Part shown: piece after piece, positions 1-57,410 of the stretch
How the letters are laid out: every line of letters begins with the position of its first letter
Numbering within the stretch: the stretch's first letter is position 1
Virus record (IMG/VR): IMGVR_UViG_3300037088_000263
Span: 1-57,410 of that record
Source of the DNA: a virus
Length of the DNA: 57,410 bases
Strand: one strand, 5' to 3'
Made by a program: the position numbers and the translations under genes
The notes under the pieces: model-generated
Databases searched by the model: none
The model's input: only the letters and a program-made list of their open reading frames with translations
Told to the model about the DNA's origin: nothing

Positions 1-127
1 ACGCCGAACTACGGAAACCTCATCAACGTAGCCGCTGCGCTACGGGCGTGCGGGGAGGTGGATTCCGCAATCGGCGAACTGAAGCGTGCGCTGGCGATTG
101 ACGAGACGCGCGCCGAGGCGTGGAACA
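1..127. repeat. 127-bp terminal overlap, left copy
   Basis: These 127 bases are identical to 57284-57410. An exact end-to-end overlap of this length is what a k=127 assembler leaves when a contig is circular. The repeat lies inside the coding frame of the TPR-glycosyltransferase, and that frame reads through the joint without a break. This favours an assembly overlap over a true packaged terminal repeat. The unique genome length is then 57,283 bp. Confidence 0.95.
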
Positions 128-1143
128 ACCTGGGGCAGTGCGCCACCGACCTCGGGAAGTTCGACCAAGCGCCGGGGATTTTCCAGCGCGCTCTCCAGTG
201 TCACAAGAAAGCAGGTATCCCGATTGACTCGGCCACGGAATCCCTGCTGGCGTTCGCGTACTCCATGATGCGGCTGGGGCAGTTTGAGTACATCTGGCCG
301 GTGTGGGAGGCCGCACGGTTCAATCGGTCGTGGCATCCGTTCCCGAATCTGCAGGTGTGGCGCGGGGAACCTAACGCGCGGCTGCTGGTGTGTCCCGAGG
401 GCGGATTCGGGGACGGGTTCAACTTCCTGCGGTGGGCACGAACGCTGCCGGCCGTTTCCACCACGTTCATGGTATGGGATTCCCTATTCGAATTTACGCA
501 ACACGCCTTGCCACAACACGTCATCCTCCCCATGTCGCACTCGTTCCAGTACAACGAACTGGCTCGCTACACCCACTGCACGTCGATGTTGAGCCTGCCG
601 GGGTTGTGCGGCATGAAGTCGTGGGCCGACGTGCCGCCGCCGCTGGACTGGACACCGAGGCACATGCTGGTACACCCGCCGCTGGATCAGATCGGCTACT
701 GCTGGGCGGCGGAAGAGAACGGGGTCACGCGCAAGAGCCGGTCTCTGGACGCGCAGGCGGCGAACCGAATCGGGTCTGCCCTTGCCCGAAAATGCAAACG
801 GGTGGTGTCGCTGGTACCGGATGGACAGGAACTCTACCGCAGGCGCGGCCAGGTGCCGGTTAGGGGGGTCACCCAGGACGATGCGTTGCTTGCTGACTGG
901 GAGGAAACGGCGCGGACGATTCTGAAGTGCCGCCTGGTGGTGACGGTCGATACGGCGGTGTTTTGGCTGGCGCAAGCATTGGGAGTACGCACGTTGCTGC
1001 TACTTCCGCTTCGCTCGGACTGGAAGTGGGGAGTGGCAAATCAGCCCTTCGCATGGGGCGGAAACAACGTGGTGATGTTCCGCAATTCTCACCCAGTGAC
1101 GTGGGACGTTGCGGGGATACTCGAAGTAATGAAAAGCATGTGA
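1..1143 (+). CDS. TPR-glycosyltransferase (GT-B fold, GT9/heptosyltransferase-like), 3' part
   Basis: With the 25 codons from 57209 this makes a 405-aa protein. The N-terminal ~110 residues show TPR helices (for example EAWNNLGQCATDLGKFDQA). The rest resembles the glycosyltransferase domain fused to bacterial TPR proteins of the GT9/ADP-heptose transferase type. It has a glycine-rich loop (CPEGGFGDGFNFLRWARTLP), a C-terminal sugar-nucleotide segment (VVTVDTAVFWLAQALG) and a following LLLLPLRSDWKWG stretch. The predicted role is sugar transfer in the cytoplasm, perhaps onto a phage or host glycan. A sugar O-methyltransferase-like gene lies 3 kb downstream (4075). Donor and acceptor cannot be read from the sequence. 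The domain call is firm as a fold; activity is inferred. Confidence 0.85.
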   Translation, partial: TPNYGNLINVAAALRACGEVDSAIGELKRALAIDETRAEAWNNLGQCATDLGKFDQAPGIFQRALQCHKKAGIPIDSATESLLAFAYSMMRLGQFEYIWPVWEAARFNRSWHPFPNLQVWRGEPNARLLVCPEGGFGDGFNFLRWARTLPAVSTTFMVWDSLFEFTQHALPQHVILPMSHSFQYNELARYTHCTSMLSLPGLCGMKSWADVPPPLDWTPRHMLVHPPLDQIGYCWAAEENGVTRKSRSLDAQAANRIGSALARKCKRVVSLVPDGQELYRRRGQVPVRGVTQDDALLADWEETARTILKCRLVVTVDTAVFWLAQALGVRTLLLLPLRSDWKWGVANQPFAWGGNNVVMFRNSHPVTWDVAGILEVMKSM

Positions 1144-1151
1144 GTTACGCG

Positions 1152-1171
1152 CATCGGGGATGTACCCGATG
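1152..1171. repeat. Intergenic palindrome CATCGGG-N6-CCCGATG, copy 1
   Basis: This is a perfect 7-bp inverted repeat with a 6-nt loop in the 65-bp gap between the TPR-glycosyltransferase and the HTH gene. No U-run follows, so a simple terminator is unlikely. Closely related sequences occur at 42829-42849 and 49226-49243, both also between genes. It is a candidate operator or RNA element. Confidence 0.5.
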
Positions 1172-1208
1172 TTGCAACACGATAAACGGTAGTAGCATGG
1201 TTTTGTAG

Positions 1209-1913
1209 ATGCCCGACACTTCAAGGCTCATAAACGCCCGAATGAGGCGAAAGCAGCGCGACGGGATCGTGGATGTTTTCGGTGTCCCTGGAAGTCATCA
1301 AGACATTGATTTCAGGGAGATTGTCTCACTTTGGCCGATAGAACGAATCGCAGCACTGCGCGAAAAGACGAAGTTGCCGGTCGCGCGAATTGTTGCACTT
1401 CTTGGCATCAGTCAACCGGCGTATTCGAAGATGTGCTCGGGCGATTTCACCCCAAGTCCGAACCTCTGCCGGCGAATGGCAGAGCTTGAGGACATGGCGG
1501 CACGCGGCGAACTCCATAATCAGCACGTTCCGTCATCGGCAGAGATGCGCCGCCGCATGGCGCTGTTCCGATCCTGGTTCCTGTCGAAAGACCCGAGCGT
1601 GGACCTGCCGCTCATCCGGTGCCACTTGAGCGTGCAGTGGGGGAAAGCCGCGTACCAGAAGATCACGATTCCGATTAAGTACGTGCCGCAGTTGAGATTG
1701 AAGGAGTGGACCGGGCTGGTGGGGGTGATTCGGACGGTCACGGTGGCGCTGCGCAAGTTGGCGCAGGGGAACGCACGTATCTTGTGGCGGCAGGCTGAGG
1801 CCGAATTTTGGAGCGCGTATGCCCGTGACACGTTGCCCGCCATCGTGACCGAGAGGGCTAAGATCCTGCCGAAAGCCACGGCAGCGGCGGAAGCGAAAAG
1901 GAGGCAAGCGTGA
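1209..1913 (+). CDS. HTH (XRE-like) DNA-binding protein, 234 aa
   Basis: Residues about 55-95 (LPVARIVALLGISQPAYSKM then CSGDFTPSPNLCRRM) look like a Cro/CI-type helix-turn-helix. The remaining ~140 residues match no domain I recognise, end in a basic Ala-rich tail, and lack the LexA/CI-type Ser-Lys protease motifs. The ATG at 1209 has only a weak ribosome site; the ATG at 1242 is a possible alternative. The stop overlaps the GTG of the next gene, so the two are coupled. It is a transcription-regulator candidate and the only clear HTH protein in the early region. Targets are unknown. Confidence 0.65.
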   Translation: MPDTSRLINARMRRKQRDGIVDVFGVPGSHQDIDFREIVSLWPIERIAALREKTKLPVARIVALLGISQPAYSKMCSGDFTPSPNLCRRMAELEDMAARGELHNQHVPSSAEMRRRMALFRSWFLSKDPSVDLPLIRCHLSVQWGKAAYQKITIPIKYVPQLRLKEWTGLVGVIRTVTVALRKLAQGNARILWRQAEAEFWSAYARDTLPAIVTERAKILPKATAAAEAKRRQA

Positions 1914-3415
1914 CGAACTACGAGACGGTGATGGAGTTCATTGATAATCGCGTCTGCGACTCTGGATATCAGGCACGATACGACGCGGCGCTGACCGCGC
2001 TCGAAGAGATGCGGCGGGACAGTGGGCGGCTGGCTGATGTGCGCCGGGCATTAATTGAGATCACAGAGTACTCGACTGGCTGGACACACGGGCAGTTCGT
2101 GAACTGCGAGGGAATGTGCCTGCTACGGATTGATGATCTGGCTAGATCCGTTCTTAATTCGATGAAAGGAGGTGATGCCCCACGCCCTCAATACGACAGC
2201 GAATCGAAGACCACGATCCCTACCGAGGGACGTAGCGATGCCCCGGAAGATAGGTTTGCCGCTGCTGGAGTTTCGGCGTACACGATACGCGAAACGAAAG
2301 CACAAGAGCAATCCACTGCCGGGGCGTCTGCGCAGAGAGCATCCTGTATTCCCGCTAAGGGAGTAAAGATACAGGGGCCTTGGATTCCGTTTTATCAGGA
2401 AGCGCAGCCCCCCGAGTGCGCCGCGAGGAAGGCGCTATCGTATCAGATGCAAAACTGGGATAGCGAGAACCGGCCTTCGGATGCTAGGTCATATGTGGCC
2501 GAAGTCCAGAGTTTGGAATCACATTGTGACGAACTGCGGGCGGAGAATGAGCGGCTGACCGTGCAGCTTGCAGGTTGCAGCGTGGCGGCAGAAGGAGGGA
2601 CTAAAGATCCGGCTACGCGAGATCAGTGGGGATGGTCGCCAGCCTATCAGGAAGTGCTAGATTTGCGCATTAAGTACGATGCCTCAACCCAAGAGGTAAC
2701 CACACTCAGGGCCAAATTGCATGACGCATACCGGGAGCTATACGACGCACTCCGCGCCCGCGATCTGGCGCGAGAGGCTAGTAACCGGGATCTGGAGGCG
2801 AAGCGGGCGGCGGAACGAGAATACGAGAACGAGCGACGCGGCAAAGAGAACATGAAAGCGCAGTACGAAAACGTCATTGACCAACTATCTGAGCAAGTCT
2901 GCGTTGAATCTGCGGGATACACGCAACTCCGCGCCGCCCTCGCCACCGAGAAAGAGACGCGGGTTAAATACCAGGACATCGTGTATACGGCCTGCAATCT
3001 GCTGGACCGACAGATGTTGGCTAGGAAGGAAGAGGTAGTAAGTGCAATCCAGGAACTGATACGACAGCGTTTTGAGGCGCTTCAGAATCTCGCCACCGAG
3101 AAGGCCGCACGCGAGATAACCGAGGCCGATCTGGTTGATGTTCGGGGTGCCTGGCGAATTCAGAAGGCCGCACGCGAGAAGGCGGAGCGGGAGCGTGACG
3201 AATGGTGCCTCAAAGATGCCGCGCGCATCAACGAAAATGGCGAGATTGCGGCCATTGAACACGAACGCGCGGAGAAGGCGGAAGCGGCACTGGCGGAGGC
3301 AGCAGATATCATCCAAGGTTATATGGATGGCCCACAGTCGTGGAGTGAGCTAAATCGACGCCTGGACCGCGCCGCCGCCTTCGTGGCCGCGCACAGCAAG
3401 GAAAAGGAGAAATAA
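1910..3415 (+). CDS. Long coiled-coil protein, 501 aa, unknown function
   Basis: The GTG at 1910 follows a good Shine-Dalgarno (AAAGGAGG) and overlaps the previous stop. Residues ~205-490 are charged, heptad-like helix with repeated AAREKAERERDEW-type segments, so a long coiled coil is likely. Residues ~110-180 look disordered. In that weak stretch a second frame (2172-2366) is open and has its own ribosome-site-like sequences, so the 501-aa frame could hide two genes or an overlapping one. No enzymatic motif is seen. It resembles uncharacterised phage early proteins of coiled-coil type. The role is unknown. Confidence 0.6.
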   Translation: MTNYETVMEFIDNRVCDSGYQARYDAALTALEEMRRDSGRLADVRRALIEITEYSTGWTHGQFVNCEGMCLLRIDDLARSVLNSMKGGDAPRPQYDSESKTTIPTEGRSDAPEDRFAAAGVSAYTIRETKAQEQSTAGASAQRASCIPAKGVKIQGPWIPFYQEAQPPECAARKALSYQMQNWDSENRPSDARSYVAEVQSLESHCDELRAENERLTVQLAGCSVAAEGGTKDPATRDQWGWSPAYQEVLDLRIKYDASTQEVTTLRAKLHDAYRELYDALRARDLAREASNRDLEAKRAAEREYENERRGKENMKAQYENVIDQLSEQVCVESAGYTQLRAALATEKETRVKYQDIVYTACNLLDRQMLARKEEVVSAIQELIRQRFEALQNLATEKAAREITEADLVDVRGAWRIQKAAREKAERERDEWCLKDAARINENGEIAAIEHERAEKAEAALAEAADIIQGYMDGPQSWSELNRRLDRAAAFVAAHSKEKEK

Positions 3416-4078
3416 ATGTTCGAAACTAGGAAGATTTACCGGGCCGTCAATGCGGCTGAATGGAAGCAGATCATGGTGGCGAGGATTCAGGCGGCGCTCG
3501 ACGCAGACAGCACCCTGAATATCATGCGGAGCTTCCCGCTGTTTTCTTATCGCATCAGCATCGCGTTGACGCCATACCGTGCCCAGGGGACGGACCAGCA
3601 GGGCAAGGCACTGCCACCGCTGCCAGGGACGCCCATCGCCTATGAGTGCGAGGGAGAAGTATTCATCCCCGTATTCGAAAGCGCCGTAGAGTTGGTCGAG
3701 GAATCGCCCGTCTACGGCCATGACGCCGATCCCCAGAGCCTTCGCACTGCCGCCGCGATGCCGACCGTCGAGACGGCGCGGTCCAGCATCGGTGAGATCG
3801 TGGATGTAAGGGTGCCGCCGCCCGTCAAGAAGGCGGTGGACCTGGAACCCGCCGAGGCGTTCGAACCCACGGCACCGCCCGTTCCTATCGCCGCAGAGGA
3901 GAAGGAAGACGACACCATTCGCGTAGAGGAAGGCCGGTGGAGCGCGGCGCACAGCGACCCCAAGGCAGAGCAGGCGGTCGAGCACCGTGATCCAAGCATG
4001 GCCCCCGGACGGGTATCCGTGGTCCGCAGCGTGGCCGAGGGTGGCGGCTCCGATCATGGACGAGGAAAGAAGCGATGA
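3416..4078 (+). CDS. Hypothetical protein, 220 aa
   Basis: The start abuts the previous TAA directly (TAAATG) and has the purine-rich ribosome site AAGGAAAAGGAG. Residues 1-110 look folded (alpha then beta, with SFPLFSYRISIALTPYRAQG). Residues ~115-220 are Pro, Glu and Ala rich and probably disordered. The stop overlaps the start of the O-methyltransferase (ATGA). No family recognised. Confidence 0.65.
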   Translation: MFETRKIYRAVNAAEWKQIMVARIQAALDADSTLNIMRSFPLFSYRISIALTPYRAQGTDQQGKALPPLPGTPIAYECEGEVFIPVFESAVELVEESPVYGHDADPQSLRTAAAMPTVETARSSIGEIVDVRVPPPVKKAVDLEPAEAFEPTAPPVPIAAEEKEDDTIRVEEGRWSAAHSDPKAEQAVEHRDPSMAPGRVSVVRSVAEGGGSDHGRGKKR

Positions 4079-4623
4079 TAGCCGAGATAGCGCCGTGGGC
4101 GGACTATTCGCCCCACTTCAAGCAACTGTGGAACCCTGCCGTCCCCGGTGCGGTCGCGGAGTTCGGCGTATTTAGAGGCGGGTCCGCGAGACAGTTGGCG
4201 CAACTTACCGGAAGAACGGTCTATGCGTGGGACACCTACGACGGCCTGCCTGCAGCCGACTTCAATCCCGACGTGGACATCGACGCCCCCGGCGACTTCA
4301 CGCCGGAAGCCACGGCTGCGGAACTGTTCGCCGGATGGCCGTCGATAACTCCTGTCGTGGGTAGATTCGCGGACACGCTGCCGAAGTTCTACCCCGCCGT
4401 GCGGTTTGCGTTCTGCTACTTGGACAGCGACTATTACGAATCGACGCGGCAGGTGCTCGACTGGTTGCCGGGGCGCTTGAGCAACGGCGCGGTACTGCTG
4501 TTCGACGACTACAAATCCCACAAGGGAGTGCGGCAGGCCGTCGATGAGTTCGCGGCGAAGTGGGGAATGGAAGTGAAGCCGATTGCCAGCAGCGGGGCGG
4601 TGGTGACGTGGAGGGCGCGATGA
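4075..4623 (+). CDS. TylF/MycF-like O-methyltransferase, 182 aa
   Basis: This is a class I SAM-dependent methyltransferase of the macrocin O-methyltransferase type. The motif I region reads AEFGVFRGGSARQLA (SAM loop). It is followed by YAWDTYDGLP, FCYLDSDYYEST (acidic metal-binding segment) and LLFDDYKSHKG. All appear in the order seen in TylF relatives, which methylate sugar hydroxyls with Mg2+. At 182 aa it is shorter than typical ~250-aa members and seems to lack the N-terminal lid. It overlaps both neighbours by 4 nt. With the TPR-glycosyltransferase upstream it suggests a small glycan-modifying module. The substrate is unknown. Confidence 0.8.
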   Translation: MIAEIAPWADYSPHFKQLWNPAVPGAVAEFGVFRGGSARQLAQLTGRTVYAWDTYDGLPAADFNPDVDIDAPGDFTPEATAAELFAGWPSITPVVGRFADTLPKFYPAVRFAFCYLDSDYYESTRQVLDWLPGRLSNGAVLLFDDYKSHKGVRQAVDEFAAKWGMEVKPIASSGAVVTWRAR

Positions 4624-4892
4624 CAACAGACCAAGAGTACGAAAAGTGGGTACTGAATGTCGGACCCAAGGATGATGAACCCTGCCACCGATGCCACGAT
4701 TACCCTTGCCACTGCTATGAGGACGACGACGAAGACTATGGCGGTGGCTGCTACCAATGCGGCGGGCGCGGCTACATCGTGACGTGCATCGACGACCTGT
4801 GCCACGGGCAGGACGAGTGCATCCACGGCGACCCGCCAACGCCTTGCCCGACATGCAATCCGAATGGCGACAAGGAGGACGGCCTTTTATGA
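4620..4892 (+). CDS. Cys-rich zinc-ribbon-like protein, 90 aa
   Basis: The ATG at 4620 overlaps the upstream stop (ATGA). The 90-aa product has about 12 Cys and several His. Motifs include CHRCHDYPCHC, CYQCGGRGY and CPTC, separated by an acidic DDDEDYGGG run. The CxxCxGxGxx pattern recalls DnaJ-type zinc repeats or phage zinc ribbons. A small metal-binding adaptor is likely; no catalytic motif is present. Confidence 0.7.
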   Translation: MTTDQEYEKWVLNVGPKDDEPCHRCHDYPCHCYEDDDEDYGGGCYQCGGRGYIVTCIDDLCHGQDECIHGDPPTPCPTCNPNGDKEDGLL

Positions 4893-5197
4893 GCATTCTA
4901 TCGGACCTATCCGCACTCCCGAAATTTGACCGGATCGCGGACGAACTGACGAAGTGCCGCTTCGCGCTTGAGTCGATAGCCACCAGTCTTCAGCGGGCCA
5001 CCGAGCTTCCCGCCGCGCCTGTGATCGAGAAGAAGATCGGCGTGAAGGACATCGGGAACTACGCGCAGGCCGTCGTGTCGGAAGAGGACGCCGAGAAGGT
5101 GCGGGATGGCCTCCACGCGGCAGGTCTTCGAGACAGCGACATCGAGGCGCAGATCGTGGCGATGATGGCCGGGGATGATCAGGAGCCAACAGAATGA
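4889..5197 (+). CDS. Hypothetical protein, 102 aa
   Basis: The start was chosen because it follows AAGGAGG by 10 nt and overlaps the previous stop (ATGA at 4889-4892). The product is acidic and mainly helical (SILSDLSALPKFDRIADEL... ). No domain recognised. The stop overlaps the next start by 4 nt, so it belongs to the same translationally coupled string. Confidence 0.65.
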   Translation: MSILSDLSALPKFDRIADELTKCRFALESIATSLQRATELPAAPVIEKKIGVKDIGNYAQAVVSEEDAEKVRDGLHAAGLRDSDIEAQIVAMMAGDDQEPTE

Positions 5198-5604
5198 AGT
5201 CAGAAGGCACATATCCGATACCGAAACATGGGTGGACATGCTACCACTGCGGTGAGACATTCACCGTTTGGGGAGCGGCTGAAGACCACTTTGGGAAAAC
5301 GCCAGAAGCAAAGCCCGGTTGCGTGTTGAAGGTTCAGTTCGGCAACGAGCGCGGTCTGGAGATGGAACTGCGCAAGGTTGAGGCGGAGCGGGACGAATGG
5401 CGAAACCGAGCACTGAAAGCCGAAGAACACGAAGAATTATTGGAAGGTGAGATGTCGGAATACCGGAGAGCGGCTAAGGCTGATAACTGCCATCAACTCC
5501 GCATGAACATCGACAGCCTGGAGGGTCGGGCTATCGCTGCTGATTTCATCGTTAATTCCCTCCGGTCTCGCGTGCCTGAACTTGTGGATGAGGTTGTTGG
5601 ATGA
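5194..5604 (+). CDS. Zinc-finger plus coiled-coil protein, 136 aa
   Basis: Residues ~15-45 read CYHCGETFTVWGAAEDHF then a Cys (GCVL). This is a C2HC zinc finger of the kind found in many small phage proteins. Residues ~55-130 are charged helix, probably coiled coil. It is coupled to both neighbours by ATGA overlaps. A nucleic-acid or protein-binding accessory role is possible but not shown. Confidence 0.7.
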   Translation: MKSEGTYPIPKHGWTCYHCGETFTVWGAAEDHFGKTPEAKPGCVLKVQFGNERGLEMELRKVEAERDEWRNRALKAEEHEELLEGEMSEYRRAAKADNCHQLRMNIDSLEGRAIAADFIVNSLRSRVPELVDEVVG

Positions 5605-5861
5605 GGCTCTACATCCTACTGCGCGACCTGTTCGACCTGCCCGGCATAAGCGGGAGGCACGAATGGTACGCGAACGGAATATCGCGCACGGAAGCGTGGC
5701 GTCAACTGACGAATCGGCAGACCATCCGAAGCGGGCAGGATAAACAGCGCCAGTCGGACGTGTCAGCCGGGAGGAACACCCCGGCTTCTATCCCGGCGAC
5801 CGCCGCCTTGACACGTTCCCGCGTGCTCTCGACGTGGTGGTCGGCCAACGAGAAGGTCTGA
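5601..5861 (+). CDS. Hypothetical protein, 86 aa, convergent overlap
   Basis: It is the last gene of the + strand string and starts by ATGA overlap. The first ~50 residues (MRLYILLRDLFDLPGISGRH... ) look protein-like. The rest is Ser/Thr/Arg rich and lies antisense to the 3' end of the - strand Cas4-like gene, overlapping it by 160 bp. The natural C-terminus may be simple read-through into that antisense DNA. Function unknown. Confidence 0.45.
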   Translation: MRLYILLRDLFDLPGISGRHEWYANGISRTEAWRQLTNRQTIRSGQDKQRQSDVSAGRNTPASIPATAALTRSRVLSTWWSANEKV

Positions 5862-6412
5862 CGGTCAACCGCCAGTTTCTCGCTTTCGATGAGGTAGTCC
5901 ACGGTCACCGTCTCCGCTTGCGCCGCGATGCACTGGAGAATCAAACCTGTATCGCGTTCCGCTTCGCCTTCCGTTGGCCGCTTCGTGCGGATCTTCGTGG
6001 CGCGGATACCGCCCGCCTCTTGGATTTCGATGGTGCCGGTGATTGTCGCGCCTGCGATCCCCAATTCGAACTTGCGCCCGAGGTGCGTTGGCTTGATGCG
6101 GGGCTTCACGACCGAGTTCCAGAGGTTGAACAGCCTGCGCGTCGAGTACTCCACCTTGTCCGTGACCGACCTCATGCCCCTGGCGCTCTCAGCCTCCGTC
6201 AGCGCGACCGTAGCCATCTCGCCCGCCACCACCCCCGCGATGGACTGTGGGGCTTCCTGTGGCCGGGAAAGGGTATCCTGGATTAGACGGCGGACGGCGC
6301 GGGACACCGCCTGGCGGGTTGACGGCGGAAGGGGGCCGCCCTCGATGTCCACCAACTTGTGTTTGTGGCCGCACTGCGAGAACCGGGCAAGCGCGGCAGT
6401 CGTGAGGGTCAT
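5702..6412 (-). CDS. Cas4/RecB-like PD-(D/E)XK Fe-S protein, probably degenerate
   Basis: This 236-aa protein ends the late operon. A lone Cys near the N-terminus (FSQCGHKHKL) and a C-terminal CLSCPLRMVCRF trio match the four-Cys Fe-S staple of Cas4 and AddB nucleases. Between them GTIEI sits where the family has GxxD. ATKIRTKRP sits where DxK-T would be (compare DYKT), and LILQCIAAQ resembles the QL motif. The key Asp and Lys therefore appear replaced, so it may bind DNA without cutting. Cas4-like proteins are known in some phages; placement after the ejection proteins is unusual. It overlaps the upstream gene by 4 nt. Confidence 0.65.
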   Translation of the reverse strand: MTLTTAALARFSQCGHKHKLVDIEGGPLPPSTRQAVSRAVRRLIQDTLSRPQEAPQSIAGVVAGEMATVALTEAESARGMRSVTDKVEYSTRRLFNLWNSVVKPRIKPTHLGRKFELGIAGATITGTIEIQEAGGIRATKIRTKRPTEGEAERDTGLILQCIAAQAETVTVDYLIESEKLAVDRQTFSLADHHVESTRERVKAAVAGIEAGVFLPADTSDWRCLSCPLRMVCRFVS

Positions 6413-8001
6413 TGCGCCGGGGTGTCGTCTTGCGGGTGTGGCATCGAAACGCCCGTCAGTCGTGCCGCCATGTTCGCCGCCGCTTCCCCATTGCCAGCAG
6501 CGATCATGTTCGCCATCTTGGTCTTAGACACCGCCGAAACGCTTCTCCATGCGGGACTCTCGAATGCCAATCCCATCAACACTGCCGCTCCGCCAGTTTC
6601 CCACATTCCCGCACCACGTTCATGTGCGGTCCCGCCGCCGACTGCCGCGCCCATCAGGAACCGTCCCATAATGCCAGCGTTACGGGCGAACCGGACTTGA
6701 CCGAGTTTGCTGGTGACGTTCCGGTCCATCAGTTCCGCCATAGACCGCCACAAGTGGAACTCGTTGTTCAACGCGGCAATGGTGGGATGCTGAGAATTCA
6801 GTTCTGAACGAATAGAATTCGCCGCCGCAGTACGCACCATATTTCCGGCCTGCACCGATTCGTCGGCAGTCAACCCGTTCTTGAAAACGTACTTGTCGAG
6901 CGCCTGCCGTACTTCCCACACCGTTGACGGCTGCGCTTTCCCGAGGTACGGGCCAAGTGCCGTTTGCAGTTCTTTCATGCGCTTCAACCCGGCTTCAAGA
7001 ATCGCCGGATCTTTGATAGTGCCGACCTTGGTAAAGGCGTTATCTTCTACCCACTTGCCGAATTGGTCGTAGATCGGTTTCAGGTTCGTCTTGGCGGTGG
7101 CATCCAGTTTGGCGTACTCCGATTCGAGTTCCTTGCCGAGTTGGTCTGCGCGTCCCGAAAACTTCGCTAACAACCCTTCCGTACTGCCAGCCGTCGCCGC
7201 TCCGTATCCTCGTTCCATGACTTCTGGAATGTGATCTATCGCCACTTCTTTTGCCTTCGTGCCGAGCGGGTGAACCATCCTGGAGTATTGGGACACGCCC
7301 CACTTTTTCAGCAAGCCTGCCAGCGGGGAAGCCGCCCCTTCAACTGCCCCGCCGACCGCACCACCAACCACAGCAGCCTTCGCGCCTTCTGCCACGCTTC
7401 CAGTTTGCGCCGTGGTCTTCAGTCCGACATCGACGCCAGTACGGAGTGCGGCCACGCCCATTTTCGCCAATCTTCCAGCGCCAGCCGCCGCCTTCACTTT
7501 GCCCAAGCCGGGGATGGGCGCGAAGAACTCTGCCACCTGTTCCACGCCACGTCCCAATCGTTGCGCGTCATTCGTGGGTTCCAGCGCCTTGCCGAGCCGA
7601 GCGTTCCATTCCTGCTGGTGCTTGGCGGCATCGGGCATGAACTTGTCCGTAACGAACCCGCCGCCGAGAGTCTTGCGCGTCAGTTCTCCCAGGTTCAGCG
7701 CCGTGTGCCCCGCGCCCTTGAGAGCGCCGACGCCAAACTGCGCCGTGTCGTACAACCCCTTGGCCGCGTTGACAACCGTGCTTGTCGCCCCGCTCTTGAA
7801 CTTGTCCCACCCGGAAGGCTCTAGTGTAGAGGACGGCGCGGGCGTGCTCGACAAGTGCTGGATGATTTCCTTTTCGGAGTACCCGGATTTCTTCGCTCCG
7901 TCGATGTCGAACTTGCGCGAGGTCGTCAGGTGTTGAAGGATCTCACCGTCAGAATACCCAGACTTGCGTGCGCCTTCAACGTCGAATGCGGGATCGGCCA
8001 T
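6409..8001 (-). CDS. Internal virion / DNA-ejection-like protein, 530 aa
   Basis: The N-terminus holds a tandem repeat: AFDVEGARKSGYSDGEILQHL then KFDIDGAKKSGYSEKEIIQHL. This is a GYSxxEIxxHL motif seen in several phage internal proteins. Residues ~60-250 are Gly/Ala rich with long hydrophobic helices (AAVVGGAVGGAVEGAASPLAG). The central region is helical. The order after the tail genes, next to another large helical protein, fits podovirus ejection proteins that form a trans-envelope conduit. No lytic transglycosylase motif was seen. Confidence 0.65.
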   Translation of the reverse strand: MADPAFDVEGARKSGYSDGEILQHLTTSRKFDIDGAKKSGYSEKEIIQHLSSTPAPSSTLEPSGWDKFKSGATSTVVNAAKGLYDTAQFGVGALKGAGHTALNLGELTRKTLGGGFVTDKFMPDAAKHQQEWNARLGKALEPTNDAQRLGRGVEQVAEFFAPIPGLGKVKAAAGAGRLAKMGVAALRTGVDVGLKTTAQTGSVAEGAKAAVVGGAVGGAVEGAASPLAGLLKKWGVSQYSRMVHPLGTKAKEVAIDHIPEVMERGYGAATAGSTEGLLAKFSGRADQLGKELESEYAKLDATAKTNLKPIYDQFGKWVEDNAFTKVGTIKDPAILEAGLKRMKELQTALGPYLGKAQPSTVWEVRQALDKYVFKNGLTADESVQAGNMVRTAAANSIRSELNSQHPTIAALNNEFHLWRSMAELMDRNVTSKLGQVRFARNAGIMGRFLMGAAVGGGTAHERGAGMWETGGAAVLMGLAFESPAWRSVSAVSKTKMANMIAAGNGEAAANMAARLTGVSMPHPQDDTPAQ

Positions 8002-8002
8002 G

Positions 8003-9883
8003 TCATTTCTTCTCGAAACTACTCAACGGCGGGCGAGTGCCGGCTGGTGGAGTACGCGGCGTCACCTCTTCGTTTCCCACTACGTCCTCGTACTGTTGCC
8101 CGTACAGTTCAGGAACGATCTCCTGCTTTATTCTTTTTCGTAAAGAACGTAATTCCTGGGAATACCCCTTCGTCTTTAAGGTAGTCTCGTTCTTCATCCG
8201 ATCCACCATCGCCTTAGTATTCCCGGTGGTGAATCCTTCTCGCATCAGATCCCCGGCGCTGTGCAACGCTTCGACCGGGACTTGCGCGATGGACATGCCG
8301 CCGCCAGAAATGACGCGGGCATATTCGTTTCGTACCGCTGCCAGAGCCAACCCATAACTTACGGCGTCTTCCGATACCCCGTCTACGTTGAATTCACGCG
8401 CCCCGGACATCAGCCACTCGTTGATTTTGGTGACATCGCCATTTGGCAATTTTTTCCGCAAGTTCGTAAGAACATCAGCGTGTAATGCCAAAGCGTCTTC
8501 CAGTGCCGCGTTGCCGTGTGTGATTAGGTTCAGACGGTCATACGCCTTTTGGTCAGACTTCCGAGCTTCACTACGGGCGTCAAGTTCGGTGGCGGTAAGG
8601 CCCGTTAGTTCCCGAATGGTTGATACCCCTTTATCAAAACGAGAACGCAAAGCGGTCCCCATCCCCAAACCGCCTTTCATAATCCCCGAAAGGTAGTTGG
8701 TCGCAAACGTCACGTCGGCGCGTTGTATTTTATTCAGCCGTTCGATTGGCTTCTGCGTTGGGGATGTTTGGGGGGCGATGTCTCCCACTGGCGCGTTCGC
8801 GGCGACAGCGGCTTGTCCAACAGTGACGTGAAGTTCATTGGCCTTCTCCGTCGTGTCCAAGTGCTTCAGGGTTTTGTTTGCCGCCTCGACCTTAATGCGG
8901 GATTCCGACCAGTCAGGGTGAATGGCCCGCAACGCCGATTCCCGCGTGCCGAGTTCTCCCGTATCCAGCTTATCCGGCTTCTTGAGTGCTTCCTGTTCCT
9001 GCGTGGCCGTGAGTTTCGCGCCGGGAGCAATGTGGTTCTTCTCGCGGTAGGCCGCGAGCGCCCGCCCCTCTTCTTCCGAGTATTTAGAATGGGCGGCAGT
9101 CCCCGTCTTGTCGATGTCCGCAACGTCCGCAACGTCAATCGACTTCCCGTCGAGGGTTGTGATCTTTCCATCTGTCCCTTGCAATGCCGGAACCCAGTCT
9201 CCCGTGGACTTCTGCTTGACGTGGATGTCAGTTGCCTTAGGCGCGGCGGGCTGCTTCGGCTCCGCAGCCGGGAGGCCGTGATGAATCCGGTCCAACTCCT
9301 CCATCGACCTGTAAAGCTCCATCGTCCGCTCCTGCTGCTTCTCGGGAGGGAGGGGGAGTTCCGTAACGCGCTTTAACTGATCCTGATAGAACGAACGGTT
9401 GGCGTTGTACAGGGTTTCGTTTTCTCGCTGCGTCTCTTCAAACTTCTGGCGCTGAAGGCCAATCGTGCGCTGGTCCGCTTCGTCCTGCTGCTGTTTCAGC
9501 GCCTCGCGTTCTTCGGCGGCGGACGGGAACAGCGACTTGTCGGAGTCGTACCAATTATCGCCGCCCTTCTGTTTGCCGTGCTTCGCGGCGGGCTTCGCTT
9601 GCGACAACTGCCCCGCGCCGCCCTCTGCCGAGGACGAACCGTAATCCTTCCCCTTCGCCTGCCCCTTCGCGTCAGCCTGCGCCGTCTTCGTCAGCAGGTT
9701 GTGGAACATCTCGTGGTTCTGACCCTTGAGGCCGATCTTCTTGAGGGCTTCCTTCGCGTACTCGGACTTCTTCTCCGGGTTCATGCTGGACTGCATGACG
9801 TGGGAAAGCGCCTCGATCTGAAGCTGCTTCTCCTGCCGCTTGCTGGCGAACTCCTGCCCGATCAGTTCGGTAATAAGTCCCAT
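8003..9883 (-). CDS. Internal virion / DNA-ejection-like protein, 626 aa
   Basis: The protein is highly charged, Gln/Lys/Glu rich and mostly helical, with coiled-coil stretches at residues ~105-210. Residues ~78-95 carry GKDYGSSSAEGGAGQLS. This segment recurs in the 74-aa protein encoded just upstream, so the two probably share a binding partner or a duplication. The position between tail and terminal operon genes matches ejection proteins. No enzymatic motif is seen. Confidence 0.6.
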   Translation of the reverse strand: MGLITELIGQEFASKRQEKQLQIEALSHVMQSSMNPEKKSEYAKEALKKIGLKGQNHEMFHNLLTKTAQADAKGQAKGKDYGSSSAEGGAGQLSQAKPAAKHGKQKGGDNWYDSDKSLFPSAAEEREALKQQQDEADQRTIGLQRQKFEETQRENETLYNANRSFYQDQLKRVTELPLPPEKQQERTMELYRSMEELDRIHHGLPAAEPKQPAAPKATDIHVKQKSTGDWVPALQGTDGKITTLDGKSIDVADVADIDKTGTAAHSKYSEEEGRALAAYREKNHIAPGAKLTATQEQEALKKPDKLDTGELGTRESALRAIHPDWSESRIKVEAANKTLKHLDTTEKANELHVTVGQAAVAANAPVGDIAPQTSPTQKPIERLNKIQRADVTFATNYLSGIMKGGLGMGTALRSRFDKGVSTIRELTGLTATELDARSEARKSDQKAYDRLNLITHGNAALEDALALHADVLTNLRKKLPNGDVTKINEWLMSGAREFNVDGVSEDAVSYGLALAAVRNEYARVISGGGMSIAQVPVEALHSAGDLMREGFTTGNTKAMVDRMKNETTLKTKGYSQELRSLRKRIKQEIVPELYGQQYEDVVGNEEVTPRTPPAGTRPPLSSFEKK

Positions 9884-9886
9884 AGC

Positions 9887-10111
9887 TTAATCGCTGTACT
9901 TGGATGCCCGCTTGAGTTGGCGCTTCGACAGGTTGCCCGCGCCACCGGCAGCGGATGACGAACCGTAGTCCAGGCCCTTGCTTGCCGAACTCTTCCCGGT
10001 AGAAATCTCACCGCCAGAGTCGCCGCCCTTACTCCCGCCCTTTGATATGCTCTTTTCAGCCAACTTCGATTGTGCTTTTTTGATCGCCAACTTCACGAGA
10101 AATCCTGCCAT
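9887..10111 (-). CDS. Small basic protein sharing a motif with the 626-aa ejection protein
   Basis: The 74-aa product starts with a helix (MAGFLVKLAIKKAQSKLAEK), then a Gly/Ser linker, then GLDYGSSSAAGGAGNLSKRQ and a basic tail. The DYGSSSAxGGAGxLS segment matches residues ~80-95 of the next protein downstream. It lies 3 nt from that gene. A virion-internal role is inferred. Confidence 0.6.
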   Translation of the reverse strand: MAGFLVKLAIKKAQSKLAEKSISKGGSKGGDSGGEISTGKSSASKGLDYGSSSAAGGAGNLSKRQLKRASKYSD

Positions 10112-10119
10112 ACGGCCTC

Positions 10120-10626
10120 CTACAGCAATGCGTTGAGAATCCCAATTGTCTGCCCGCGTTCCGCCACTCCCGCCTGGAGCATCTGCGCAATGGCCTGCAT
10201 CCCCATGTCCGACTCCTTCAGCCCAGCGTCCGTAATCTGCCCCGCGATAGCCGAAGATTCCTTCGCCGCCTGGGGACGCAACTTCTGCATGAGACCCGCC
10301 ACATCGCCGGCCTGACTGAACTCCGACTGCGCGACGGCCTCGTTCGTACCGCCCGACCGGGAACCCGTCGCCGCCATCTGTTTCCGCTTGGCGCGGTACT
10401 GCGAAAGGATGTCGGCTTTCTCCGGTGCCGTGGCGCTCTCCATCTCGGACTTGTTGCCGCTCAAGATGGAATTCCAGTAGTCGAGCGCGGGGCCGAAGTC
10501 CTGAATCCCCTTCTGGTAGTTCTGTTGGCCGCTGGCGAAGGAATCGTTGCCGTACCCGGTGAGTTGCGTCTTGGTCTGGCTGAGATCGGGCGTCTTGTTT
10601 GAGCTCGGGTAGTAGGCATTGGCCAT
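10120..10626 (-). CDS. Predicted internal virion protein, 168 aa
   Basis: A helical Gln/Ala/Ser-rich protein without signal peptide or membrane segment. Such proteins precede the large ejection proteins in many podoviruses. Residues ~95-165 (SEFSQAGDVAGLMQKLRPQA... AIAQMLQAGVAERGQT) look amphipathic. The assignment rests on position and composition only. Confidence 0.5.
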   Translation of the reverse strand: MANAYYPSSNKTPDLSQTKTQLTGYGNDSFASGQQNYQKGIQDFGPALDYWNSILSGNKSEMESATAPEKADILSQYRAKRKQMAATGSRSGGTNEAVAQSEFSQAGDVAGLMQKLRPQAAKESSAIAGQITDAGLKESDMGMQAIAQMLQAGVAERGQTIGILNALL

Positions 10627-10627
10627 G

Positions 10628-11017
10628 TCAGATTTCCCAAACCTGGACGTTAAGCGTGACCGTCGAAGTCACAGCCTTGCACCAAATCGAGCCAAAGTAC
10701 ACGCCATTGATGGCAGCCGAACGAATCGTATCCGAGATCCCACCGTTGGGGGAAGCGGTCGCACCGCTCAACACCATACCGGCCTGGACCACGCCGTTAA
10801 GCGTGGTCCCTACGTTCTGATTTCCGAACATGCAAGACAGCGCGGCGCTGGTAGTGGGGTCAATTTGGATTGTCACCTCACGGAAGGTCGAGCCGAACAT
10901 TCCCGCGCCGAGCCCAAGCATCGTTTCGCAAAGCGCCTGAAGATTGGCCGCCGTGCTGGTCACCTGAACGGACACCGCCCGGTAGCCCTGCCGAAGTGGA
11001 GCATTCTGCTTTGACAT
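10628..11017 (-). CDS. Predicted virion protein, 129 aa, beta-rich
   Basis: The protein is Thr, Ser, Val and Gly rich and has alternating hydrophobic residues typical of small beta-sandwich virion proteins (VSVQVTSTAANLQAL, FGSIWCKAVTSTVTLNVQVW). It lies in the tail cluster, 1 nt from the next gene. The family is not recognised. Confidence 0.55.
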   Translation of the reverse strand: MSKQNAPLRQGYRAVSVQVTSTAANLQALCETMLGLGAGMFGSTFREVTIQIDPTTSAALSCMFGNQNVGTTLNGVVQAGMVLSGATASPNGGISDTIRSAAINGVYFGSIWCKAVTSTVTLNVQVWEI

Positions 11018-11047
11018 CGTATCTCCCTAAGCGGATTGTACACCCTG

Positions 11048-11806
11048 TTATTGCCGGAAAAAAGGACGAAGCACTACCGCTCCGTAGAAACTGCCCGTTG
11101 CCGCGATGTTCCCCGTGCCCACCGTGCCGCCGAATTCCGCAATCGTCGGGCTGGTCGTGAGGTTCGGCAACGAAGCCGCGCCGCCGCTGCCGGTGGTGCC
11201 CAGCGTCCCGTCAGCCTTCAGAAACGTCGCCTGCCCGCCGCTGCACAGGAACCACCCAGTTCCAGGGTCCACCACGAACCCCTGCACGAAACCCGATCCG
11301 CCATCCCCCGGTCCCCAACCCCACGCTGCGCCACCCCATTCCAGCAGATGCGCGTAGTCGGTGACGTTCACCAGGAACCCGGCATCGCCAGCCCCAAGGT
11401 CTGTCGGCAAGGTCGCCTGTGCCGTAGCCATGATTCCAGCCACGTACACCCACTGTGCCGACAGCACCACGTACAGCACCGTGCGGTCGGTCTCAAAGTA
11501 CAACGTGCCGTTCGGGTGCGCGCTAGCCGCCCCGCGAGTGGCGTGGGTGCCAGCGAAGGTAACCCCCGCGCCGGTCGCCGTGCCGGGAGTGCCGGTAGCG
11601 TTGGTGATGTTCAGAACGGTGGATGCGGCTTGCTGCGCCACTGTCTGCGCGATGGCGTGGGCCTGGGGAACAGTGACGGCGGAAGACTTGAGCGTGGTGA
11701 CGTGCTCCTGGTTGACGGAAACCTGCCGAGCGATGTCTTCCAGGCGGCGGGCCAGGTCGGAGGGAAGCCCGAAGCCCTGGAACGATTTGTTGCCTAATCC
11801 AGCCAT
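11048..11806 (-). CDS. Tail fibre-like protein, 252 aa
   Basis: The start ATG at 11806 was chosen because it is the first ATG; the frame stays open upstream to 11983 and a TTG at 11905 would add 33 residues. An N-terminal helix (SDLARRLEDIARQVSVNQEH) is followed by Gly/Thr-rich beta repeats and a C-terminal stretch (TSPTIAEFGGTVGTGNIAATG). It resembles short fibre or whisker proteins in composition. There is no signal peptide, unlike the fibres at 21-27 kb. Confidence 0.55.
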   Translation of the reverse strand: MAGLGNKSFQGFGLPSDLARRLEDIARQVSVNQEHVTTLKSSAVTVPQAHAIAQTVAQQAASTVLNITNATGTPGTATGAGVTFAGTHATRGAASAHPNGTLYFETDRTVLYVVLSAQWVYVAGIMATAQATLPTDLGAGDAGFLVNVTDYAHLLEWGGAAWGWGPGDGGSGFVQGFVVDPGTGWFLCSGGQATFLKADGTLGTTGSGGAASLPNLTTSPTIAEFGGTVGTGNIAATGSFYGAVVLRPFFRQ

Positions 11807-11876
11807 CAAATTGATTCTAGCGCCATTTTGTGATAGGCTGAATTCGCTGGTAGCTCCAGCAGGAATTGTCCAGACC

Positions 11877-11903
11877 GGGGAGCGGTCCGTACCGCCGCTC
11901 CCC
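11877..11903. promoter_or_regulatory. 9-bp perfect hairpin near divergent mini-genes
   Basis: GGGGAGCGG (11877-11885) pairs with CCGCTCCCC (11895-11903). It lies just before a TACAAT -10-like box on the + strand and upstream of the - strand fibre gene. There is no U-run on either side, so an operator or attenuator is as likely as a terminator. Confidence 0.35.
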
Positions 11904-11928
11904 AACTGGCTACAATTCCAGGTACGAT

Positions 11929-12012
11929 ATGCAAACCTTCCACAATTCGGGTTCTCCGATTCAAAACCAAGGCCATTTCGTTCCCCCCGCCAGATCTAAG
12001 GTAATCAGGTAG
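11929..12012 (+). CDS. Tiny + strand protein, 27 aa
   Basis: ATG at 11929 with CCAGG six bases upstream. A TACAAT box (11911-11916) lies 12 bp before the start. The product MQTFHNSGSPIQNQGHFVPP plus seven residues has no known family. It and the next gene are the only + strand genes in a 37-kb block of - strand late genes, so they may be a separately expressed insertion. The opposite strand is also open here, so support is moderate. Confidence 0.4.
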   Translation: MQTFHNSGSPIQNQGHFVPPARSKVIR

Positions 12013-12017
12013 AAAAA

Positions 12018-12167
12018 ATGCAACAAGACGAACTTCAAAAACAGTGGATTCAGGCGATTGAATCGGACGACGAACACGAAAGACGTTGGTCAGCGATAGA
12101 AATTCCCGCTCCCACTGAAAACCACAAACATCAAGACCCCGGCGACGATGGACTCGCTCCGTGGTAG
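12018..12167 (+). CDS. Small acidic + strand protein, 49 aa
   Basis: ATG at 12018 follows AGGTAGAAAAA and the stop of the 27-aa gene by 5 nt. The product is polar and Asp/Glu/Gln rich (QQDELQKQWIQAIESDDEHE... ending GLAPW), which looks coding. It ends 7 bp before the 3' end of the converging 1282-aa gene. Function unknown. Confidence 0.45.
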   Translation: MQQDELQKQWIQAIESDDEHERRWSAIEIPAPTENHKHQDPGDDGLAPW

Positions 12168-12174
12168 GCAAACT

Positions 12175-15100
12175 CTAAATTCGCGCACCCTGCGTGCCGG
12201 GTTGCCCGAACGGTCGTAGCACGCCGTAGGCTTCGTTCGATGCCCACTGCTTCGCCACCACCTCGAAATCGTCGGCGAACACTCGCACGGCGTCCCCCGT
12301 GATGCTCAAGTCGTAGAACATGCCCTTGTTGGGCGGCAGCGGCACGTACACCTTTTGGTACGCGCCAGATAGCGCAACAGTGACCGACCACGAACCGTAC
12401 TCACACGACCCGGAGACCACGCAAGAGCCGGTCCCCATGACGGCGGGCCGAAGTTCGCGCACATGCAAGTACCCCTCGACGCCGAACGATGACGGCTGAG
12501 GATGCCAGAACCCGGTGGCTTCCGGCGCGGGCGTGCCGATGGGTTCGACGGCGAACAATTCCCAAACGTCGCCCCCATCTGTAGGTGTTAGTCTGACACG
12601 ATGCGCGATGACCGGGACAAACGAGTACGGGATTTGCACTTCGCCGTTGTGATTCATCGTCAGCGTGAACACGCCGCCACCAGTCGGGAAACCGTCCCAT
12701 TGAACCTGAATCGTACGCTCCACGCCGAACGTGTTGGCCGTGATGCGAAAGCCCTGGAGCCAAGTACTCTGCCCGAGGTCGATCCAATCCGTCGTGCGTA
12801 GTTGCGTGCGTTCCGGCTTCGGCAGCGCCGAAATCTCGAATCCGTAGAGCGAAGAAACCCCGGTCCAAGTGAAGGCCAGCGCCAGGTTGACGTTCTGCGC
12901 ACCGAGCCCAGCCGCGATGTCGATGGGGATTCGGTTGACGTTCTGCGCGCCGGTCAGCACCGAACTGCCCACGTTGACTGAAAGGTTGTCGGCAAGCAGA
13001 TTCACCGTCATGGCGGTAGCGTCCACGAACGCATCGCCGAACTGTTTCAACGCTCGGAAGTCCCCCAAGTTGAATGCCGCCGTGGTGGCTGCGCAGGAGA
13101 TTCCGCCTCCAGAGTCATTCAGACCCGCCGCAAACTGACAAATCGTTCCGTTCGCGCAACCGCACAGGACCGTGATGCTGTTCGTCGCTTCGTCCTGGTA
13201 GTGGAGCGCCACGCCGGGAGTGTAGGAGTCGAACCACCAGCCAGGCGAATCGGGCTTGTAGGCCAGCGTCTTGTACGTGCCGTTGATGTCGAGGAAGTCG
13301 AAGTACAGCCAGCCGTTCTTGCAGTACGCGAGTCGCGGCGCCACGTTGAGCGGCGGTGGAGCGTACCCGTTGACCGCCACGCCCGCCACGCCTTCGTGAG
13401 GCAGGTAGGGGTATAGGTCGTCCTTTGAGATGATTTGCGCCGGCCCGAGCGCGGTCTGCGCGATCCCGTTGCGCGTCCAGAAGTAGATTTGTGGTCCCGG
13501 AGCGAAGGCCCACGGTGCCAGTAGCCCGCAGCCAGTCGGTACTTCCGAGAAAGCGTACGGCGTGGTCAGATTCCCCGTAGTAGTGCCACCAAAGAACCGT
13601 TCGCCAGTCATCGCTACCACATATCCGTTCCAGGTGGTCACCCCGAGGATGGGTTCGCCGCTGCTGGTCAGGTCCACGAATCCCGAGGTCGCCGCGCCTT
13701 CCGGGTTTGTCCGGTTGGCAAAGTAGATGCGGCCTTGGTTGATCGGGTCGCCAGCCGCAAAGAGAGTTTCGTCGAACGGGTTGGTCAGGTAAGGCAGCGG
13801 GTTCCCGAACGTGGTGGGGCTGGCGATGAGAAAAGGAACGCCCGCCGCCGCGACGATGGTTTCCTCGATCTGGAATGCGTTGGCAGTGGGAAGCCCGCGA
13901 ATTACCGTCGCAATGCCGTTGATGAGAACCGTGGTCCCGATGCAGAGGTTTGTCGGGATGACAACCGAAGTGGCGAACACGCTGGTTCCCACGACCGTGC
14001 ATGTGCCCGAGACAGGCAACTGCTGAACCGGCCACGGTTGATTTACGGACAGGTCGAACGGGTCGCCAAGTTGCGCGTCGGCGAAGTTGTCGAGGAACGT
14101 GCCGGTCCCGCCCGCCGTGTTGTTGGCAATCGAACCGACGTAGAGCGGCGTGCCGTTCACGCTGGCACCCACTCGGGCGATGTCGATGGTGTCGCACTGC
14201 GGGTCGGTGCTGTAGTCCACGGACACCTGAATCCCTTGCCGCGAAGGGAACAGCCCGTACCGGGTCAGTGGCGACGGGGTGCTGATGGCCCCCGTGATCG
14301 TGGACCGATACCGATAGTGATACTTCATTGGGTTGTCGGGGTTGATGGACTCCGGGGCATTCGGCCCGTACGTGCCCCCGATCCACCACGAGTCTACTTT
14401 GATATTAGTGGCACCCACAACCGTAGCTTCTATCCGAATCGCTTTGATGTTCTGAAAGCCTACGGTTTGGTCATTCCCTACCCGCGTGAGACCAGAAATC
14501 GGGAGAAAGACTTCGCTCCATTGGTTGCCTCCGAGGGAGAGGGAATACGAATTTGCCAAGTTCTGCAATGCCGCAATCTGCTGCTGGAGGGCAGGCGTGT
14601 TGTTCGAATGGGAGGTCGAGAACAACTCTGCAATTCCTAAGGTTAAAATGTCTGCCGCCGTTCCTGGACTTGAACCAGTGGTGCCTTGAGCCTGCGCTTG
14701 CAGAGATGCAATCTGGTCTTGTGTGGCTCGAAGATTGGCTAAGGTTGCCTGCGCTGCTGCCGAGCTTTGCAACCCGACCGATGCCTGCTGGAAGACGTTG
14801 TTGGTGATCTCCGTGTAGTAGTAGTTGTGCAGAAAGTCGTTGGTGGTGTTGTCCACATCGAGAAGGATACGAATGCTCGAAATGTTTGAGAGCATGTCGA
14901 TATTCATGCTTACGTGCATCCAGTCGTTTGGCCCGACAGCGCGCCCTCCGATATTCGATAAGTCTTGGCTGCTTGTCAGGCTCATCGTTCCCACACCAGG
15001 TGCGGTGACTGTGCCGGTAACGGCGGTAGTGAGCGCGTTGCCTGTGACCGCCTCTCCGTTCGCATGAGTCACGGCGAAGTACATGCGCGCGCAGAAGTAG

Positions 15101-16023
15101 AACGTCACAGCGTCCCCCGCCGCGTGGAACCCAGATGTCACGCACCGGAAACTTACGTTATTGTCCTCTCCGATGGCGACGGACAGCACGCGCACGAACT
15201 CGCCGCCAATCGAAATCAGAGAGTCGCGCTGGAGGACGACGCTGTTCGCGGTCAGGACGACGCAGCAGGGACCGCCCACTCCCGCATCGTAGGCAATCTG
15301 AGCCACGGTGGTTGGCGAACCCATCGCGGTCCCGATGACATCCTGGATGACGGAAGATTCGCTTCCGACGATGATGCGCGCGCCGGCCGCAATCCACGCG
15401 GTCGCTGTCGTGGTGAAGTTTACGCACGCCCAGCCGGTAGTCCCGGAGTCGAACAGGACTTCGTTGATAGTGGTCGCCGCAGGGACGCGCGCCACAGCCG
15501 TGATGGCGCCCGCCGTTCCGCCCGGTACCCAACCGGAAGCCGAGTCGAAATCGGAGATGGCTTGGTAGCGCGGCGTGGTCAAAAGAGAGCCAGGCGGACT
15601 CGCCGGAGGAACGAGTCCCACCTGGAATCGCGTGCCGTCTGACGCGCGAATCTTACTGTATCGTTGTGAATCCGCGACGTAGAGGAAGGGACGGACGGAC
15701 TCGCTCGGTTGGTAGGACGCGAACGAGAGCGGGTTGCCAGAGAATCCGGTGTCCACCTGCACGCCGTCCTGGTAGAGCACGCCGCCAGCGCCAGAGTACC
15801 GCCGCGTCACCACGCCGTCACTGAAGGATTTTATCGAGTGTACAGGGACACCAGATCCGGTGTTCTGAAACGCAGCGAGGGCGTCCCGCGTGGTCAACGA
15901 TGCGCCCACGTTACGGACGTTCGTGCCGACGAGCAACTGGTCTTGCGGGCACTGATCCGGCTGGCACGCCAGGTTCACGCCCTTGAACGTCGCCCGCTGC
16001 TGCACTCTTTTGAAGTCTGCCAT
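12175..16023 (-). CDS. Large tail protein, 1282 aa, beta-rich
   Basis: This very long protein is Thr/Gly/Val rich with many repeated beta segments and few charged helices, except residues ~430-480 (SLQAQAQGT region). The start MADFKRVQQRATFKGVNL and the WxxGxxYG-type blades recall the large beta-propeller or stabilisation proteins of podovirus tails (P22 gp10-like role). It sits between the connector-like genes and fibre genes. I infer a tail hub or needle-side protein. No hydrolase motif was identified with confidence. Confidence 0.6.
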   Translation of the reverse strand: MADFKRVQQRATFKGVNLACQPDQCPQDQLLVGTNVRNVGASLTTRDALAAFQNTGSGVPVHSIKSFSDGVVTRRYSGAGGVLYQDGVQVDTGFSGNPLSFASYQPSESVRPFLYVADSQRYSKIRASDGTRFQVGLVPPASPPGSLLTTPRYQAISDFDSASGWVPGGTAGAITAVARVPAATTINEVLFDSGTTGWACVNFTTTATAWIAAGARIIVGSESSVIQDVIGTAMGSPTTVAQIAYDAGVGGPCCVVLTANSVVLQRDSLISIGGEFVRVLSVAIGEDNNVSFRCVTSGFHAAGDAVTFYFCARMYFAVTHANGEAVTGNALTTAVTGTVTAPGVGTMSLTSSQDLSNIGGRAVGPNDWMHVSMNIDMLSNISSIRILLDVDNTTNDFLHNYYYTEITNNVFQQASVGLQSSAAAQATLANLRATQDQIASLQAQAQGTTGSSPGTAADILTLGIAELFSTSHSNNTPALQQQIAALQNLANSYSLSLGGNQWSEVFLPISGLTRVGNDQTVGFQNIKAIRIEATVVGATNIKVDSWWIGGTYGPNAPESINPDNPMKYHYRYRSTITGAISTPSPLTRYGLFPSRQGIQVSVDYSTDPQCDTIDIARVGASVNGTPLYVGSIANNTAGGTGTFLDNFADAQLGDPFDLSVNQPWPVQQLPVSGTCTVVGTSVFATSVVIPTNLCIGTTVLINGIATVIRGLPTANAFQIEETIVAAAGVPFLIASPTTFGNPLPYLTNPFDETLFAAGDPINQGRIYFANRTNPEGAATSGFVDLTSSGEPILGVTTWNGYVVAMTGERFFGGTTTGNLTTPYAFSEVPTGCGLLAPWAFAPGPQIYFWTRNGIAQTALGPAQIISKDDLYPYLPHEGVAGVAVNGYAPPPLNVAPRLAYCKNGWLYFDFLDINGTYKTLAYKPDSPGWWFDSYTPGVALHYQDEATNSITVLCGCANGTICQFAAGLNDSGGGISCAATTAAFNLGDFRALKQFGDAFVDATAMTVNLLADNLSVNVGSSVLTGAQNVNRIPIDIAAGLGAQNVNLALAFTWTGVSSLYGFEISALPKPERTQLRTTDWIDLGQSTWLQGFRITANTFGVERTIQVQWDGFPTGGGVFTLTMNHNGEVQIPYSFVPVIAHRVRLTPTDGGDVWELFAVEPIGTPAPEATGFWHPQPSSFGVEGYLHVRELRPAVMGTGSCVVSGSCEYGSWSVTVALSGAYQKVYVPLPPNKGMFYDLSITGDAVRVFADDFEVVAKQWASNEAYGVLRPFGQPGTQGARI

Positions 16024-16024
16024 A

Positions 16025-16150
16025 TCAACTCATACTCATTAGAATCCGCATCTCGTGTTCGTTTCCCACGTTCCACAATACGGCGCAATAGTTGCGCGCG
16101 TACTGTTCGTGGCAGCAGGGAAAGCCGAAAGCGCGCAGCCAAAATGTCAT
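16025..16150 (-). CDS. Small protein, 41 aa
   Basis: This gene fills the gap between the 438-aa and 1282-aa genes. The ATG at 16150 overlaps the previous stop (ATGA), and a GAGG ribosome site lies inside the previous gene's last codons. The product MTFWLRAFGFPCCHEQYARN... has paired Cys and is aromatic-rich. The stop is 1 nt before the next ATG. No family recognised. Confidence 0.55.
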   Translation of the reverse strand: MTFWLRAFGFPCCHEQYARNYCAVLWNVGNEHEMRILMSMS

Positions 16151-17463
16151 GCACTTACCTCTTCGGCCTTCGCCGCCTCGTAAGGTTCGTTCAGGTTCTC
16201 GATCTTAGCCACGTCGCGCAACGCATCGAAGTCAATCGCTTGCGCCCGCTCCCGGCTGGTGTAGGCTTCGGCCACGGTCAGGAACTCCTGGTACGCACCG
16301 AGAGAACCTTCCCACTCTTGGCCCCCCATTTTGAACGCTGCGAGATGCTGGCCGTTGTTCAGGATGGCGGTCACGATGTCGGTCGGGCAATCGAATGGGG
16401 CACCGTCCGCGTAGGACGCCGGGGAGTTTCCCACCACGTCGAGCGCGATGTTGTACGCCTGATCGGGAACCGGGTTGAGCGCGACCAAGTTCCTGCCGGC
16501 GTTCGCCACCACGGTCGGCAGTCCCGGCGTCCCGTTGCGCCACCCGTCGTTCCAGTGGTCGAGCGCGTGAAGCGTGACCGGCTGCTGCGTGAACCCTCCG
16601 GGGTACGCCTGCATGACGCACGGACACGTCTTCATCAACTGAAGCGCCCCGCGAAACCGCTGCTGCGCGTAGGAGGCACGGCGAAAGTCCCGACTTTGGG
16701 CATCTTGTGACAAAACTGAGGCCAGAATTCCCCACGGTAGGGCAAAAGTCGAATCGTCGGGAATTCCCAAAGTTTGGGGTGCCCCCATCACGTACGGATT
16801 CGAGTTCGTCACCAGCAGGTCGAGCGACCCCTCGTTGACCGGCGACGGAATGAGTTGCATGACGAATGGGCGGGTCAGTGCCACCGAGTACGCCGTGGGA
16901 AGCGAGGGGTTCTGGCTCCACTGGTAGGACCAGCCGCTTGCCGTCATCTCATCCGACCGATGGCACTCTCCCCAGATGCCGGTGAAGGTGTCCTGCCATT
17001 CCGCCCGGTGAACCTGAATCACAGAAGACGGCAGGGTAGCCCTTCCTTGAGGCGGCGGTGGCCCAGGAACGCCTGGAAGCCACGAGACTACCATCCAGGC
17101 CTCCCCGATGACCTCCTCGCGTCTCTGGTCAAATGCCGCCGCTACGGTGCCTATCGAGAACTGCCCGGTGTTGATGTAGTTGGCTTCGGCCCCGGAGTAC
17201 TCCAGCAGGTGAAAGCCGACTTGAGCGAGGATGTCGGTGTCGAGGACGGTGAAGGGGATCGCCCCATTCGCGTGAAGGTCGTAGTACGGGATACCAGCGG
17301 CGGTCGTCAGTTGGACCGTCTGCCGCCAGTACCCCGTGAGCACCTGGAATTCCCGGATCGCTTGCCGGATGTAGATGCCGAGTTCGGCAAGGTTCCAGAA
17401 GTCTGTTCCAGAACTCAGGCCGAGCCGCTGCGCGAGAAGGGATTCCAGGTTGGTTATGGTCAC
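16147..17463 (-). CDS. Tail/connector-associated virion protein, 438 aa
   Basis: The N-terminus (TNLESLLAQRLGLSSGTDFW then NLAELGIYIRQAIREFQVLT) resembles the N-terminal helical part of head-to-tail adaptor proteins. The rest is mixed alpha/beta with a Trp-rich centre. It precedes the 1282-aa tail protein and follows small tail genes. I call it a probable connector-complex component; precise family not established. Confidence 0.55.
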   Translation of the reverse strand: MTITNLESLLAQRLGLSSGTDFWNLAELGIYIRQAIREFQVLTGYWRQTVQLTTAAGIPYYDLHANGAIPFTVLDTDILAQVGFHLLEYSGAEANYINTGQFSIGTVAAAFDQRREEVIGEAWMVVSWLPGVPGPPPPQGRATLPSSVIQVHRAEWQDTFTGIWGECHRSDEMTASGWSYQWSQNPSLPTAYSVALTRPFVMQLIPSPVNEGSLDLLVTNSNPYVMGAPQTLGIPDDSTFALPWGILASVLSQDAQSRDFRRASYAQQRFRGALQLMKTCPCVMQAYPGGFTQQPVTLHALDHWNDGWRNGTPGLPTVVANAGRNLVALNPVPDQAYNIALDVVGNSPASYADGAPFDCPTDIVTAILNNGQHLAAFKMGGQEWEGSLGAYQEFLTVAEAYTSRERAQAIDFDALRDVAKIENLNEPYEAAKAEEVSA

Positions 17464-17472
17464 GCGAAACTC

Positions 17473-18057
17473 CTACGCTGCCGGAGGCGCTGGAGTCGCA
17501 GGAGCCACCGGCCCAACAGCGGCGCCAATGGCCTTCATCCCTTCCACTACGGTCTTTACGGTCGCCCCCACGGTCGTAACGATGGTCGGCGAAAGCGGTT
17601 GCTTTCCCTGCGAAGTCAAAATGGAATTGATGGCGGTGAAGGTGGCGTTCGTGCCAGCCGTCACAACCGCTGCCTTCTGTTCGCCCGTCATGGGCGTAGT
17701 GAAGGTGTTGCTTATAGCCTCGATCCCGACCGCAGCCGCATTGGCCTGCGTCATCATCCCAGCGATGGCGGCACCATCGGTGCCCCCAACTGCCGCAGCC
17801 ACGATGGGAGCGGCGAGTTGATCCGCCACTTCCACCGCATGTAAGATTGTCAAGAAACTCGTTAACCAACTCATCGTTTGCCTCTCGGGTACAATGTACC
17901 CCGGAATACGCCACGTCTCCGGGTGGCTCCGCGCCAACGATACCGCGTTGGCTCGGTTGATGAACTTCCACTCATCGTACAGGCCGAGACCGTAGGGCGC
18001 GTCGGTGATGCTGTAAACGGCCTGCCTGCCTCGGTAGGTTTCAATCAGTACCTCCAC
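17473..18057 (-). CDS. Hypothetical protein, 194 aa (possibly two fused parts)
   Basis: Residues 1-60 (IETYRGRQAVYSITDAPYGL then GLYDEWKFINRAN) are basic and aromatic. Residues 62-194 are Ala/Thr/Val rich with a helix (MSWLTSFLTILHAVEVADQL). A GAGAGG ribosome site 7 nt before the internal ATG at 17874 suggests the second part can be made alone. The second part could associate with membrane. Position near the lysis candidates makes a lysis-accessory role possible, but this is inference. Confidence 0.5.
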   Translation of the reverse strand: MEVLIETYRGRQAVYSITDAPYGLGLYDEWKFINRANAVSLARSHPETWRIPGYIVPERQTMSWLTSFLTILHAVEVADQLAAPIVAAAVGGTDGAAIAGMMTQANAAAVGIEAISNTFTTPMTGEQKAAVVTAGTNATFTAINSILTSQGKQPLSPTIVTTVGATVKTVVEGMKAIGAAVGPVAPATPAPPAA

Positions 18058-18059
18058 GA

Positions 18060-18500
18060 TTACCCCGGCAGCTTCGCTGTCGGGAACGCGGCATGGAAGA
18101 GCGCCAGCACCATCAAATACGTCAGGTGAGCCTCATCAGGCGGCAGGTTGGTTGTTGCGGCGATGCCGCCGCTCGGGATCACTGGCACGGTAGACTGCAC
18201 CAGATCGGCCAACGGGGGCACGAATGGCACCATCGTGTCGTTGCCCTGATCGTCCACCACTTCCATGAGAGGCTTGGTGGGCGCCGGGACGGTGACGCCC
18301 TTAGTAATCTGCGCTTGAGAGTTCGCCAGGTTCAGGTTGTACAGCGTCAGGTTGTGAGCGTTGTTGGTAGCGGCGTTCTGCTGCTTGCCGAGTATGGCAG
18401 CTACTGTAGCATAAGCGTCGCCGTCGAAAATAGAAACCGTGACTGAATTTCCGCTGGCATCCTTGTAGGTCAGCGAGCCGTCTGGATTTGTTACGATCAT
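18060..18500 (-). CDS. Hypothetical virion protein, 146 aa
   Basis: A strong ribosome site (AAGGAGAAAACGA) precedes the ATG at 18500. A TATACT -10-like box is at 18549-18544 on this strand with a poor -35. The protein starts with a beta segment (IVTNPDGSLTYKDASGNSVT) and later has a Pro-rich middle. No family recognised. Confidence 0.55.
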   Translation of the reverse strand: MIVTNPDGSLTYKDASGNSVTVSIFDGDAYATVAAILGKQQNAATNNAHNLTLYNLNLANSQAQITKGVTVPAPTKPLMEVVDDQGNDTMVPFVPPLADLVQSTVPVIPSGGIAATTNLPPDEAHLTYLMVLALFHAAFPTAKLPG

Positions 18501-18590
18501 TCGTTTTCTCCTTGCCCTTTTTGTCCGCTGGGCGACTGTTTGAAGTATACGCCTACCGCACAGAAACAGAAAGGGCGAGCCCGAAAGCTG

Positions 18591-18854
18591 CTATTTGTCG
18601 GGAGGGTCAACCGGCGTCGGCGGTACCGAGCTTGCCACATGGGTATCCGTGACCGTCGTAGTGCCGGGTGGCGCGACCTTCTGCGGGTTCAGGTGCAGCA
18701 GGAGAGCGCCAACGAACCCGGAGAGCAACGACACGAAGGTCTGATACGTCTGACCGTCGCTGGGTCGAAGCCACACCACCAGCAGAGTGATCCCGGCGAA
18801 GAACACCGTGAAGAACCCAAGAACCAGGATGGCCTTGTCTTCGCGCCAGTTCAA
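18591..18854 (-). CDS. Holin-like membrane protein, 87 aa
   Basis: There are two hydrophobic segments: AILVLGFFTVFFAGITLLVV (residues ~8-28) and FVSLLSGFVGALLLHL (~40-55). A Pro/Thr-rich polar tail follows. The size and topology suit a class II holin. It follows another small membrane gene by 4 nt. Which of the two is holin and which antiholin cannot be told. Confidence 0.55.
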   Translation of the reverse strand: MNWREDKAILVLGFFTVFFAGITLLVVWLRPSDGQTYQTFVSLLSGFVGALLLHLNPQKVAPPGTTTVTDTHVASSVPPTPVDPPDK

Positions 18855-18858
18855 GGCA

Positions 18859-19050
18859 TCACCTATGGAACAGTGGCGTGTGCATCGTGCCGGCCTGCCC
18901 CAGCACGAGGTACAGCAGCACGATCAGACAAACCGCGCCCCACACCCACTTTACGGGAACCGGGAACCCGGCCCGGTCGCAAATCCAGAAGCCGCCCCAT
19001 ACCACGAAGCACACGACCACCAGCACAACCAACAGCGTGAGGAGGTCCAT
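18859..19050 (-). CDS. Holin-like membrane protein, 63 aa
   Basis: There are two membrane segments: LLTLLVVLVVVCFVVWGGFW (residues ~3-22) and VWGAVCLIVLLYLVL (~36-50). A short basic/aromatic end follows. It is a typical small phage holin or antiholin layout. It is paired with the 87-aa membrane protein immediately downstream. Confidence 0.55.
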   Translation of the reverse strand: MDLLTLLVVLVVVCFVVWGGFWICDRAGFPVPVKWVWGAVCLIVLLYLVLGQAGTMHTPLFHR

Positions 19051-19052
19051 GA

Positions 19053-19361
19053 CTAACCCCGCACCGATGTGCCGCTCGGGAACGAACCGTGCTTGCCCGC
19101 GATGTTCTGCGTGTCTTCCGTGATTTGGAATTTCACCGGAGCGCCGGCAGTCGTCGCGCCGGGTTCCTTGTACGGAGCCGACTGCATCGGGCTGGAAAGC
19201 TGTCCCGCCGCCGCGCCCTTCAGTGCCTCCATCCCGTCCTTGTCGCCGGGTTGATTGCCGCCCGCTGCCGGGTTCGGGGCCACGGCGGGACGAGACCCCA
19301 TCGGGCTATCCAGCCCGTTTCCAATCGACGTTCCCTTGAATTCTGAAAACTGATTTGCCAT
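19053..19361 (-). CDS. Hypothetical protein, 102 aa, Gly/Ala/Pro rich
   Basis: A low-complexity, soluble, probably disordered product without Cys. It lies between the coiled-coil membrane protein and the holin-like pair. It has no recognisable motif and could be a virion or lysis accessory. Confidence 0.5.
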   Translation of the reverse strand: MANQFSEFKGTSIGNGLDSPMGSRPAVAPNPAAGGNQPGDKDGMEALKGAAAGQLSSPMQSAPYKEPGATTAGAPVKFQITEDTQNIAGKHGSFPSGTSVRG

Positions 19362-19402
19362 ATGGCCTCCTGTTTGAGTCTACACCTAGCTATGCCGCAA
19401 GG

Positions 19403-20026
19403 CTACCCAGTGAGTCCTTCCCGTTCGTCCGCGTGCCCTTTTGCTTCCGACAATCTGGCAATCTGGGTAGTCATTCCGTTTGTGTGATCGTTCAAAACCT
19501 TCATTTCACGGCCCCGTCGCCTTTCTCTCCAGTATGCCAGCAGGGCATTTAGGCCGAGAAGAAGAACCGCTACCAACACTCCGCTCCCGATTCCTCGAAA
19601 CCATCCCATCATCGCCTCCCGGTCGGCCTTGCGTTCGGCTTCGCGCGCTGCCTTCTCGTCTTTAATCGCCTGCATGTCTTGTTTCAATCGCGCGATATCG
19701 GCAGCCTCGACTTCCGGCTGGAGCGCGTCGATCTCCGTACGGTGGAGGTCGAGGCGGTGGCTGAGGTCCACCCGCAGGTCGTCCACAGCTTGCCGTGTTG
19801 CTGCTTCCTGCACTTCAAGCCTCTCAACTTTGTCGATTAGCTTGTTGTGCTGATCTATCATCACTTCAGCGATTGGCTTGCCAGATATCTGCGCGTAAGT
19901 GCGCGGGTCCAGAGCCTCTTTCGGTCGCGCCCCTGGAGCCTGCGCCAGATTCAATAGAGGCAACAGGAGAACAAATAGTAAAGGCAGGCAGGCCACCACA
20001 ACTGTTTTTCTGTCCCTGGGATTCAT
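19403..20026 (-). CDS. Spanin-like or lysis-associated coiled-coil membrane protein, 207 aa
   Basis: An N-terminal hydrophobic segment (TVVVACLPLLFVLLLPLLNL, residues ~8-28) looks like a signal anchor. Residues ~55-140 form a charged coiled coil. A second membrane segment (VLVAVLLLGLNALLAYW, ~150-167) is followed by a basic cytoplasmic tail. Two membrane ends joined by a periplasmic coiled coil recall unimolecular spanins, but no lipobox Cys is seen. It sits beside the two holin-like genes. Confidence 0.5.
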   Translation of the reverse strand: MNPRDRKTVVVACLPLLFVLLLPLLNLAQAPGARPKEALDPRTYAQISGKPIAEVMIDQHNKLIDKVERLEVQEAATRQAVDDLRVDLSHRLDLHRTEIDALQPEVEAADIARLKQDMQAIKDEKAAREAERKADREAMMGWFRGIGSGVLVAVLLLGLNALLAYWRERRRGREMKVLNDHTNGMTTQIARLSEAKGHADEREGLTG

Positions 20027-20030
20027 ATGT

Positions 20031-21014
20031 TTAGTCGATCAGAAAGATTTCGTGGGATTGCAGATAGTTGGAATCCAGGGGTCCGCTGTATGTCGGTCCG
20101 GTCTCTTCGTTGCTGATGCGAGAGTCCATGAAACTGTTGTCGTCCAACTGCGCCCGGTTGAGCAAGTCCCGGTACTCCGCATCCACCCGCGTCAGCGCGT
20201 TCAGGTGGTACGCCTTCGTCTTGATATCCACGTCGGGTTGGTTGGCGACAAGCTCGTGGCCGTAGTGCCTAGCCCGAGCCATAATGAGTTGGTCGGGAAT
20301 CTGCGGCGGCAGAACGTCGGTCGGCTTCACCGCATCACCCTTCGTCATGTACTCCCACAAGTAGCCGATTTGCTGCACCGGACCCGGCCACGCTTCGAAC
20401 CTCGGGCGCTGTTGCGTGTCCCCCGGCATCAGCACGTAGTCGTGCGCCGCCATCCAAATCGGAATCGAGAAGTTCTGCCGGTTCGGGTCCACCCGATCTA
20501 CTTCCTTCTGCGTGCGGAAGAGATTGCGGTACCGGAAGCGGTACATATTCACGGGGTCCACCATCGAAAGCGACCGCTTGAAGTCCACGGAAGGAGTCGG
20601 AATGTACGGCTGGTAGATCATGTACGAACTGGCGGCGGAACCCTTCTCGGCATACGGGCGGTCAAGAGTGATGGTGGAGACCCCATCGTACGCGATGATG
20701 TTGTAGATGGGACCGCCTGTGACGCGGAACTGACGGAGAGTAAGGGGAAGTGCAGGAGGCGCGGGAAAGGCGACCGCCAGCCAGAGAGGGGACGCTGTAG
20801 CGTCAGCCACAACGGTATTCGTGAACTGCGTAGTTTGAACCGTGCCGCTGGTGATGATGGAAGGCGCGAACCACGATCCGTTGGCCTTCAGGAAAGACCA
20901 CTCGCGGGAGTCGCGGATGTCCTTATAGGCCCGCTGGACCAGGGGCAATGTGGCCAGCGGGTCTATTTGGGAGAACCAGGACTTCATTTCTGCCGCGAAT
21001 TGTGCCAGTTGCAT
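20031..21014 (-). CDS. Head-to-tail connector-like protein, 327 aa
   Basis: The first helices (AQFAAEMKSWFSQIDPLATL then PLVQRAYKDIRDSREWSFLK) and the later RYRNLFRTQKEVDRVDP segment resemble phage adaptor/gatekeeper proteins. These often begin with a helical bundle followed by a beta domain. No signal peptide. It follows the spike operon and precedes the lysis genes. The family is inferred from shape and location. Confidence 0.5.
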   Translation of the reverse strand: MQLAQFAAEMKSWFSQIDPLATLPLVQRAYKDIRDSREWSFLKANGSWFAPSIITSGTVQTTQFTNTVVADATASPLWLAVAFPAPPALPLTLRQFRVTGGPIYNIIAYDGVSTITLDRPYAEKGSAASSYMIYQPYIPTPSVDFKRSLSMVDPVNMYRFRYRNLFRTQKEVDRVDPNRQNFSIPIWMAAHDYVLMPGDTQQRPRFEAWPGPVQQIGYLWEYMTKGDAVKPTDVLPPQIPDQLIMARARHYGHELVANQPDVDIKTKAYHLNALTRVDAEYRDLLNRAQLDDNSFMDSRISNEETGPTYSGPLDSNYLQSHEIFLID

Positions 21015-21026
21015 TTTGTGAATCTC

Positions 21027-24000
21027 CTATTGCATGTACCCCGTCATCATTCCCGTCGCGCGGCTGAACACTCCCGCCGCCCCAATCGTTATCGAAAAGC
21101 CGGTCGGCCCTGCGCTCCCCGCACCATTCGTCGCCGTCACGTTGATGGTGCTCGTGCCTGCTGTCGTCGGCGTGCCCGAGAGCAGTCCCCCGCTCGTGAA
21201 CGTCAACCCGCCCGGCACCGCGTCGTACGTCCAGGTGATCGGCGTGTCTCCCATCGCCTGGAACTGTGCCGAGTAGGGGATTCCTACCGTGCCTGATGTC
21301 AACGGGCTGGTTGTGGTGATCGTCGGGGGAGTGCCTGACAATCCACGGGGCAGGATGTCCCACTTCGGGTTGCTACTCCCACCCGTGTTGGGCACGTTGG
21401 CGTTGAGCCACGTCATCATGTTGCCCCCCGTGTAGGAACCATCCGAGTAAGCGTAAGCCCAACTCGCCATCCCCTTGAATATGTTGGCGTAGTCAGCCGG
21501 ACCTGGAGTGTGAGCGACCAGCCCGCTGTTGTTCCAAATGAAGTAGTTCCTGGTATTCAACGGCGCGTAGTGAAGAACGCCGGCCGTGGTACCCCAGCCC
21601 GTAAGCGGCACGCCAGCCTGATGCTCCGCAAGGGTGTCGGAGTCGATCATGTACGGGTTGGAGTTAGGGTTCAGAACCAGATTGATCCATGCTTTAGCCG
21701 AATAAGAAAGTAGTGACTCGAACGAGAATCCTTGATCTTTGCCGTGGCCCCACGCTGCGTATAGGAAGCCCATCATCCACAGCTTTCCGCATGTCGTGGT
21801 GCCGTCGTAGTTTACCGTCCAGGGCGCAGCGCATTGATCCGCGGTTCCCCCGGTAGGCCACCCGAGCGGAGAGACATGTGGCGCGGCCTGCTCGGGTTCA
21901 GTCGCAGTTGTCTGGTTTCCCCAACACCATTTATCTGTCGTAGTGCTGGCGTTGTACCCAGCGCAAGTCGGGTCTGACGGCGGGTATGCCCCGGTCGTGA
22001 TGTTGTACCGGCCCTCGGAAATCTGGATGAAGTTGTTCACAATGCCGGTGAAGTAGGATTTTTCCGCTGTCCCGTCTGGAGTAGAAATCGCCGCCTGAAT
22101 TGCGGATCGCAAGGTCCAAGCATTTCCCCGCGCCTGTAGTCCTACAGCGCCCAGGTATCCCCAGGCACCGGCCCTTCCGTTGATAGAGCGATCCGGGTTG
22201 ATCGGGATTTGGTTATAGGAGTTCCATGCTAGCATCTCCTGAAGCGGGTACCAGTCGCCCGTCATCAGGTACTCGAAATATCCGTAAGACGGCTGATGGG
22301 CAGCGTCATAGACCCACCCGTGCGATGTACTCCGAGGCGCGGCATAGGTAACGTCGTCGGAACCCGTTGTGACGTTGAACCTCATGGTAGGGCGCGCAAT
22401 GACGGACACCGGATGCCCGAAGGCATTAATCGTGTTTGTCGGCGCATCGAACCATCTGCCAGTCGCGCTCTCCCACAGATGGATCGGCACGAGGCCACTA
22501 CAATTTAGCGTCTGCGTTACCGGCCCATTGAATGAGGTATTGTCTACGGACGGGTTGGACATTCCGTACAACCACCGTACTTGCCATGCGGGGATAATTC
22601 CGATAGGATCGGTGGTAGTCTGCCCGGTGGTACCCATGTCCTTCGGAAATCCTCCCGTCACGGTCTGCGTGACCACTTGGCTAGTCGCCGGGTCACACTG
22701 GTCCGTGACAACCCCACCAAACATGTTTCCAGTCCAGGTGCTTGCGTCGGCTGCAATGGAGGCCGCCGTTACCGTCCCCGTCGTATCGTAGTTTGGAATC
22801 AGCCCAGTGCTCTCCAGGTACGCAAAGCCGTGATCGAATTTTACGTCACCCAAAGCTGTGCCGCTCCAGTAAGTCTTACGCCACCGCGTCATCGCATAGT
22901 GGGGAAACGCCGCATGGGAATATTTGGTGGTCCCATTTCCGCTGTCTCCGAAGATCGTGATGGCGTATCGTTGGTCTTGCAGAGCTGTAGTCCAATCGTC
23001 CGTGAGGACGTAATCGACCTTCACTCCGCCCGTATATCCGGCGAAGAACGTCAAAACAAAGACCGGATGCAGGCTCTTGAGCGTAGTGTCACTTGCCCAT
23101 GTAGCCGTACCGTTCGGGAACCCGCCGATTTCCAATGGACAGAATGGAAGGTTCGCACTCCCTTGAGTACTTGGGACAATCGCCGCTCCCCCATTCGAGA
23201 CAGACAACTGGAACGTGTTGGCAGCCGGATTCACAACGTAATAAGTCTGACTGTTTGTAAAACCTGAAGGGGGGCTGCAATAAGTATTGTTGACCCTAAG
23301 GGTGACGAGTGCACCGGCTTGCAGTGTGTGCCCGTTGGACGTGATTGTTCCATCTGTGGTGTTCACAGCAGTAGATGCCAGATTCACCGTACAGTTTCCC
23401 GAGCAGGTGTATCCAAAATCATTGGACCGTGCGGATGTCCGGTCCTCCAGGATGACTTGTGTGACAACAGGACCCTGTAGCCAATAGCGCACACCAAGCG
23501 AGTTTGGGTCGGTGCTGATCGACGATGCCGCGTTCAAAATGGTACGGGCGTCTGCCGTCTTCGTGACGCTGGACGCAACCGTCTGGATCTCCGCATCCCA
23601 GGAACGCGCAAGAAGATCGGTCTTGGACAAGTAGCCGGTGTTGTTCCCAGTGCTCTGATTCTGAAAAGTGACCGTGATGCTACCGCTTGCCACAATCGTG
23701 GAAACAAAACTGACCATCGCCTGCTTCACACTGTTATCAGGCCACCGGGTTTTCACGTCGCACTGCGTAGGCACAGGCACGCCATTGACCACGGCCTGGG
23801 CATACTGGGCGATGTCGCCCTGCTTGAAGGTCCGAAAGATCATATTGGGCCGGTTTGTCTGCGTGGAGCCGGACACGTCCGTGAGCACGGCTGGCGCGAG
23901 AGGGGTGCCCGTCGCGTCACCGGGGATTGTGGCTAAGTTGGTCGGCTCCGCTGGCTCCCAGGTGAATCCTACAGGCTCGTTGAATGTGATGAGCCAGTTG

Positions 24001-25202
24001 GAAAGCGTGTCTCCATTCCAGCCTACCGTCACGTCGGAATCTCGGATGTTGCCGCGTGGTCCGCCAGTTGGGCCGACCTTGGTAATGTCGGCGCCATAAT
24101 AAGCGTACTGAAGTTGGCATTGATTCGGAGAGCACATTGGCGTAGACGCCAGCGTGATAGTCAATGTGTCGGCAGAGGCCACTGTGACGTTGGTTACGGT
24201 AACCTTTGTCCCGGTCGTATCGGTGAAGTGGAATCCCCACGGGGAGCAACCCGCTCCACTTGGACAGTTCACGTCGCCGGATGGATTGGTAACGTTCGTA
24301 GTGTCGATGACCACCGGACCTACCGGGAGCCACAACCGCAGAGTCACCGCTGCTCCGGTGAGAGTAATGGCGCGTGGCGAGGTTGGCTTCCACCCTTTAT
24401 GTTGCCGCGCAATCCAATCCAACGCACGTCCCTGGTATTCTCCCAAGTTCTTGCTGCCACCCGCCGATAGGTGGCAGGGATTGTTTGGCGAGTAGTCCAT
24501 GGTGTACTTTGGGGTGCTGAGAAAGATCGTCCCATCCGCGTAGTGATCCATCGCGGCGTGCCATTGGCCAATTTGCGTAGAATCCCCGCTGCCGGTGTTT
24601 TTGCAGGTTGTCCAGGCGTTCATTTGATCGACTACTATCGGGATTAAGCCAGTCTGCCCGATGGCTGCGTTGATGTCAGTTTGCAGCGTGGATTGCCATT
24701 GCACGAGATCGGCTTCGTAAGTCGCCGGTGCCATCGGCCAATCTGACTCGCCGTGGGTGATGACGACGGACGGAACCCAGTACGTTCCAGGGATCGCCAG
24801 CACTTGGGTCTTGCCGTTTGTCACGCCCGTGATAAGGTTGTTGTATGGTGTGGTGCCCTGTTTGATCGTGGAATAGATCGCCCCGTCTACGCCGTACTTG
24901 TTCACCATGAACCTGCGCCCGCCGAGAGCGCTTGCCTGGTTACCGAGCGAAGTGGCCGGAGCTTCTCCGTCCTGGCCATTACCTGTAGTCGCGGGCTCCT
25001 GAAGGTTCGTCAGGCTCCCAGTAGGCGGAAACCCCGTCATCATGTAGTTGCCGTTGGTGGAAACGGAGCACGCCGGATATCCAGTCTCCCCGCAACGAGA
25101 GTAGTCACCCCGGCTCAAGCTCTGCCCGGTGGTTGGTATGTGATAGACGGTCTGGCCGATGCCCGCCAACGTGATAACAAAGAATACCACCAGGAATCTC
25201 AC
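21027..25202 (-). CDS. Signal-peptide tail spike with SGNH esterase domain, 1391 aa
   Basis: Residues 1-18 form a Sec signal peptide (RFLVVFFVITLAGIGQ). Residues ~20-270 are an SGNH/sialate-O-acetylesterase-like domain. The nucleophile Ser28 lies in TTGQSLSRG, HGESDW is at ~152, and the DxxH-equivalent NPCHLSAGG at ~242. Residues ~430-480 (GVPVPTQCDVKTRWPDNSVK) resemble the N-terminal RIFT barrel of YetA/PL26-type lyases, and ~750-1200 is aromatic and helical like their (alpha/alpha) barrel. The end is an Ig-like putative domain (TSGTVGIPYSAQFQAMGDTP). Likely a surface-glycan-degrading spike. The signal peptide is unexpected for a virion protein. Confidence 0.7.
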   Translation of the reverse strand: MRFLVVFFVITLAGIGQTVYHIPTTGQSLSRGDYSRCGETGYPACSVSTNGNYMMTGFPPTGSLTNLQEPATTGNGQDGEAPATSLGNQASALGGRRFMVNKYGVDGAIYSTIKQGTTPYNNLITGVTNGKTQVLAIPGTYWVPSVVITHGESDWPMAPATYEADLVQWQSTLQTDINAAIGQTGLIPIVVDQMNAWTTCKNTGSGDSTQIGQWHAAMDHYADGTIFLSTPKYTMDYSPNNPCHLSAGGSKNLGEYQGRALDWIARQHKGWKPTSPRAITLTGAAVTLRLWLPVGPVVIDTTNVTNPSGDVNCPSGAGCSPWGFHFTDTTGTKVTVTNVTVASADTLTITLASTPMCSPNQCQLQYAYYGADITKVGPTGGPRGNIRDSDVTVGWNGDTLSNWLITFNEPVGFTWEPAEPTNLATIPGDATGTPLAPAVLTDVSGSTQTNRPNMIFRTFKQGDIAQYAQAVVNGVPVPTQCDVKTRWPDNSVKQAMVSFVSTIVASGSITVTFQNQSTGNNTGYLSKTDLLARSWDAEIQTVASSVTKTADARTILNAASSISTDPNSLGVRYWLQGPVVTQVILEDRTSARSNDFGYTCSGNCTVNLASTAVNTTDGTITSNGHTLQAGALVTLRVNNTYCSPPSGFTNSQTYYVVNPAANTFQLSVSNGGAAIVPSTQGSANLPFCPLEIGGFPNGTATWASDTTLKSLHPVFVLTFFAGYTGGVKVDYVLTDDWTTALQDQRYAITIFGDSGNGTTKYSHAAFPHYAMTRWRKTYWSGTALGDVKFDHGFAYLESTGLIPNYDTTGTVTAASIAADASTWTGNMFGGVVTDQCDPATSQVVTQTVTGGFPKDMGTTGQTTTDPIGIIPAWQVRWLYGMSNPSVDNTSFNGPVTQTLNCSGLVPIHLWESATGRWFDAPTNTINAFGHPVSVIARPTMRFNVTTGSDDVTYAAPRSTSHGWVYDAAHQPSYGYFEYLMTGDWYPLQEMLAWNSYNQIPINPDRSINGRAGAWGYLGAVGLQARGNAWTLRSAIQAAISTPDGTAEKSYFTGIVNNFIQISEGRYNITTGAYPPSDPTCAGYNASTTTDKWCWGNQTTATEPEQAAPHVSPLGWPTGGTADQCAAPWTVNYDGTTTCGKLWMMGFLYAAWGHGKDQGFSFESLLSYSAKAWINLVLNPNSNPYMIDSDTLAEHQAGVPLTGWGTTAGVLHYAPLNTRNYFIWNNSGLVAHTPGPADYANIFKGMASWAYAYSDGSYTGGNMMTWLNANVPNTGGSSNPKWDILPRGLSGTPPTITTTSPLTSGTVGIPYSAQFQAMGDTPITWTYDAVPGGLTFTSGGLLSGTPTTAGTSTINVTATNGAGSAGPTGFSITIGAAGVFSRATGMMTGYMQ

Positions 25203-26257
25203 AGGCTACTTCCATACCATCTGACCCGCCGTATATTGGCAGGCGGCGTGTAGGTCAATTCCCACGCTCCAATGGTCGGAGCGGCTTGCCTCGTGTATCC
25301 GCCGATGTCCTTAGGCCCGTTGGTCGCGTCCAGAAACCCGTTCGCCGCCAAGTTGGTAGATGTGATCCCGATGAGATTCATACTGGCGGTCGCCGCGCTG
25401 GTAAACGGAGTCGCCGTGCTCCAGGTCACGTTGTATTGCTGATTGGTCCCGGGCAACCCCACAGCCAGGTTGGTGGCGTTGTATTTGCTCGCAGTGGCAT
25501 CCCAACTTCCGCTCGTCGCCGTAGAGAAACCGAAGATCGCCGTCGATTGCAGGATTGCCGATGACCCGGAAGACATCGTGATCCCTTCGGCAGAGGCACC
25601 CACATCGGCTGGTTTGACGATGCTGCACCCCAGCACCAGAGGCGTTCCGCTGATAAGGTAGAATCCCTTCCCCGTGCCATGCTGGATGGCGGCTATGTTG
25701 ATGAACTTCGCGCCCGTCGCATTATTCGCCTGAATCACACTCTCTGACCCGGCTGTCGTCACTTCAAGGATGAGGTCCTTTAGGGTGTTGTTGCTGTACG
25801 TGATTAGTGCTTCTGACGACCCAGTGCCCGTCGTCTTGATCTGCAACCGGCTGATGGTGAGGTAGGCGGCAACCGTTTTGATCCCGAACGTGCCGGTTAC
25901 GGCTGTCCGTATTCCTACGCCTTTGGTCTGGTCGTAGACCAGAGGATTAGTGCGGACTCCGGCGTTATCCTGAAACGACTGACCCGCCGCCGCCGTTATA
26001 GTGATGGTGTGGGTCGAATCGGTGGTGTGCGCGGAGAAGACCGGCACGGCGGCAAACTCAGAATCGTTGTAAAGCAAACAGACGTAGCTGTTCCCATCGG
26101 TCACAAGATTAGCCGGAATTGCTACTTCACAGGAATGAACGTCAGTATAGTTTCGGCTCGACGTGCCGACCGTAGCCGTGCAGGGCGTTCCGGTAAAGAG
26201 ACCCGCACAAGCTCCCCAGGAAGACGCCGACAAGAGGAATAAGAGAGGCAGTCTCAT
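25199..26257 (-). CDS. Signal-peptide beta-helix fibre-like protein, 352 aa
   Basis: A signal peptide (RLPLLFLLSASSWGACA) is followed by a Thr/Ser/Asn-rich right-handed beta-helix-like body (ITISRL-, ANNATGAKFINIAAIQ-type rungs). The C-terminus reads TIGAWELTYTPP, a common ending of parallel beta-helix surface proteins. It overlaps both neighbours by 4 nt. Probably a fibre or spike partner of the 1391-aa protein. Confidence 0.6.
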   Translation of the reverse strand: MRLPLLFLLSASSWGACAGLFTGTPCTATVGTSSRNYTDVHSCEVAIPANLVTDGNSYVCLLYNDSEFAAVPVFSAHTTDSTHTITITAAAGQSFQDNAGVRTNPLVYDQTKGVGIRTAVTGTFGIKTVAAYLTISRLQIKTTGTGSSEALITYSNNTLKDLILEVTTAGSESVIQANNATGAKFINIAAIQHGTGKGFYLISGTPLVLGCSIVKPADVGASAEGITMSSGSSAILQSTAIFGFSTATSGSWDATASKYNATNLAVGLPGTNQQYNVTWSTATPFTSAATASMNLIGITSTNLAANGFLDATNGPKDIGGYTRQAAPTIGAWELTYTPPANIRRVRWYGSSL

Positions 26258-27258
26258 CGTATCACCTTCCAGTTCAGGCTCACCGCACCAGGAGTGATAC
26301 CCGTGCCGGTTCCATTACATACTGTAAAATTCACAGCCCCAGCGCTGGCGAACGGGTAGATTATCAGGCCGTCTGTGCCCGCCTTCCCATAGCCGGTGAC
26401 CCCACTGATATCGGCATTAGGGGTCCAGGTAATCGTATCGGTGGATGCGACGGTTGTCAGGCTTCCAGTGGAGGCGGTTGGCTGCACTGCAGCGGCGCAG
26501 GCGTTCGCACCGATCAGCGTTGTGCCAAGTGTGGCCGTGCCCACGGCGATTGTCCGCGTGATACTAGAAGGGATATCCGCGTTGGCAATCGCGCGAGGTA
26601 GCAGCACGCTGGGATTCGCGCCATCCGAGTACACAAAACCTGCCGTTGGGGCAGACCACAGAGTATTAAAAAATGCAGTAGGCACGCTCGTAGGCGCCTG
26701 AATTCCCGTAGTGTTTGCTGGTGGCGTATTTGCAGTCCCTTGCACCATCGCGTGCATTCCTGCGGCTCCGCCAACAGGGGGACAGTTTTGTATGTGGGTG
26801 GTCGGGTCTATCGTGCACCCACTGTCCGCAAGCACTCCGCCACTACCCGCCACCTGAATGGCATTGGGACTACCAGCAGCAGAAGCGCCTCCACCCGTTG
26901 CCGCCCACACTCCCGCTGACACGTAGCGGCACAATTGCACCTGCCCGATGGTCTGGGATGTGCAGTTCGCGGAGTCGGTAACCACGGCCAAGGCGGTAAC
27001 GGGAGGAGTGAGAGCATTCAACTGCGCCAGGGTGTACGGACCAAGCACCGTAGTGCTCACCAATAGGTTCCGTCCGACCACATTGACATTAACCCCGTCG
27101 TCGCTGATTGCTGAATCGCCAACTGAGGTCGAACTGGTGGCTTTGGGAATCTTGTTGGTGGTCAGACCGGATATCCCGCCACCTCCCCCGCTTGGCGGCG
27201 GCGTTATCTGTGCTGAACACGCGGTGGCGATAAACGCAAACAACGCTACTATCCTCAT
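26254..27258 (-). CDS. Signal-peptide fibre-like protein, 334 aa
   Basis: The signal peptide (RIVALFAFIATACSA) leads into QITPPPSGGGGGISGLTTNK, then a Thr/Val-rich middle and a compact C-terminal beta domain (GSLTTVASTDTITWTPNADI). ISGLTTNKIPKATSSTSVGD is typical of phage fibre shaft repeats. A 42-aa copy of the N-terminus occurs at 38161-38289. Residue C14 could allow lipidation, but no clear lipobox is present. Confidence 0.6.
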   Translation of the reverse strand: MRIVALFAFIATACSAQITPPPSGGGGGISGLTTNKIPKATSSTSVGDSAISDDGVNVNVVGRNLLVSTTVLGPYTLAQLNALTPPVTALAVVTDSANCTSQTIGQVQLCRYVSAGVWAATGGGASAAGSPNAIQVAGSGGVLADSGCTIDPTTHIQNCPPVGGAAGMHAMVQGTANTPPANTTGIQAPTSVPTAFFNTLWSAPTAGFVYSDGANPSVLLPRAIANADIPSSITRTIAVGTATLGTTLIGANACAAAVQPTASTGSLTTVASTDTITWTPNADISGVTGYGKAGTDGLIIYPFASAGAVNFTVCNGTGTGITPGAVSLNWKVIR

Positions 27259-27617
27259 ACGACAATCACTCCCAGGCGCACGTATTCCCCAGACAGATTA
27301 GTGCCAGTTGCCGCCTCCGCCCCAGCCTGTTGTTGCTGCCCTCCAACTACTGTGTTGACTGCGGAAATCCACTTCAGTATCCAGAATGCTGAAGACTTCC
27401 GAATCACCACGATATCGAAGTTGGCAGAGAACGAAGCTGTTGAGGAAATGAATTCAATCGCGTTGGAGCCAAGTGATCGAGAGTTGATTAGGTCTCCTCC
27501 GGTCGGAGGAGACCCGGCAATCACGGGCGCATATGATTGAGGCCCCGCCCATCGTATGCGCCCGTATAATTCATCTCCCTGCGGAGCAAACCGTCGTTCC
27601 CAAGCAGATACCGACAT
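27255..27617 (-). CDS. Paralogous virion protein B, 120 aa
   Basis: This is a tandem paralogue of the gene at 27622-27990. Shared landmarks are APxGDExYxRxRW, AGxPPTGGD and LKWIS-VxxxVGG, in the same order and spacing. The product is beta-rich and probably a small head or tail accessory protein. It overlaps the next start by 4 nt. Confidence 0.6.
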   Translation of the reverse strand: MSVSAWERRFAPQGDELYGRIRWAGPQSYAPVIAGSPPTGGDLINSRSLGSNAIEFISSTASFSANFDIVVIRKSSAFWILKWISAVNTVVGGQQQQAGAEAATGTNLSGEYVRLGVIVV

Positions 27618-27621
27618 GGGG

Positions 27622-27990
27622 TCACCCCGCCATCGTGTTGATTTGGAGTTTCACGGATTCGCCGCTGAGATCGGTAGCCGAGATGGCTTCCGTCCCTGCG
27701 ACTTGGCTTTGCCCGCCGACCGTGGCCGTGACCAGCGAAATCCACTTCAGGGTCCACGTAGCATCCGAAATGCGAATCGGGACTATCTGAAACCGACCCG
27801 TGTAGCTGGAATCCCCCAGCACCAGGACGATCATACTCACGCCGAACTGCGAAGCCTTGATTTGGTCGCCACCCGTGGGCGGCGCGCCCGCCGTGACCTG
27901 CGTGTAACTCGATGGCCCGGTCCACCGCACGCGGCAGTAGGGTTCGTCGCCGGGAGGTGCCAGTTTCCGCAACCAGTCTTTGACCGGCAT
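27622..27990 (-). CDS. Paralogous virion protein A, 122 aa
   Basis: The start at 27990 (MPVKDWLRKLAPPGDE) was chosen over a longer frame to 28026 because it follows the previous stop by 1 nt. It also gives the same N-terminal length as its paralogue at 27255-27617. The two read alike through the whole length. Location after the decoration-like protein suggests a head-completion or fibre-attachment role. Function is not established. Confidence 0.6.
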   Translation of the reverse strand: MPVKDWLRKLAPPGDEPYCRVRWTGPSSYTQVTAGAPPTGGDQIKASQFGVSMIVLVLGDSSYTGRFQIVPIRISDATWTLKWISLVTATVGGQSQVAGTEAISATDLSGESVKLQINTMAG

Positions 27991-27991
27991 A

Positions 27992-28606
27992 TTACACCAC
28001 CTCATTGACCGCGCGGACGAGCACAAGTCCCGTCGTTGGCGGAAGAGTAATCGCGCCGATTGCCACGCCGATTGCCGCCTTCAACGTCAGGTAGGTCGGG
28101 GAACCGCTCTGCGTCAGCACGTCGGCCAGACCGGTCGTCACGTCGATAACCACCAAGTCGCCGTCAGCCGGCGTTCCTACCGTGGTCGGACTCTTGAACT
28201 TCACCGTCGTCTTTCCACTCCGCTGAATCCAGCAGTACTGGCCCTTGGTGACGGTGTTCAGGCAGAATCCCGCCCATTGACCCACGAGCGGTGCCGTGAA
28301 GTCGCACGTCACGACGTAGTTTTCGTAGTCCGTCCACGCGACCGGCTGGCCCTTGGTGTAGGTGCCGGTGGTCGCTGCCGTGGTCTTCACGTACTGGAAG
28401 CACCCGCCGTACAGCGTGCCGATGGTGCTGTCGTACCGCACGCCACCGGGGTTGCCGTCCAGCCACACGCGGGCTCCCAACTGGGCCGCGTACTGGTTCG
28501 TCGCGCCGCTGGCGCTCGGGGTGTTGTTCGCCGGGTAGGCGTCGTTGATGTCATTCAGGGCAGGAAGACTGGTCCTGACGATTGCTTGTTCCACACGATT
28601 CGGCAT
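27992..28606 (-). CDS. Head decoration / capsid-cement-like protein, 204 aa
   Basis: It is the first large gene after the capsid gene. It is beta-rich, with VTKGQYCWIQRSGKTTVKFK and a GDLVVIDVTTGLADVL stretch. This is the pattern of decoration proteins (DUF2190-like) that start with a hydrophobic variable region and end with IGxxxxAITxxTTGLVLVR. A good ribosome site (AAAGGAGCC) precedes the ATG. Confidence 0.6.
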   Translation of the reverse strand: MPNRVEQAIVRTSLPALNDINDAYPANNTPSASGATNQYAAQLGARVWLDGNPGGVRYDSTIGTLYGGCFQYVKTTAATTGTYTKGQPVAWTDYENYVVTCDFTAPLVGQWAGFCLNTVTKGQYCWIQRSGKTTVKFKSPTTVGTPADGDLVVIDVTTGLADVLTQSGSPTYLTLKAAIGVAIGAITLPPTTGLVLVRAVNEVV

Positions 28607-28624
28607 TACTGGCTCCTTTTGATA

Positions 28625-28651
28625 CCCCCGACAATCGCCTGCTGCCGGGGG
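28625..28651 (-). terminator. GC hairpin between capsid and decoration genes
   Basis: CCCCCG (28625-28630) pairs with CGGGGG (28646-28651) around a 15-nt loop. On the - strand it lies after the capsid gene and 19 nt before the decoration gene's start. It lacks a U-run, so it may only attenuate or protect the capsid mRNA end. Confidence 0.35.
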
Positions 28652-28662
28652 CGGTTACGTTG

Positions 28663-28698
28663 CTATTTCGAAGACCGCTTGCGCGGCGACTTCGCCAT
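28663..28698 (-). CDS. Possible 11-aa basic peptide (MAKSPRKRSSK)
   Basis: An ATG-to-TAG frame of 12 codons in the capsid/decoration gap. It is very basic, like the 22- and 37-aa peptides upstream of the scaffold. The ribosome site (AGCGAAGA) is poor and length alone gives no support. Listed because of the parallel with the other two. Confidence 0.2.
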   Translation of the reverse strand: MAKSPRKRSSK

Positions 28699-28717
28699 TC
28701 TTCGCTTGTGACTTATG

Positions 28718-29878
28718 TCAAGCGGTGATCCCGTAAAAACTTTTCTGATGACGAGGACTTAAACAGATCAGATTGCAGGCCGCGTGCGTGCGCGCTACAA
28801 CCTTGGTGCTGTCCGCCGCCGGGTAGAAGCCCCACAACCCGAACTGGTAGCGCGGGCTGGCCGACAACCGGAACTGCCATTTGGTCGTGTTGTACCAGTC
28901 GAACGTCTCGCCCACTGTGACGACTGCCGTAGCCACCGGCAAGTTGCTCCGGGCATCGACGCCAGACGGAACGATGAACGTTCCGGTCTTGTAGTTGCCA
29001 AGCACCGGGTCGTTCACGCCGTACGCCGCGCTCGGGTAGTAGTCGTCGGGGAAGATGATGGCGTCGTTCATCTTCACGCCGGTCACGCCCCAGATGGCGT
29101 CTTCCGCGTTGGTCAGGTTGCCGCGCTGCAAGGGCTGAATCTTTTCCTTGATGTAGGCGAACGCGCGCTTGGTCGTCACACCGAGATTCGGGCGTTCCCG
29201 GCCAATGGAGGCGTCCCAGTAGCCCTCTTCCAGAATGGAGTAGGTCAGGGCACCACCGGGCGAGGTCTGCCCCGCCGCCGTGGTGGAGTCGCCGCAGTAG
29301 CGCGGAATCGAGTTCAGCGTGGAACCCACAGCCCCGTTGCGCAACTGCCCGCCGTACGTGGTGAAGATGCTGCCGTCCCACCCCGGCGTGATGCCGTCGT
29401 TGATGGCTTCGATCTTTCCGTTGATGTCGTACGGGCGATTGCCGACGATGCCGCTTCCGCTCGGCTGTCCGTGCAGGTTAATCGCAATGGCGATGTCCGC
29501 GCAGATCGAATTCATCATGTTCGCCAGGTTCAGGTTCAACAGCGAGAACACTGCGTTTGGCCCGACGTTCAACACGTCGATGTTTTCCATGTACTCGGGG
29601 TAGATCGCCGCGTAGTACTTCGGGTCGAACCGAGTGCCCGCGATGGTCTGCACCTTGTCCAAGTTGAACTGCTGGCCGATCCCGTAGCTGCTGGTCAACA
29701 GCGGAGCGTACAGGAAGGTCTGCTGCATCGTCGAACCGCCGCCGAACGTCGCCAGGCAGTGGTCCCGAATGTAGGCGAGGAAAGCGACATCGTTGAAGAA
29801 GTTATCCTGCACCACATTCGGATAAATTTCGTACAACGTAGTCGCTGAAAGTTCGTCCAGGGCCGGATCGAAAGCCAT
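28718..29878 (-). CDS. Major capsid protein, 386 aa
   Basis: The gene follows a scaffold-like protein and precedes a decoration-like protein. The length and mixed composition fit an HK97-fold capsid of the podovirus type. Features include an N-terminal helix (ALDELSATTLYEIYPNVVQD), a long central domain, and SSYGIGQQFNLDKVQTIAGT and FGLWGFYPAADSTKV near the ends. Exact family cannot be named by eye. It would form the icosahedral head around the scaffold. Confidence 0.75.
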   Translation of the reverse strand: MAFDPALDELSATTLYEIYPNVVQDNFFNDVAFLAYIRDHCLATFGGGSTMQQTFLYAPLLTSSYGIGQQFNLDKVQTIAGTRFDPKYYAAIYPEYMENIDVLNVGPNAVFSLLNLNLANMMNSICADIAIAINLHGQPSGSGIVGNRPYDINGKIEAINDGITPGWDGSIFTTYGGQLRNGAVGSTLNSIPRYCGDSTTAAGQTSPGGALTYSILEEGYWDASIGRERPNLGVTTKRAFAYIKEKIQPLQRGNLTNAEDAIWGVTGVKMNDAIIFPDDYYPSAAYGVNDPVLGNYKTGTFIVPSGVDARSNLPVATAVVTVGETFDWYNTTKWQFRLSASPRYQFGLWGFYPAADSTKVVARTHAACNLICLSPRHQKSFYGITA

Positions 29879-29924
29879 TTTGATTGCCTCTTGTCTGTGC
29901 CGGACAAACTACGCCCGGACGGGT

Positions 29925-30806
29925 TTAGTGGTTTGCCCCGGCGTTACCCGGCGCGTACTTGTGCGACAACAGTGCCTCGGTGGCGCGTTGAATCGCGGAC
30001 CCGGCGTTCTGCTGCCTGTTGCCCAACGGGGCCTTCACCCCGGTCTTGTTCGCCGCCGCCTGGAATACAGGGCTCGGCGGAGTGGCGATGCCGAAGGGGT
30101 TGACCTTCTGCTCGCTCAACTTCTGCTTGTAGTCGATCTCGGCTGCGGCGCGGCCTTCCGCCCGGTACTTGTCGGCGGTGATTTCCGCGCGCTTCGCGGT
30201 GGCTCCGAACTTGTCGTCCCACACGGCGGTCGGGGACCGGCGCTGCGCCACGGCGTCGTTCAGAATTTCCTTCATCACGAGCGGCTTGTCGGGAAACAGT
30301 TCCATGTGCTGCCGCATCACGTCGTGTAGTTCGACCTCGAAATTCACGTTCGTGCGGAAGAGGTCTTCGAGAGCGCCGATGCGCTTGTCGATGTCGGACG
30401 GAACGGCTTCCTGCTGCTGGCGCACCGGGGGAGTCACGACCGCATCGCCGAAGAGCTCCTTTTCGGCGTCGATGCCGTACACCTGCCCGAGCGTCTTGGC
30501 TTTCGCCTGGACCGCTGCCAGCCGGCTTTCGGCGGCTTCGCGTTCCTGTTGAGCCGTCATGAACTGCCCGTTCATGCGAACCCTGTCGCTTTCGAGTTTG
30601 GTTTTGAATTCGTCAAGTTCCTGCCGAGCGGCGGCGATTTCCGCCTTTCCGGAATTCATCATGCGGTTGTAGTCGGACTGTCTCAGCCCCGATTCGATAC
30701 TCTGTTGGAGTCCGGTTCCTACCTTCTCGTTGGCGATAAGTTGCTGCACGAGTTCTGGTGATGCGCCGAGTTCCGTTAATGTTTTCGATACGATTTCGAA
30801 TGCCAT
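29925..30806 (-). CDS. Capsid scaffold-like protein, 293 aa
   Basis: Highly charged helical protein with a coiled coil at residues ~45-110 (AEIAAARQELDEFKTKLESD). A Pro-rich segment and a basic C-terminus rich in Asn/Gln/Ala follow. It sits directly upstream of the capsid gene, the standard place for scaffold. No protease motif was seen, so head maturation may not use a phage protease fused here. Confidence 0.7.
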   Translation of the reverse strand: MAFEIVSKTLTELGASPELVQQLIANEKVGTGLQQSIESGLRQSDYNRMMNSGKAEIAAARQELDEFKTKLESDRVRMNGQFMTAQQEREAAESRLAAVQAKAKTLGQVYGIDAEKELFGDAVVTPPVRQQQEAVPSDIDKRIGALEDLFRTNVNFEVELHDVMRQHMELFPDKPLVMKEILNDAVAQRRSPTAVWDDKFGATAKRAEITADKYRAEGRAAAEIDYKQKLSEQKVNPFGIATPPSPVFQAAANKTGVKAPLGNRQQNAGSAIQRATEALLSHKYAPGNAGANH

Positions 30807-30852
30807 CTTGGCTCCTTCCCTTACGGGTTCCGGATTTCCTCGGGTTCCGCCA

Positions 30853-31173
30853 TCATCCCATTGCTCCGGTCGGGGGTTGGCTTCCCGAGGTCGAACTTCC
30901 TACGATTCTGACCAGCATCCGTGTCAGTCCAGCCTTCAGCCCTTGCGCTTCCTGGGCTGCTGCGGGGAACTGCTTGGCGATTCCGTCTAACGCTTCGCCG
31001 AGGGAGCGGATCTGGAGATTCACAGATTCCATTTGCTGCTTGCGCAGTTGCTCCGTCGTCATGCGAGCGCCTTGCTGCTGAACTCCCATCATGCCTGCGT
31101 AGGCGGACATATCCGTGCCGGAAGATTGGTCCTGGGGTTGTTCGGGAGACGGGAATGGTTGCGGGCTGGTCAT
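30853..31173 (-). CDS. Hypothetical head-cluster protein, 106 aa
   Basis: The N-terminus is Pro/Gln-rich and disordered. A helical middle (TTEQLRKQQMESVNLQIRSL) follows, then a Gly/Ser-rich end. Located between the portal and scaffold genes. Possibly a scaffold or portal-associated factor. No family recognised. Confidence 0.5.
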   Translation of the reverse strand: MTSPQPFPSPEQPQDQSSGTDMSAYAGMMGVQQQGARMTTEQLRKQQMESVNLQIRSLGEALDGIAKQFPAAAQEAQGLKAGLTRMLVRIVGSSTSGSQPPTGAMG

Positions 31174-31177
31174 GGGA

Positions 31178-31291
31178 CTACTTGCAGCCGCCCTTGTGCA
31201 TGGGCGTCTTTAACTTTGCCTTTTTCGCTCTGACTTTCTTCATCGCCTTTTTCTTCGGCATGTGAACCCCGAGGTCTGCTGGTTCTTTCAC
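31178..31291 (-). CDS. Small Lys-rich protein, 37 aa
   Basis: GTG start at 31291, seven nt after GGAGG. The product has a polar start, then KKKAMKKVRAKKAKLKTPMH and ends GGCK. A downstream ATG at 31261 gives a 27-aa version. The basic charge suggests DNA or capsid-interior binding; this is inference. Confidence 0.5.
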   Translation of the reverse strand: MKEPADLGVHMPKKKAMKKVRAKKAKLKTPMHKGGCK

Positions 31292-31392
31292 ACCGTCCTC
31301 CTAAACTGTGGGGGTCGGTCGCAAGCCCGCCCCCCGCGTTGCCATACCCTGCGAAGGGGACACGCCTTTCAGCGCATCGTTCGCGGGAGGGC

Positions 31393-31461
31393 TTACTTCT
31401 TGGCGTGCTTTTTGACGCGCTTGCCGCGCCGCTTGTTTTCGACCGGGCCGAATCCCAACAT
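31393..31461 (-). CDS. Small Lys/Arg-rich protein, 22 aa
   Basis: ATG at 31461 preceded by the strong ribosome site AAAGGAG. The product MLGFGPVENKRRGKRVKKHA plus KK is highly basic. It stands between the portal block and the scaffold block. The good ribosome site makes translation likely despite its length. It may be a virion-interior basic peptide. Confidence 0.45.
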   Translation of the reverse strand: MLGFGPVENKRRGKRVKKHAKK

Positions 31462-31494
31462 GGCTTTTTCTCCTTTCGCCTGACCCCAAAAGAA

Positions 31495-31528
31495 AACGGC
31501 GCTCCCGGTTCAACCCGGAAGCGCCGTT
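31495..31528 (-). terminator. Rho-independent-like terminator in the late operon
   Basis: AACGGCGCTCCCGG (from 31495) pairs with CCGGAAGCGCCGTT (to 31528) with one mismatch and a short loop. Reading on the - strand it is followed by TTTTCTTTT. It lies after the 61-aa gene and could lower expression between the portal and head genes or end the terminase-portal transcript. Confidence 0.6.
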
Positions 31529-31570
31529 GATTTATGAAGCCAAACCTCGTTGCGCTACTTCACATTCAAA

Positions 31571-31756
31571 TTACGCACCATCGGTCTTAATTGTCAAGGT
31601 CTTATTCCTCTCCGAGGCGGGCTCAATCCACTGCACGCCACCCGCCGCCAGCCCTCGGTTGAAGTTCACAACGAGTTTACCTGTCCGTTTTTCCCGTGCA
31701 GCAGTCGCACGGATATCCTGTTCAGCGGCATTCGGGAGTGTCACGACGCGCTTCAT
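31571..31756 (-). CDS. Hypothetical protein, 61 aa
   Basis: The ATG at 31756 overlaps the portal stop (ATGA). The product is basic at the start (KRVVTLPNAAEQDIRATAAR) with no known domain. It is the last gene before a strong hairpin with U-rich tail. Confidence 0.55.
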   Translation of the reverse strand: MKRVVTLPNAAEQDIRATAAREKRTGKLVVNFNRGLAAGGVQWIEPASERNKTLTIKTDGA

Positions 31757-33801
31757 CGGCTTGTGGTGATTGTGCTGCGCGTGCCGCCGTCCTTGGATTT
31801 AATCGCGGGTGGAGCGGAGTTGCTGTTCGGCCTGCCGCGCCCACCGCCGCCCTTTTCTGGAGCGCCCGCCTGCATGTCTTCCGCGATGGCGTGCTTGAGT
31901 TCCTGTTCGACGGTCCACTTGTCCATCTCCGTCACAGGCGCTTCGCCGTTGCGCATCGGCGGCAATTCCCCGACGTTCAGCCCGAGCCCCTTCATGACGG
32001 TGTGGTCGGAAATCATCAAGCCTGCTTTCTTGCCTTGCAGCAGTACGAGGTTGCGGCCGATGCGCGATACCTGCGCCTGAGAGAACGGTTCGATCACATA
32101 CGACAACTGATCGACCACCCACCGGATGCGCTCGAACGTGGCGAAGGCAGACGGCTGGCGCTTGTCCTCGCCGGGTAGGTGCGAAGGGATGATGTTGCCG
32201 GGGTCGAAGTCGATGGACTCCTTCAGCGCCCCGTCTTCCCCGAGAACGTGGAAAACCTTGTCGGCCCCCCAGAATTGCAACGCCATCGGGTAGAACAGTT
32301 GATCCAGTTGGCAGGTGACTTCCTCCCCACCACGGCAGATGTCTTGCACCACCGGGCCAGCCGATTCGAGGATCTTTTCGATAGAATCGGAGCTCGGAAT
32401 CTGCTTTGCCTTGGCAACCGCCATCAGGTCTTTCACGACGGAGAGTTTGTCGAGTTCGTCGTACAGCATCGTGATTACCTGAATGATCCACTGCGGCACG
32501 TCCCAGAACTGGACCGGGAGTAGCGGGGCAACCGGGTCTCCCATGCCGAGCGCACCCTGAATCGTCTGACCGGGGATGCGCGTGTTGATTCGCGCCATCG
32601 CTGCCGGGTCGATCACGTTGGGGTCGTACTTCAGCGGCGGCTGGAGGCGCACGAGCACGCTGTCGATAATCGCCCGCCAAATCTGGTTGATGGCCTTCTG
32701 GATCTTCCAGGTGTCGTGGATGATGGAAATTCCGAGGTAGTCCCACGGCTGGTCGTCGAAGCGCAGCGGGACGAGCGGCACGCGCCCATGCAGGTACGGC
32801 GACGAACCGTCCTTCAGCACGCAGGTGTCGGTCCAGATGACGCGGCGGCGAAGCGGGAACAGTTTGCAGTCTTCCTCGGTCGCCGTCCGCATGATGGGAT
32901 TTCCCCGAATGTCGCGCAGCCCGCTCGAAATCTGCTTGCCGACGAAGGGAACGGTGTATTCCCACGATGTGCCGGGGTCGCCCATCGGTATATCCCGCCC
33001 GGTATTGTTGATGGCGGGGTCCATGATGTACGTGGTGTACACGTCCACAATAGGCATCTCGTGGCCGATTGACCGCTGAGGGGTGGCCAGGACACCAAGA
33101 ACCCCGTTCTGTTGCGCTGTGGGTCTCCGTACGCGGTCCCAGAGCCTACCCATCCAGCCTGAGAAAGAGCGGGTGGGCACGATGATGCTGGCGAACGCCG
33201 GGTAGTTCGCCATGACGATGTGTAGGGGAATGGGTTCGGCTATCGTGACCGCGTACGCTTTCTGGAGGTCGTTGTCCTCCGTCAGCATGACCGGGTAGAC
33301 GCTGGCCGGTCCGCGCACCTTGACGGCAATTTCCCCGCGCCCCGGAGCGTAAAAGTTCGGGTCGTACCACGGCTCCAGATAGGAAGTTCCGAGGGCGCAC
33401 GTCCACTGGCAGGCTTTCCGGTACTTGCGGTCCTGGAAGGTGGACATCCACCAGTGATTCTTCATCTTGTTGAGCCTGTCCACTGAACCGATCATTTCGC
33501 GGTTCTTGGTGACGGCCTGCCCCGTGGGCTTCAGGTTGGCGACGGTCGCCACCAGATTCCTGAAGTTCATCTTGATTCGATTGATCGACAACGTGGAGTA
33601 GCCCGCCAGTTTGCCGGGGGAATCGCCGCTGAGGATGTCGTAGGCGCGGGGGATCTCGTTCCAGGCCGCCTGCCCCTCCAGGAAGGACTTCCCCGCTTCC
33701 AGCAAGGCTTTCATGGACCCCAGAGTCGCGGTCTCCATGCCGTCCGCCCCGGAGAGCACCTTGAGGTAGTCGGGGGCTTGGTAGTTGTCTATCGTGGGCA
33801 T
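31753..33801 (-). CDS. Portal protein, 682 aa
   Basis: It is the third major head gene after the terminase pair. The length and order fit a large podovirus-type portal. Features include the early helical segment (AYDILSGDSPGKLAGYSTLS then NRIKMNFRNLVATV), a YRKACQWTCALGTSYLEPWY clip-region helix-sheet, and a long C-terminal helical part ending in a Gly/Lys/Asn-rich tail. The portal ring is the vertex through which DNA enters and leaves. It overlaps the preceding 73-aa gene by 13 nt. Confidence 0.8.
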   Translation of the reverse strand: MPTIDNYQAPDYLKVLSGADGMETATLGSMKALLEAGKSFLEGQAAWNEIPRAYDILSGDSPGKLAGYSTLSINRIKMNFRNLVATVANLKPTGQAVTKNREMIGSVDRLNKMKNHWWMSTFQDRKYRKACQWTCALGTSYLEPWYDPNFYAPGRGEIAVKVRGPASVYPVMLTEDNDLQKAYAVTIAEPIPLHIVMANYPAFASIIVPTRSFSGWMGRLWDRVRRPTAQQNGVLGVLATPQRSIGHEMPIVDVYTTYIMDPAINNTGRDIPMGDPGTSWEYTVPFVGKQISSGLRDIRGNPIMRTATEEDCKLFPLRRRVIWTDTCVLKDGSSPYLHGRVPLVPLRFDDQPWDYLGISIIHDTWKIQKAINQIWRAIIDSVLVRLQPPLKYDPNVIDPAAMARINTRIPGQTIQGALGMGDPVAPLLPVQFWDVPQWIIQVITMLYDELDKLSVVKDLMAVAKAKQIPSSDSIEKILESAGPVVQDICRGGEEVTCQLDQLFYPMALQFWGADKVFHVLGEDGALKESIDFDPGNIIPSHLPGEDKRQPSAFATFERIRWVVDQLSYVIEPFSQAQVSRIGRNLVLLQGKKAGLMISDHTVMKGLGLNVGELPPMRNGEAPVTEMDKWTVEQELKHAIAEDMQAGAPEKGGGGRGRPNSNSAPPAIKSKDGGTRSTITTSR

Positions 33802-34010
33802 GGCGTCTCCGGGTAAATCAGCGCCTCAGTGATTGACGTTCCGCCGTTGCATTCGACCTTCGCGTCTTTGATGGTCTGCATGAATAAAAGAAGCCGATTT
33901 TTACGGTCGGCTTCCGCCAACTCTTCCGCCCATGCTGCCTCTTCGACAGTGTTAATCGGTCTGCCGTAATACTCGGTCAACGTGATGCGGCTCATATTGT
34001 CGAGCATCAT
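33789..34010 (-). CDS. Hypothetical protein, 73 aa
   Basis: The ATG at 34010 overlaps the FmdB stop (ATGA). The product is helical (NTVEEAAWAEELAEADRKNR) and ends after a CxxG segment. It overlaps the portal start by 13 nt. It may be an accessory of head assembly. No family recognised. Confidence 0.55.
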   Translation of the reverse strand: MMLDNMSRITLTEYYGRPINTVEEAAWAEELAEADRKNRLLLFMQTIKDAKVECNGGTSITEALIYPETPCPR

Positions 34011-34558
34011 TTCCTCACCCTGTTCCCTTCGCGGTCCCTGCCGGGGTCGCGGTTGCTGGCATTGTACGACAACGCCTCGAACTCGAAATGGCCGCTGTAC
34101 TTCGGCTTCGGTTTCGAATTGTTCTTGTCGATGCTGAATCTGGCGAAGTCGCGCATGTGCGGCTGCATGTGCGCCATCCGGTCGCGCAACTGGGAGCGGT
34201 TGGTCGCCTGCACCGCTTCCATGCCCATCTCCTTGCCGATCTGGGTGCGCTCGAATTTCTCCGCTTCCTCGCGGTTTATTGCCCTCTCGACGCCGCGAAT
34301 CTCGAAAGCGTTGCGGAGTTCGACGCGGGTGTATTCGGCGGGCATCCGTGCGTCCGGTTGGGCAGGCACGGCGTACGTCCCGTCCCCACGCGCCCAAACC
34401 ACAAGCGGCTGCGCGAGATGGTGGCGCGACACCGACGTGTAAATGCGGCTCGACGGCGCGGCGCACTCGGGGCAGGCTTGCGGTCTCTCGCACTCGGCCA
34501 TCGAAGCGAAAGACTCGAATGTTCCGTGAGCGGCACAGACAAAATCATACAACGGCAT
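34007..34558 (-). CDS. FmdB-like zinc-ribbon protein, 183 aa
   Basis: The N-terminus MPLYDFVCAAHGTFESFA then CPECAAPSSR is the FmdB zinc-ribbon pattern, with metal ligands C8, H11 and the CPEC pair. A His here replaces one usual Cys. The rest is a charged helical extension. It begins inside the 3' end of the homing-endonuclease gene. In phages, FmdB-type ribbons between terminase and portal are frequent; their role is unknown. Confidence 0.7.
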   Translation of the reverse strand: MPLYDFVCAAHGTFESFASMAECERPQACPECAAPSSRIYTSVSRHHLAQPLVVWARGDGTYAVPAQPDARMPAEYTRVELRNAFEIRGVERAINREEAEKFERTQIGKEMGMEAVQATNRSQLRDRMAHMQPHMRDFARFSIDKNNSKPKPKYSGHFEFEALSYNASNRDPGRDREGNRVRK

Positions 34559-35261
34559 ATAAAATGTCCTTTTTCCTCTTTAGGTAGATTGTAGCGCCGC
34601 CATACAAATAATCGGAGACCTTCTCGCATAGTAGGTTCCCGCTGTATTCAAGCGCAAAACATCCATGAGCCTTGCTGATGCTTCCCCTGTCTCCAATGAA
34701 ATCCTTGACGCTATCCAGGAATGCCCTAGTCCCCAGGAACGTCATGCGCTTTTGAGGTTTCCTGTTAACGTACCTTTTGATGGTGGCCGACCCATCCCCG
34801 TCAAAATATCCACGGATGAAGTGGCTAATGGCTACAGATGGGAGAACAGGGAATGTGAGAACTTTGCTTTTTCGAGCAACGCATCCCAAGTTCTCTAGGC
34901 GTTCGGTGATGTGGGATGCTGGAAGTTGAATCTGAAAAGAAAGAAACGGCCCAATCTTGGGGCTAATTGATGCGTTAGTTTTGATGTCTCTTTTGAACCG
35001 TTCCAAATGGGGACGGTCTTTTTCTGCCATGCTCAAATTGAAATATAAGCCACGCCCATGTTCATAAATGCACCCATCGGCAAAAATGAAACCCAACCAG
35101 TATGCGGGATTCTGCCTAGTTAAATCGTCAAAAAACGAGACATTACAAGACACTACCTTTTGAGGAGAAAACTTCCCCTTCAACCACCGCTGTAGTGTGC
35201 ATGGGTGAACTCCGCGTTGCTTTGCTAGTTTAGTCAGTACTTCCGCGGATGGCATCGTCAA
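34545..35261 (-). CDS. Free-standing LAGLIDADG homing endonuclease, 238 aa
   Basis: Two LAGLIDADG-type motifs are visible: YWLGFIFADG (residues ~54-63) and FIRGYFDGDGS (~150). The N-terminus has an HTH-like segment (LTKLAKQRGVHPCTLQRWLK). The last residue of each motif is acidic-glycine as needed for metal-ion catalysis. The gene sits between terminase large subunit and FmdB genes with 4-nt and 14-nt overlaps. It is not inside a host ORF, so it is not an intein here. Base composition is visibly lower in GC than neighbours, consistent with recent gain. Confidence 0.85.
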   Translation of the reverse strand: MTMPSAEVLTKLAKQRGVHPCTLQRWLKGKFSPQKVVSCNVSFFDDLTRQNPAYWLGFIFADGCIYEHGRGLYFNLSMAEKDRPHLERFKRDIKTNASISPKIGPFLSFQIQLPASHITERLENLGCVARKSKVLTFPVLPSVAISHFIRGYFDGDGSATIKRYVNRKPQKRMTFLGTRAFLDSVKDFIGDRGSISKAHGCFALEYSGNLLCEKVSDYLYGGATIYLKRKKDILYAVV

Positions 35262-37477
35262 AGCTCCAATCCATCTTCCTCCATTCCAGCGCCAGGGTGC
35301 AACGGTCCCTGGAAATACTCCCCCAACTTCGGCGTCCCGAGTTCCTGCATCTGCCGCACGGTGGGTCGAATCACCATCGGTTCGTCGCCGGCCAGCATCT
35401 CCCGGTACGCCACCGGCCCGCCCTCGGCGCGGCGCTGCCGCAGGTATGATGTCGAGGCCACCTTCCCGGCAAATTCCAAAATGTGCAGCGAAAGGTAGAT
35501 GATTCCCAACGCCATGAATCGGTCGTCATGCTGGCCCTGTTCGGCGCGCGCCATCTGAACGCCTTCGTCGCGGTGCAACGCCGACATCTCGCGCACAAAT
35601 TCAGGCGAGTTGATTTCCATGTCGCCGTCGCGGAGGGCCTTGATTAGGTAGTCCATCAACATCGGGCGTGACCACCTGTTTGTCACGAACCCGATGCGCG
35701 AAGCGTCCTTGTTCGAAATCTTCTTCCGGTCGTACCTGATCCACTGGTGGAAGTTATTCCACCCCAACTTGCGAAGTTCAAGCTGCGTGACCTCGCCGTT
35801 CAGTCCCGTCTCAATCGCAATCTTCGGTTGCCGGTTGCTCCCGTTCTGGTAGAACAGGCCGATGCAGTGGAGGATGGGTGCCAGGTCGTTCGCGTTGATG
35901 TACTCGCTGGCGTACTCTGCCGCCTGCTGATCGGAGTGTGTAAGCGTTCCCTTGCACAGCACCTCGACTACCGAACGGTCCTGCCCGATGCCGTCCCCGG
36001 TGTCCACCCCGAAGCCGTAATCTTCGCCTTGTTCCGGCCAGCGGAAGACCAGCAACTTCGCGCCCCAGTTCGACGTGGCCCACCCTTCCCACCGCAGCGG
36101 GACCATCTGGTACGGGCCGATATCGAGGATGGGTTTGTTCTTGTCGCGGTCGTGTTCTTCGGCCTGAAGGCGCGGCGGAATCATGCTGACCGGACCACGA
36201 AATCCGAAGACCCCCTTGGGTTCCTCGCACGATTGCGTGTAGTCGCTGATCGTCTCCACGTCAAACACGCTCTCGCCGGAAGCGCAGAATGACTCAATGT
36301 CGCTGGCGGCAAACTCGCGCTGGAACCGAGCGAGGATTTTCTTGTTCCGGTACTCTTCGCGGGTTACCTGCCAGAACCACATTTGCTCTTTCGGCATCGC
36401 CCAGTTTTCGGGAAAGTACCGGCACAGTAGTTCGTTGGTTCTGACAAACTTTCGGGCGCTCTCCGCGTGGGCAACCGTGATGCCTTCCGGGTGCCAGTCG
36501 GTCAACTTCTCGCGGGCTTCCTCGCGGAGTTGTCGCGTGTCTACCTGACTGTTCAGCCGCAGAGATCGCTTGAGCCACGTGTCGGTCGGGTAGAAGTCGG
36601 ATGCCACGAACCACGGAAGGAACCCCGGCCTGAACTTTGCCTGCCCCTTCCAGTAGTATTTCTTGCAGTGGTTCCACGTGTCATAAAGCCAGCCGAACGG
36701 ACCTTCTCCCGTGCTCTCCAGAATTACAATCTTGCGGGCGCTCTCGTGGACGGCAGGGACCAATCCCGCGTCAATCAGGTCGGCGGCGTTTAAGTACGTG
36801 GCAACTTCGCTGAGGTGTACGACTGACGGCGTGTTGCCGCGCCCGATATCGTACTTCTGGCTTCCGTGCTGGAGAACCAGTTTGGAATTGATGCCGCCGA
36901 ACTCCATGCGGGTGCCGGCGCGGTCGGCGGTCATGGCGGGGACCAGCCAGAACGGAAGCGACTGATACAGCCGCTTGTACTTGTCCACCATGTCCCGAGA
37001 TCGTTCCTTGTCGGACGACCCGGTGAGAGCAATCACGTTGTCGAAAAACAGGGTGCGGTGTCCGACAACCACCTGACTGTCAGTTGTAATCCCGCACTGC
37101 CTTCCCTTGAGCCACATTTGCATGATGGCCCACCCGAGGTCTTCCTGTTCAGCACGGGCGTCGTTCACAATCAGTTGAGCGATGTTCGGGTTGTAGTGGA
37201 TCTCTTCTTCATCGGCGTTTAGAATCTTGGCGTACCGGCTGGCGAAGTACAGGTAGTCGATTTTGCAGATAGCCCGCTCATTTCGAATCCACTGGACTTC
37301 ATCTTCGCTGTACAGCAGAGGGACGTTCGGACCCACTGTGTCGATGTGACGGAACTGCTTGTCGGCGAAGTGTTCGACGGCTTCGTCGCAGGCATCGACA
37401 GCGTGCCATATCGGTTCGTGACCGAGAGCCTTTTCCACCGCAGGAATCGCCAACTCGATACTGCGCTTGGAGTACAT
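35258..37477 (-). CDS. terL: Terminase large subunit, 739 aa
   Basis: The ATPase motif is LKGRQCGITT (Walker A variant near residue ~120). Walker B-like hydrophobic-acidic segments follow. The C-terminal nuclease has VDTGDGIGQDRSVVEV and a late HDDRFMALGI motif providing the acidic residues. The order and spacing match phage large terminases, which cut concatemers and drive DNA into the portal. It is long (739 aa, usual 450-600). It starts 1 nt after the small-subunit stop. Confidence 0.9.
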   Translation of the reverse strand: MYSKRSIELAIPAVEKALGHEPIWHAVDACDEAVEHFADKQFRHIDTVGPNVPLLYSEDEVQWIRNERAICKIDYLYFASRYAKILNADEEEIHYNPNIAQLIVNDARAEQEDLGWAIMQMWLKGRQCGITTDSQVVVGHRTLFFDNVIALTGSSDKERSRDMVDKYKRLYQSLPFWLVPAMTADRAGTRMEFGGINSKLVLQHGSQKYDIGRGNTPSVVHLSEVATYLNAADLIDAGLVPAVHESARKIVILESTGEGPFGWLYDTWNHCKKYYWKGQAKFRPGFLPWFVASDFYPTDTWLKRSLRLNSQVDTRQLREEAREKLTDWHPEGITVAHAESARKFVRTNELLCRYFPENWAMPKEQMWFWQVTREEYRNKKILARFQREFAASDIESFCASGESVFDVETISDYTQSCEEPKGVFGFRGPVSMIPPRLQAEEHDRDKNKPILDIGPYQMVPLRWEGWATSNWGAKLLVFRWPEQGEDYGFGVDTGDGIGQDRSVVEVLCKGTLTHSDQQAAEYASEYINANDLAPILHCIGLFYQNGSNRQPKIAIETGLNGEVTQLELRKLGWNNFHQWIRYDRKKISNKDASRIGFVTNRWSRPMLMDYLIKALRDGDMEINSPEFVREMSALHRDEGVQMARAEQGQHDDRFMALGIIYLSLHILEFAGKVASTSYLRQRRAEGGPVAYREMLAGDEPMVIRPTVRQMQELGTPKLGEYFQGPLHPGAGMEEDGLEL

Positions 37478-37478
37478 G

Positions 37479-38120
37479 CTATGCCGATTTCTCCGCGATG
37501 GCGGGCAGTGTTCGCATGGCGGTGGACAGTTCCTTGATGCCAGCTTCGAATGCCGGGAGTTCGACCCCTCCGGGGTTGACTCCCTGCATGTCTGCCTTGG
37601 CTTGCGCGATGGCGGTGTTCGTGACGGGCACGTTGACGGTGAAGCCGCCCCCGGTCTTGTCGGTCTGCCGCGTGACTTCCATGAACAGGCGGCGGTCTGC
37701 GATGCCGTCCGGTTTCGACGCCTGGTTAGCCATCGCTATCGCCACCCGGCCAGCCTGCCGTGCCGCGACCGTGGCGATGACAGTGCGCGTGATGTCGAAG
37801 CTGTAGCGGTGGAGGACGCGAGAAATGGCCCCGAAGCAGTCCGAGCGGTTTGTGCCCGATAGTTCGCAAATGCGTTCGAAGGAAGTAGCGGAAGCGCGGC
37901 GGGACTGAATCTCGAAGGTCTCGACGAACTTGCGCATGTCTTCCTCGCCCTTTAGGAGTTCGACGACGCGCCTGCGGGTGTCGGTCGGCTTCTCGCTGGG
38001 CTCCTGAATGAGTCCAACCATACTATCAAGGGAACCATCATACCGTGGCGCTATGTGGTCACCGAGCATCCCGAGCACCTTGGAATCCTTGCCGATCACA
38101 TTGGGGTCTTTCTTTGCCAT
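37479..38120 (-). CDS. Terminase small subunit (predicted), 213 aa
   Basis: Directly upstream of the large subunit with a 1-nt gap. The centre (RRRVVELLKGEEDMRKFVET) is helical and basic, the C-terminus helical. Small terminases are divergent, so the call rests mainly on position, size and charge. It would recognise the packaging site. Confidence 0.6.
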   Translation of the reverse strand: MAKKDPNVIGKDSKVLGMLGDHIAPRYDGSLDSMVGLIQEPSEKPTDTRRRVVELLKGEEDMRKFVETFEIQSRRASATSFERICELSGTNRSDCFGAISRVLHRYSFDITRTVIATVAARQAGRVAIAMANQASKPDGIADRRLFMEVTRQTDKTGGGFTVNVPVTNTAIAQAKADMQGVNPGGVELPAFEAGIKELSTAMRTLPAIAEKSA

Positions 38121-38160
38121 GCCTTACTCTTCTCCTGCCTGTTGAATTTTGCAGGCATGT

Positions 38161-38289
38161 TACGAATAAAATACGTTGCCTACGGCGTGGGCAGTTTCGC
38201 CGCCTCCCCCGCTTGGTGGAGGCGTTATCTGTGCGTGGACAGCCGAGGCAAATGCTAAACACAGAGCAATGGACACCAAAATCTTCATT
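38161..38289 (-). CDS. Secreted 42-aa protein, truncated copy of a fibre N-terminus
   Basis: The ribosome site AAGGGAAGGA lies 4 nt before the ATG at 38289. The product is a signal peptide (MKILVSIALCLAFASAVHA) followed by QITPPPSGGGG and 11 further residues. The same QITPPPSGGGG follows the signal peptide of the 334-aa fibre at 26254-27258. At DNA level 38204-38235 matches 27182-27213 at 30 of 32 bases. It is either a decayed fibre gene or a small secreted protein. Confidence 0.5.
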
Positions 38290-38620
38290 TGAATCCTTCC
38301 CTTTTTAGAATACGTAAAACGGACCCCGGATTCCAGCGACCACGGCGGGCGGGGAACTTGGCGAGGTCGAGTTCCGCCACGATGTCGCGGATAGTTCGCT
38401 TCTCGCGGCGCATTCGGAGAATCAGGTCGAGTCCCATGCGTTCGTTCGGCAGGCTCCCGTAAGGCTTGCTGCCTTCGACCCGGTTGTTGCGGCGATTCTC
38501 CTTGTAAGTCTTGATGGCGATGCGTTTCTTCTCCGCATCGTAGTCTACGATGGCGGTCAGCACCGCACCACGCACGGAATCAAGAACTCGGTCGAGGAAG
38601 ACTTGTTGTGGTTCAACCAT
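38285..38620 (-). CDS. Recombinase C-terminal-like DNA-binding protein, 111 aa
   Basis: The C-terminal ~60 residues (GSLPNERMGLDLILRMRREK then TIRDIVAELD and RRGRWNPGSVLRILKREG) resemble the DNA-binding end of serine recombinases. The phage's own resolvase at 54232 has the same layout (EELEVMERVRALRAEGLTWA ... EWYPGTLCRLF). The catalytic N-terminal domain is missing. It sits two genes before the small terminase, so it could be a DNA-binding packaging partner, a regulator or a relic. Confidence 0.55.
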   Translation of the reverse strand: MVEPQQVFLDRVLDSVRGAVLTAIVDYDAEKKRIAIKTYKENRRNNRVEGSKPYGSLPNERMGLDLILRMRREKRTIRDIVAELDLAKFPARRGRWNPGSVLRILKREGFK

Positions 38621-38692
38621 TTATTTGTAGGGCGGGCGGCTCATGGACGCCAATCCCTGGACCGCCCTCCCGCCTTAGCCCAAGCGGGAAAC

Positions 38693-41600
38693 TCAATTCC
38701 ACTCGTCCCATACGTCAACTGCCAATCCAGATCCAGGAACACAATAATAGTACCAAGACGGAGGAACGATAAAACTACCAGACAATGTAAGCCCCAACGT
38801 TGCCCCAACGCTTCCGGAACCTGCCCATGCGTTATATGTTGACCCAGGAGAAGTTGGTCCCATTGAGCACCCAATCCCTCCTAGCCATGACCCCGCATAT
38901 CGTATGCTCATGCTCACAAATCGTGGGTTAGAGTTATTATTCTGATAGGTAACACCCAGCGCTCGTGTGGGCTGTGAAAATGATGAAGGTCCACATGCCG
39001 GACACCCTCCTGTCCCCACGGTCAGTTTGGCGAGATATGACCCGGAGGGGCTGTTATCCTGAATCCCATATCCGCTTGGCGTGTAGACGGCGAGCGTAGC
39101 CAGTGACCCATTCCGGTTAGCATCGATTACCGACGTACCCGCGACCTTATATCCCCCGATCAGATTGGCCGACCCAGCACCAGAAATGTTGCCGTTGCCA
39201 TCCACTTGGAAGTTGTAAGGGCTCGCCGTCTGGAACGCGATGGCCGAGCCCACCGCGCTGGACTGGACGACGCCCGTTGATGTCACCGTACCAAAAGTAG
39301 CTGCTCCCGAAGAATTGATCGTCCCTGCTACATCCAATGTGTACGAAGGGCTCGCCGTCCCGATGCCGACGTTGCCGTTGGAACTAAGGCTCATTACTGT
39401 AACCTCGGTGGTTGGTCCCGCACTGTTAGCGAGCTTAATATCAAGACGTGTGTTGGCATCGCTAGTGCCGATGTTATACCTTCCAAGAGCAAAAGCAGCA
39501 GCCGTCGCCTGCGATACATTCGCCGTGCCAGGTCTCGTAAGAATCAGTTCCGTTTCACTGGTGTAATCTTGCGTGATGGCAGACCCAGCAATTTCCACTT
39601 TGGCGTGAGGAATAGTCGTGCCGATGCCGACGTTACCGCCGTTGTAATAAACCGACGTGCCGCTTGTAAGCCACGGGGAAATGTTCTGCCACGTGGTCCC
39701 GTTATAGACTTTGGCTGTCCCTGATCCAGTATCGAAGTATTGTCCACCAGCGTGTATGGCATCGCCTGTGGTGAGTGCCGGGACTCCACTGCTATTTCCA
39801 GTCTGAATATAATTCTTCGCAGTGAAGGACAATGCTGCCATGCCTCCTACTAGGGTTCCGCCGAAATTGACGGGCTGAAAACAGTTATACTGTGCGCAAG
39901 CAATCGACACGAAACCCGCATCCGATTGAACAAACCCAGTGGAGACGGCAAGGCCAGCGTTCGCCGAACTCAGCGCATTAACGGTCAACAGTTGCGTCGA
40001 GTTGTTCCAAGTGAAGTTGGAAGACCCCCCGAATGCGCCGGAGTTATTGAACTGGACTTGCGTGTTGGACCCACCAGGAGTTCCCCCGCCCCCGCCGAGC
40101 GCGGCATAGGCACCGCCGTTTTGTGAAACCAGCAACGTGTGCGTCGAGCTGCTCGCGTAGATGCGCGCCTGCCCCGCTGCCGAAAGTGCTGGCGCGGCCT
40201 CTTCGGCCAAGAACAGCGAGTCTCCAGCGTAGATCCACTTGCCTTCGACTCCACCATTCGGAGCCTGAACCGCGTTTACCAAACTGCTGGGGGTCTCGAA
40301 CCCTGAGTCGGACTGCACGTACCCGTTGGTCACGTTGATGCCCGCGATGGCAGACGGCGTGGTGACGTTCAAAAGCGTGGAAGCAGCCGTCCAAGTCAAC
40401 GCGCTGGACCCTCCGAAAGACCCTGCGCTGTTGAACTGGATATTGGTACTCGCGCCACCTGGGGATGTCGCGCCACCTGTCGCCAGCGCAACGTACGCCG
40501 ACCCATTCCAGATTTGCGGGTTTCCTGCCACTGTGTCCCAGTACAGCAGTCCGGGGTGCTGTGCATCCGATGTCGTCAGGGATGGAGCCCCCGCATGACT
40601 TCCGATCTGGATATAGTTGGCCGCCGTGAAGGACAGAGCCGCAGCACCCCCTGTTGGTGCCTGCACGCAGTTGTATTGTACACAGGTTCCAGGAGTGGCG
40701 ATGAATCCCTGGTCGGCCTGCACGAAGCCGCTCCCTACAGCAATGCCTGCGACCGAAGAACTGAGCGCCTGTACCGTCAGAAGGTGAGTCCCAGAGTTGT
40801 AGTAGAAATATGTGTCGCCGCCGAGGGTGCCGGAGTTATTGAACTGCACAGAAGTGTTGACTCCGCCTGGGGTGCCGCCACCACCAAACGCAGAGTAGGC
40901 ACCGCCGTTCTGGCTGATGAGCAAATGATGTGTGCTGCTGTCCGCATAGACCCGCGCTTGCCCTGCCGCCGACAGCGCGGGGGCAGTCTCTTCCGCCAAA
41001 AACAACGAGTCCGTACCGATCAGCCATTTCGCGGTTACGCCCCCATTTGGCGTCTGAATTGAATTGGTGTTGGTCCCGGTGGAGAGAAACCCCACCGTGG
41101 CTAGCGCGTACCCGGTAATCGTCAACTGTCCCGGCCCGTCGCTCCACGTCAGTTTGGCCGAACCGGCAAACGAACCGGAATCGTTGTACTGAATCTGCGT
41201 GTTCCCGCCTCCGGGAGTCCCTCCACCGCCGCCACCCGCGAAATCAACCGTGTTCCACGACCGCGACGTGTTGTTGAAGTACCAGAACTTCGAGCCCCCC
41301 TGGTACGCGAAGCCCCCGTAACAATTTGCAATCGACTCGATCTGGACACATGAGGCAGACGGCGTATTCAGCCCCGTGGATGTCGCGTGCGCTTGAAGGT
41401 AGATGCCTTGGTCCAGCGTCTCCCCCAGCCGGATGTAGGACCCGCCGAGCAACGACTGGATGCTGTTGTACCCGCTGTTGTCGGTCGCAAACCCGCCACG
41501 AGCAAAGATGTAGGTGCTGGAGTTCAGCCCCCAAAAATTATCCACGTACCCAGGCAACGGCTGACCGCAACTCCCGTTCAAAGGCATCGAAGGCGATGTC

Positions 41601-42472
41601 CCTACCCACAACACGGTGTCGTGTGGACCGAACGTCCCTCCCGTCACAGGCAAGGGCTGCTGGACCGGGTTTCCCCATTGGTCGAAACACGGAGACCCGT
41701 TGTACGGGTTGTAGTCGATAGGTGAGATCACAAGATACCCCCCATTAGGAGGCGAGACAGATCCGGGAGACTGCACAACCGAGTAGCCGCTAAATACTAG
41801 GCCAGAACTCGACATATCCTCCGTCAACGTGTTGTACTTCCCGCCACCGAACTTCACCTGCTGGGAGAACAGCCCGTCTCCAAGTACCGTCGTCCTTCCA
41901 TTCACAAACAAGCCGAGATTGGTTATCCCGGTTGACAGGTATAGCCCCGTCGTATTCGACCACATGAAATTCGATGAACCGCCGAACACGCCCGATGTCC
42001 CCACCTGTACCGACCCATCCGGCCCACTGGGAAGGCACGATGCAAAAGAAATGGCTCCAGGGGTGCCGGAATACCAGCACCCCGTACCGCTCGTAGACGG
42101 CAGCGTCCACCCGAACCCAAACACGTCGATGTCGCCGAACGTGACCGCCGAAGGCATAGCAGGCGTGCCGCCCGACAACTGCACGTCAACATGCCCATTC
42201 GGAGTGTACAGAAAATAGTGCCCGGTGGAATCGGCAGTCGTCGGATTTGAGATTGGGGTGGACCCGGCAGCGTCGGAGAACAGACTCGCCCGCGTCCCGC
42301 CGCTCCCCGTCACGTACACGTTCACCACGCAGAACGGATACGATCCTTGAACCTTCGTGGTCGAGGTCTGCCCTGAAGTTACGACGGGACGGTTGCCGAT
42401 CTGGCACCATCCCTGGACTCGATCCATGCAATGCGCCGAGCACGCCAGCGCCAACAACAGCAACGTCTTCAT
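38693..42472 (-). CDS. Signal-peptide modular tail-fibre protein, 1259 aa
   Basis: The signal peptide is MKTLLLLALACSAHC. Then come repeated modules of ~120-170 aa that each open with TPGGGNTQIQYNDSG, TPGGVNTSVQFNNSG, SPGGASTNIQFNSAG and TPGGSNTQVQFNNSG. GSxFVQxDxGF and LFLAEExAPALSAAGQAR blocks recur between them. Toward the end NVGIGTTIP and NVGIGTASP mark two further fibre-type repeats. The composition suggests a long trimeric beta fibre. It is the second gene of the late operon. The signal peptide is unusual for a phage fibre. Confidence 0.7.
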   Translation of the reverse strand: MKTLLLLALACSAHCMDRVQGWCQIGNRPVVTSGQTSTTKVQGSYPFCVVNVYVTGSGGTRASLFSDAAGSTPISNPTTADSTGHYFLYTPNGHVDVQLSGGTPAMPSAVTFGDIDVFGFGWTLPSTSGTGCWYSGTPGAISFASCLPSGPDGSVQVGTSGVFGGSSNFMWSNTTGLYLSTGITNLGLFVNGRTTVLGDGLFSQQVKFGGGKYNTLTEDMSSSGLVFSGYSVVQSPGSVSPPNGGYLVISPIDYNPYNGSPCFDQWGNPVQQPLPVTGGTFGPHDTVLWVGTSPSMPLNGSCGQPLPGYVDNFWGLNSSTYIFARGGFATDNSGYNSIQSLLGGSYIRLGETLDQGIYLQAHATSTGLNTPSASCVQIESIANCYGGFAYQGGSKFWYFNNTSRSWNTVDFAGGGGGGTPGGGNTQIQYNDSGSFAGSAKLTWSDGPGQLTITGYALATVGFLSTGTNTNSIQTPNGGVTAKWLIGTDSLFLAEETAPALSAAGQARVYADSSTHHLLISQNGGAYSAFGGGGTPGGVNTSVQFNNSGTLGGDTYFYYNSGTHLLTVQALSSSVAGIAVGSGFVQADQGFIATPGTCVQYNCVQAPTGGAAALSFTAANYIQIGSHAGAPSLTTSDAQHPGLLYWDTVAGNPQIWNGSAYVALATGGATSPGGASTNIQFNSAGSFGGSSALTWTAASTLLNVTTPSAIAGINVTNGYVQSDSGFETPSSLVNAVQAPNGGVEGKWIYAGDSLFLAEEAAPALSAAGQARIYASSSTHTLLVSQNGGAYAALGGGGGTPGGSNTQVQFNNSGAFGGSSNFTWNNSTQLLTVNALSSANAGLAVSTGFVQSDAGFVSIACAQYNCFQPVNFGGTLVGGMAALSFTAKNYIQTGNSSGVPALTTGDAIHAGGQYFDTGSGTAKVYNGTTWQNISPWLTSGTSVYYNGGNVGIGTTIPHAKVEIAGSAITQDYTSETELILTRPGTANVSQATAAAFALGRYNIGTSDANTRLDIKLANSAGPTTEVTVMSLSSNGNVGIGTASPSYTLDVAGTINSSGAATFGTVTSTGVVQSSAVGSAIAFQTASPYNFQVDGNGNISGAGSANLIGGYKVAGTSVIDANRNGSLATLAVYTPSGYGIQDNSPSGSYLAKLTVGTGGCPACGPSSFSQPTRALGVTYQNNNSNPRFVSMSIRYAGSWLGGIGCSMGPTSPGSTYNAWAGSGSVGATLGLTLSGSFIVPPSWYYYCVPGSGLAVDVWDEWN

Positions 42473-42784
42473 CTACTTCTCCTTTGTCGGAGCCGCCACA
42501 CACTGTACCGTCTCCGCATTGAACTGCGCCCCGCCGTCCGCACAGGTCTTCGCCAACGCCTGCGAGGCCGACTCGTACTTCGCCGCGACCGGCTCTTTCT
42601 TGAACGCTTCCTCGTACCGACGCTGTAGCGTCAGCCAGTCCCGCTGCACCAGCAGGAATTCCGCCCGGTCCTTGTCGGCAACGGTCGGAAGAGTCTTCGC
42701 GGCGTGAACATTCGGCGCAACCTTGGCGTCTTGGGCGAACCCGAGGCCCGTCATCAGAATAGCAATCGTCAGGAACAGTTTCAT
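42473..42784 (-). CDS. Small secreted protein, 103 aa
   Basis: Start at 42784 (MKLFLTIAILMTGLGFAQ) preferred over a longer frame to 42823 because it gives a clear signal peptide with cleavage after GFAQ. The mature part is helical and charged (LLVQRDWLTLQRRYEEAFKK) with two Cys near the end. It is the first gene of the late operon and ends 0 nt before the fibre gene. Periplasmic or virion role unknown. Confidence 0.6.
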   Translation of the reverse strand: MKLFLTIAILMTGLGFAQDAKVAPNVHAAKTLPTVADKDRAEFLLVQRDWLTLQRRYEEAFKKEPVAAKYESASQALAKTCADGGAQFNAETVQCVAAPTKEK

Positions 42785-42828
42785 GCCCTTCACGTTACAC
42801 CCAAGCAAGAAAGGATGCAACAAACTCG

Positions 42829-42849
42829 CATCGGGGATCTACCTGATTG
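42829..42849. repeat. Intergenic palindrome-like repeat, copy 2
   Basis: The sequence CATCGGGGATCTACCTGATT matches copy 1 (1152-1171) at most positions. It lies in the 174-bp gap between the divergent late operon and the early genes. Immediately after it CCTGA-TTG-TCAGG then ATTTTTT could form a small terminator on the + strand. Confidence 0.45.
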
Positions 42850-42931
42850 TCAGGATTTTTTGAAAGCGCGACACTGGTTCTGCGGCGGGACAACCGTCAG
42901 GACCGGGCCATCGCGTCAGCTTAGGCTCTCT

Positions 42932-42950
42932 GGAACCCGCCGCGAAAGGA
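42932..42950 (+). promoter_or_regulatory. 19-bp repeat carrying a ribosome site, copy 1
   Basis: GGAACCCGCCGCGAAAGGA is repeated exactly at 43165-43183. Each copy ends in the Shine-Dalgarno of a small gene (42959 and 43188). Shared translation control or a duplicated leader is likely. Confidence 0.55.
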
Positions 42951-42958
42951 GATTCAAA

Positions 42959-43165
42959 GTGAGAAAGCCGAAGAGCACCAGAAATAACGGACATGCTCCG
43001 TGTAGACCGGGTGTGTCCCACCGCGTCTATTGCCCAGTTTGCCCGCCATCAATTGCAGGCAACCCCCAAACCGTGCCGCACATTTCAGTGGGCGCGAAAC
43101 TCCCCCGCGTGGCCACCTTCTCATGTGGTCATTCAGTGCAGGTAACCGGATCGGCTTATCGGTAG
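42959..43165 (+). CDS. Zinc-ribbon-like protein, 68 aa
   Basis: GTG at 42959, 8 nt after AAAGGAG. The product has a basic start (RKPKSTRNNGHAPCRPG), then YCPVCPPS and a later SCGH, giving a CxxC plus CxH metal site. It is the first + strand gene after the divergent promoter gap. Function unknown. Confidence 0.55.
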   Translation: MRKPKSTRNNGHAPCRPGVSHRVYCPVCPPSIAGNPQTVPHISVGAKLPRVATFSCGHSVQVTGSAYR

Positions 43166-43183
43166 GAACCCGCCGCGAAAGGA
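43165..43183 (+). promoter_or_regulatory. 19-bp repeat carrying a ribosome site, copy 2
   Basis: Exact copy of 42932-42950. It starts within the stop codon of the 68-aa gene and supplies the Shine-Dalgarno of the 40-aa gene. Confidence 0.55.
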
Positions 43184-43187
43184 ACGC

Positions 43188-43310
43188 ATGGACACCACGC
43201 AAGCACTGGATGAATTGGAAGGGCACCTCAAAATCATCATGGAAGCTCTGCAAGGAGCCAAGGACGATATGCCCACTCTATTTGACATGGAACCCACGGA
43301 GGCAGAATGA
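43188..43310 (+). CDS. Small acidic helical protein, 40 aa
   Basis: ATG at 43188 after AAAGGA. The product (MDTTQALDELEGHLKIIMEA then LQGAKDDMPTLFDMEPTEAE) is acidic and helical. No family recognised. A short frame begins at its stop (43307) but ends after ten codons. Confidence 0.5.
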   Translation: MDTTQALDELEGHLKIIMEALQGAKDDMPTLFDMEPTEAE

Positions 43311-43387
43311 GCAGCCCATATTCAAAACGCCAACTTTGAAGGATGTTCAAGCATACTACAGAAAATTCGCACGCAAAGGTGATCTCT

Positions 43388-43483
43388 ATGATCAGGAGGG
43401 CAGAAGCCCGCCACGCCCTACGGCTGACCGGCATGACGGGCTCAAAACGAAAAGACCCAATCCATCTACTTTCTGAGGGCTGA
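43388..43483 (+). CDS. Possible basic peptide, 31 aa
   Basis: ATG at 43388 with AAAGGTGA upstream; the in-frame ATG at 43343 would give 46 aa but has a worse site. Product MIRRAEARHALRLTGMTGSK plus eleven residues. Its last codons lie in the 13-bp inverted repeat 43454-43494. Confidence 0.35.
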   Translation: MIRRAEARHALRLTGMTGSKRKDPIHLLSEG

Positions 43484-43494
43484 TGGATTGGGTC
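43454..43494 (+). terminator. 13-bp perfect inverted repeat
   Basis: GACCCAATCCATC (43454-43466) pairs with GATGGATTGGGTC (43482-43494) around a 15-nt loop. It follows the small-gene cluster and precedes a tRNA-like sequence. No U-run follows, so it may be a processing or protective structure as much as a terminator. Confidence 0.5.
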
Positions 43495-43546
43495 GTGGTC
43501 GGTACCGCACTATTCCGCAGGCTGGCTTGCGACGGTCTGCGATTCA

Positions 43547-43629
43547 GGAGGGTGACCGGATGGTTCCGGAAGCGGTCCTATAAACCGCAATGCTCTGCCG
43601 GGCATGGGGTCCAAATCCCCCACCCTCCT
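43547..43629 (+). tRNA. Class II tRNA-like gene, anticodon UAU by position
   Basis: The acceptor stem GGAGGGT/ACCCTCC is perfect. The D arm has CCG/CGG with a GG in the loop. The anticodon stem GCGGT/ACCGC encloses CCTATAA. A long variable arm ATGCTC/GGGCAT (6 bp) follows. The T arm is GGGG-TCCAAAT-CCCC. CCA is not encoded. By position the anticodon is TAT (43579-43581). Base 33 is C, not the near-universal T, and positions 8-9 are GA. The long variable arm is typical of Leu, Ser or Tyr tRNAs, not Ile. It may be an unusual or decayed tRNA, or a tRNA mimic. Confidence 0.55.
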
Positions 43630-43662
43630 CTTCCATTCTACCGCCGCCATTGACGCCAGCGC

Positions 43663-43668
43663 TACAAT
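43663..43668 (+). promoter_or_regulatory. TACAAT -10-like box directly before a GTG start
   Basis: The box ends 6 nt before the GTG at 43675, so transcription would begin at or next to the start codon and the mRNA could be leaderless. No good -35 is visible at 17 bp. The same GCTACAAT string precedes the tiny + strand gene at 11929. Confidence 0.35.
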
Positions 43669-43674
43669 GAAGTC

Positions 43675-43824
43675 GTGGCTAACATTCCTAAGGTGCCCCG
43701 TGCGGAATTCGAAGCCGTCATCAAGGCGTTACTGGACACACCGCCGATGCCCGCCAGTGCGATAACCGACAAACGCCCGCGCAAGGACGGCGCGAAGCGG
43801 CCAGGGCCGCAGAAGCGCGGATAG
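43675..43824 (+). CDS. Small basic protein, 49 aa
   Basis: GTG start. The product (VPRAEFEAVIKALLDTPPMP then ASAITDKRPRKDGAKRPGPQ) has a short helix and a disordered Lys/Arg/Pro tail. Such VPxxEFxxVxxxLLxTPPMP proteins are common as small bacterial chromosomal ORFs. There is no convincing ribosome site; see the -10 box just upstream. Confidence 0.5.
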   Translation: MANIPKVPRAEFEAVIKALLDTPPMPASAITDKRPRKDGAKRPGPQKRG

Positions 43825-43837
43825 CGATTATTGCGCG

Positions 43838-44299
43838 TTAAACGTTCGGCACGATTGATGGTGGATCATCGATCTCCACCGCAAATAATCCAGATCGATG
43901 ATTGAATGCAACATTAACGCGGTCAAAGAAACCACACTGCCCTAGAAGCCCAAGTCCGACATTGTCGAGCCCTATTGTGAATCCTGCATACACATCTAGG
44001 GTAGTGACCCCAGGAAATTCGATTTTGATGGGCCAGTAGAACGTTGGAACCGAGCCGTTTCCTACTCCCAAGGTGTTGCTCGCTGGTTTTGTGAGCGGAT
44101 CCAGGCCAAGTTGCAGGGCAAACGACAGGGGGAATGTGCAATGGTCCGCCCCTGAGTCCACAATAGCGTAACACGGCAACCTGGCACTTCCGTTCAGCAG
44201 GTCAATACGCAGAACGGGGCGCTTCGCTGAGTGTCCGGTTGGGAAAGATGGATCTGGCGGGCAAGGGAATACGCCGTAAGGAATTTGGTGCCAAGCCAC
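43838..44299 (-). CDS. Retropepsin-like aspartic protease (clan AA), 153 aa
   Basis: The catalytic loop is AIVDSGADHCTFP, with Asp48 in the DSGA motif. The second conserved part is LGLLGQCGFFDRVNVAFN, matching the flap and hydrophobic-Gly region of clan AA proteases that work as dimers. GTG start at 44299, 8 nt after the DUF5678 stop. It is on the opposite strand to the early genes and paired with DUF5678, a partnership I recall from bacterial chromosomes. Substrate unknown; a moron or defence/counter-defence role is possible. Confidence 0.75.
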   Translation of the reverse strand: MAWHQIPYGVFPCPPDPSFPTGHSAKRPVLRIDLLNGSARLPCYAIVDSGADHCTFPLSFALQLGLDPLTKPASNTLGVGNGSVPTFYWPIKIEFPGVTTLDVYAGFTIGLDNVGLGLLGQCGFFDRVNVAFNHRSGLFAVEIDDPPSIVPNV

Positions 44300-44307
44300 C
44301 GGAGCGC

Positions 44308-44517
44308 CTAGAATAGAAACGCTGCCGACGACTGGGGCACACGCACAATCACTGGATTTGGCTCGCCCTGTTCCTGGGCTTTGCGAATTGCATCCTTCAG
44401 TTCGGCCGCATATGCCAGAACGCGGTCTTCGTTCTGTGAAAGTGCGACCCAGGCTCCTCGCGGAATGCCTTCGAGGAGTTTATCGAAGTCATGAACCATC
44501 GGTGCCATTGTTGCCAT
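44308..44517 (-). CDS. DUF5678-like protein, 69 aa
   Basis: Start at 44517, after GGAAGGAG. The core LEGIPRGAWVALSQNEDRVL, then AYAAELKDAIRKAQEQGEPN, then PVIVRVP is the DUF5678 pattern. It precedes the aspartic protease gene by 8 nt, so the two form a cassette on the - strand. DUF5678 function is unknown; it could be inhibitor, adaptor or substrate of the protease. Confidence 0.7.
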   Translation of the reverse strand: MATMAPMVHDFDKLLEGIPRGAWVALSQNEDRVLAYAAELKDAIRKAQEQGEPNPVIVRVPQSSAAFLF

Positions 44518-44923
44518 TTCACTCCTTCCTCTAGTAGACGACATATCCAGCATGTTTGGACTCAGCATTGTGCCCCATTTTGGCATCAAACAAGACACTA
44601 CGCCATAGAAACAGTACCAAGTACTCTTCCACGGATATTTTATTAAATTCTTGACTAAACCCTATATTACCTTTAGGTTGCAAGGCAATGATAGCATTAA
44701 AGCGTAAGGTGTTTACCTGATCTCTACCTATAGCTGCACCCTATCGCTGACCCAAAGAACAGTGCTGCAAAACACACAGCTACCCCGCTTATTGAGTGTT
44801 GAAGCTCAGCGCGAGATTCTCAAGTGTATTTGCCACCGGCCTGTCACCGCTACCCATTGTGGTGTGGAAATGGTTCAGCCCGCACTGCTTGGAACCCATG
44901 AGCCTGTTTGGAGGAATTCAGTA
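44518..44923. promoter_or_regulatory. AT-rich divergent intergenic region
   Basis: This 406-bp gap separates the - strand DUF5678/protease pair from the + strand early genes. It is distinctly AT-rich at 44630-44710, with TTGACT (44651-44656) and TAATAT/TATATT boxes. Spacing to good partners is imperfect on both strands. A longer GTG frame from 44762 leads into the gene at 44924, but the better ribosome site is at 44910. It probably holds divergent promoters. Confidence 0.45.
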
Positions 44924-45085
44924 ATGCACCTGAACGAACGCTACCAATCCCACTGCCGCTGGTGTTGGAAGGTCCACGAGGACGATTCCTACATCCAAGC
45001 CATTCGCAAGACGGAAGAACATGAGCGGCAGTGCCCCCGCAAGCCTCAAGCCAAGGAACCCGCGCCTCGGGAGGCCGCAAAGTGA
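44924..45085 (+). CDS. Zinc-finger-like protein, 53 aa
   Basis: ATG at 44924 chosen for its GGAGG ribosome site (44910-44914). The pattern CRWCWKVHEDD...HERQC gives a C2HC zinc site. The tail is Lys/Pro rich. The stop overlaps the next GTG by 4 nt. Confidence 0.6.
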   Translation: MHLNERYQSHCRWCWKVHEDDSYIQAIRKTEEHERQCPRKPQAKEPAPREAAK

Positions 45086-45177
45086 GCGACTTCATCCTCG
45101 GAGTGGCATTAGCCTGCGCTCTCCGCTACCTCGTTCTCATCCTCTCCGACATCGAGCGCAACACCCGACAACGCTGA
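45082..45177 (+). CDS. Small membrane peptide, 31 aa
   Basis: GTG overlapping the previous stop, with GGGAGG upstream. The product (SDFILGVALACALRYLVLIL then SDIERNTRQR) is one membrane helix with a polar basic end. Function unknown. Confidence 0.5.
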   Translation: MSDFILGVALACALRYLVLILSDIERNTRQR

Positions 45178-45300
45178 TTTGTACGCGGCACTAACGCCAA
45201 GACCTTGACGAATAAGGGGCATCGCCACACGGTCCAGCGCACGGATCGCCGCCCACCCCTCCAACTTCCGCGCCGACGACGTGATTTTTTGCGATGCCAC

Positions 45301-45330
45301 TTGACAAGTGTACCCCGAAAGGCGCATATT
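45301..45330 (+). promoter_or_regulatory. Sigma70-type promoter, TTGACA-18-CATATT
   Basis: A perfect TTGACA -35 (45301-45306), 18-bp spacer, and CATATT -10 (45325-45330, 4 of 6). Transcription would begin near 45337 and give an 80-nt leader before the gene at 45421. The upstream 45178-45300 holds no convincing + strand gene. Confidence 0.6.
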
Positions 45331-45373
45331 GTTCTCGTTCAGTCTTGCAAGCTGAATAGCAGGAATCTGAGAC

Positions 45374-45417
45374 GACCGGGACGGCAGTCGAGTCCCGGCC
45401 CGGTCATCAGACTCGAC
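45374..45417 (+). promoter_or_regulatory. Leader with competing hairpins
   Basis: Three stems share bases: CCGGGAC (45376-45382)/GTCCCGG (45392-45398), GACCGGG (45374-45380)/CCCGGTC (45399-45405), and GTCGAGTC (45387-45394)/GACTCGAC (45410-45417). The last is 8 bp and ends 3 nt before the ATG at 45421. Mutually exclusive stems in a short leader suggest translation or termination control. Confidence 0.45.
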
Positions 45418-45420
45418 CAG

Positions 45421-45732
45421 ATGAACAACGATCAATCGTCCATACATCCCGTTACCGACATCGTAGAAGACCGGATGCGCCGCGCTTTCGCAGGCGAAGA
45501 CGTAGGCCTCACTTCCGGATTGACCTACGGTCAGTACTTCCCCGCTCCCACTGAGGACGAGACGCGAATGGCAATCGCCCGCACCAACTACGAGCGAGGG
45601 CGCGATGCCGAAAGAGAAGCCTGCGCCCAACTCGCAGACATGTTTGACACAGGGAAATACTACACGGAAGATGCACGTGCAAGGGCTATCGCCGCCGCCA
45701 TCCGCGCACGCTCCCAGGAGTCCCCACGGTGA
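45421..45732 (+). CDS. Hypothetical protein, 103 aa
   Basis: ATG at 45421 with no clear ribosome site; the preceding leader is structured. Residues ~55-100 (RGRDAEREACAQLADMFDTG) look like a conserved phage helix often followed by AxAIRARxQ. The stop overlaps the next GTG. No function assigned. Confidence 0.55.
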   Translation: MNNDQSSIHPVTDIVEDRMRRAFAGEDVGLTSGLTYGQYFPAPTEDETRMAIARTNYERGRDAEREACAQLADMFDTGKYYTEDARARAIAAAIRARSQESPR

Positions 45733-46100
45733 AGCTCACCTTCAAAACTCGCACCGGCTACCTGATCGAAACATCTCAGGTTGACACCGAAAAAGAACTC
45801 TTCAAAGCCACCGCCAACCTCCAAGCCATCTTCGCCGCCGAAGACTCCTGCGGTTGCTGCCAATCCCCCTACATCTCCTACCGCTTCCGCACCATCGACG
45901 AGAACGACTACTACGATCTCGTCTGCAACGCCTGTTCCGCTTCCTTCCGCTTCGGTCAAACCCGCAAGGGTTCCCTTTTCCCAAAACGCAAGGACGACCA
46001 GAACCAGCCCCTTCCTAATCGCGGCTGGTCCGTCTGGAAATCCCTCCCCGAAGCCAAGAACAACGCTCTCGTTTCTCAACCTCGCAAGGTGTCGCAATGA
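45729..46100 (+). CDS. Zinc-ribbon phage protein, 123 aa
   Basis: GTG at 45729 by overlap. A CGCC motif and a VCNAC motif flank a beta hairpin (YISYRFRTIDENDYYDLVC), the four-Cys ribbon seen in many phage single-strand DNA or early proteins. The C-terminus is basic. Codons here are strikingly C-ending compared with neighbours. Possible nucleic-acid binding. Confidence 0.6.
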   Translation: MKLTFKTRTGYLIETSQVDTEKELFKATANLQAIFAAEDSCGCCQSPYISYRFRTIDENDYYDLVCNACSASFRFGQTRKGSLFPKRKDDQNQPLPNRGWSVWKSLPEAKNNALVSQPRKVSQ

Positions 46101-46393
46101 CACAACTGGTCCAGGACTTCCCGCAAAGTCCGAACTCGCCGTATCCCCAGGGAAGGCTCACGACTGATTCCGTGCGCCCTGGTCTATCCGGCGTCCGCCG
46201 CATCCCTGCCTCTGCCGTGTTAGAGATTCTTCAACCGAATCTGATTGAGGCATGTGCCAAGCGCGTAAATCCTCAAAAAGCCCCCCGTTTAACCCGCTCG
46301 TGCAACTCACGTCTCCGGGGATCGGATTCGGGCTCTGTCGCAACCGCCCTGATGTCCGGCGAAACACTTGTCGCCGTAAGTTGCCCTGGATAG
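46097..46393 (+). CDS. Doubtful hypothetical protein, 98 aa
   Basis: Starts by ATGA overlap with the zinc-ribbon gene. The composition (Ser, Arg, Pro) is not strongly coding and no motif is seen. Kept because of the coupled start. Confidence 0.35.
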   Translation: MTQLVQDFPQSPNSPYPQGRLTTDSVRPGLSGVRRIPASAVLEILQPNLIEACAKRVNPQKAPRLTRSCNSRLRGSDSGSVATALMSGETLVAVSCPG

Positions 46394-47285
46394 TCGTCCA
46401 TTGCACTGAATCGAAAGGCGCTAGTCGAAAGATGCGGCCACCGGACTACAAGCCGGGAGGGGGTGGGGGGTAGCTCTCATTGCGCCCGGTTGTCACGTCC
46501 TCGCCCCATCCCACCCGTCAGAAACAGCCTGCTCCCCACCGCATCCCCGCCTCAAAAAAACACCGCCGCCCACCCAGAAAAAATCCCCCCAAGAAAAATG
46601 CTCTATCGGCATCAGTAAGGCCAATCGCACGGGAGGAGCCCCCTGGACAATCCCGACGCGGCCGGCCTGAGCCTGGCGCTCGCCGCCGGCCGCCGGACAG
46701 AACAGGACACAACGTCACCACGTGGCGTAGGAGCGCGTGCAGGGTCGATAGGCTGTAACCCACGGTGATACCCCCTACGGCGCGCTGTAGGCCCTGGAAC
46801 GCGCGGGAATCGGCATTGTACAGACTATCAGGGACTATGCCGGACGCCCTCCGCCTATCTCACATTCTGTAGATACTGCGACGGTATCGCGCATCCCTTT
46901 TGTTATCAACGCGATGGGCCGATTGCAGGCCGAATAGCTGCTGGGACGATCGCCGGCTCGCCTGGTAAGCTTGTTATGGCCGGCAAGGTGCTCGCGATCC
47001 GGCGCGGCGTCTTCGGTTGACGCGATGGCGTTTCGTGACATGTTGGCGTAGTTATGACGGGCGTTATGGCGTGTTGTTGAGCGGAAAGGGGATAGGTTTG
47101 TGTGGGTATTGGAGTACCCGCATTTGGGCACGCGTGATACCCGCAAAGTAGCGTGGCTGATCCCCGCAACGGGGGTCTTGTGAGGGGGATTGAGTAGGCG
47201 CATGATGGATTCAGGTAGGGGAGCAACGCACCTGGCAGATTCAGGGAACAGCGCGCGACCCTACCGGGCCTGAGGAGGCAATCCG
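46394..47285. other. Gene-poor 890-bp region
   Basis: No convincing gene on either strand. It begins with runs of C and A (46540-46600). It has short palindromes such as CCTAC/GTAGG (46774-46791) and ATCCCCG/CGGGGGT (47160-47176), GATACCC twice, and GTTATG three times. A TTGACG lies near 47017 without a good -10. It could be an origin or control region for the genes from 47286. Confidence 0.4.
47268..47279 (+). promoter_or_regulatory. Shine-Dalgarno hairpin, copy 1
   Basis: GCCT-GAGG-AGGC places the ribosome site GAGGAGG in a loop and 3' arm, 6 nt before the ATG at 47286. A matching element with a compensatory change is at 48036-48049. Confidence 0.5.
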
Positions 47286-47606
47286 ATGCAACGGTACACG
47301 ATACAAGACGGAGCTACGACGTACACGCGAATCAGCAAGTCTGATGCGCGCAAGATGTTTGACGCGGGAGAGGTATTCTACATCACCGCGCACAAGATGC
47401 GACCTGGCTTCCCTTTTTCGCTGGGAACGACGATAGACGGAGCGCACGTGCGGGCGGAGCGGAGATTGAGCCCCACGTATCCGACGCTGGAAAGTCTGTT
47501 TGATGCGACGGTGACGGAGTTCTGCTGGTACAACGCGAATTGCCATGAGACGGGGTTGTATGCGGCGTTTTACCGGATGGCGGAGCAGAAACCGCGCGTG
47601 GCGTAG
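47286..47606 (+). CDS. Hypothetical protein, 106 aa
   Basis: ATG 7 nt after the GAGGAGG site. The product (MQRYTIQDGATTYTRISKSD...) looks like a small beta/alpha phage early protein with two Cys (FCWYNANCHE). No family recognised. It opens a series of + strand genes after the gene-poor region. Confidence 0.6.
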   Translation: MQRYTIQDGATTYTRISKSDARKMFDAGEVFYITAHKMRPGFPFSLGTTIDGAHVRAERRLSPTYPTLESLFDATVTEFCWYNANCHETGLYAAFYRMAEQKPRVA

Positions 47607-47686
47607 TACTGGTGACCGGTGTTTCCCCGATTGCAACGGGCTTTTGCAAGGTTCATAGTGGGGATACGGTTGAGGAGCCGAAAACG

Positions 47687-48028
47687 ATGGCATACACGAT
47701 TTGCGATAGAAACGGAGATTGCCGGCCGCTGCGGTTGATTGTTCCGAACGTGCACGGCGTGCCGGAGGTCAAGGCGGAATTCACACCGTTTTGGTGGGTC
47801 TGCGATCCGTGCAATAGCTCGGAGAAACGGTACTCCGTGGAGTATAACTCCGCGCAGGAGACACCGACGTATTTGTCGTGGTACCAGGTGGTGACGACGG
47901 ACGATAGCGCGGAAGATGTGGCGGTGAAGGTGGCGTACTACGCGCGGGTGATTGCGGCTCGAAACGCGCTGGATGCGGCAAGTGTGGAGTATCGGCGTTT
48001 GACGGGGTGCGGGGAAACGGGCGCATAG
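47687..48028 (+). CDS. Hypothetical protein, 113 aa
   Basis: The start at 47687 (MAYTICDRNGDCRPL) was chosen over an upstream frame to 47612 because GAGGAG lies 11 nt before it. It has several Cys (CDRNGDC, VCDPC). The C-terminal half is helical. Possible metal binding; no function assigned. Confidence 0.6.
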   Translation: MAYTICDRNGDCRPLRLIVPNVHGVPEVKAEFTPFWWVCDPCNSSEKRYSVEYNSAQETPTYLSWYQVVTTDDSAEDVAVKVAYYARVIAARNALDAASVEYRRLTGCGETGA

Positions 48029-48035
48029 TGGAATA

Positions 48036-48049
48036 GACCTGAGGAGGTC
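48036..48049 (+). promoter_or_regulatory. Shine-Dalgarno hairpin, copy 2
   Basis: GACCT-GAGG-AGGTC encloses the ribosome site of the gene at 48056. Compared with copy 1 the pair next to CCT/AGG is A-T rather than G-C, so pairing is kept. This supports a real RNA hairpin. Confidence 0.5.
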
Positions 48050-48055
48050 AATCAG

Positions 48056-48739
48056 ATGAGAACACAGACAGTTTACGTGAAACCGAATGACGCGACGGCG
48101 GTATTGCTGGTGGGTCGCGCGTTTCCAGGTGCGCGGGTTTCGAAGGTCGCCATCAACGTGCATGATGCGGGCGGAATGGCGCTCACGTCGTATTGGAGCG
48201 GTGGGACGCGAGATTACCACGCGGTTGTGCGGCTGGCGGATATGCAGGTTTGGCAGGTGCCGGAGAATGGGTCTGGATACAGCGCGGTGGATCGCGCGTT
48301 CGGCCCGGCTGGAATGCCGTTAGAATTACCGGCACCGGGCTTTGCTGTGGTGACGTTCACGGACGGTTGCTACAAGGCGGTATCGTGCCACATTCACAGG
48401 GATAACGCGGCGAAACTGATCGCGGCGCCGGTGGAAGTGACGTGGGCGGAAAAGGTTGTTCTGGTCGCTACCAGGGCGCTCAAGTCGAGCTACTGTGGCG
48501 TCAAGGATTACAGGTTTCAGGAAGCTCGACGCGATACCGGCATCACGCGGGCGGAATGGGACGCTGCGGTTTCGGTTTGCAAGTCGCGGGGTTTCTTGAA
48601 TGCAGCCGGCGCGATCAGTATTGACGGGCGGAATGTGGCTGGTCACGCGGACCTGTATCGCATGAAGCGCGTGGCGGACGATACCAAGCTCGGAGCGGAC
48701 CGGCTGGTGGGCGAAACCGAAGCACGGACGGAGGTTTAA
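48056..48739 (+). CDS. Hypothetical protein, 227 aa
   Basis: The N-terminal half is beta-rich with TDGCYKAVSCHIHRDNAAKL. The C-terminal half (RDTGITRAEWDAAVSVCKSR then GFLNAAGAIS) resembles a winged-helix or small phage DNA-binding segment. A stop at 48737-48739 is followed 1 nt later by the next ATG. Possible regulator; unproved. Confidence 0.55.
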   Translation: MRTQTVYVKPNDATAVLLVGRAFPGARVSKVAINVHDAGGMALTSYWSGGTRDYHAVVRLADMQVWQVPENGSGYSAVDRAFGPAGMPLELPAPGFAVVTFTDGCYKAVSCHIHRDNAAKLIAAPVEVTWAEKVVLVATRALKSSYCGVKDYRFQEARRDTGITRAEWDAAVSVCKSRGFLNAAGAISIDGRNVAGHADLYRMKRVADDTKLGADRLVGETEARTEV

Positions 48740-48740
48740 C

Positions 48741-48989
48741 ATGGAGCGCGAAACCTACAAGGCGAAAAGCGGGCGGACGTGCTTTAAGCCCGTGGCTACG
48801 GAAGCGGAAATGCGGCACGCGCTGTACCACGAGGCGAACATCGGCTGGTGTCTGGCTTGCGGCACGGAAACGGACGGAGTGGAGCCGGACGCGCGGCGGT
48901 ACAAGTGCGAGAATTGCGGCGAAATGCTGGTGTACGGGTTGGAAGAATTGGTGATGATGAACCTGGTACATGTGACGGAGGCGAAATGA
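48741..48989 (+). CDS. Zinc-ribbon protein, 82 aa
   Basis: Residues ~35-65 read CLACGTETDGVEPDARRYKC then ENCGE, a CxxC...CxxC ribbon. Such ribbons are found in many small phage proteins. Coupled to the next gene by ATGA overlap. Confidence 0.65.
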   Translation: MERETYKAKSGRTCFKPVATEAEMRHALYHEANIGWCLACGTETDGVEPDARRYKCENCGEMLVYGLEELVMMNLVHVTEAK

Positions 48990-49228
48990 TCGCGACGTTC
49001 AACGAGAAGCACCACGCGGAACTATTCGAGGCAGCGCGGGCGGAAGGTTCGGCAATTGGCGCGGCTGTCCGTGAGCACGGTTGGGTTGCGGCGGACCAGA
49101 CGATAGCGCGGGCGGCAACGGGTTGGGTGAATCGCCAGCCGTTGAACAACATCAAGCTGGAAGTCGAGCTACGTTGGGCCTACATCATCGCGGCGGAAAC
49201 GGCGGCGACGGCGGAAGTACTGCCGTAG
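48986..49228 (+). CDS. Hypothetical helical protein, 80 aa
   Basis: ATG at 48986 overlapping the previous stop. A helical, Ala-rich product (NEKHHAELFEAARAEGSAIG) with a VNRQPLNNIKLEVELRWAYI segment. No function assigned. Confidence 0.6.
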   Translation: MIATFNEKHHAELFEAARAEGSAIGAAVREHGWVAADQTIARAATGWVNRQPLNNIKLEVELRWAYIIAAETAATAEVLP

Positions 49229-49243
49229 GGGATCTACCCGATA
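49226..49243. repeat. Intergenic palindrome-like repeat, copy 3
   Basis: The GGGGATCTACCCGAT core matches the repeats at 1156-1170 and 42833-42847. It overlaps the stop of the previous gene and lies 56 bp before the next start. A small hairpin GCTCT-GGGG-AGAGC follows before the ATG at 49299. Confidence 0.45.
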
Positions 49244-49298
49244 GCGCAGCGGGAGAAAAGAGCGCAAGATAAGTACAGCTCTGGGGAGAGCGAAAAAG

Positions 49299-49691
49299 AT
49301 GATCGACTACAAAGACATTTCAGACATCAAAGAGCGAAACCGGCAGATGGGGTTTCACTTTTTCGACACGGGCGCGCTGCGTTTCTTCCGGTCGCGGGTA
49401 AGCGATACGGTGTACCAGGGGCCGGGCGGAATCTATATCGTGACTTCCGAGCAATTCACGCTTGGCGAATATGCCGAGACGCGCAAGTACACGCCGCGCA
49501 AGTTCAACTGGGGAACGGGATCGTTTGAGCACTTTGACGGAGAGCCGGAGTTCAACACGTGCTCAAAGGCGGTCGCGCACAGGATCGCGCGACAGGCGGC
49601 AATGATTGACCCGGCAGTGAAGGCGGCAAATAACCTGTCACGCGCGGCGCTGGTCGAAGCGGCTTCAGAAGCGGTCGCGCTCGGAGAATAG
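49299..49691 (+). CDS. Conserved phage protein, 130 aa
   Basis: The core GFHFFDTGALRFFRSRVSDT then VYQGPGGIYIVTSEQF matches a widespread small phage protein of unknown function (a DUF7447-like pattern, from memory). The C-terminal ~35 residues are helical. Ribosome site GGGGAGAG. Function unknown. Confidence 0.65.
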   Translation: MIDYKDISDIKERNRQMGFHFFDTGALRFFRSRVSDTVYQGPGGIYIVTSEQFTLGEYAETRKYTPRKFNWGTGSFEHFDGEPEFNTCSKAVAHRIARQAAMIDPAVKAANNLSRAALVEAASEAVALGE

Positions 49692-49693
49692 CT

Positions 49694-49900
49694 ATGAGCG
49701 GCTTCGATTACATCCTCGGGCTTTTCGTGTGGACCTACCCCGCGCTGCGGCTGGCGCGGTGGGCTCGGCTGCGGCGGGCGCGAGTGGCGGTGGAGGCGCG
49801 GGTTAACCGGGCGCTGGCGGTGTGGCTGCCGGCTGGAGCTTGCGGCGAGGACCGGGTGCGGGTGTATCAATTCCACGGCTTGGGAGGTGATATGCGGTAA
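49694..49900 (+). CDS. Small membrane or basic protein, 68 aa
   Basis: One hydrophobic segment (GFDYILGLFVWTYPALRLAR) is followed by an Arg-rich helix (RLRRARVAVEARVNRALAVW). It may sit at the inner membrane. A structured non-coding stretch follows. Confidence 0.5.
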   Translation: MSGFDYILGLFVWTYPALRLARWARLRRARVAVEARVNRALAVWLPAGACGEDRVRVYQFHGLGGDMR

Positions 49901-49904
49901 GGCG

Positions 49905-50144
49905 AAAAGGCGGGCTACCGGGAGCGGGTAGCCCGTCAAAGCGGGCATCGGAAGCGTTTCAGACTCTCGGGGGAGCGTAGGGAGCGATAGCCGGTGCCCA
50001 CTTTGGCGGAAAATGAGGATACGGACAGCAGTACAGGCTTCCAGGTTGCCGCGCGGGTTCATCGACCGCACGCAATCTCCTCAGCCGAAGGGCGGCCGGC
50101 CGGAAGGTGCCGCCCACGAGATTAGGCTTTAAGGAGTCGTAGCC
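49905..50144 (+). ncRNA. Candidate structured RNA / leader, about 240 nt
   Basis: Three stems lie in series. The first is CGGGCTACC (49911-49919)/GGTAGCCCG (49927-49935). The second is CAAAG-c-GGGCATCGG (49937-49951) with CCGGTGCCC-a-CTTTG (49991-50005), 14 paired positions and one mismatch. The third is a nested pair AATCTC/GAGATT enclosing GGGCGG/CCGCCC (about 50074-50122). No gene is convincing here. It ends 20 nt before the ATG at 50145. It may be a leader or a free-standing small RNA; no promoter was located with confidence. Confidence 0.5.
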
Positions 50145-50270
50145 ATGTGGATCTGGTGCGTGTTTATCGGGCTTCTGGCTGTGGATGCTGCGTTGTTCGC
50201 GGCGTCGTGGTGGAAGTACCGTGACGAGCGGCGGGAGAGGCGGGCGCGGCGGGTTCGGTGGGAGGACTGA
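50145..50270 (+). CDS. Small membrane protein, 41 aa
   Basis: AAGGAG precedes the ATG. One membrane helix (MWIWCVFIGLLAVDAALFAA) and an Arg-rich tail. The stop overlaps the next start (TGATG). Too short for a function call. Confidence 0.6.
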   Translation: MWIWCVFIGLLAVDAALFAASWWKYRDERRERRARRVRWED

Positions 50271-50461
50271 TGGCCTGCATTTGCGATATTCCAGACGGTT
50301 GCGGCGGGACAGGCAATCTCTACTGCGAGGGTTGCGGCGGCGATCTGTGCGTCTGCCCTGGCGGTGGCGACTTGGGACCGTGCCCCGGCTGCGACGATTG
50401 CGACGGCGAGGCGGAAGACTGGGACGACTACGACGACTACCAGATCCCGGAGGACGAATAG
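50270..50461 (+). CDS. Cys-rich acidic protein, 63 aa
   Basis: At least nine Cys in CxC, CxxC and CEGCGG patterns are followed by an Asp/Glu tail (EDWDDYDDYQIPEDE). A zinc-binding module. The start overlaps the previous stop. Confidence 0.65.
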   Translation: MACICDIPDGCGGTGNLYCEGCGGDLCVCPGGGDLGPCPGCDDCDGEAEDWDDYDDYQIPEDE

Positions 50462-50462
50462 C

Positions 50463-50627
50463 ATGGCACGCGACGTTGACATGCGGCTACCAGCGGACCC
50501 ACCGAGCGAATGGTACGGCGAGAGTGTGTGGGATGACCGCGACATCGAATGCCCTATTTGCGGGGCGGCTGATGCGCGATGGTGCGACGAGGCCAAGCAC
50601 GCGGCGGAAGAACGCGAAAAGGCTTGA
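50463..50627 (+). CDS. Zinc-finger-like protein, 54 aa
   Basis: The motif ECPICGAADARWCDEAKH gives CxxC...CxxxxH. ATG 1 nt after the previous stop. A further member of the small zinc-ribbon set. Confidence 0.6.
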   Translation: MARDVDMRLPADPPSEWYGESVWDDRDIECPICGAADARWCDEAKHAAEEREKA

Positions 50628-50658
50628 CTACTTCCACGTAAAGGTTTACGCTAAGGGA

Positions 50659-50793
50659 ATGCAGATACAACACATCAAGATTCGGCACTGCCTGCGGTGT
50701 GCTCACAAGTGGTGGCCGCGTAATCCGACAACCGTGCCGAAGATTTGCCCGAAATGCAAGTCGGCGGGCTGGGCAACCAAAAAGGAGAAGTAG
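50659..50793 (+). CDS. Zinc-ribbon protein, 44 aa
   Basis: Start at 50659. The product (IKIRHCLRCAHKWWPRNPTT then VPKICPKCKS) is the common small phage or bacterial CxxC...CxxC ribbon that often precedes early operon genes. The stop is adjacent to the next ATG. Confidence 0.7.
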   Translation: MQIQHIKIRHCLRCAHKWWPRNPTTVPKICPKCKSAGWATKKEK

Positions 50794-51075
50794 ATGGAGT
50801 GGCCGATATACCTGCGCAATAAATCCGGCTTCATTCATCGCGTGGATATCACGGGTGAGACAACCCGAAGTTGGGTGTGCTCACGGTATGGGCGCGACAC
50901 CAAGTACGCCAAGAAAGACCACCAGATAGCCACTGAGGATGAATACCGGAAAGACATCTGGCGTGACAAGCACCAGTACCGCATCGGCCACCTGGTAGGG
51001 AATCGACTGCCATACGAGACCCTGAAAAAAATCGCAGACCTGATCGGTTACGACGAAACGAAGGAGAGCAAATGA
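50794..51075 (+). CDS. Hypothetical protein, 93 aa
   Basis: Charged mixed alpha/beta product (WPIYLRNKSGFIHRVDITGE...). An AAGGAG ribosome site is present. No family recognised. The stop overlaps the next start (ATGA). Confidence 0.55.
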   Translation: MEWPIYLRNKSGFIHRVDITGETTRSWVCSRYGRDTKYAKKDHQIATEDEYRKDIWRDKHQYRIGHLVGNRLPYETLKKIADLIGYDETKESK

Positions 51076-51278
51076 GCGAAGTTACGGAACGGGCAAGACT
51101 GCTGATCGAGAGCACGGCTAAGGCGGCGGAAGAGAAAGCCACGCTGGTAGCCGATTTGAACGCGCAGATTGACGACGCGAAAGCGGCCTTGGTGGCGCTT
51201 GGCGTGAAGCGGACGCGCCGGGTGAGCGCGGTGAAGGCGACCAAGCGGACGCGCAAACCGAAGGGAGAAGCGGCGTGA
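51072..51278 (+). CDS. Coiled-coil protein with basic tail, 68 aa
   Basis: A helix (RARLLIESTAKAAEEKATLV) is followed by a Lys/Arg-rich tail (KRTRRVSAVKATKRTRKPKG) suitable for nucleic-acid contact. Overlaps both neighbours by 4 nt. Confidence 0.55.
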   Translation: MSEVTERARLLIESTAKAAEEKATLVADLNAQIDDAKAALVALGVKRTRRVSAVKATKRTRKPKGEAA

Positions 51279-51604
51279 AGAAGGCTGGCACTGCCACCGC
51301 AAAGTGGCACACAGTTAAGGCCACCGACTATTACGGAGCTTTCGAGTCCATCGGTGATAACAAACTTAAAACCCGCATGGATGTACTGGTCCGTTGGCCT
51401 GACAAGTCAATCACGGAAGAGAGGCTGATCGTGGTGGACGCCAACGGTTCCGCTCAGATAGACATGAACAACTGTCCTAACCATTTCAAAACCAGAGCGT
51501 TGTTTGTGCGGACTATGGTCCGTGGGTTGGCGGTATTGGTCCCCCTCAATGGACTCCGTGTAGCAATAGCAGCAAGAAAGCGGGAGCGTAAGGAGGCGGC
51601 ATGA
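51275..51604 (+). CDS. Hypothetical protein, 109 aa
   Basis: GTG start by overlap. Beta-rich centre (MDVLVRWPDKSITEERLIVV) and a basic C-terminus. No family recognised. Confidence 0.55.
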   Translation: MKKAGTATAKWHTVKATDYYGAFESIGDNKLKTRMDVLVRWPDKSITEERLIVVDANGSAQIDMNNCPNHFKTRALFVRTMVRGLAVLVPLNGLRVAIAARKRERKEAA

Positions 51605-51894
51605 CACGCGAGGGCGCAGGGCGCTACGACCACCTGCACGGCGACGAGGACGAGATCGCCGCCGCGCGGGTGGAGCGGGTCAGTAGTTGCGACGAGTGCG
51701 GCAGCACGGACGGCTGCTTGTGCTCAGTACGTGAGGCGCGGGAGAAAGAGTGGGAGCAGGCACACCCGCGCAAGACAGGCTATCCGTGCTCACTGTGCGG
51801 AGCATCCCCTTGCGAGAGTCCGACAGCGTGCAGGGCGCAGGCGCGGGCGGAAAACGAGGATCGAGATGAGCCAAGACCTGATACGGAAGACTGA
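51601..51894 (+). CDS. Zinc-finger-like protein, 97 aa
   Basis: CDECGSTDGCLC and CSLCGASPCESPTAC are two Cys clusters in a charged protein. It overlaps the ERF gene by 29 nt. It could help recombination proteins bind DNA; this is inference. Confidence 0.55.
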   Translation: MTREGAGRYDHLHGDEDEIAAARVERVSSCDECGSTDGCLCSVREAREKEWEQAHPRKTGYPCSLCGASPCESPTACRAQARAENEDRDEPRPDTED

Positions 51895-52585
51895 GCCGAC
51901 CGTCCTGGAAGTCATCCAGGCGCTTGCGACCGACGAGCGGGTATCGGTCGAGAAACTGGCGGGCCTGATGGAGCTTCAGGTCCGCATGGAAGCACGCAAC
52001 GCCGAGCGGGAGTTTAACATGGACCTCGCGGCGGCGATGGCCGAAATGCCGACTATTCGCAAGAATGCCGTCAAGGACATGGGGGCCAAGGGCAGTATCC
52101 CCTACGCCACCTACGAAAAATTGGACAAAACAATTCGGCCAATCGAACGCAAGTACGGATTCTGCCGGATCTTCACGACAGCGCCGTTGGAGAAGCCGGG
52201 TACGCTGATGACGTGCAAGTTACTCCATCGTGGAGGGCATAGCATTTCATCGACCCGGTACCAGCCACCGGACCCAGGACCGGGGCGCAACGAAACGCAG
52301 GCCATCGGAAGCGCCGACAGCTACGCACGGCGGTATCTCACGCTGGCGCTCTGGAACCTTGTAACCATCGGCGCAGACGACGACGCGAACTCGGTCGATA
52401 CGCTGACGGCCACGCAGTTGGAATCCATCACGGACATGGTGAACGATTGCGACTTGACGGCGGCGCGGCTGGCGAAGTTCCTGGAACTGATGCACGCCAC
52501 TTCGCTGGACACCATCAAGCGGCACGAGTTCGACCGGGCGATGGAGACGCTTCGGAAGGCGCTGCGGGCAAAGGAGCCGAAATGA
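51866..52585 (+). CDS. erf: ERF-family single-strand annealing protein, 239 aa
   Basis: Residues ~60-160 match ERF: KNAVKDMGAKGSIPYATYEK, LDKTIRPIERKYGF, a GGHSISSTRY segment and NETQAIGSADSYARRYLTLA. ERF proteins form rings that anneal homologous single strands in phage recombination. The ATG at 51866 was chosen because it gives the usual ~240-aa length. It overlaps the upstream gene by 29 nt and the YqaJ exonuclease by 4 nt, an ERF-exonuclease pair. Confidence 0.85.
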   Translation: MSQDLIRKTEPTVLEVIQALATDERVSVEKLAGLMELQVRMEARNAEREFNMDLAAAMAEMPTIRKNAVKDMGAKGSIPYATYEKLDKTIRPIERKYGFCRIFTTAPLEKPGTLMTCKLLHRGGHSISSTRYQPPDPGPGRNETQAIGSADSYARRYLTLALWNLVTIGADDDANSVDTLTATQLESITDMVNDCDLTAARLAKFLELMHATSLDTIKRHEFDRAMETLRKALRAKEPK

Positions 52586-53307
52586 TAATCCACGAGGCAG
52601 AACAAGGCAGTGCGGAGTGGATTCGCTTGCGCTTGGGCATCCCCACGTCCAGCATGTTTGACCAGATCATCACGCCGAAAACGATGAAACTGTCATCGCA
52701 GGCGGCTGGATACATGAACATTCTGATTGCGGAGTGGATAACCGGCGAACAGGTAGAGCAATTCGAAAACGACTGGACGCGCCACGGCATCGAGTACGAG
52801 GCAGAAGCGCGGGCGGCTTACGAGTTCTCAAGCGGGCAGGACGTGCGGCAGGTCGGCTTCGTCACGAGCGACGACGGCATGGTGGGCGCGAGTCCTGATG
52901 GCATGGTGGGCGACAACGCGCTCGTAGAGTTGAAGTGTCCGAAGGCCAACAACCACGTAGGCTACATGATTCAGTCCGACGTGAACGAGAAGTACAAGAC
53001 CCAACTGCAAGGCCAACTGTGGGTATGTGAGCGCGAATACGTGGACATCCAGAGCTACTGCCCCGGTTTGCCCACGGTCGTGATCCGCGAGAACCGCGAC
53101 GAGAAGTACATCGCGTTGTTGAGCGCCGCTGTGCGGGCGTTCGTGGACGTGATGCAGGAAACCCGCGTTCGGCTGACCCAGAAGTACGGGCCATTCCCCG
53201 AGCGCAAGCGGCAGGCGCAGTCAGACGATGAACCTGGACCGCTCAACGTGTCCGACGAGGACGTTACCCAAATCATTAAGGCCGGCGTTTCGACGCCGCA
53301 ATCGTAG
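52582..53307 (+). CDS. YqaJ-type phage exonuclease, 241 aa
   Basis: The PD-(D/E)XK layout is visible: LGIPTSSMFDQIITPK, E-rich helix, VGASPDGMVG (metal Asp), ALVELKCPKA (ExK) and YKTQLQGQLWVCERE (Gln motif). These are the landmarks of lambda-exonuclease/YqaJ proteins, which resect DNA for ERF. Overlaps the ERF stop by 4 nt. The C-terminal 40 residues are disordered and charged. Confidence 0.85.
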   Translation: MIIHEAEQGSAEWIRLRLGIPTSSMFDQIITPKTMKLSSQAAGYMNILIAEWITGEQVEQFENDWTRHGIEYEAEARAAYEFSSGQDVRQVGFVTSDDGMVGASPDGMVGDNALVELKCPKANNHVGYMIQSDVNEKYKTQLQGQLWVCEREYVDIQSYCPGLPTVVIRENRDEKYIALLSAAVRAFVDVMQETRVRLTQKYGPFPERKRQAQSDDEPGPLNVSDEDVTQIIKAGVSTPQS

Positions 53308-53315
53308 GAGGACCG

Positions 53316-53777
53316 ATGACGAATTTAGAAGTAGCGCAGGGGTTCCGGCAACTTGCCGACCTGCTAGAGAACAATCCCGACATGGCGCAGCCGTACGAGG
53401 GCACCACCTCATCGCTGCTGTTCATGTCGCACAAAAAAGAACAATTTATCGCCACCATCAAGGCGTTCGGTAAGGGCACCAAAACCAACGGCGGCGATAC
53501 GCTGGACTTCACGCCGGAATTCCCGCTGAATTGCCGGGTGTTCGGCTTCAAGAGCGGCATCTGCGAGAAGCGTCCCGTCACGCGCGTGGTCCCGGCGACC
53601 GAGGCGCAGGTGATTCCTGAGCGGTTTATCTCGGCGGTACCGAAGCACGAGGTGACCACGATGGAGTACGTGTGCGATCCGAGTTTCTTGCGCGTCGAGG
53701 ACAAACCCGTCGAGGGCGTCGAACTGGCGTCGGCGGAACAGGTCGCGGAAATCAAGGAATCTTTGGAGGTGCTATGA
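53316..53777 (+). CDS. Recombination-cluster hypothetical protein, 153 aa
   Basis: An N-terminal helix (LEVAQGFRQLADLLENNPDM) and a beta-rich centre. It sits directly after the exonuclease and before the DUF6948 gene with ATGA overlap. It resembles small phage proteins seen next to exonucleases, but no domain is named with confidence. Confidence 0.55.
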   Translation: MTNLEVAQGFRQLADLLENNPDMAQPYEGTTSSLLFMSHKKEQFIATIKAFGKGTKTNGGDTLDFTPEFPLNCRVFGFKSGICEKRPVTRVVPATEAQVIPERFISAVPKHEVTTMEYVCDPSFLRVEDKPVEGVELASAEQVAEIKESLEVL

Positions 53778-54070
53778 AAAAGGCAGTCAAGCCGTACGTG
53801 ATCGTGAGAACCTACAGCGCCGGTGTCTTCGCCGGGACGCTCGAAAGCCGCAACGGAAAGGAAGTAGTCCTCTCTGCCGCGCGGCGGTTGTGGTACTGGG
53901 CGGGAGCGGCATCGCTCTCGCAGTTGGCGGTATCGGGAACCAGCAAACCCGCTGCCTGCAAATTCCCTGTTGCCGTGCCATCGGTGACACTGACCGAAGC
54001 TATCGAGATTCTGGATGTCACTCCAGCGGCACAGGCTTCCATCGCGGCGGTGAAGCTATGGAGCGAATAG
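53774..54070 (+). CDS. DUF6948-like protein, 98 aa
   Basis: Core landmarks VRTYSAGVFAGTLESRNGKE, RRLWYWAGAASLSQLAVSGT and CKFPVAVPSVTLTEAIEILD match the DUF6948 pattern of small phage proteins. Its last codons overlap the start of the Gly-rich repeat gene in a different frame. Function unknown. Confidence 0.75.
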   Translation: MKKAVKPYVIVRTYSAGVFAGTLESRNGKEVVLSAARRLWYWAGAASLSQLAVSGTSKPAACKFPVAVPSVTLTEAIEILDVTPAAQASIAAVKLWSE

Positions 54071-54228
54071 GCTCCGGCTCCGGCTCCGGCTACGGCTACG
54101 GCGACGGCTACGGCGACGGCTCCGGCGACGGCTACGGCGGCGGCTACGGCGACGGCTCCGGCGACGGCTCCGGCTCCGGCGACGGCTCCGGCTACGGCTC
54201 CGGCGACGGCTCCGGCGACGGCGAATAA
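54058..54228 (+). CDS. Gly-Ser/Tyr/Asp tandem-repeat protein, 56 aa
   Basis: After MERI the protein alternates Gly with Ser, Tyr or Asp for almost its whole length (GSGSGYGYGDGYGDG... ). The DNA is a hexanucleotide repeat of GGC TCC, GGC TAC and GGC GAC units. The ATG overlaps the DUF6948 3' end. It is probably disordered or phase-separating, and slippage-prone. I recall similar repeats next to DUF6948 genes in other phages. Role unknown. Confidence 0.65.
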   Translation: MERIGSGSGSGYGYGDGYGDGSGDGYGGGYGDGSGDGSGSGDGSGYGSGDGSGDGE

Positions 54229-54231
54229 TCT

Positions 54232-54930
54232 ATGAAGTGCTTCGCATACTGTAGAGTTTCGGGTTTGTCTCAGTTAGATGGAGATGGCTTTCCAAGGCAG
54301 CGGGAAGCCATCGAAACCTATGCGCGGGCGAACGACTTGCGAATAGTCCGATGGTTCCAAGAGAAGGCGGTCCCCGGCAAGACCGAGTGGGAAGACAGGC
54401 CCGCGTGGAGCGAGATGGTGGTATCGCTGAACGGCGTGCAGACCATCATCATCGAGAAGTTGGACCGACTAGCACGCGACCTCTTGGCGCAAGAACATAT
54501 CATCCTGGACTTGCAGCGGCGAGGCATCAATCTGGTGTCGGTTCACGAGCCTGATCTGATGGCGAAAGACCCGACGCGCATTCTGATGCGGCAGATCATG
54601 GGTTCAATCGCGCAGTACGACCGAGCCATGCTGGTTCTGAAACTCCGGGCGTCCCGCGATCGCAAGAAGAAACTGACAGGCCGGTGCGAGGGCGCGTTGG
54701 CGTACGGAGCACCAGGCACGGCACCGGAGGAACTGGAAGTGATGGAGCGGGTTCGGGCGCTGCGTGCCGAGGGCCTGACCTGGGCCGTTGTCGCGGACGA
54801 GTTGAACTCGATGGGGTACCGGACGCGGCCACGGCGCGGGACCGAGCAGGGCGCGGAGTGGTATCCGGGGACGTTGTGCCGGCTGTTCTTTGAGCCGGGT
54901 AGGGTAGCGAGGAAAAGGGAGAAAAAGTGA
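54232..54930 (+). CDS. Serine recombinase (resolvase family), 232 aa
   Basis: The N-terminus FAYCRVSGLSQLDGDGFPRQ contains catalytic Ser10 in the YxRVS motif. The EKLDRLARD helix and LMRQIMGSIAQYDRAML follow in the resolvase order. The C-terminus has an HTH-like DNA-binding segment. At 232 aa it is closer to resolvase/invertase size than to large phage integrases. It may resolve multimers or regulate by inversion. It is downstream of the ERF/YqaJ block. Confidence 0.85.
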   Translation: MKCFAYCRVSGLSQLDGDGFPRQREAIETYARANDLRIVRWFQEKAVPGKTEWEDRPAWSEMVVSLNGVQTIIIEKLDRLARDLLAQEHIILDLQRRGINLVSVHEPDLMAKDPTRILMRQIMGSIAQYDRAMLVLKLRASRDRKKKLTGRCEGALAYGAPGTAPEELEVMERVRALRAEGLTWAVVADELNSMGYRTRPRRGTEQGAEWYPGTLCRLFFEPGRVARKREKK

Positions 54931-55472
54931 AATTTACCGAATACCTGAAATACACATTCACCGATGCCGAGATCACGGATGCGGCGAAGGAACTGGCGCG
55001 TGCCGCACAACAGCGGACGAGCCTCGAACAGCGCAAGAAAGAGGTCGATAGCCAACTGAAGGCCGACATCGAAGCGCAGAACAGCATCGTAGGGCGGCTG
55101 TCGTCCTACATCAACACCGGGTACGAATACCGGGACATTGAGTGCCGGGTCGAACTGGACACGCCGGAACAGGGCAAGAAGCGCATCGTGCGACTGGACA
55201 CCGAAAAAGAGGTCAAGGTGGTTCCCATGACGGACATGGACCGGCAGATGCGGCTGGAGCTTCAGGAGAAGGCCGACGCAGCGGACGCGGAGAAGGAAAA
55301 GGCGAAGGAACCCATCGTGACGCCGCCGCCGATTGTCCTGCAACTGCCGGAACCCGAGCCTGCCGTCGCGCCGCTGGCTTCGGTAACCGTGATGGGCGGA
55401 AGCCACCAGAAGCGCGAACGGCGCAAGCGGAACCCCGAGGCCGAGGCGTTCGCGGACGGCAGCGGAGAGTGA
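54927..55472 (+). CDS. Coiled-coil phage protein, 181 aa
   Basis: GTG by overlap. Residues 1-65 are a charged helix (FTDAEITDAAKELARAAQQR). Residues ~65-100 (SSYINTGYEYRDIECRVELD then PEQGKKRIVRLDT) are a conserved phage segment. The rest is Pro/Glu-rich and basic. Function unknown. Confidence 0.6.
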   Translation: MKFTEYLKYTFTDAEITDAAKELARAAQQRTSLEQRKKEVDSQLKADIEAQNSIVGRLSSYINTGYEYRDIECRVELDTPEQGKKRIVRLDTEKEVKVVPMTDMDRQMRLELQEKADAADAEKEKAKEPIVTPPPIVLQLPEPEPAVAPLASVTVMGGSHQKRERRKRNPEAEAFADGSGE

Positions 55473-55473
55473 C

Positions 55474-55926
55474 ATGGTGGTGCTTGCGATAGACCCCGGC
55501 CCGGAAGAATCCGCGTACATGTATTGGAACGGTGTGCAGATCGGTCAATTCGGCAAGATTCCCAACACGTTGATGTTGGAATTCATCACAGGCCGAACAC
55601 CACAAGTTGAACGCTGCGTGATCGAGAAGGTCGCGTCGTTCGGAATGCCAGTCGGCGCGGAGGTCTTCGAGACTGTCTACTGGTCCGGGGTCTTCGCGCA
55701 CGCCTTCGGTTTGGATCGCGTCAGCCGTATCACCCGGATCGAAATCAAGAACCACCTGTGCCACTCCAGCCGGGCGAAGGACGGCAACATCCGCCAGGCG
55801 TTGATTGACCGACTGGGAGCGCCGGGGACGAAGAAAGCGCCCGGCCCCACCTACGGGGTGTCTGCCGATATCTGGTCGGCGCTGGCGGTCGCGGTGACGT
55901 GGTGGGATGTTTACCGCGCGGGGTGA
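55474..55926 (+). CDS. RuvC-like Holliday junction resolvase, 150 aa
   Basis: RNase H-fold landmarks are LAIDPGPEES (Asp7), RCVIEKVASFGMPVGAEVFE (Glu51) and a C-terminal ADIWSALAVAV (Asp132). They fall in the order and spacing of RuvC-like phage resolvases. It would cut branched DNA after recombination or before packaging. ATG 1 nt after the previous stop. Confidence 0.75.
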   Translation: MVVLAIDPGPEESAYMYWNGVQIGQFGKIPNTLMLEFITGRTPQVERCVIEKVASFGMPVGAEVFETVYWSGVFAHAFGLDRVSRITRIEIKNHLCHSSRAKDGNIRQALIDRLGAPGTKKAPGPTYGVSADIWSALAVAVTWWDVYRAG

Positions 55927-55935
55927 ACGTGGGGA

Positions 55936-55964
55936 TTGCGAATATGCGTCAATTCGAATATACT
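55936..55964 (+). promoter_or_regulatory. Sigma70-type promoter, TTGCGA-17-TATACT
   Basis: The -35 is TTGCGA (55936-55941, 4 of 6). The -10 is TATACT (55959-55964, 5 of 6) with 17-bp spacing. Transcription would start near 55971. It lies just after the resolvase gene and is followed by 480 bp with no convincing gene. Confidence 0.55.
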
Positions 55965-56076
55965 GAGTCTGTCCGCAAAGTACTCTCAAGCGCATCAGGC
56001 CCGCCAACGATTCCGACTGGTCATCGGAAGATTCAAGTTGACGGGCTTCTGATTTTGTGCCAGACTTCCAACAGTT

Positions 56077-56092
56077 CCATCAGGCCTGATGG
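56077..56092. promoter_or_regulatory. 16-bp perfect palindrome (operator candidate)
   Basis: CCATCAGGCCTGATGG reads the same on both strands. A half site CATCAGGCC also occurs at 55993-56001, between the palindrome and the promoter. This is the layout of a repressor-binding site. The HTH protein at 1209 is a natural but untested candidate to bind it. Confidence 0.5.
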
Positions 56093-56405
56093 GATTAGCG
56101 AACTTGAAAAGAGTACAGAATGCGGACCAGACCAATCTCGGACCACCACAACATTCTGTTGGGCTACTTCTTCGCGTCAGCGTGCGTGTGACAGTGGAAC
56201 GAACGCTTCGCGCACGAGAGTACCGCCGCTAAAGGAGTATCGCGGAGCGGCAACGTTGGGTGGCTGTGGCGTAGCGAGCGCGGGCACAATCCGCGTTAAA
56301 GCACGGCCTTCGTGGGAAATTGCTCTTGCCCACGGCTGCCGACTGGGCCTCCGATGGACTCAGGGATATACCAGGCAGGATACCCTGAACCTGCTTTTAG
56401 CGGGC

Positions 56406-56433
56406 AGGGGGTTTTCCTGCCTCCGAACCCCCT
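56406..56433 (+). promoter_or_regulatory. Hairpin before the replication-protein gene
   Basis: AGGGGGTT (56406-56413) pairs perfectly with AACCCCCT (56426-56433). It ends 16 nt before the ATG at 56450 and could gate translation or end transcription weakly. Confidence 0.4.
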
Positions 56434-56449
56434 CAAGATCTTGGGATAT

Positions 56450-56824
56450 ATGCAAATAAGCAAGCAGTTCAACGAATTCTGGAAACTGTATCCGCGTCGT
56501 TTCGGAAAAGATTCAGCTTGCCGCGATTGGGTTTCTGAAGTCACGGAGGAAAACGAATCGCAAGTATTTGAGTGCCTAAAGCGTTACTTGAAGTCGGCGG
56601 AAGTGGCGCGTGGCTGCGTGATGAGTGCAGGTTCGACGCTTCGTGACACCGGCTGGATTGTAAAGTGCGCGCGGGACGATTGGGAGAGCGAATGGCCTCC
56701 AGCGGTTGTTCCTAAAGGCATGTCAGTGTTCGAAACACCGCGACCGTGTTTTTGCGGCGCTCCATCAGAGCAGCGCGGGCTTTGCCGATTACATCTTGCC
56801 GAAATGGAAAGGGAGACAGCTTAA
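56450..56824 (+). CDS. DnaD/replisome-organiser-like protein, 124 aa
   Basis: Start at 56450 (MQISKQFNEFWKLYPRRFGK); an in-frame ATG at 56354 would add 32 residues of unclear quality. The pattern FWxxYPxRxxKxxAxxxW with a later DTGWIVKCARDDWESEWPP is typical of the C-terminal part of phage replication-initiation or helicase-loader proteins. The last 30 residues add a CxC...C zinc segment (CFCGAPSEQRGLCRLH). It may recruit the host helicase. Short for a full initiator. Confidence 0.6.
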   Translation: MQISKQFNEFWKLYPRRFGKDSACRDWVSEVTEENESQVFECLKRYLKSAEVARGCVMSAGSTLRDTGWIVKCARDDWESEWPPAVVPKGMSVFETPRPCFCGAPSEQRGLCRLHLAEMERETA

Positions 56825-56994
56825 TGACGCTACCTGAAAAACTATATGCGCTAGAAATGCGCGAACGTCAAGGAAACCCAGAAATGCGCGACCTTCCAAT
56901 CGAAAAGAGTTGCCAAGTGTCCGAGGCGCTGTACGAGGACATCATGGTTGAACAGGCCATGCGGCGTTCGGCGGTGCGGGAGGCGCAGGAATGA
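56824..56994 (+). CDS. Hypothetical protein, 56 aa
   Basis: The start overlaps the previous TAA (TAATG). A charged helical product (TLPEKLYALEMRERQGNPEM). The stop overlaps the next start (ATGA). No family recognised. Confidence 0.55.
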   Translation: MTLPEKLYALEMRERQGNPEMRDLPIEKSCQVSEALYEDIMVEQAMRRSAVREAQE

Positions 56995-57212
56995 ACAACT
57001 GCAAAGAACGCGGATGCCGCTGGGACATGTCGTATTGGGGTCCAGATGGACCGGACTTCTCGCGGTGGGGCGCTGAGTGTGGACGCGGCGTGCGGTACCG
57101 GGAAACCGGAGCGGCAGTAGCAAGCGGGACGGCCGGCGTGCGGCGAACGTTCGGCGGCGGCAGGAAGCACCGGGGTTCCGCATCGGAAGACATGGAACGG
57201 AGGCAACAATGA
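56991..57212 (+). CDS. Cys/Gly/Arg-rich protein, 73 aa
   Basis: CKERGCRWDMSYWGPDGPDF then ECGRG gives three Cys and an aromatic centre. The Arg/Gly-rich tail is probably disordered. It overlaps the TPR-glycosyltransferase start by 4 nt. Function unknown. Confidence 0.5.
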   Translation: MNNCKERGCRWDMSYWGPDGPDFSRWGAECGRGVRYRETGAAVASGTAGVRRTFGGGRKHRGSASEDMERRQQ

Positions 57213-57410
57213 ACGGACTGGAGATGCTGGCGAACGGGAAGGAGCGGCAGGCGCTCTCCTTCCTGCGCAAAGTGGCGCAAAGGACGCCGAACTACGGAAA
57301 CCTCATCAACGTAGCCGCTGCGCTACGGGCGTGCGGGGAGGTGGATTCCGCAATCGGCGAACTGAAGCGTGCGCTGGCGATTGACGAGACGCGCGCCGAG
57401 GCGTGGAACA
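57209..57410 (+). CDS. TPR-glycosyltransferase, 5' part (continues at position 1)
   Basis: This is the start of the gene that crosses the circular junction. The ATG at 57209 overlaps the stop of the preceding gene (ATGA, 57209-57212). It reads 25 codons (MNGLEMLANG... ) up to the joint and then enters the frame that begins at position 1. The whole protein is 405 aa. The first residues form helices of a tetratricopeptide repeat. The function is described under the entry at 1-1143. The last 127 bases of this entry duplicate the window start. Confidence 0.9.
   Translation, partial: MNGLEMLANGKERQALSFLRKVAQRTPNYGNLINVAAALRACGEVDSAIGELKRALAIDETRAEAWN
57284..57410. repeat. 127-bp terminal overlap, right copy
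   Basis: Second copy of the overlap described at 1-127. Joining the two copies restores a single open frame from the ATG at 57209 to the TGA at 1141-1143. No cohesive-end or packaging-site signal was recognised in it. Confidence 0.95.

Follow-up and report, generated by a model that had tools for sequence, protein, structure and literature searches.

Predicted Sec-type signal peptides on the tail spikes and fibres of a probable Acidobacteriota podophage and its relatives

The fibres of tailed phages are generally held to fold in the cytoplasm. Phage proteins that are exported by the Sec pathway have been described among endolysins, viz. Lys44 of phage fOg44 and the SAR endolysins (PMC6116005). 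The open-access literature that we searched describes the signal peptides of phage endolysins and gives no account of Sec signals on the tail fibres or spikes of tailed phages, and virion or secretome proteomics were not found. The dsbA hits of a Klebsiella screen have been attributed to host surface proteins (PMC13412088), and no support for spike export is taken from them here. Tunturi_1 and Tunturi_2 are isolated podoviruses of Acidobacteriota and Tunturi_4 is a siphovirus (PMC11924767); the text of the paper on these phages mentions neither signal peptides nor mass spectrometry.

The stretch of DNA analysed in the present work (the window) comes from IMG/VR, where it forms a record of 57,410 bases. 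Its ends (1–127 and 57284–57410) are identical, and because of this direct terminal repeat of 127 bp the genome is probably complete. The window is probably the complete genome of an Acidobacteriota podophage from soil. Its major capsid protein (28718–29878, minus strand), which lacks a signal peptide and serves as a lineage marker, has relatives in INPHARED only in the Tunturiibacter phages Tunturi_1 and Tunturi_2 (33% to the Tunturi_1 major head protein), and a contig of 59 kb from a Bryobacterales MAG encodes an 82% relative. On account of these capsid relatives the host is most likely a Bryobacterales bacterium. As judged from sequence, tail spikes and fibres with a standard secretion signal are encoded by the window phage and by most of the relatives sampled.

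Signal-peptide genes of the window

Signal peptides were scored by rules covering the n-, h- and c-regions and the residues at −3 and −1, with a working cut-off of 6.5, and only anchored or model-called starts were counted, because accepting a signal-peptide-like start in any ORF yields many false antisense matches. Known signal peptides of E. coli (n = 14) score 6.6–10.7 and those of the relatives' proteins 6.4–10.1. Five window proteins score 6.6–7.6, each with a basic n-region, an uncharged h-region and small residues at −3 and −1, and every other window gene scores below 4.5, save the protein starting at 20026 and a remnant ORF starting at 38288. The 20026 protein scores 9.1 but has an internal transmembrane segment, and it was therefore set aside as a membrane protein. 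None of 21 genes of the control phage T7 reaches 6.5, and among 32 genes of the control phage N4 the spanin and the endolysin alone do so. The cut-off is reached by 1 of 184 spurious ORFs of at least 80 aa in the window and by 5 of 441 in the relatives (about 1%), and by 91 of 2000 shuffled N-termini (4.6%). A codon-model gene caller that is blind to signal peptides chooses exactly the five starts 42784, 42472, 27258, 26257 and 25202, and besides these five no protein of its gene set scores 6.5 or more. The preliminary description had read Sec-type signals at six starts: the rule-based score, the blind caller and the controls all agree with the Sec-type reading, and five of the starts stand, whereas the sixth, 38289, falls, as this position is no start codon and the ATG at 38288 opens a remnant of 42 codons.

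All five genes lie on the minus strand. The start at 42784 (gene 42473–42784, ATG) belongs to a protein of 103 aa, whose signal peptide of 17 aa (42734–42784) is predicted to end with MKLFLTIAILMTGLGFA ahead of QDAK. Behind it lies a helical region and then a Cys-Cys hairpin, and its AF2 model (pLDDT 70; two helices and a beta-hairpin) is too weak for naming a function. Signal-peptide proteins of 97–118 aa with a similar layout adjoin signal-peptide spikes at five other loci (L109, L120, L131, L132 and L140) and occur also in the relative C280, and this small protein is a candidate for an exported companion of the fibre. The protein starting at 42472 is a spike or fibre of 1259 aa (38693–42472, ATG), the start of which abuts the upstream stop; its Sec-type signal peptide (42428–42472, score 6.6) is predicted to be cleaved between MKTLLLLALACSAHC and MDRV. 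The remaining three are a fibre-like protein of 334 aa (26254–27258, ATG; signal peptide 27211–27258, score 7.6, MRIVALFAFIATACSA before QITP), a protein of 352 aa (25199–26257, ATG; 26204–26257, score 7.4, MRLPLLFLLSASSWGACA before GLF) and a protein of 1391 aa (21027–25202, GTG; 25155–25202, score 7.3, MRFLVVFFVITLAGIG before QTVY). Each of these starts shares 4 nt with the stop codon ahead of it, as ATGA at 27258 and 26257 and as GTGA at 25202. The 27258 and 26257 proteins have no Pfam or PHROG match.

The five N-termini hold, by reading, no canonical lipobox of SPase II ([LVI][ASTVI][GAS]C), the closest approaches being ALAC (42472) and ATAC (27258). An [AGSC]Q pair lies close to the predicted site in 22 of 36 phage signal peptides, as it does in 40 of 62 and 10 of 29 signal peptides of two Acidobacteriota genomes, and Gln occupies +1 in 15 of the 36 phage signal peptides and in 25 of 62 and 5 of 29 of those two genomes.

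The remnant (38160–38288, minus strand; 42 aa) consists of a signal peptide (38232–38288) and QITPPPSGGGG, reading MKILVSIALCLAFASAVHA up to the predicted site and QITPPPSGGGGETAHAVGNVFYS from there to the stop. It has about 34 nt in common with the mature start of 27258 and is for this reason taken to be a remnant and no virion protein; it is best read as what is left of a second fibre gene. A search for the motif QITPPPSGGG gave no matches. An ORF of 111 aa (38285–38620) directly precedes it and resembles, as a sequence impression, the C-terminal part of a serine recombinase, with no Pfam or PHROG match; on a like impression a recombinase-like ORF is also present at 54232–54930. A 56-aa ORF at 54058–54228 is built of Gly/Ser/Tyr/Asp repeats (GDGYGDGSGDGYGGGYGD).

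Signal peptides are lacking from other structural and packaging genes of the window, all on the minus strand, viz. the terminase large subunit (35258–37477; PHROG matches), a tail structural protein of 438 aa (16147–17463), a virion structural protein of 1282 aa (12175–16023; nozzle-like by position only) and a short fibre or adaptor with the N-terminus GLGNKSFQGFGLP (11048–11806; no PHROG match). The gene next after the signal-peptide cluster (20031–21014, minus strand; 327 aa, no Cys) also lacks one and is comparable in place and size to the 'tail protein' gp11 of Tunturi_1. A LAGLIDADG homing endonuclease (34545–35261; PF14528, phrog_4645) lies just after the terminase gene.

Docking domain, cysteines and conservation in relatives

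Directly behind the signal peptide of 42472, the first 100-odd residues of the mature protein form a predicted head-binding (virion-docking) domain with a conserved Cys pair (42128–42427, minus strand). Its AF2 model (pLDDT 88) retrieves from the PDB, as the top three Foldseek matches, the tail machines of the cyanophages Pan3 and Pam1 (probability 1.00, with modest E-values of 6e-3 to 3.5e-2), the matched chains being the tailspikes of Pan3 (9vyg) and Pam1 (7eeq); the matches in the viral database BFVD include phage spikes and pectate-lyase fibres. All matches of the family HMM to the PDB up to E 0.1 are likewise tailspikes (best E 0.0084). The structural models thus point to the mature N-terminus of 42472 as the virion-docking domain of a spike. 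Further along, residues 793–844 give a short match to phrog_9942 tail fiber (E 1.7e-8), the one such match in 42472 itself, and Pect-lyase and tailspike PHROG matches, which suggest a spike-type body, are found in a 674-aa relative in G005. The long signal-peptide proteins had been described earlier, and rightly so, as of fibre or spike type.

The domain family (alignments A2 and A5) occurs at 37 IMG/VR loci, 29 of 30 tested spike-family records also carry this capsid lineage, and the N-domain of 42472 is homologous to gp12 of Tunturi_1. In many relatives the signal-peptide spike gene lies directly 3' of the homologue of the gene for the 438-aa tail protein (16147–17463); the window has its 42472 gene upstream of the terminase genes and outside the tail operon. 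Origin from a host adhesin was considered and rejected, the spike N-domain being absent from 396 Acidobacteriota genomes except for a phage contig. A cytoplasmic isoform starting at an internal Met after the signal peptide was also rejected, since such a Met is present in a few members only.

In the window, 42472 is the one signal-peptide protein in which the docking domain was found; 25202, 26257 and 27258 showed none. The 25202 protein carries, at residues 19–389 (24036–25148, minus strand), an SGNH-esterase-like tail-fibre domain with 8 Cys (phrog_4201 tail fiber, E 1.7e-53), which in an alignment shares the catalytic-type motifs GQS, GE(S/N) and HL(S/T) with the protein of Acinetobacter phage HD01; relatives of 25202 sought in IMG/VR were not found. 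As it combines a glycan-esterase-like domain with the lack of a docking domain, 25202 may act as a secreted enzyme. More broadly, 25202, 26257 and 27258 may be free secreted glycan-active enzymes or may be attached to other fibres as distal segments.

The relation between signal peptides and cysteines was examined in a spike set pooled from two scan patterns, the second of which was independent of Cys and was run because the first required one; together they gave 38 non-redundant spikes with the docking domain. A signal peptide is present in 35 of the 38, and the Cys pair is kept in 31 of these 35 and in none of the three without a signal peptide. Fisher's test for this difference, in which only three members lack the signal peptide, gives p 0.004, the Cys content (median 1.66% with a signal peptide vs 0.45, 0 and 0.64% in the three spikes without) gives p 1e-4, and podophage signal-peptide proteins of at least 200 aa compared with others (median Cys 1.89% vs 0.97%) give p 6e-5, values that overstate the strength of the association because related genomes of one clade are not independent. 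The three spikes without signal peptides belong to the same clade by capsid. One example is G434 (L160:4383–8056), where adjacent paralogues, one of 692 aa with 3 Cys and no signal peptide and one of 531 aa with 10 Cys and a signal peptide, provide a natural experiment within one genome. The fibres of G435 and G431 also lack signal peptides and are poor in Cys. Cys counts in the first set are mostly even (26 even to 5 odd, or 27 to 4 if 42472 is cut after AHC; control 58 to 66); parity was rejected as stand-alone proof, the second set having no even excess (11 to 9). Because Cys and signal peptides co-vary in the docking-domain spikes, export into an oxidising compartment is well supported at the level of sequence, and these data would be hard to reconcile with a non-Sec role of the segment.

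The recurrence of the signals, which the preliminary description had tied to one operon, is instead general among the relatives, including the isolated Tunturiibacter phages. Signal peptides are present on gp12, gp13, gp14, gp16 and gp17 of Tunturi_1 and Tunturi_2, and in Tunturi_1 on every long protein of fibre type that is encoded after the capsid genes. The fibres of Tunturi_3, which has the same host strain as Tunturi_1, are without them, and export is therefore not demanded by the host. Signal-peptide genes are clustered in fibre positions in the relatives G001, C280, G005, G004 and G007, the longest of the encoded proteins having 2305 aa and 51 Cys; conserved signal-peptide fibre genes are present in two further relatives (G437 and G438); and none of the relatives' capsid, portal, terminase or tail-tube genes has a signal peptide. 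In Tunturi_4 they are found on gp113 and gp114, and on gp111 too when the upstream start chosen by the caller is adopted. The bodies of Tunturi_1 gp17 and Tunturi_4 gp114 are 47% identical behind different signal peptides, and a signal-peptide-bearing module is thus common to a podovirus and a siphovirus. Outside the fibre cluster of C280 (contig 280 of G008), a 136-aa signal-peptide protein (37147–37557) looks lytic transglycosylase-like, as a sequence impression.

The annotated start of Tunturi_4 gp111 (PP885687; L027:36076–39171), at 36433, is probably too far downstream, and the upstream start gives the signal peptide MNRISKAIGLCALALSVGSSYG ahead of QTAAVK. Signal peptides of phage fibres are easily missed, as gp111 appears to be annotated downstream of its own.

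Proposed route and alternative readings

We consider it rather probable that the spikes pass through Sec, lose their signal peptides by cleavage, acquire disulfide bonds in the periplasm and dock on virions at lysis. By this route the spikes and fibres with signal peptides, and their associated proteins, would be translocated by the host Sec pathway, the host signal peptidase would remove the signal peptides, and these proteins would fold in the periplasm, forming disulfide bonds there. The cytoplasm would be the site where heads and tail stubs are assembled and packed, and lysis would mix the compartments, whereupon the docking-domain spikes (42472 and its relatives) could dock onto the virion tail. 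For the wider proposal that tailed phages of Acidobacteria follow a two-compartment morphogenesis, in which capsids and tails are cytoplasmic, disulfide-bonded spikes are periplasmic and join at lysis, and Cys-poor spikes without signal peptides mark gain or loss of the route, we see the chances as evenly balanced. If true, this would mean that some of the virion, disulfides included, is produced in a compartment other than the cytoplasm and that assembly ends at lysis. The isolated Tunturi phages make spike export directly testable.

Three options had been offered for the signals, viz. assembly outside the cytoplasm, a secreted glycan-active enzyme and a non-Sec use of the segment. For 42472 the first is preferred, since the mature protein has at its N-terminus what corresponds to the docking domain of a spike; the second stays open for 25202; and the third is disfavoured, because Cys co-vary with the signal peptide within one family and the Ala-Gln sites are host-like. 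That all of the exported proteins stay off the virion, as enzymes and adhesins, secreted or kept at the surface, by which host polysaccharide is removed or masked (for spread or superinfection exclusion), would accord with the intact motifs of the SGNH-esterase-like domain of 25202, which has no recognised virion anchor, with the pectate-lyase-type domain of the 674-aa protein of G005 and with the lectin-like or Ig domains on signal-peptide proteins of G005 and Tunturi_4. It is, however, unlikely, given that the docking fold is shared by the signal-peptide spikes and by the same-clade spikes without signal peptides, that the signal-peptide spike genes sit in the tail operon in many relatives, and that Tunturi_1, all of whose long fibre-type proteins have signal peptides, would be left without an obvious ordinary fibre. 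A division of fates, with docking-domain spikes on virions and 25202, 26257 and 27258 as free secreted enzymes, is a real possibility, although at somewhat less than an even chance: it fits the restriction of the docking domain to 42472 and the bare signal peptide of 25202 where the HD01 homologue has an N-terminal part of about 260 aa, but the signal-peptide genes form one translationally coupled run adjoining tail genes, and some of their products could be distal segments on another fibre.

The N-terminus might also stay uncleaved, as a membrane or tail anchor of signal-anchor or SAR-like type on a cytoplasmic protein. Such segments are known in phage lysis proteins (PMC6116005) and appear in our N4 control; the short n-regions, the SPase-I type sites, the frequent Gln at +1 as in host signal peptides, the co-variation of Cys and the lack of a recognised lysis function in these large proteins make this reading quite improbable. 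Least credible of all are chance or mis-called starts, i.e., ordinary cytoplasmic fibres preceded by spurious upstream codons, for which a form without the signal could be supplied by Met16 in 42472 and, in a few relatives, by a Met located where the mature protein is predicted to begin. The preliminary description had judged chance unlikely, and the stop-overlapping starts, the agreement of the blind caller, the spurious-ORF background of about 1% and the presence of the signal in 35 of 38 spike-family members confirm this; unless dozens of genomes have wrongly assigned starts, chance is already refuted computationally.

Comparison with known systems

Lys44 and the SAR endolysins (PMC6116005) are likewise tailed-phage proteins, and they use host Sec through N-terminal signals; those are lysis enzymes, whereas the proteins described here are of spike or fibre type. 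With the tailspikes of Pam1 (7eeq) and Pan3 (9vyg) the window spike family shares a docking fold with which the mature protein begins and, in the relative G005, a putative spike body of pectate-lyase type. The spikes of Pam1, Pan3 and a third podovirus differ in beginning directly with the docking domain, without a signal peptide, whereas the window family has both a signal peptide and a conserved Cys pair. A parallel contrast is seen between 25202 and the phrog_4201 fibre of HD01: both have the same SGNH-like domain with GQS, GE and HL motifs, but the HD01 protein has an N-terminal part of about 260 aa, no signal peptide and 1 Cys in this domain, and 25202 has in its place a signal peptide only, followed by 8 Cys. 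In the podoviruses Tunturi_1 and Tunturi_2 and the siphovirus Tunturi_4, as in the window, fibre-type genes carry signal peptides.
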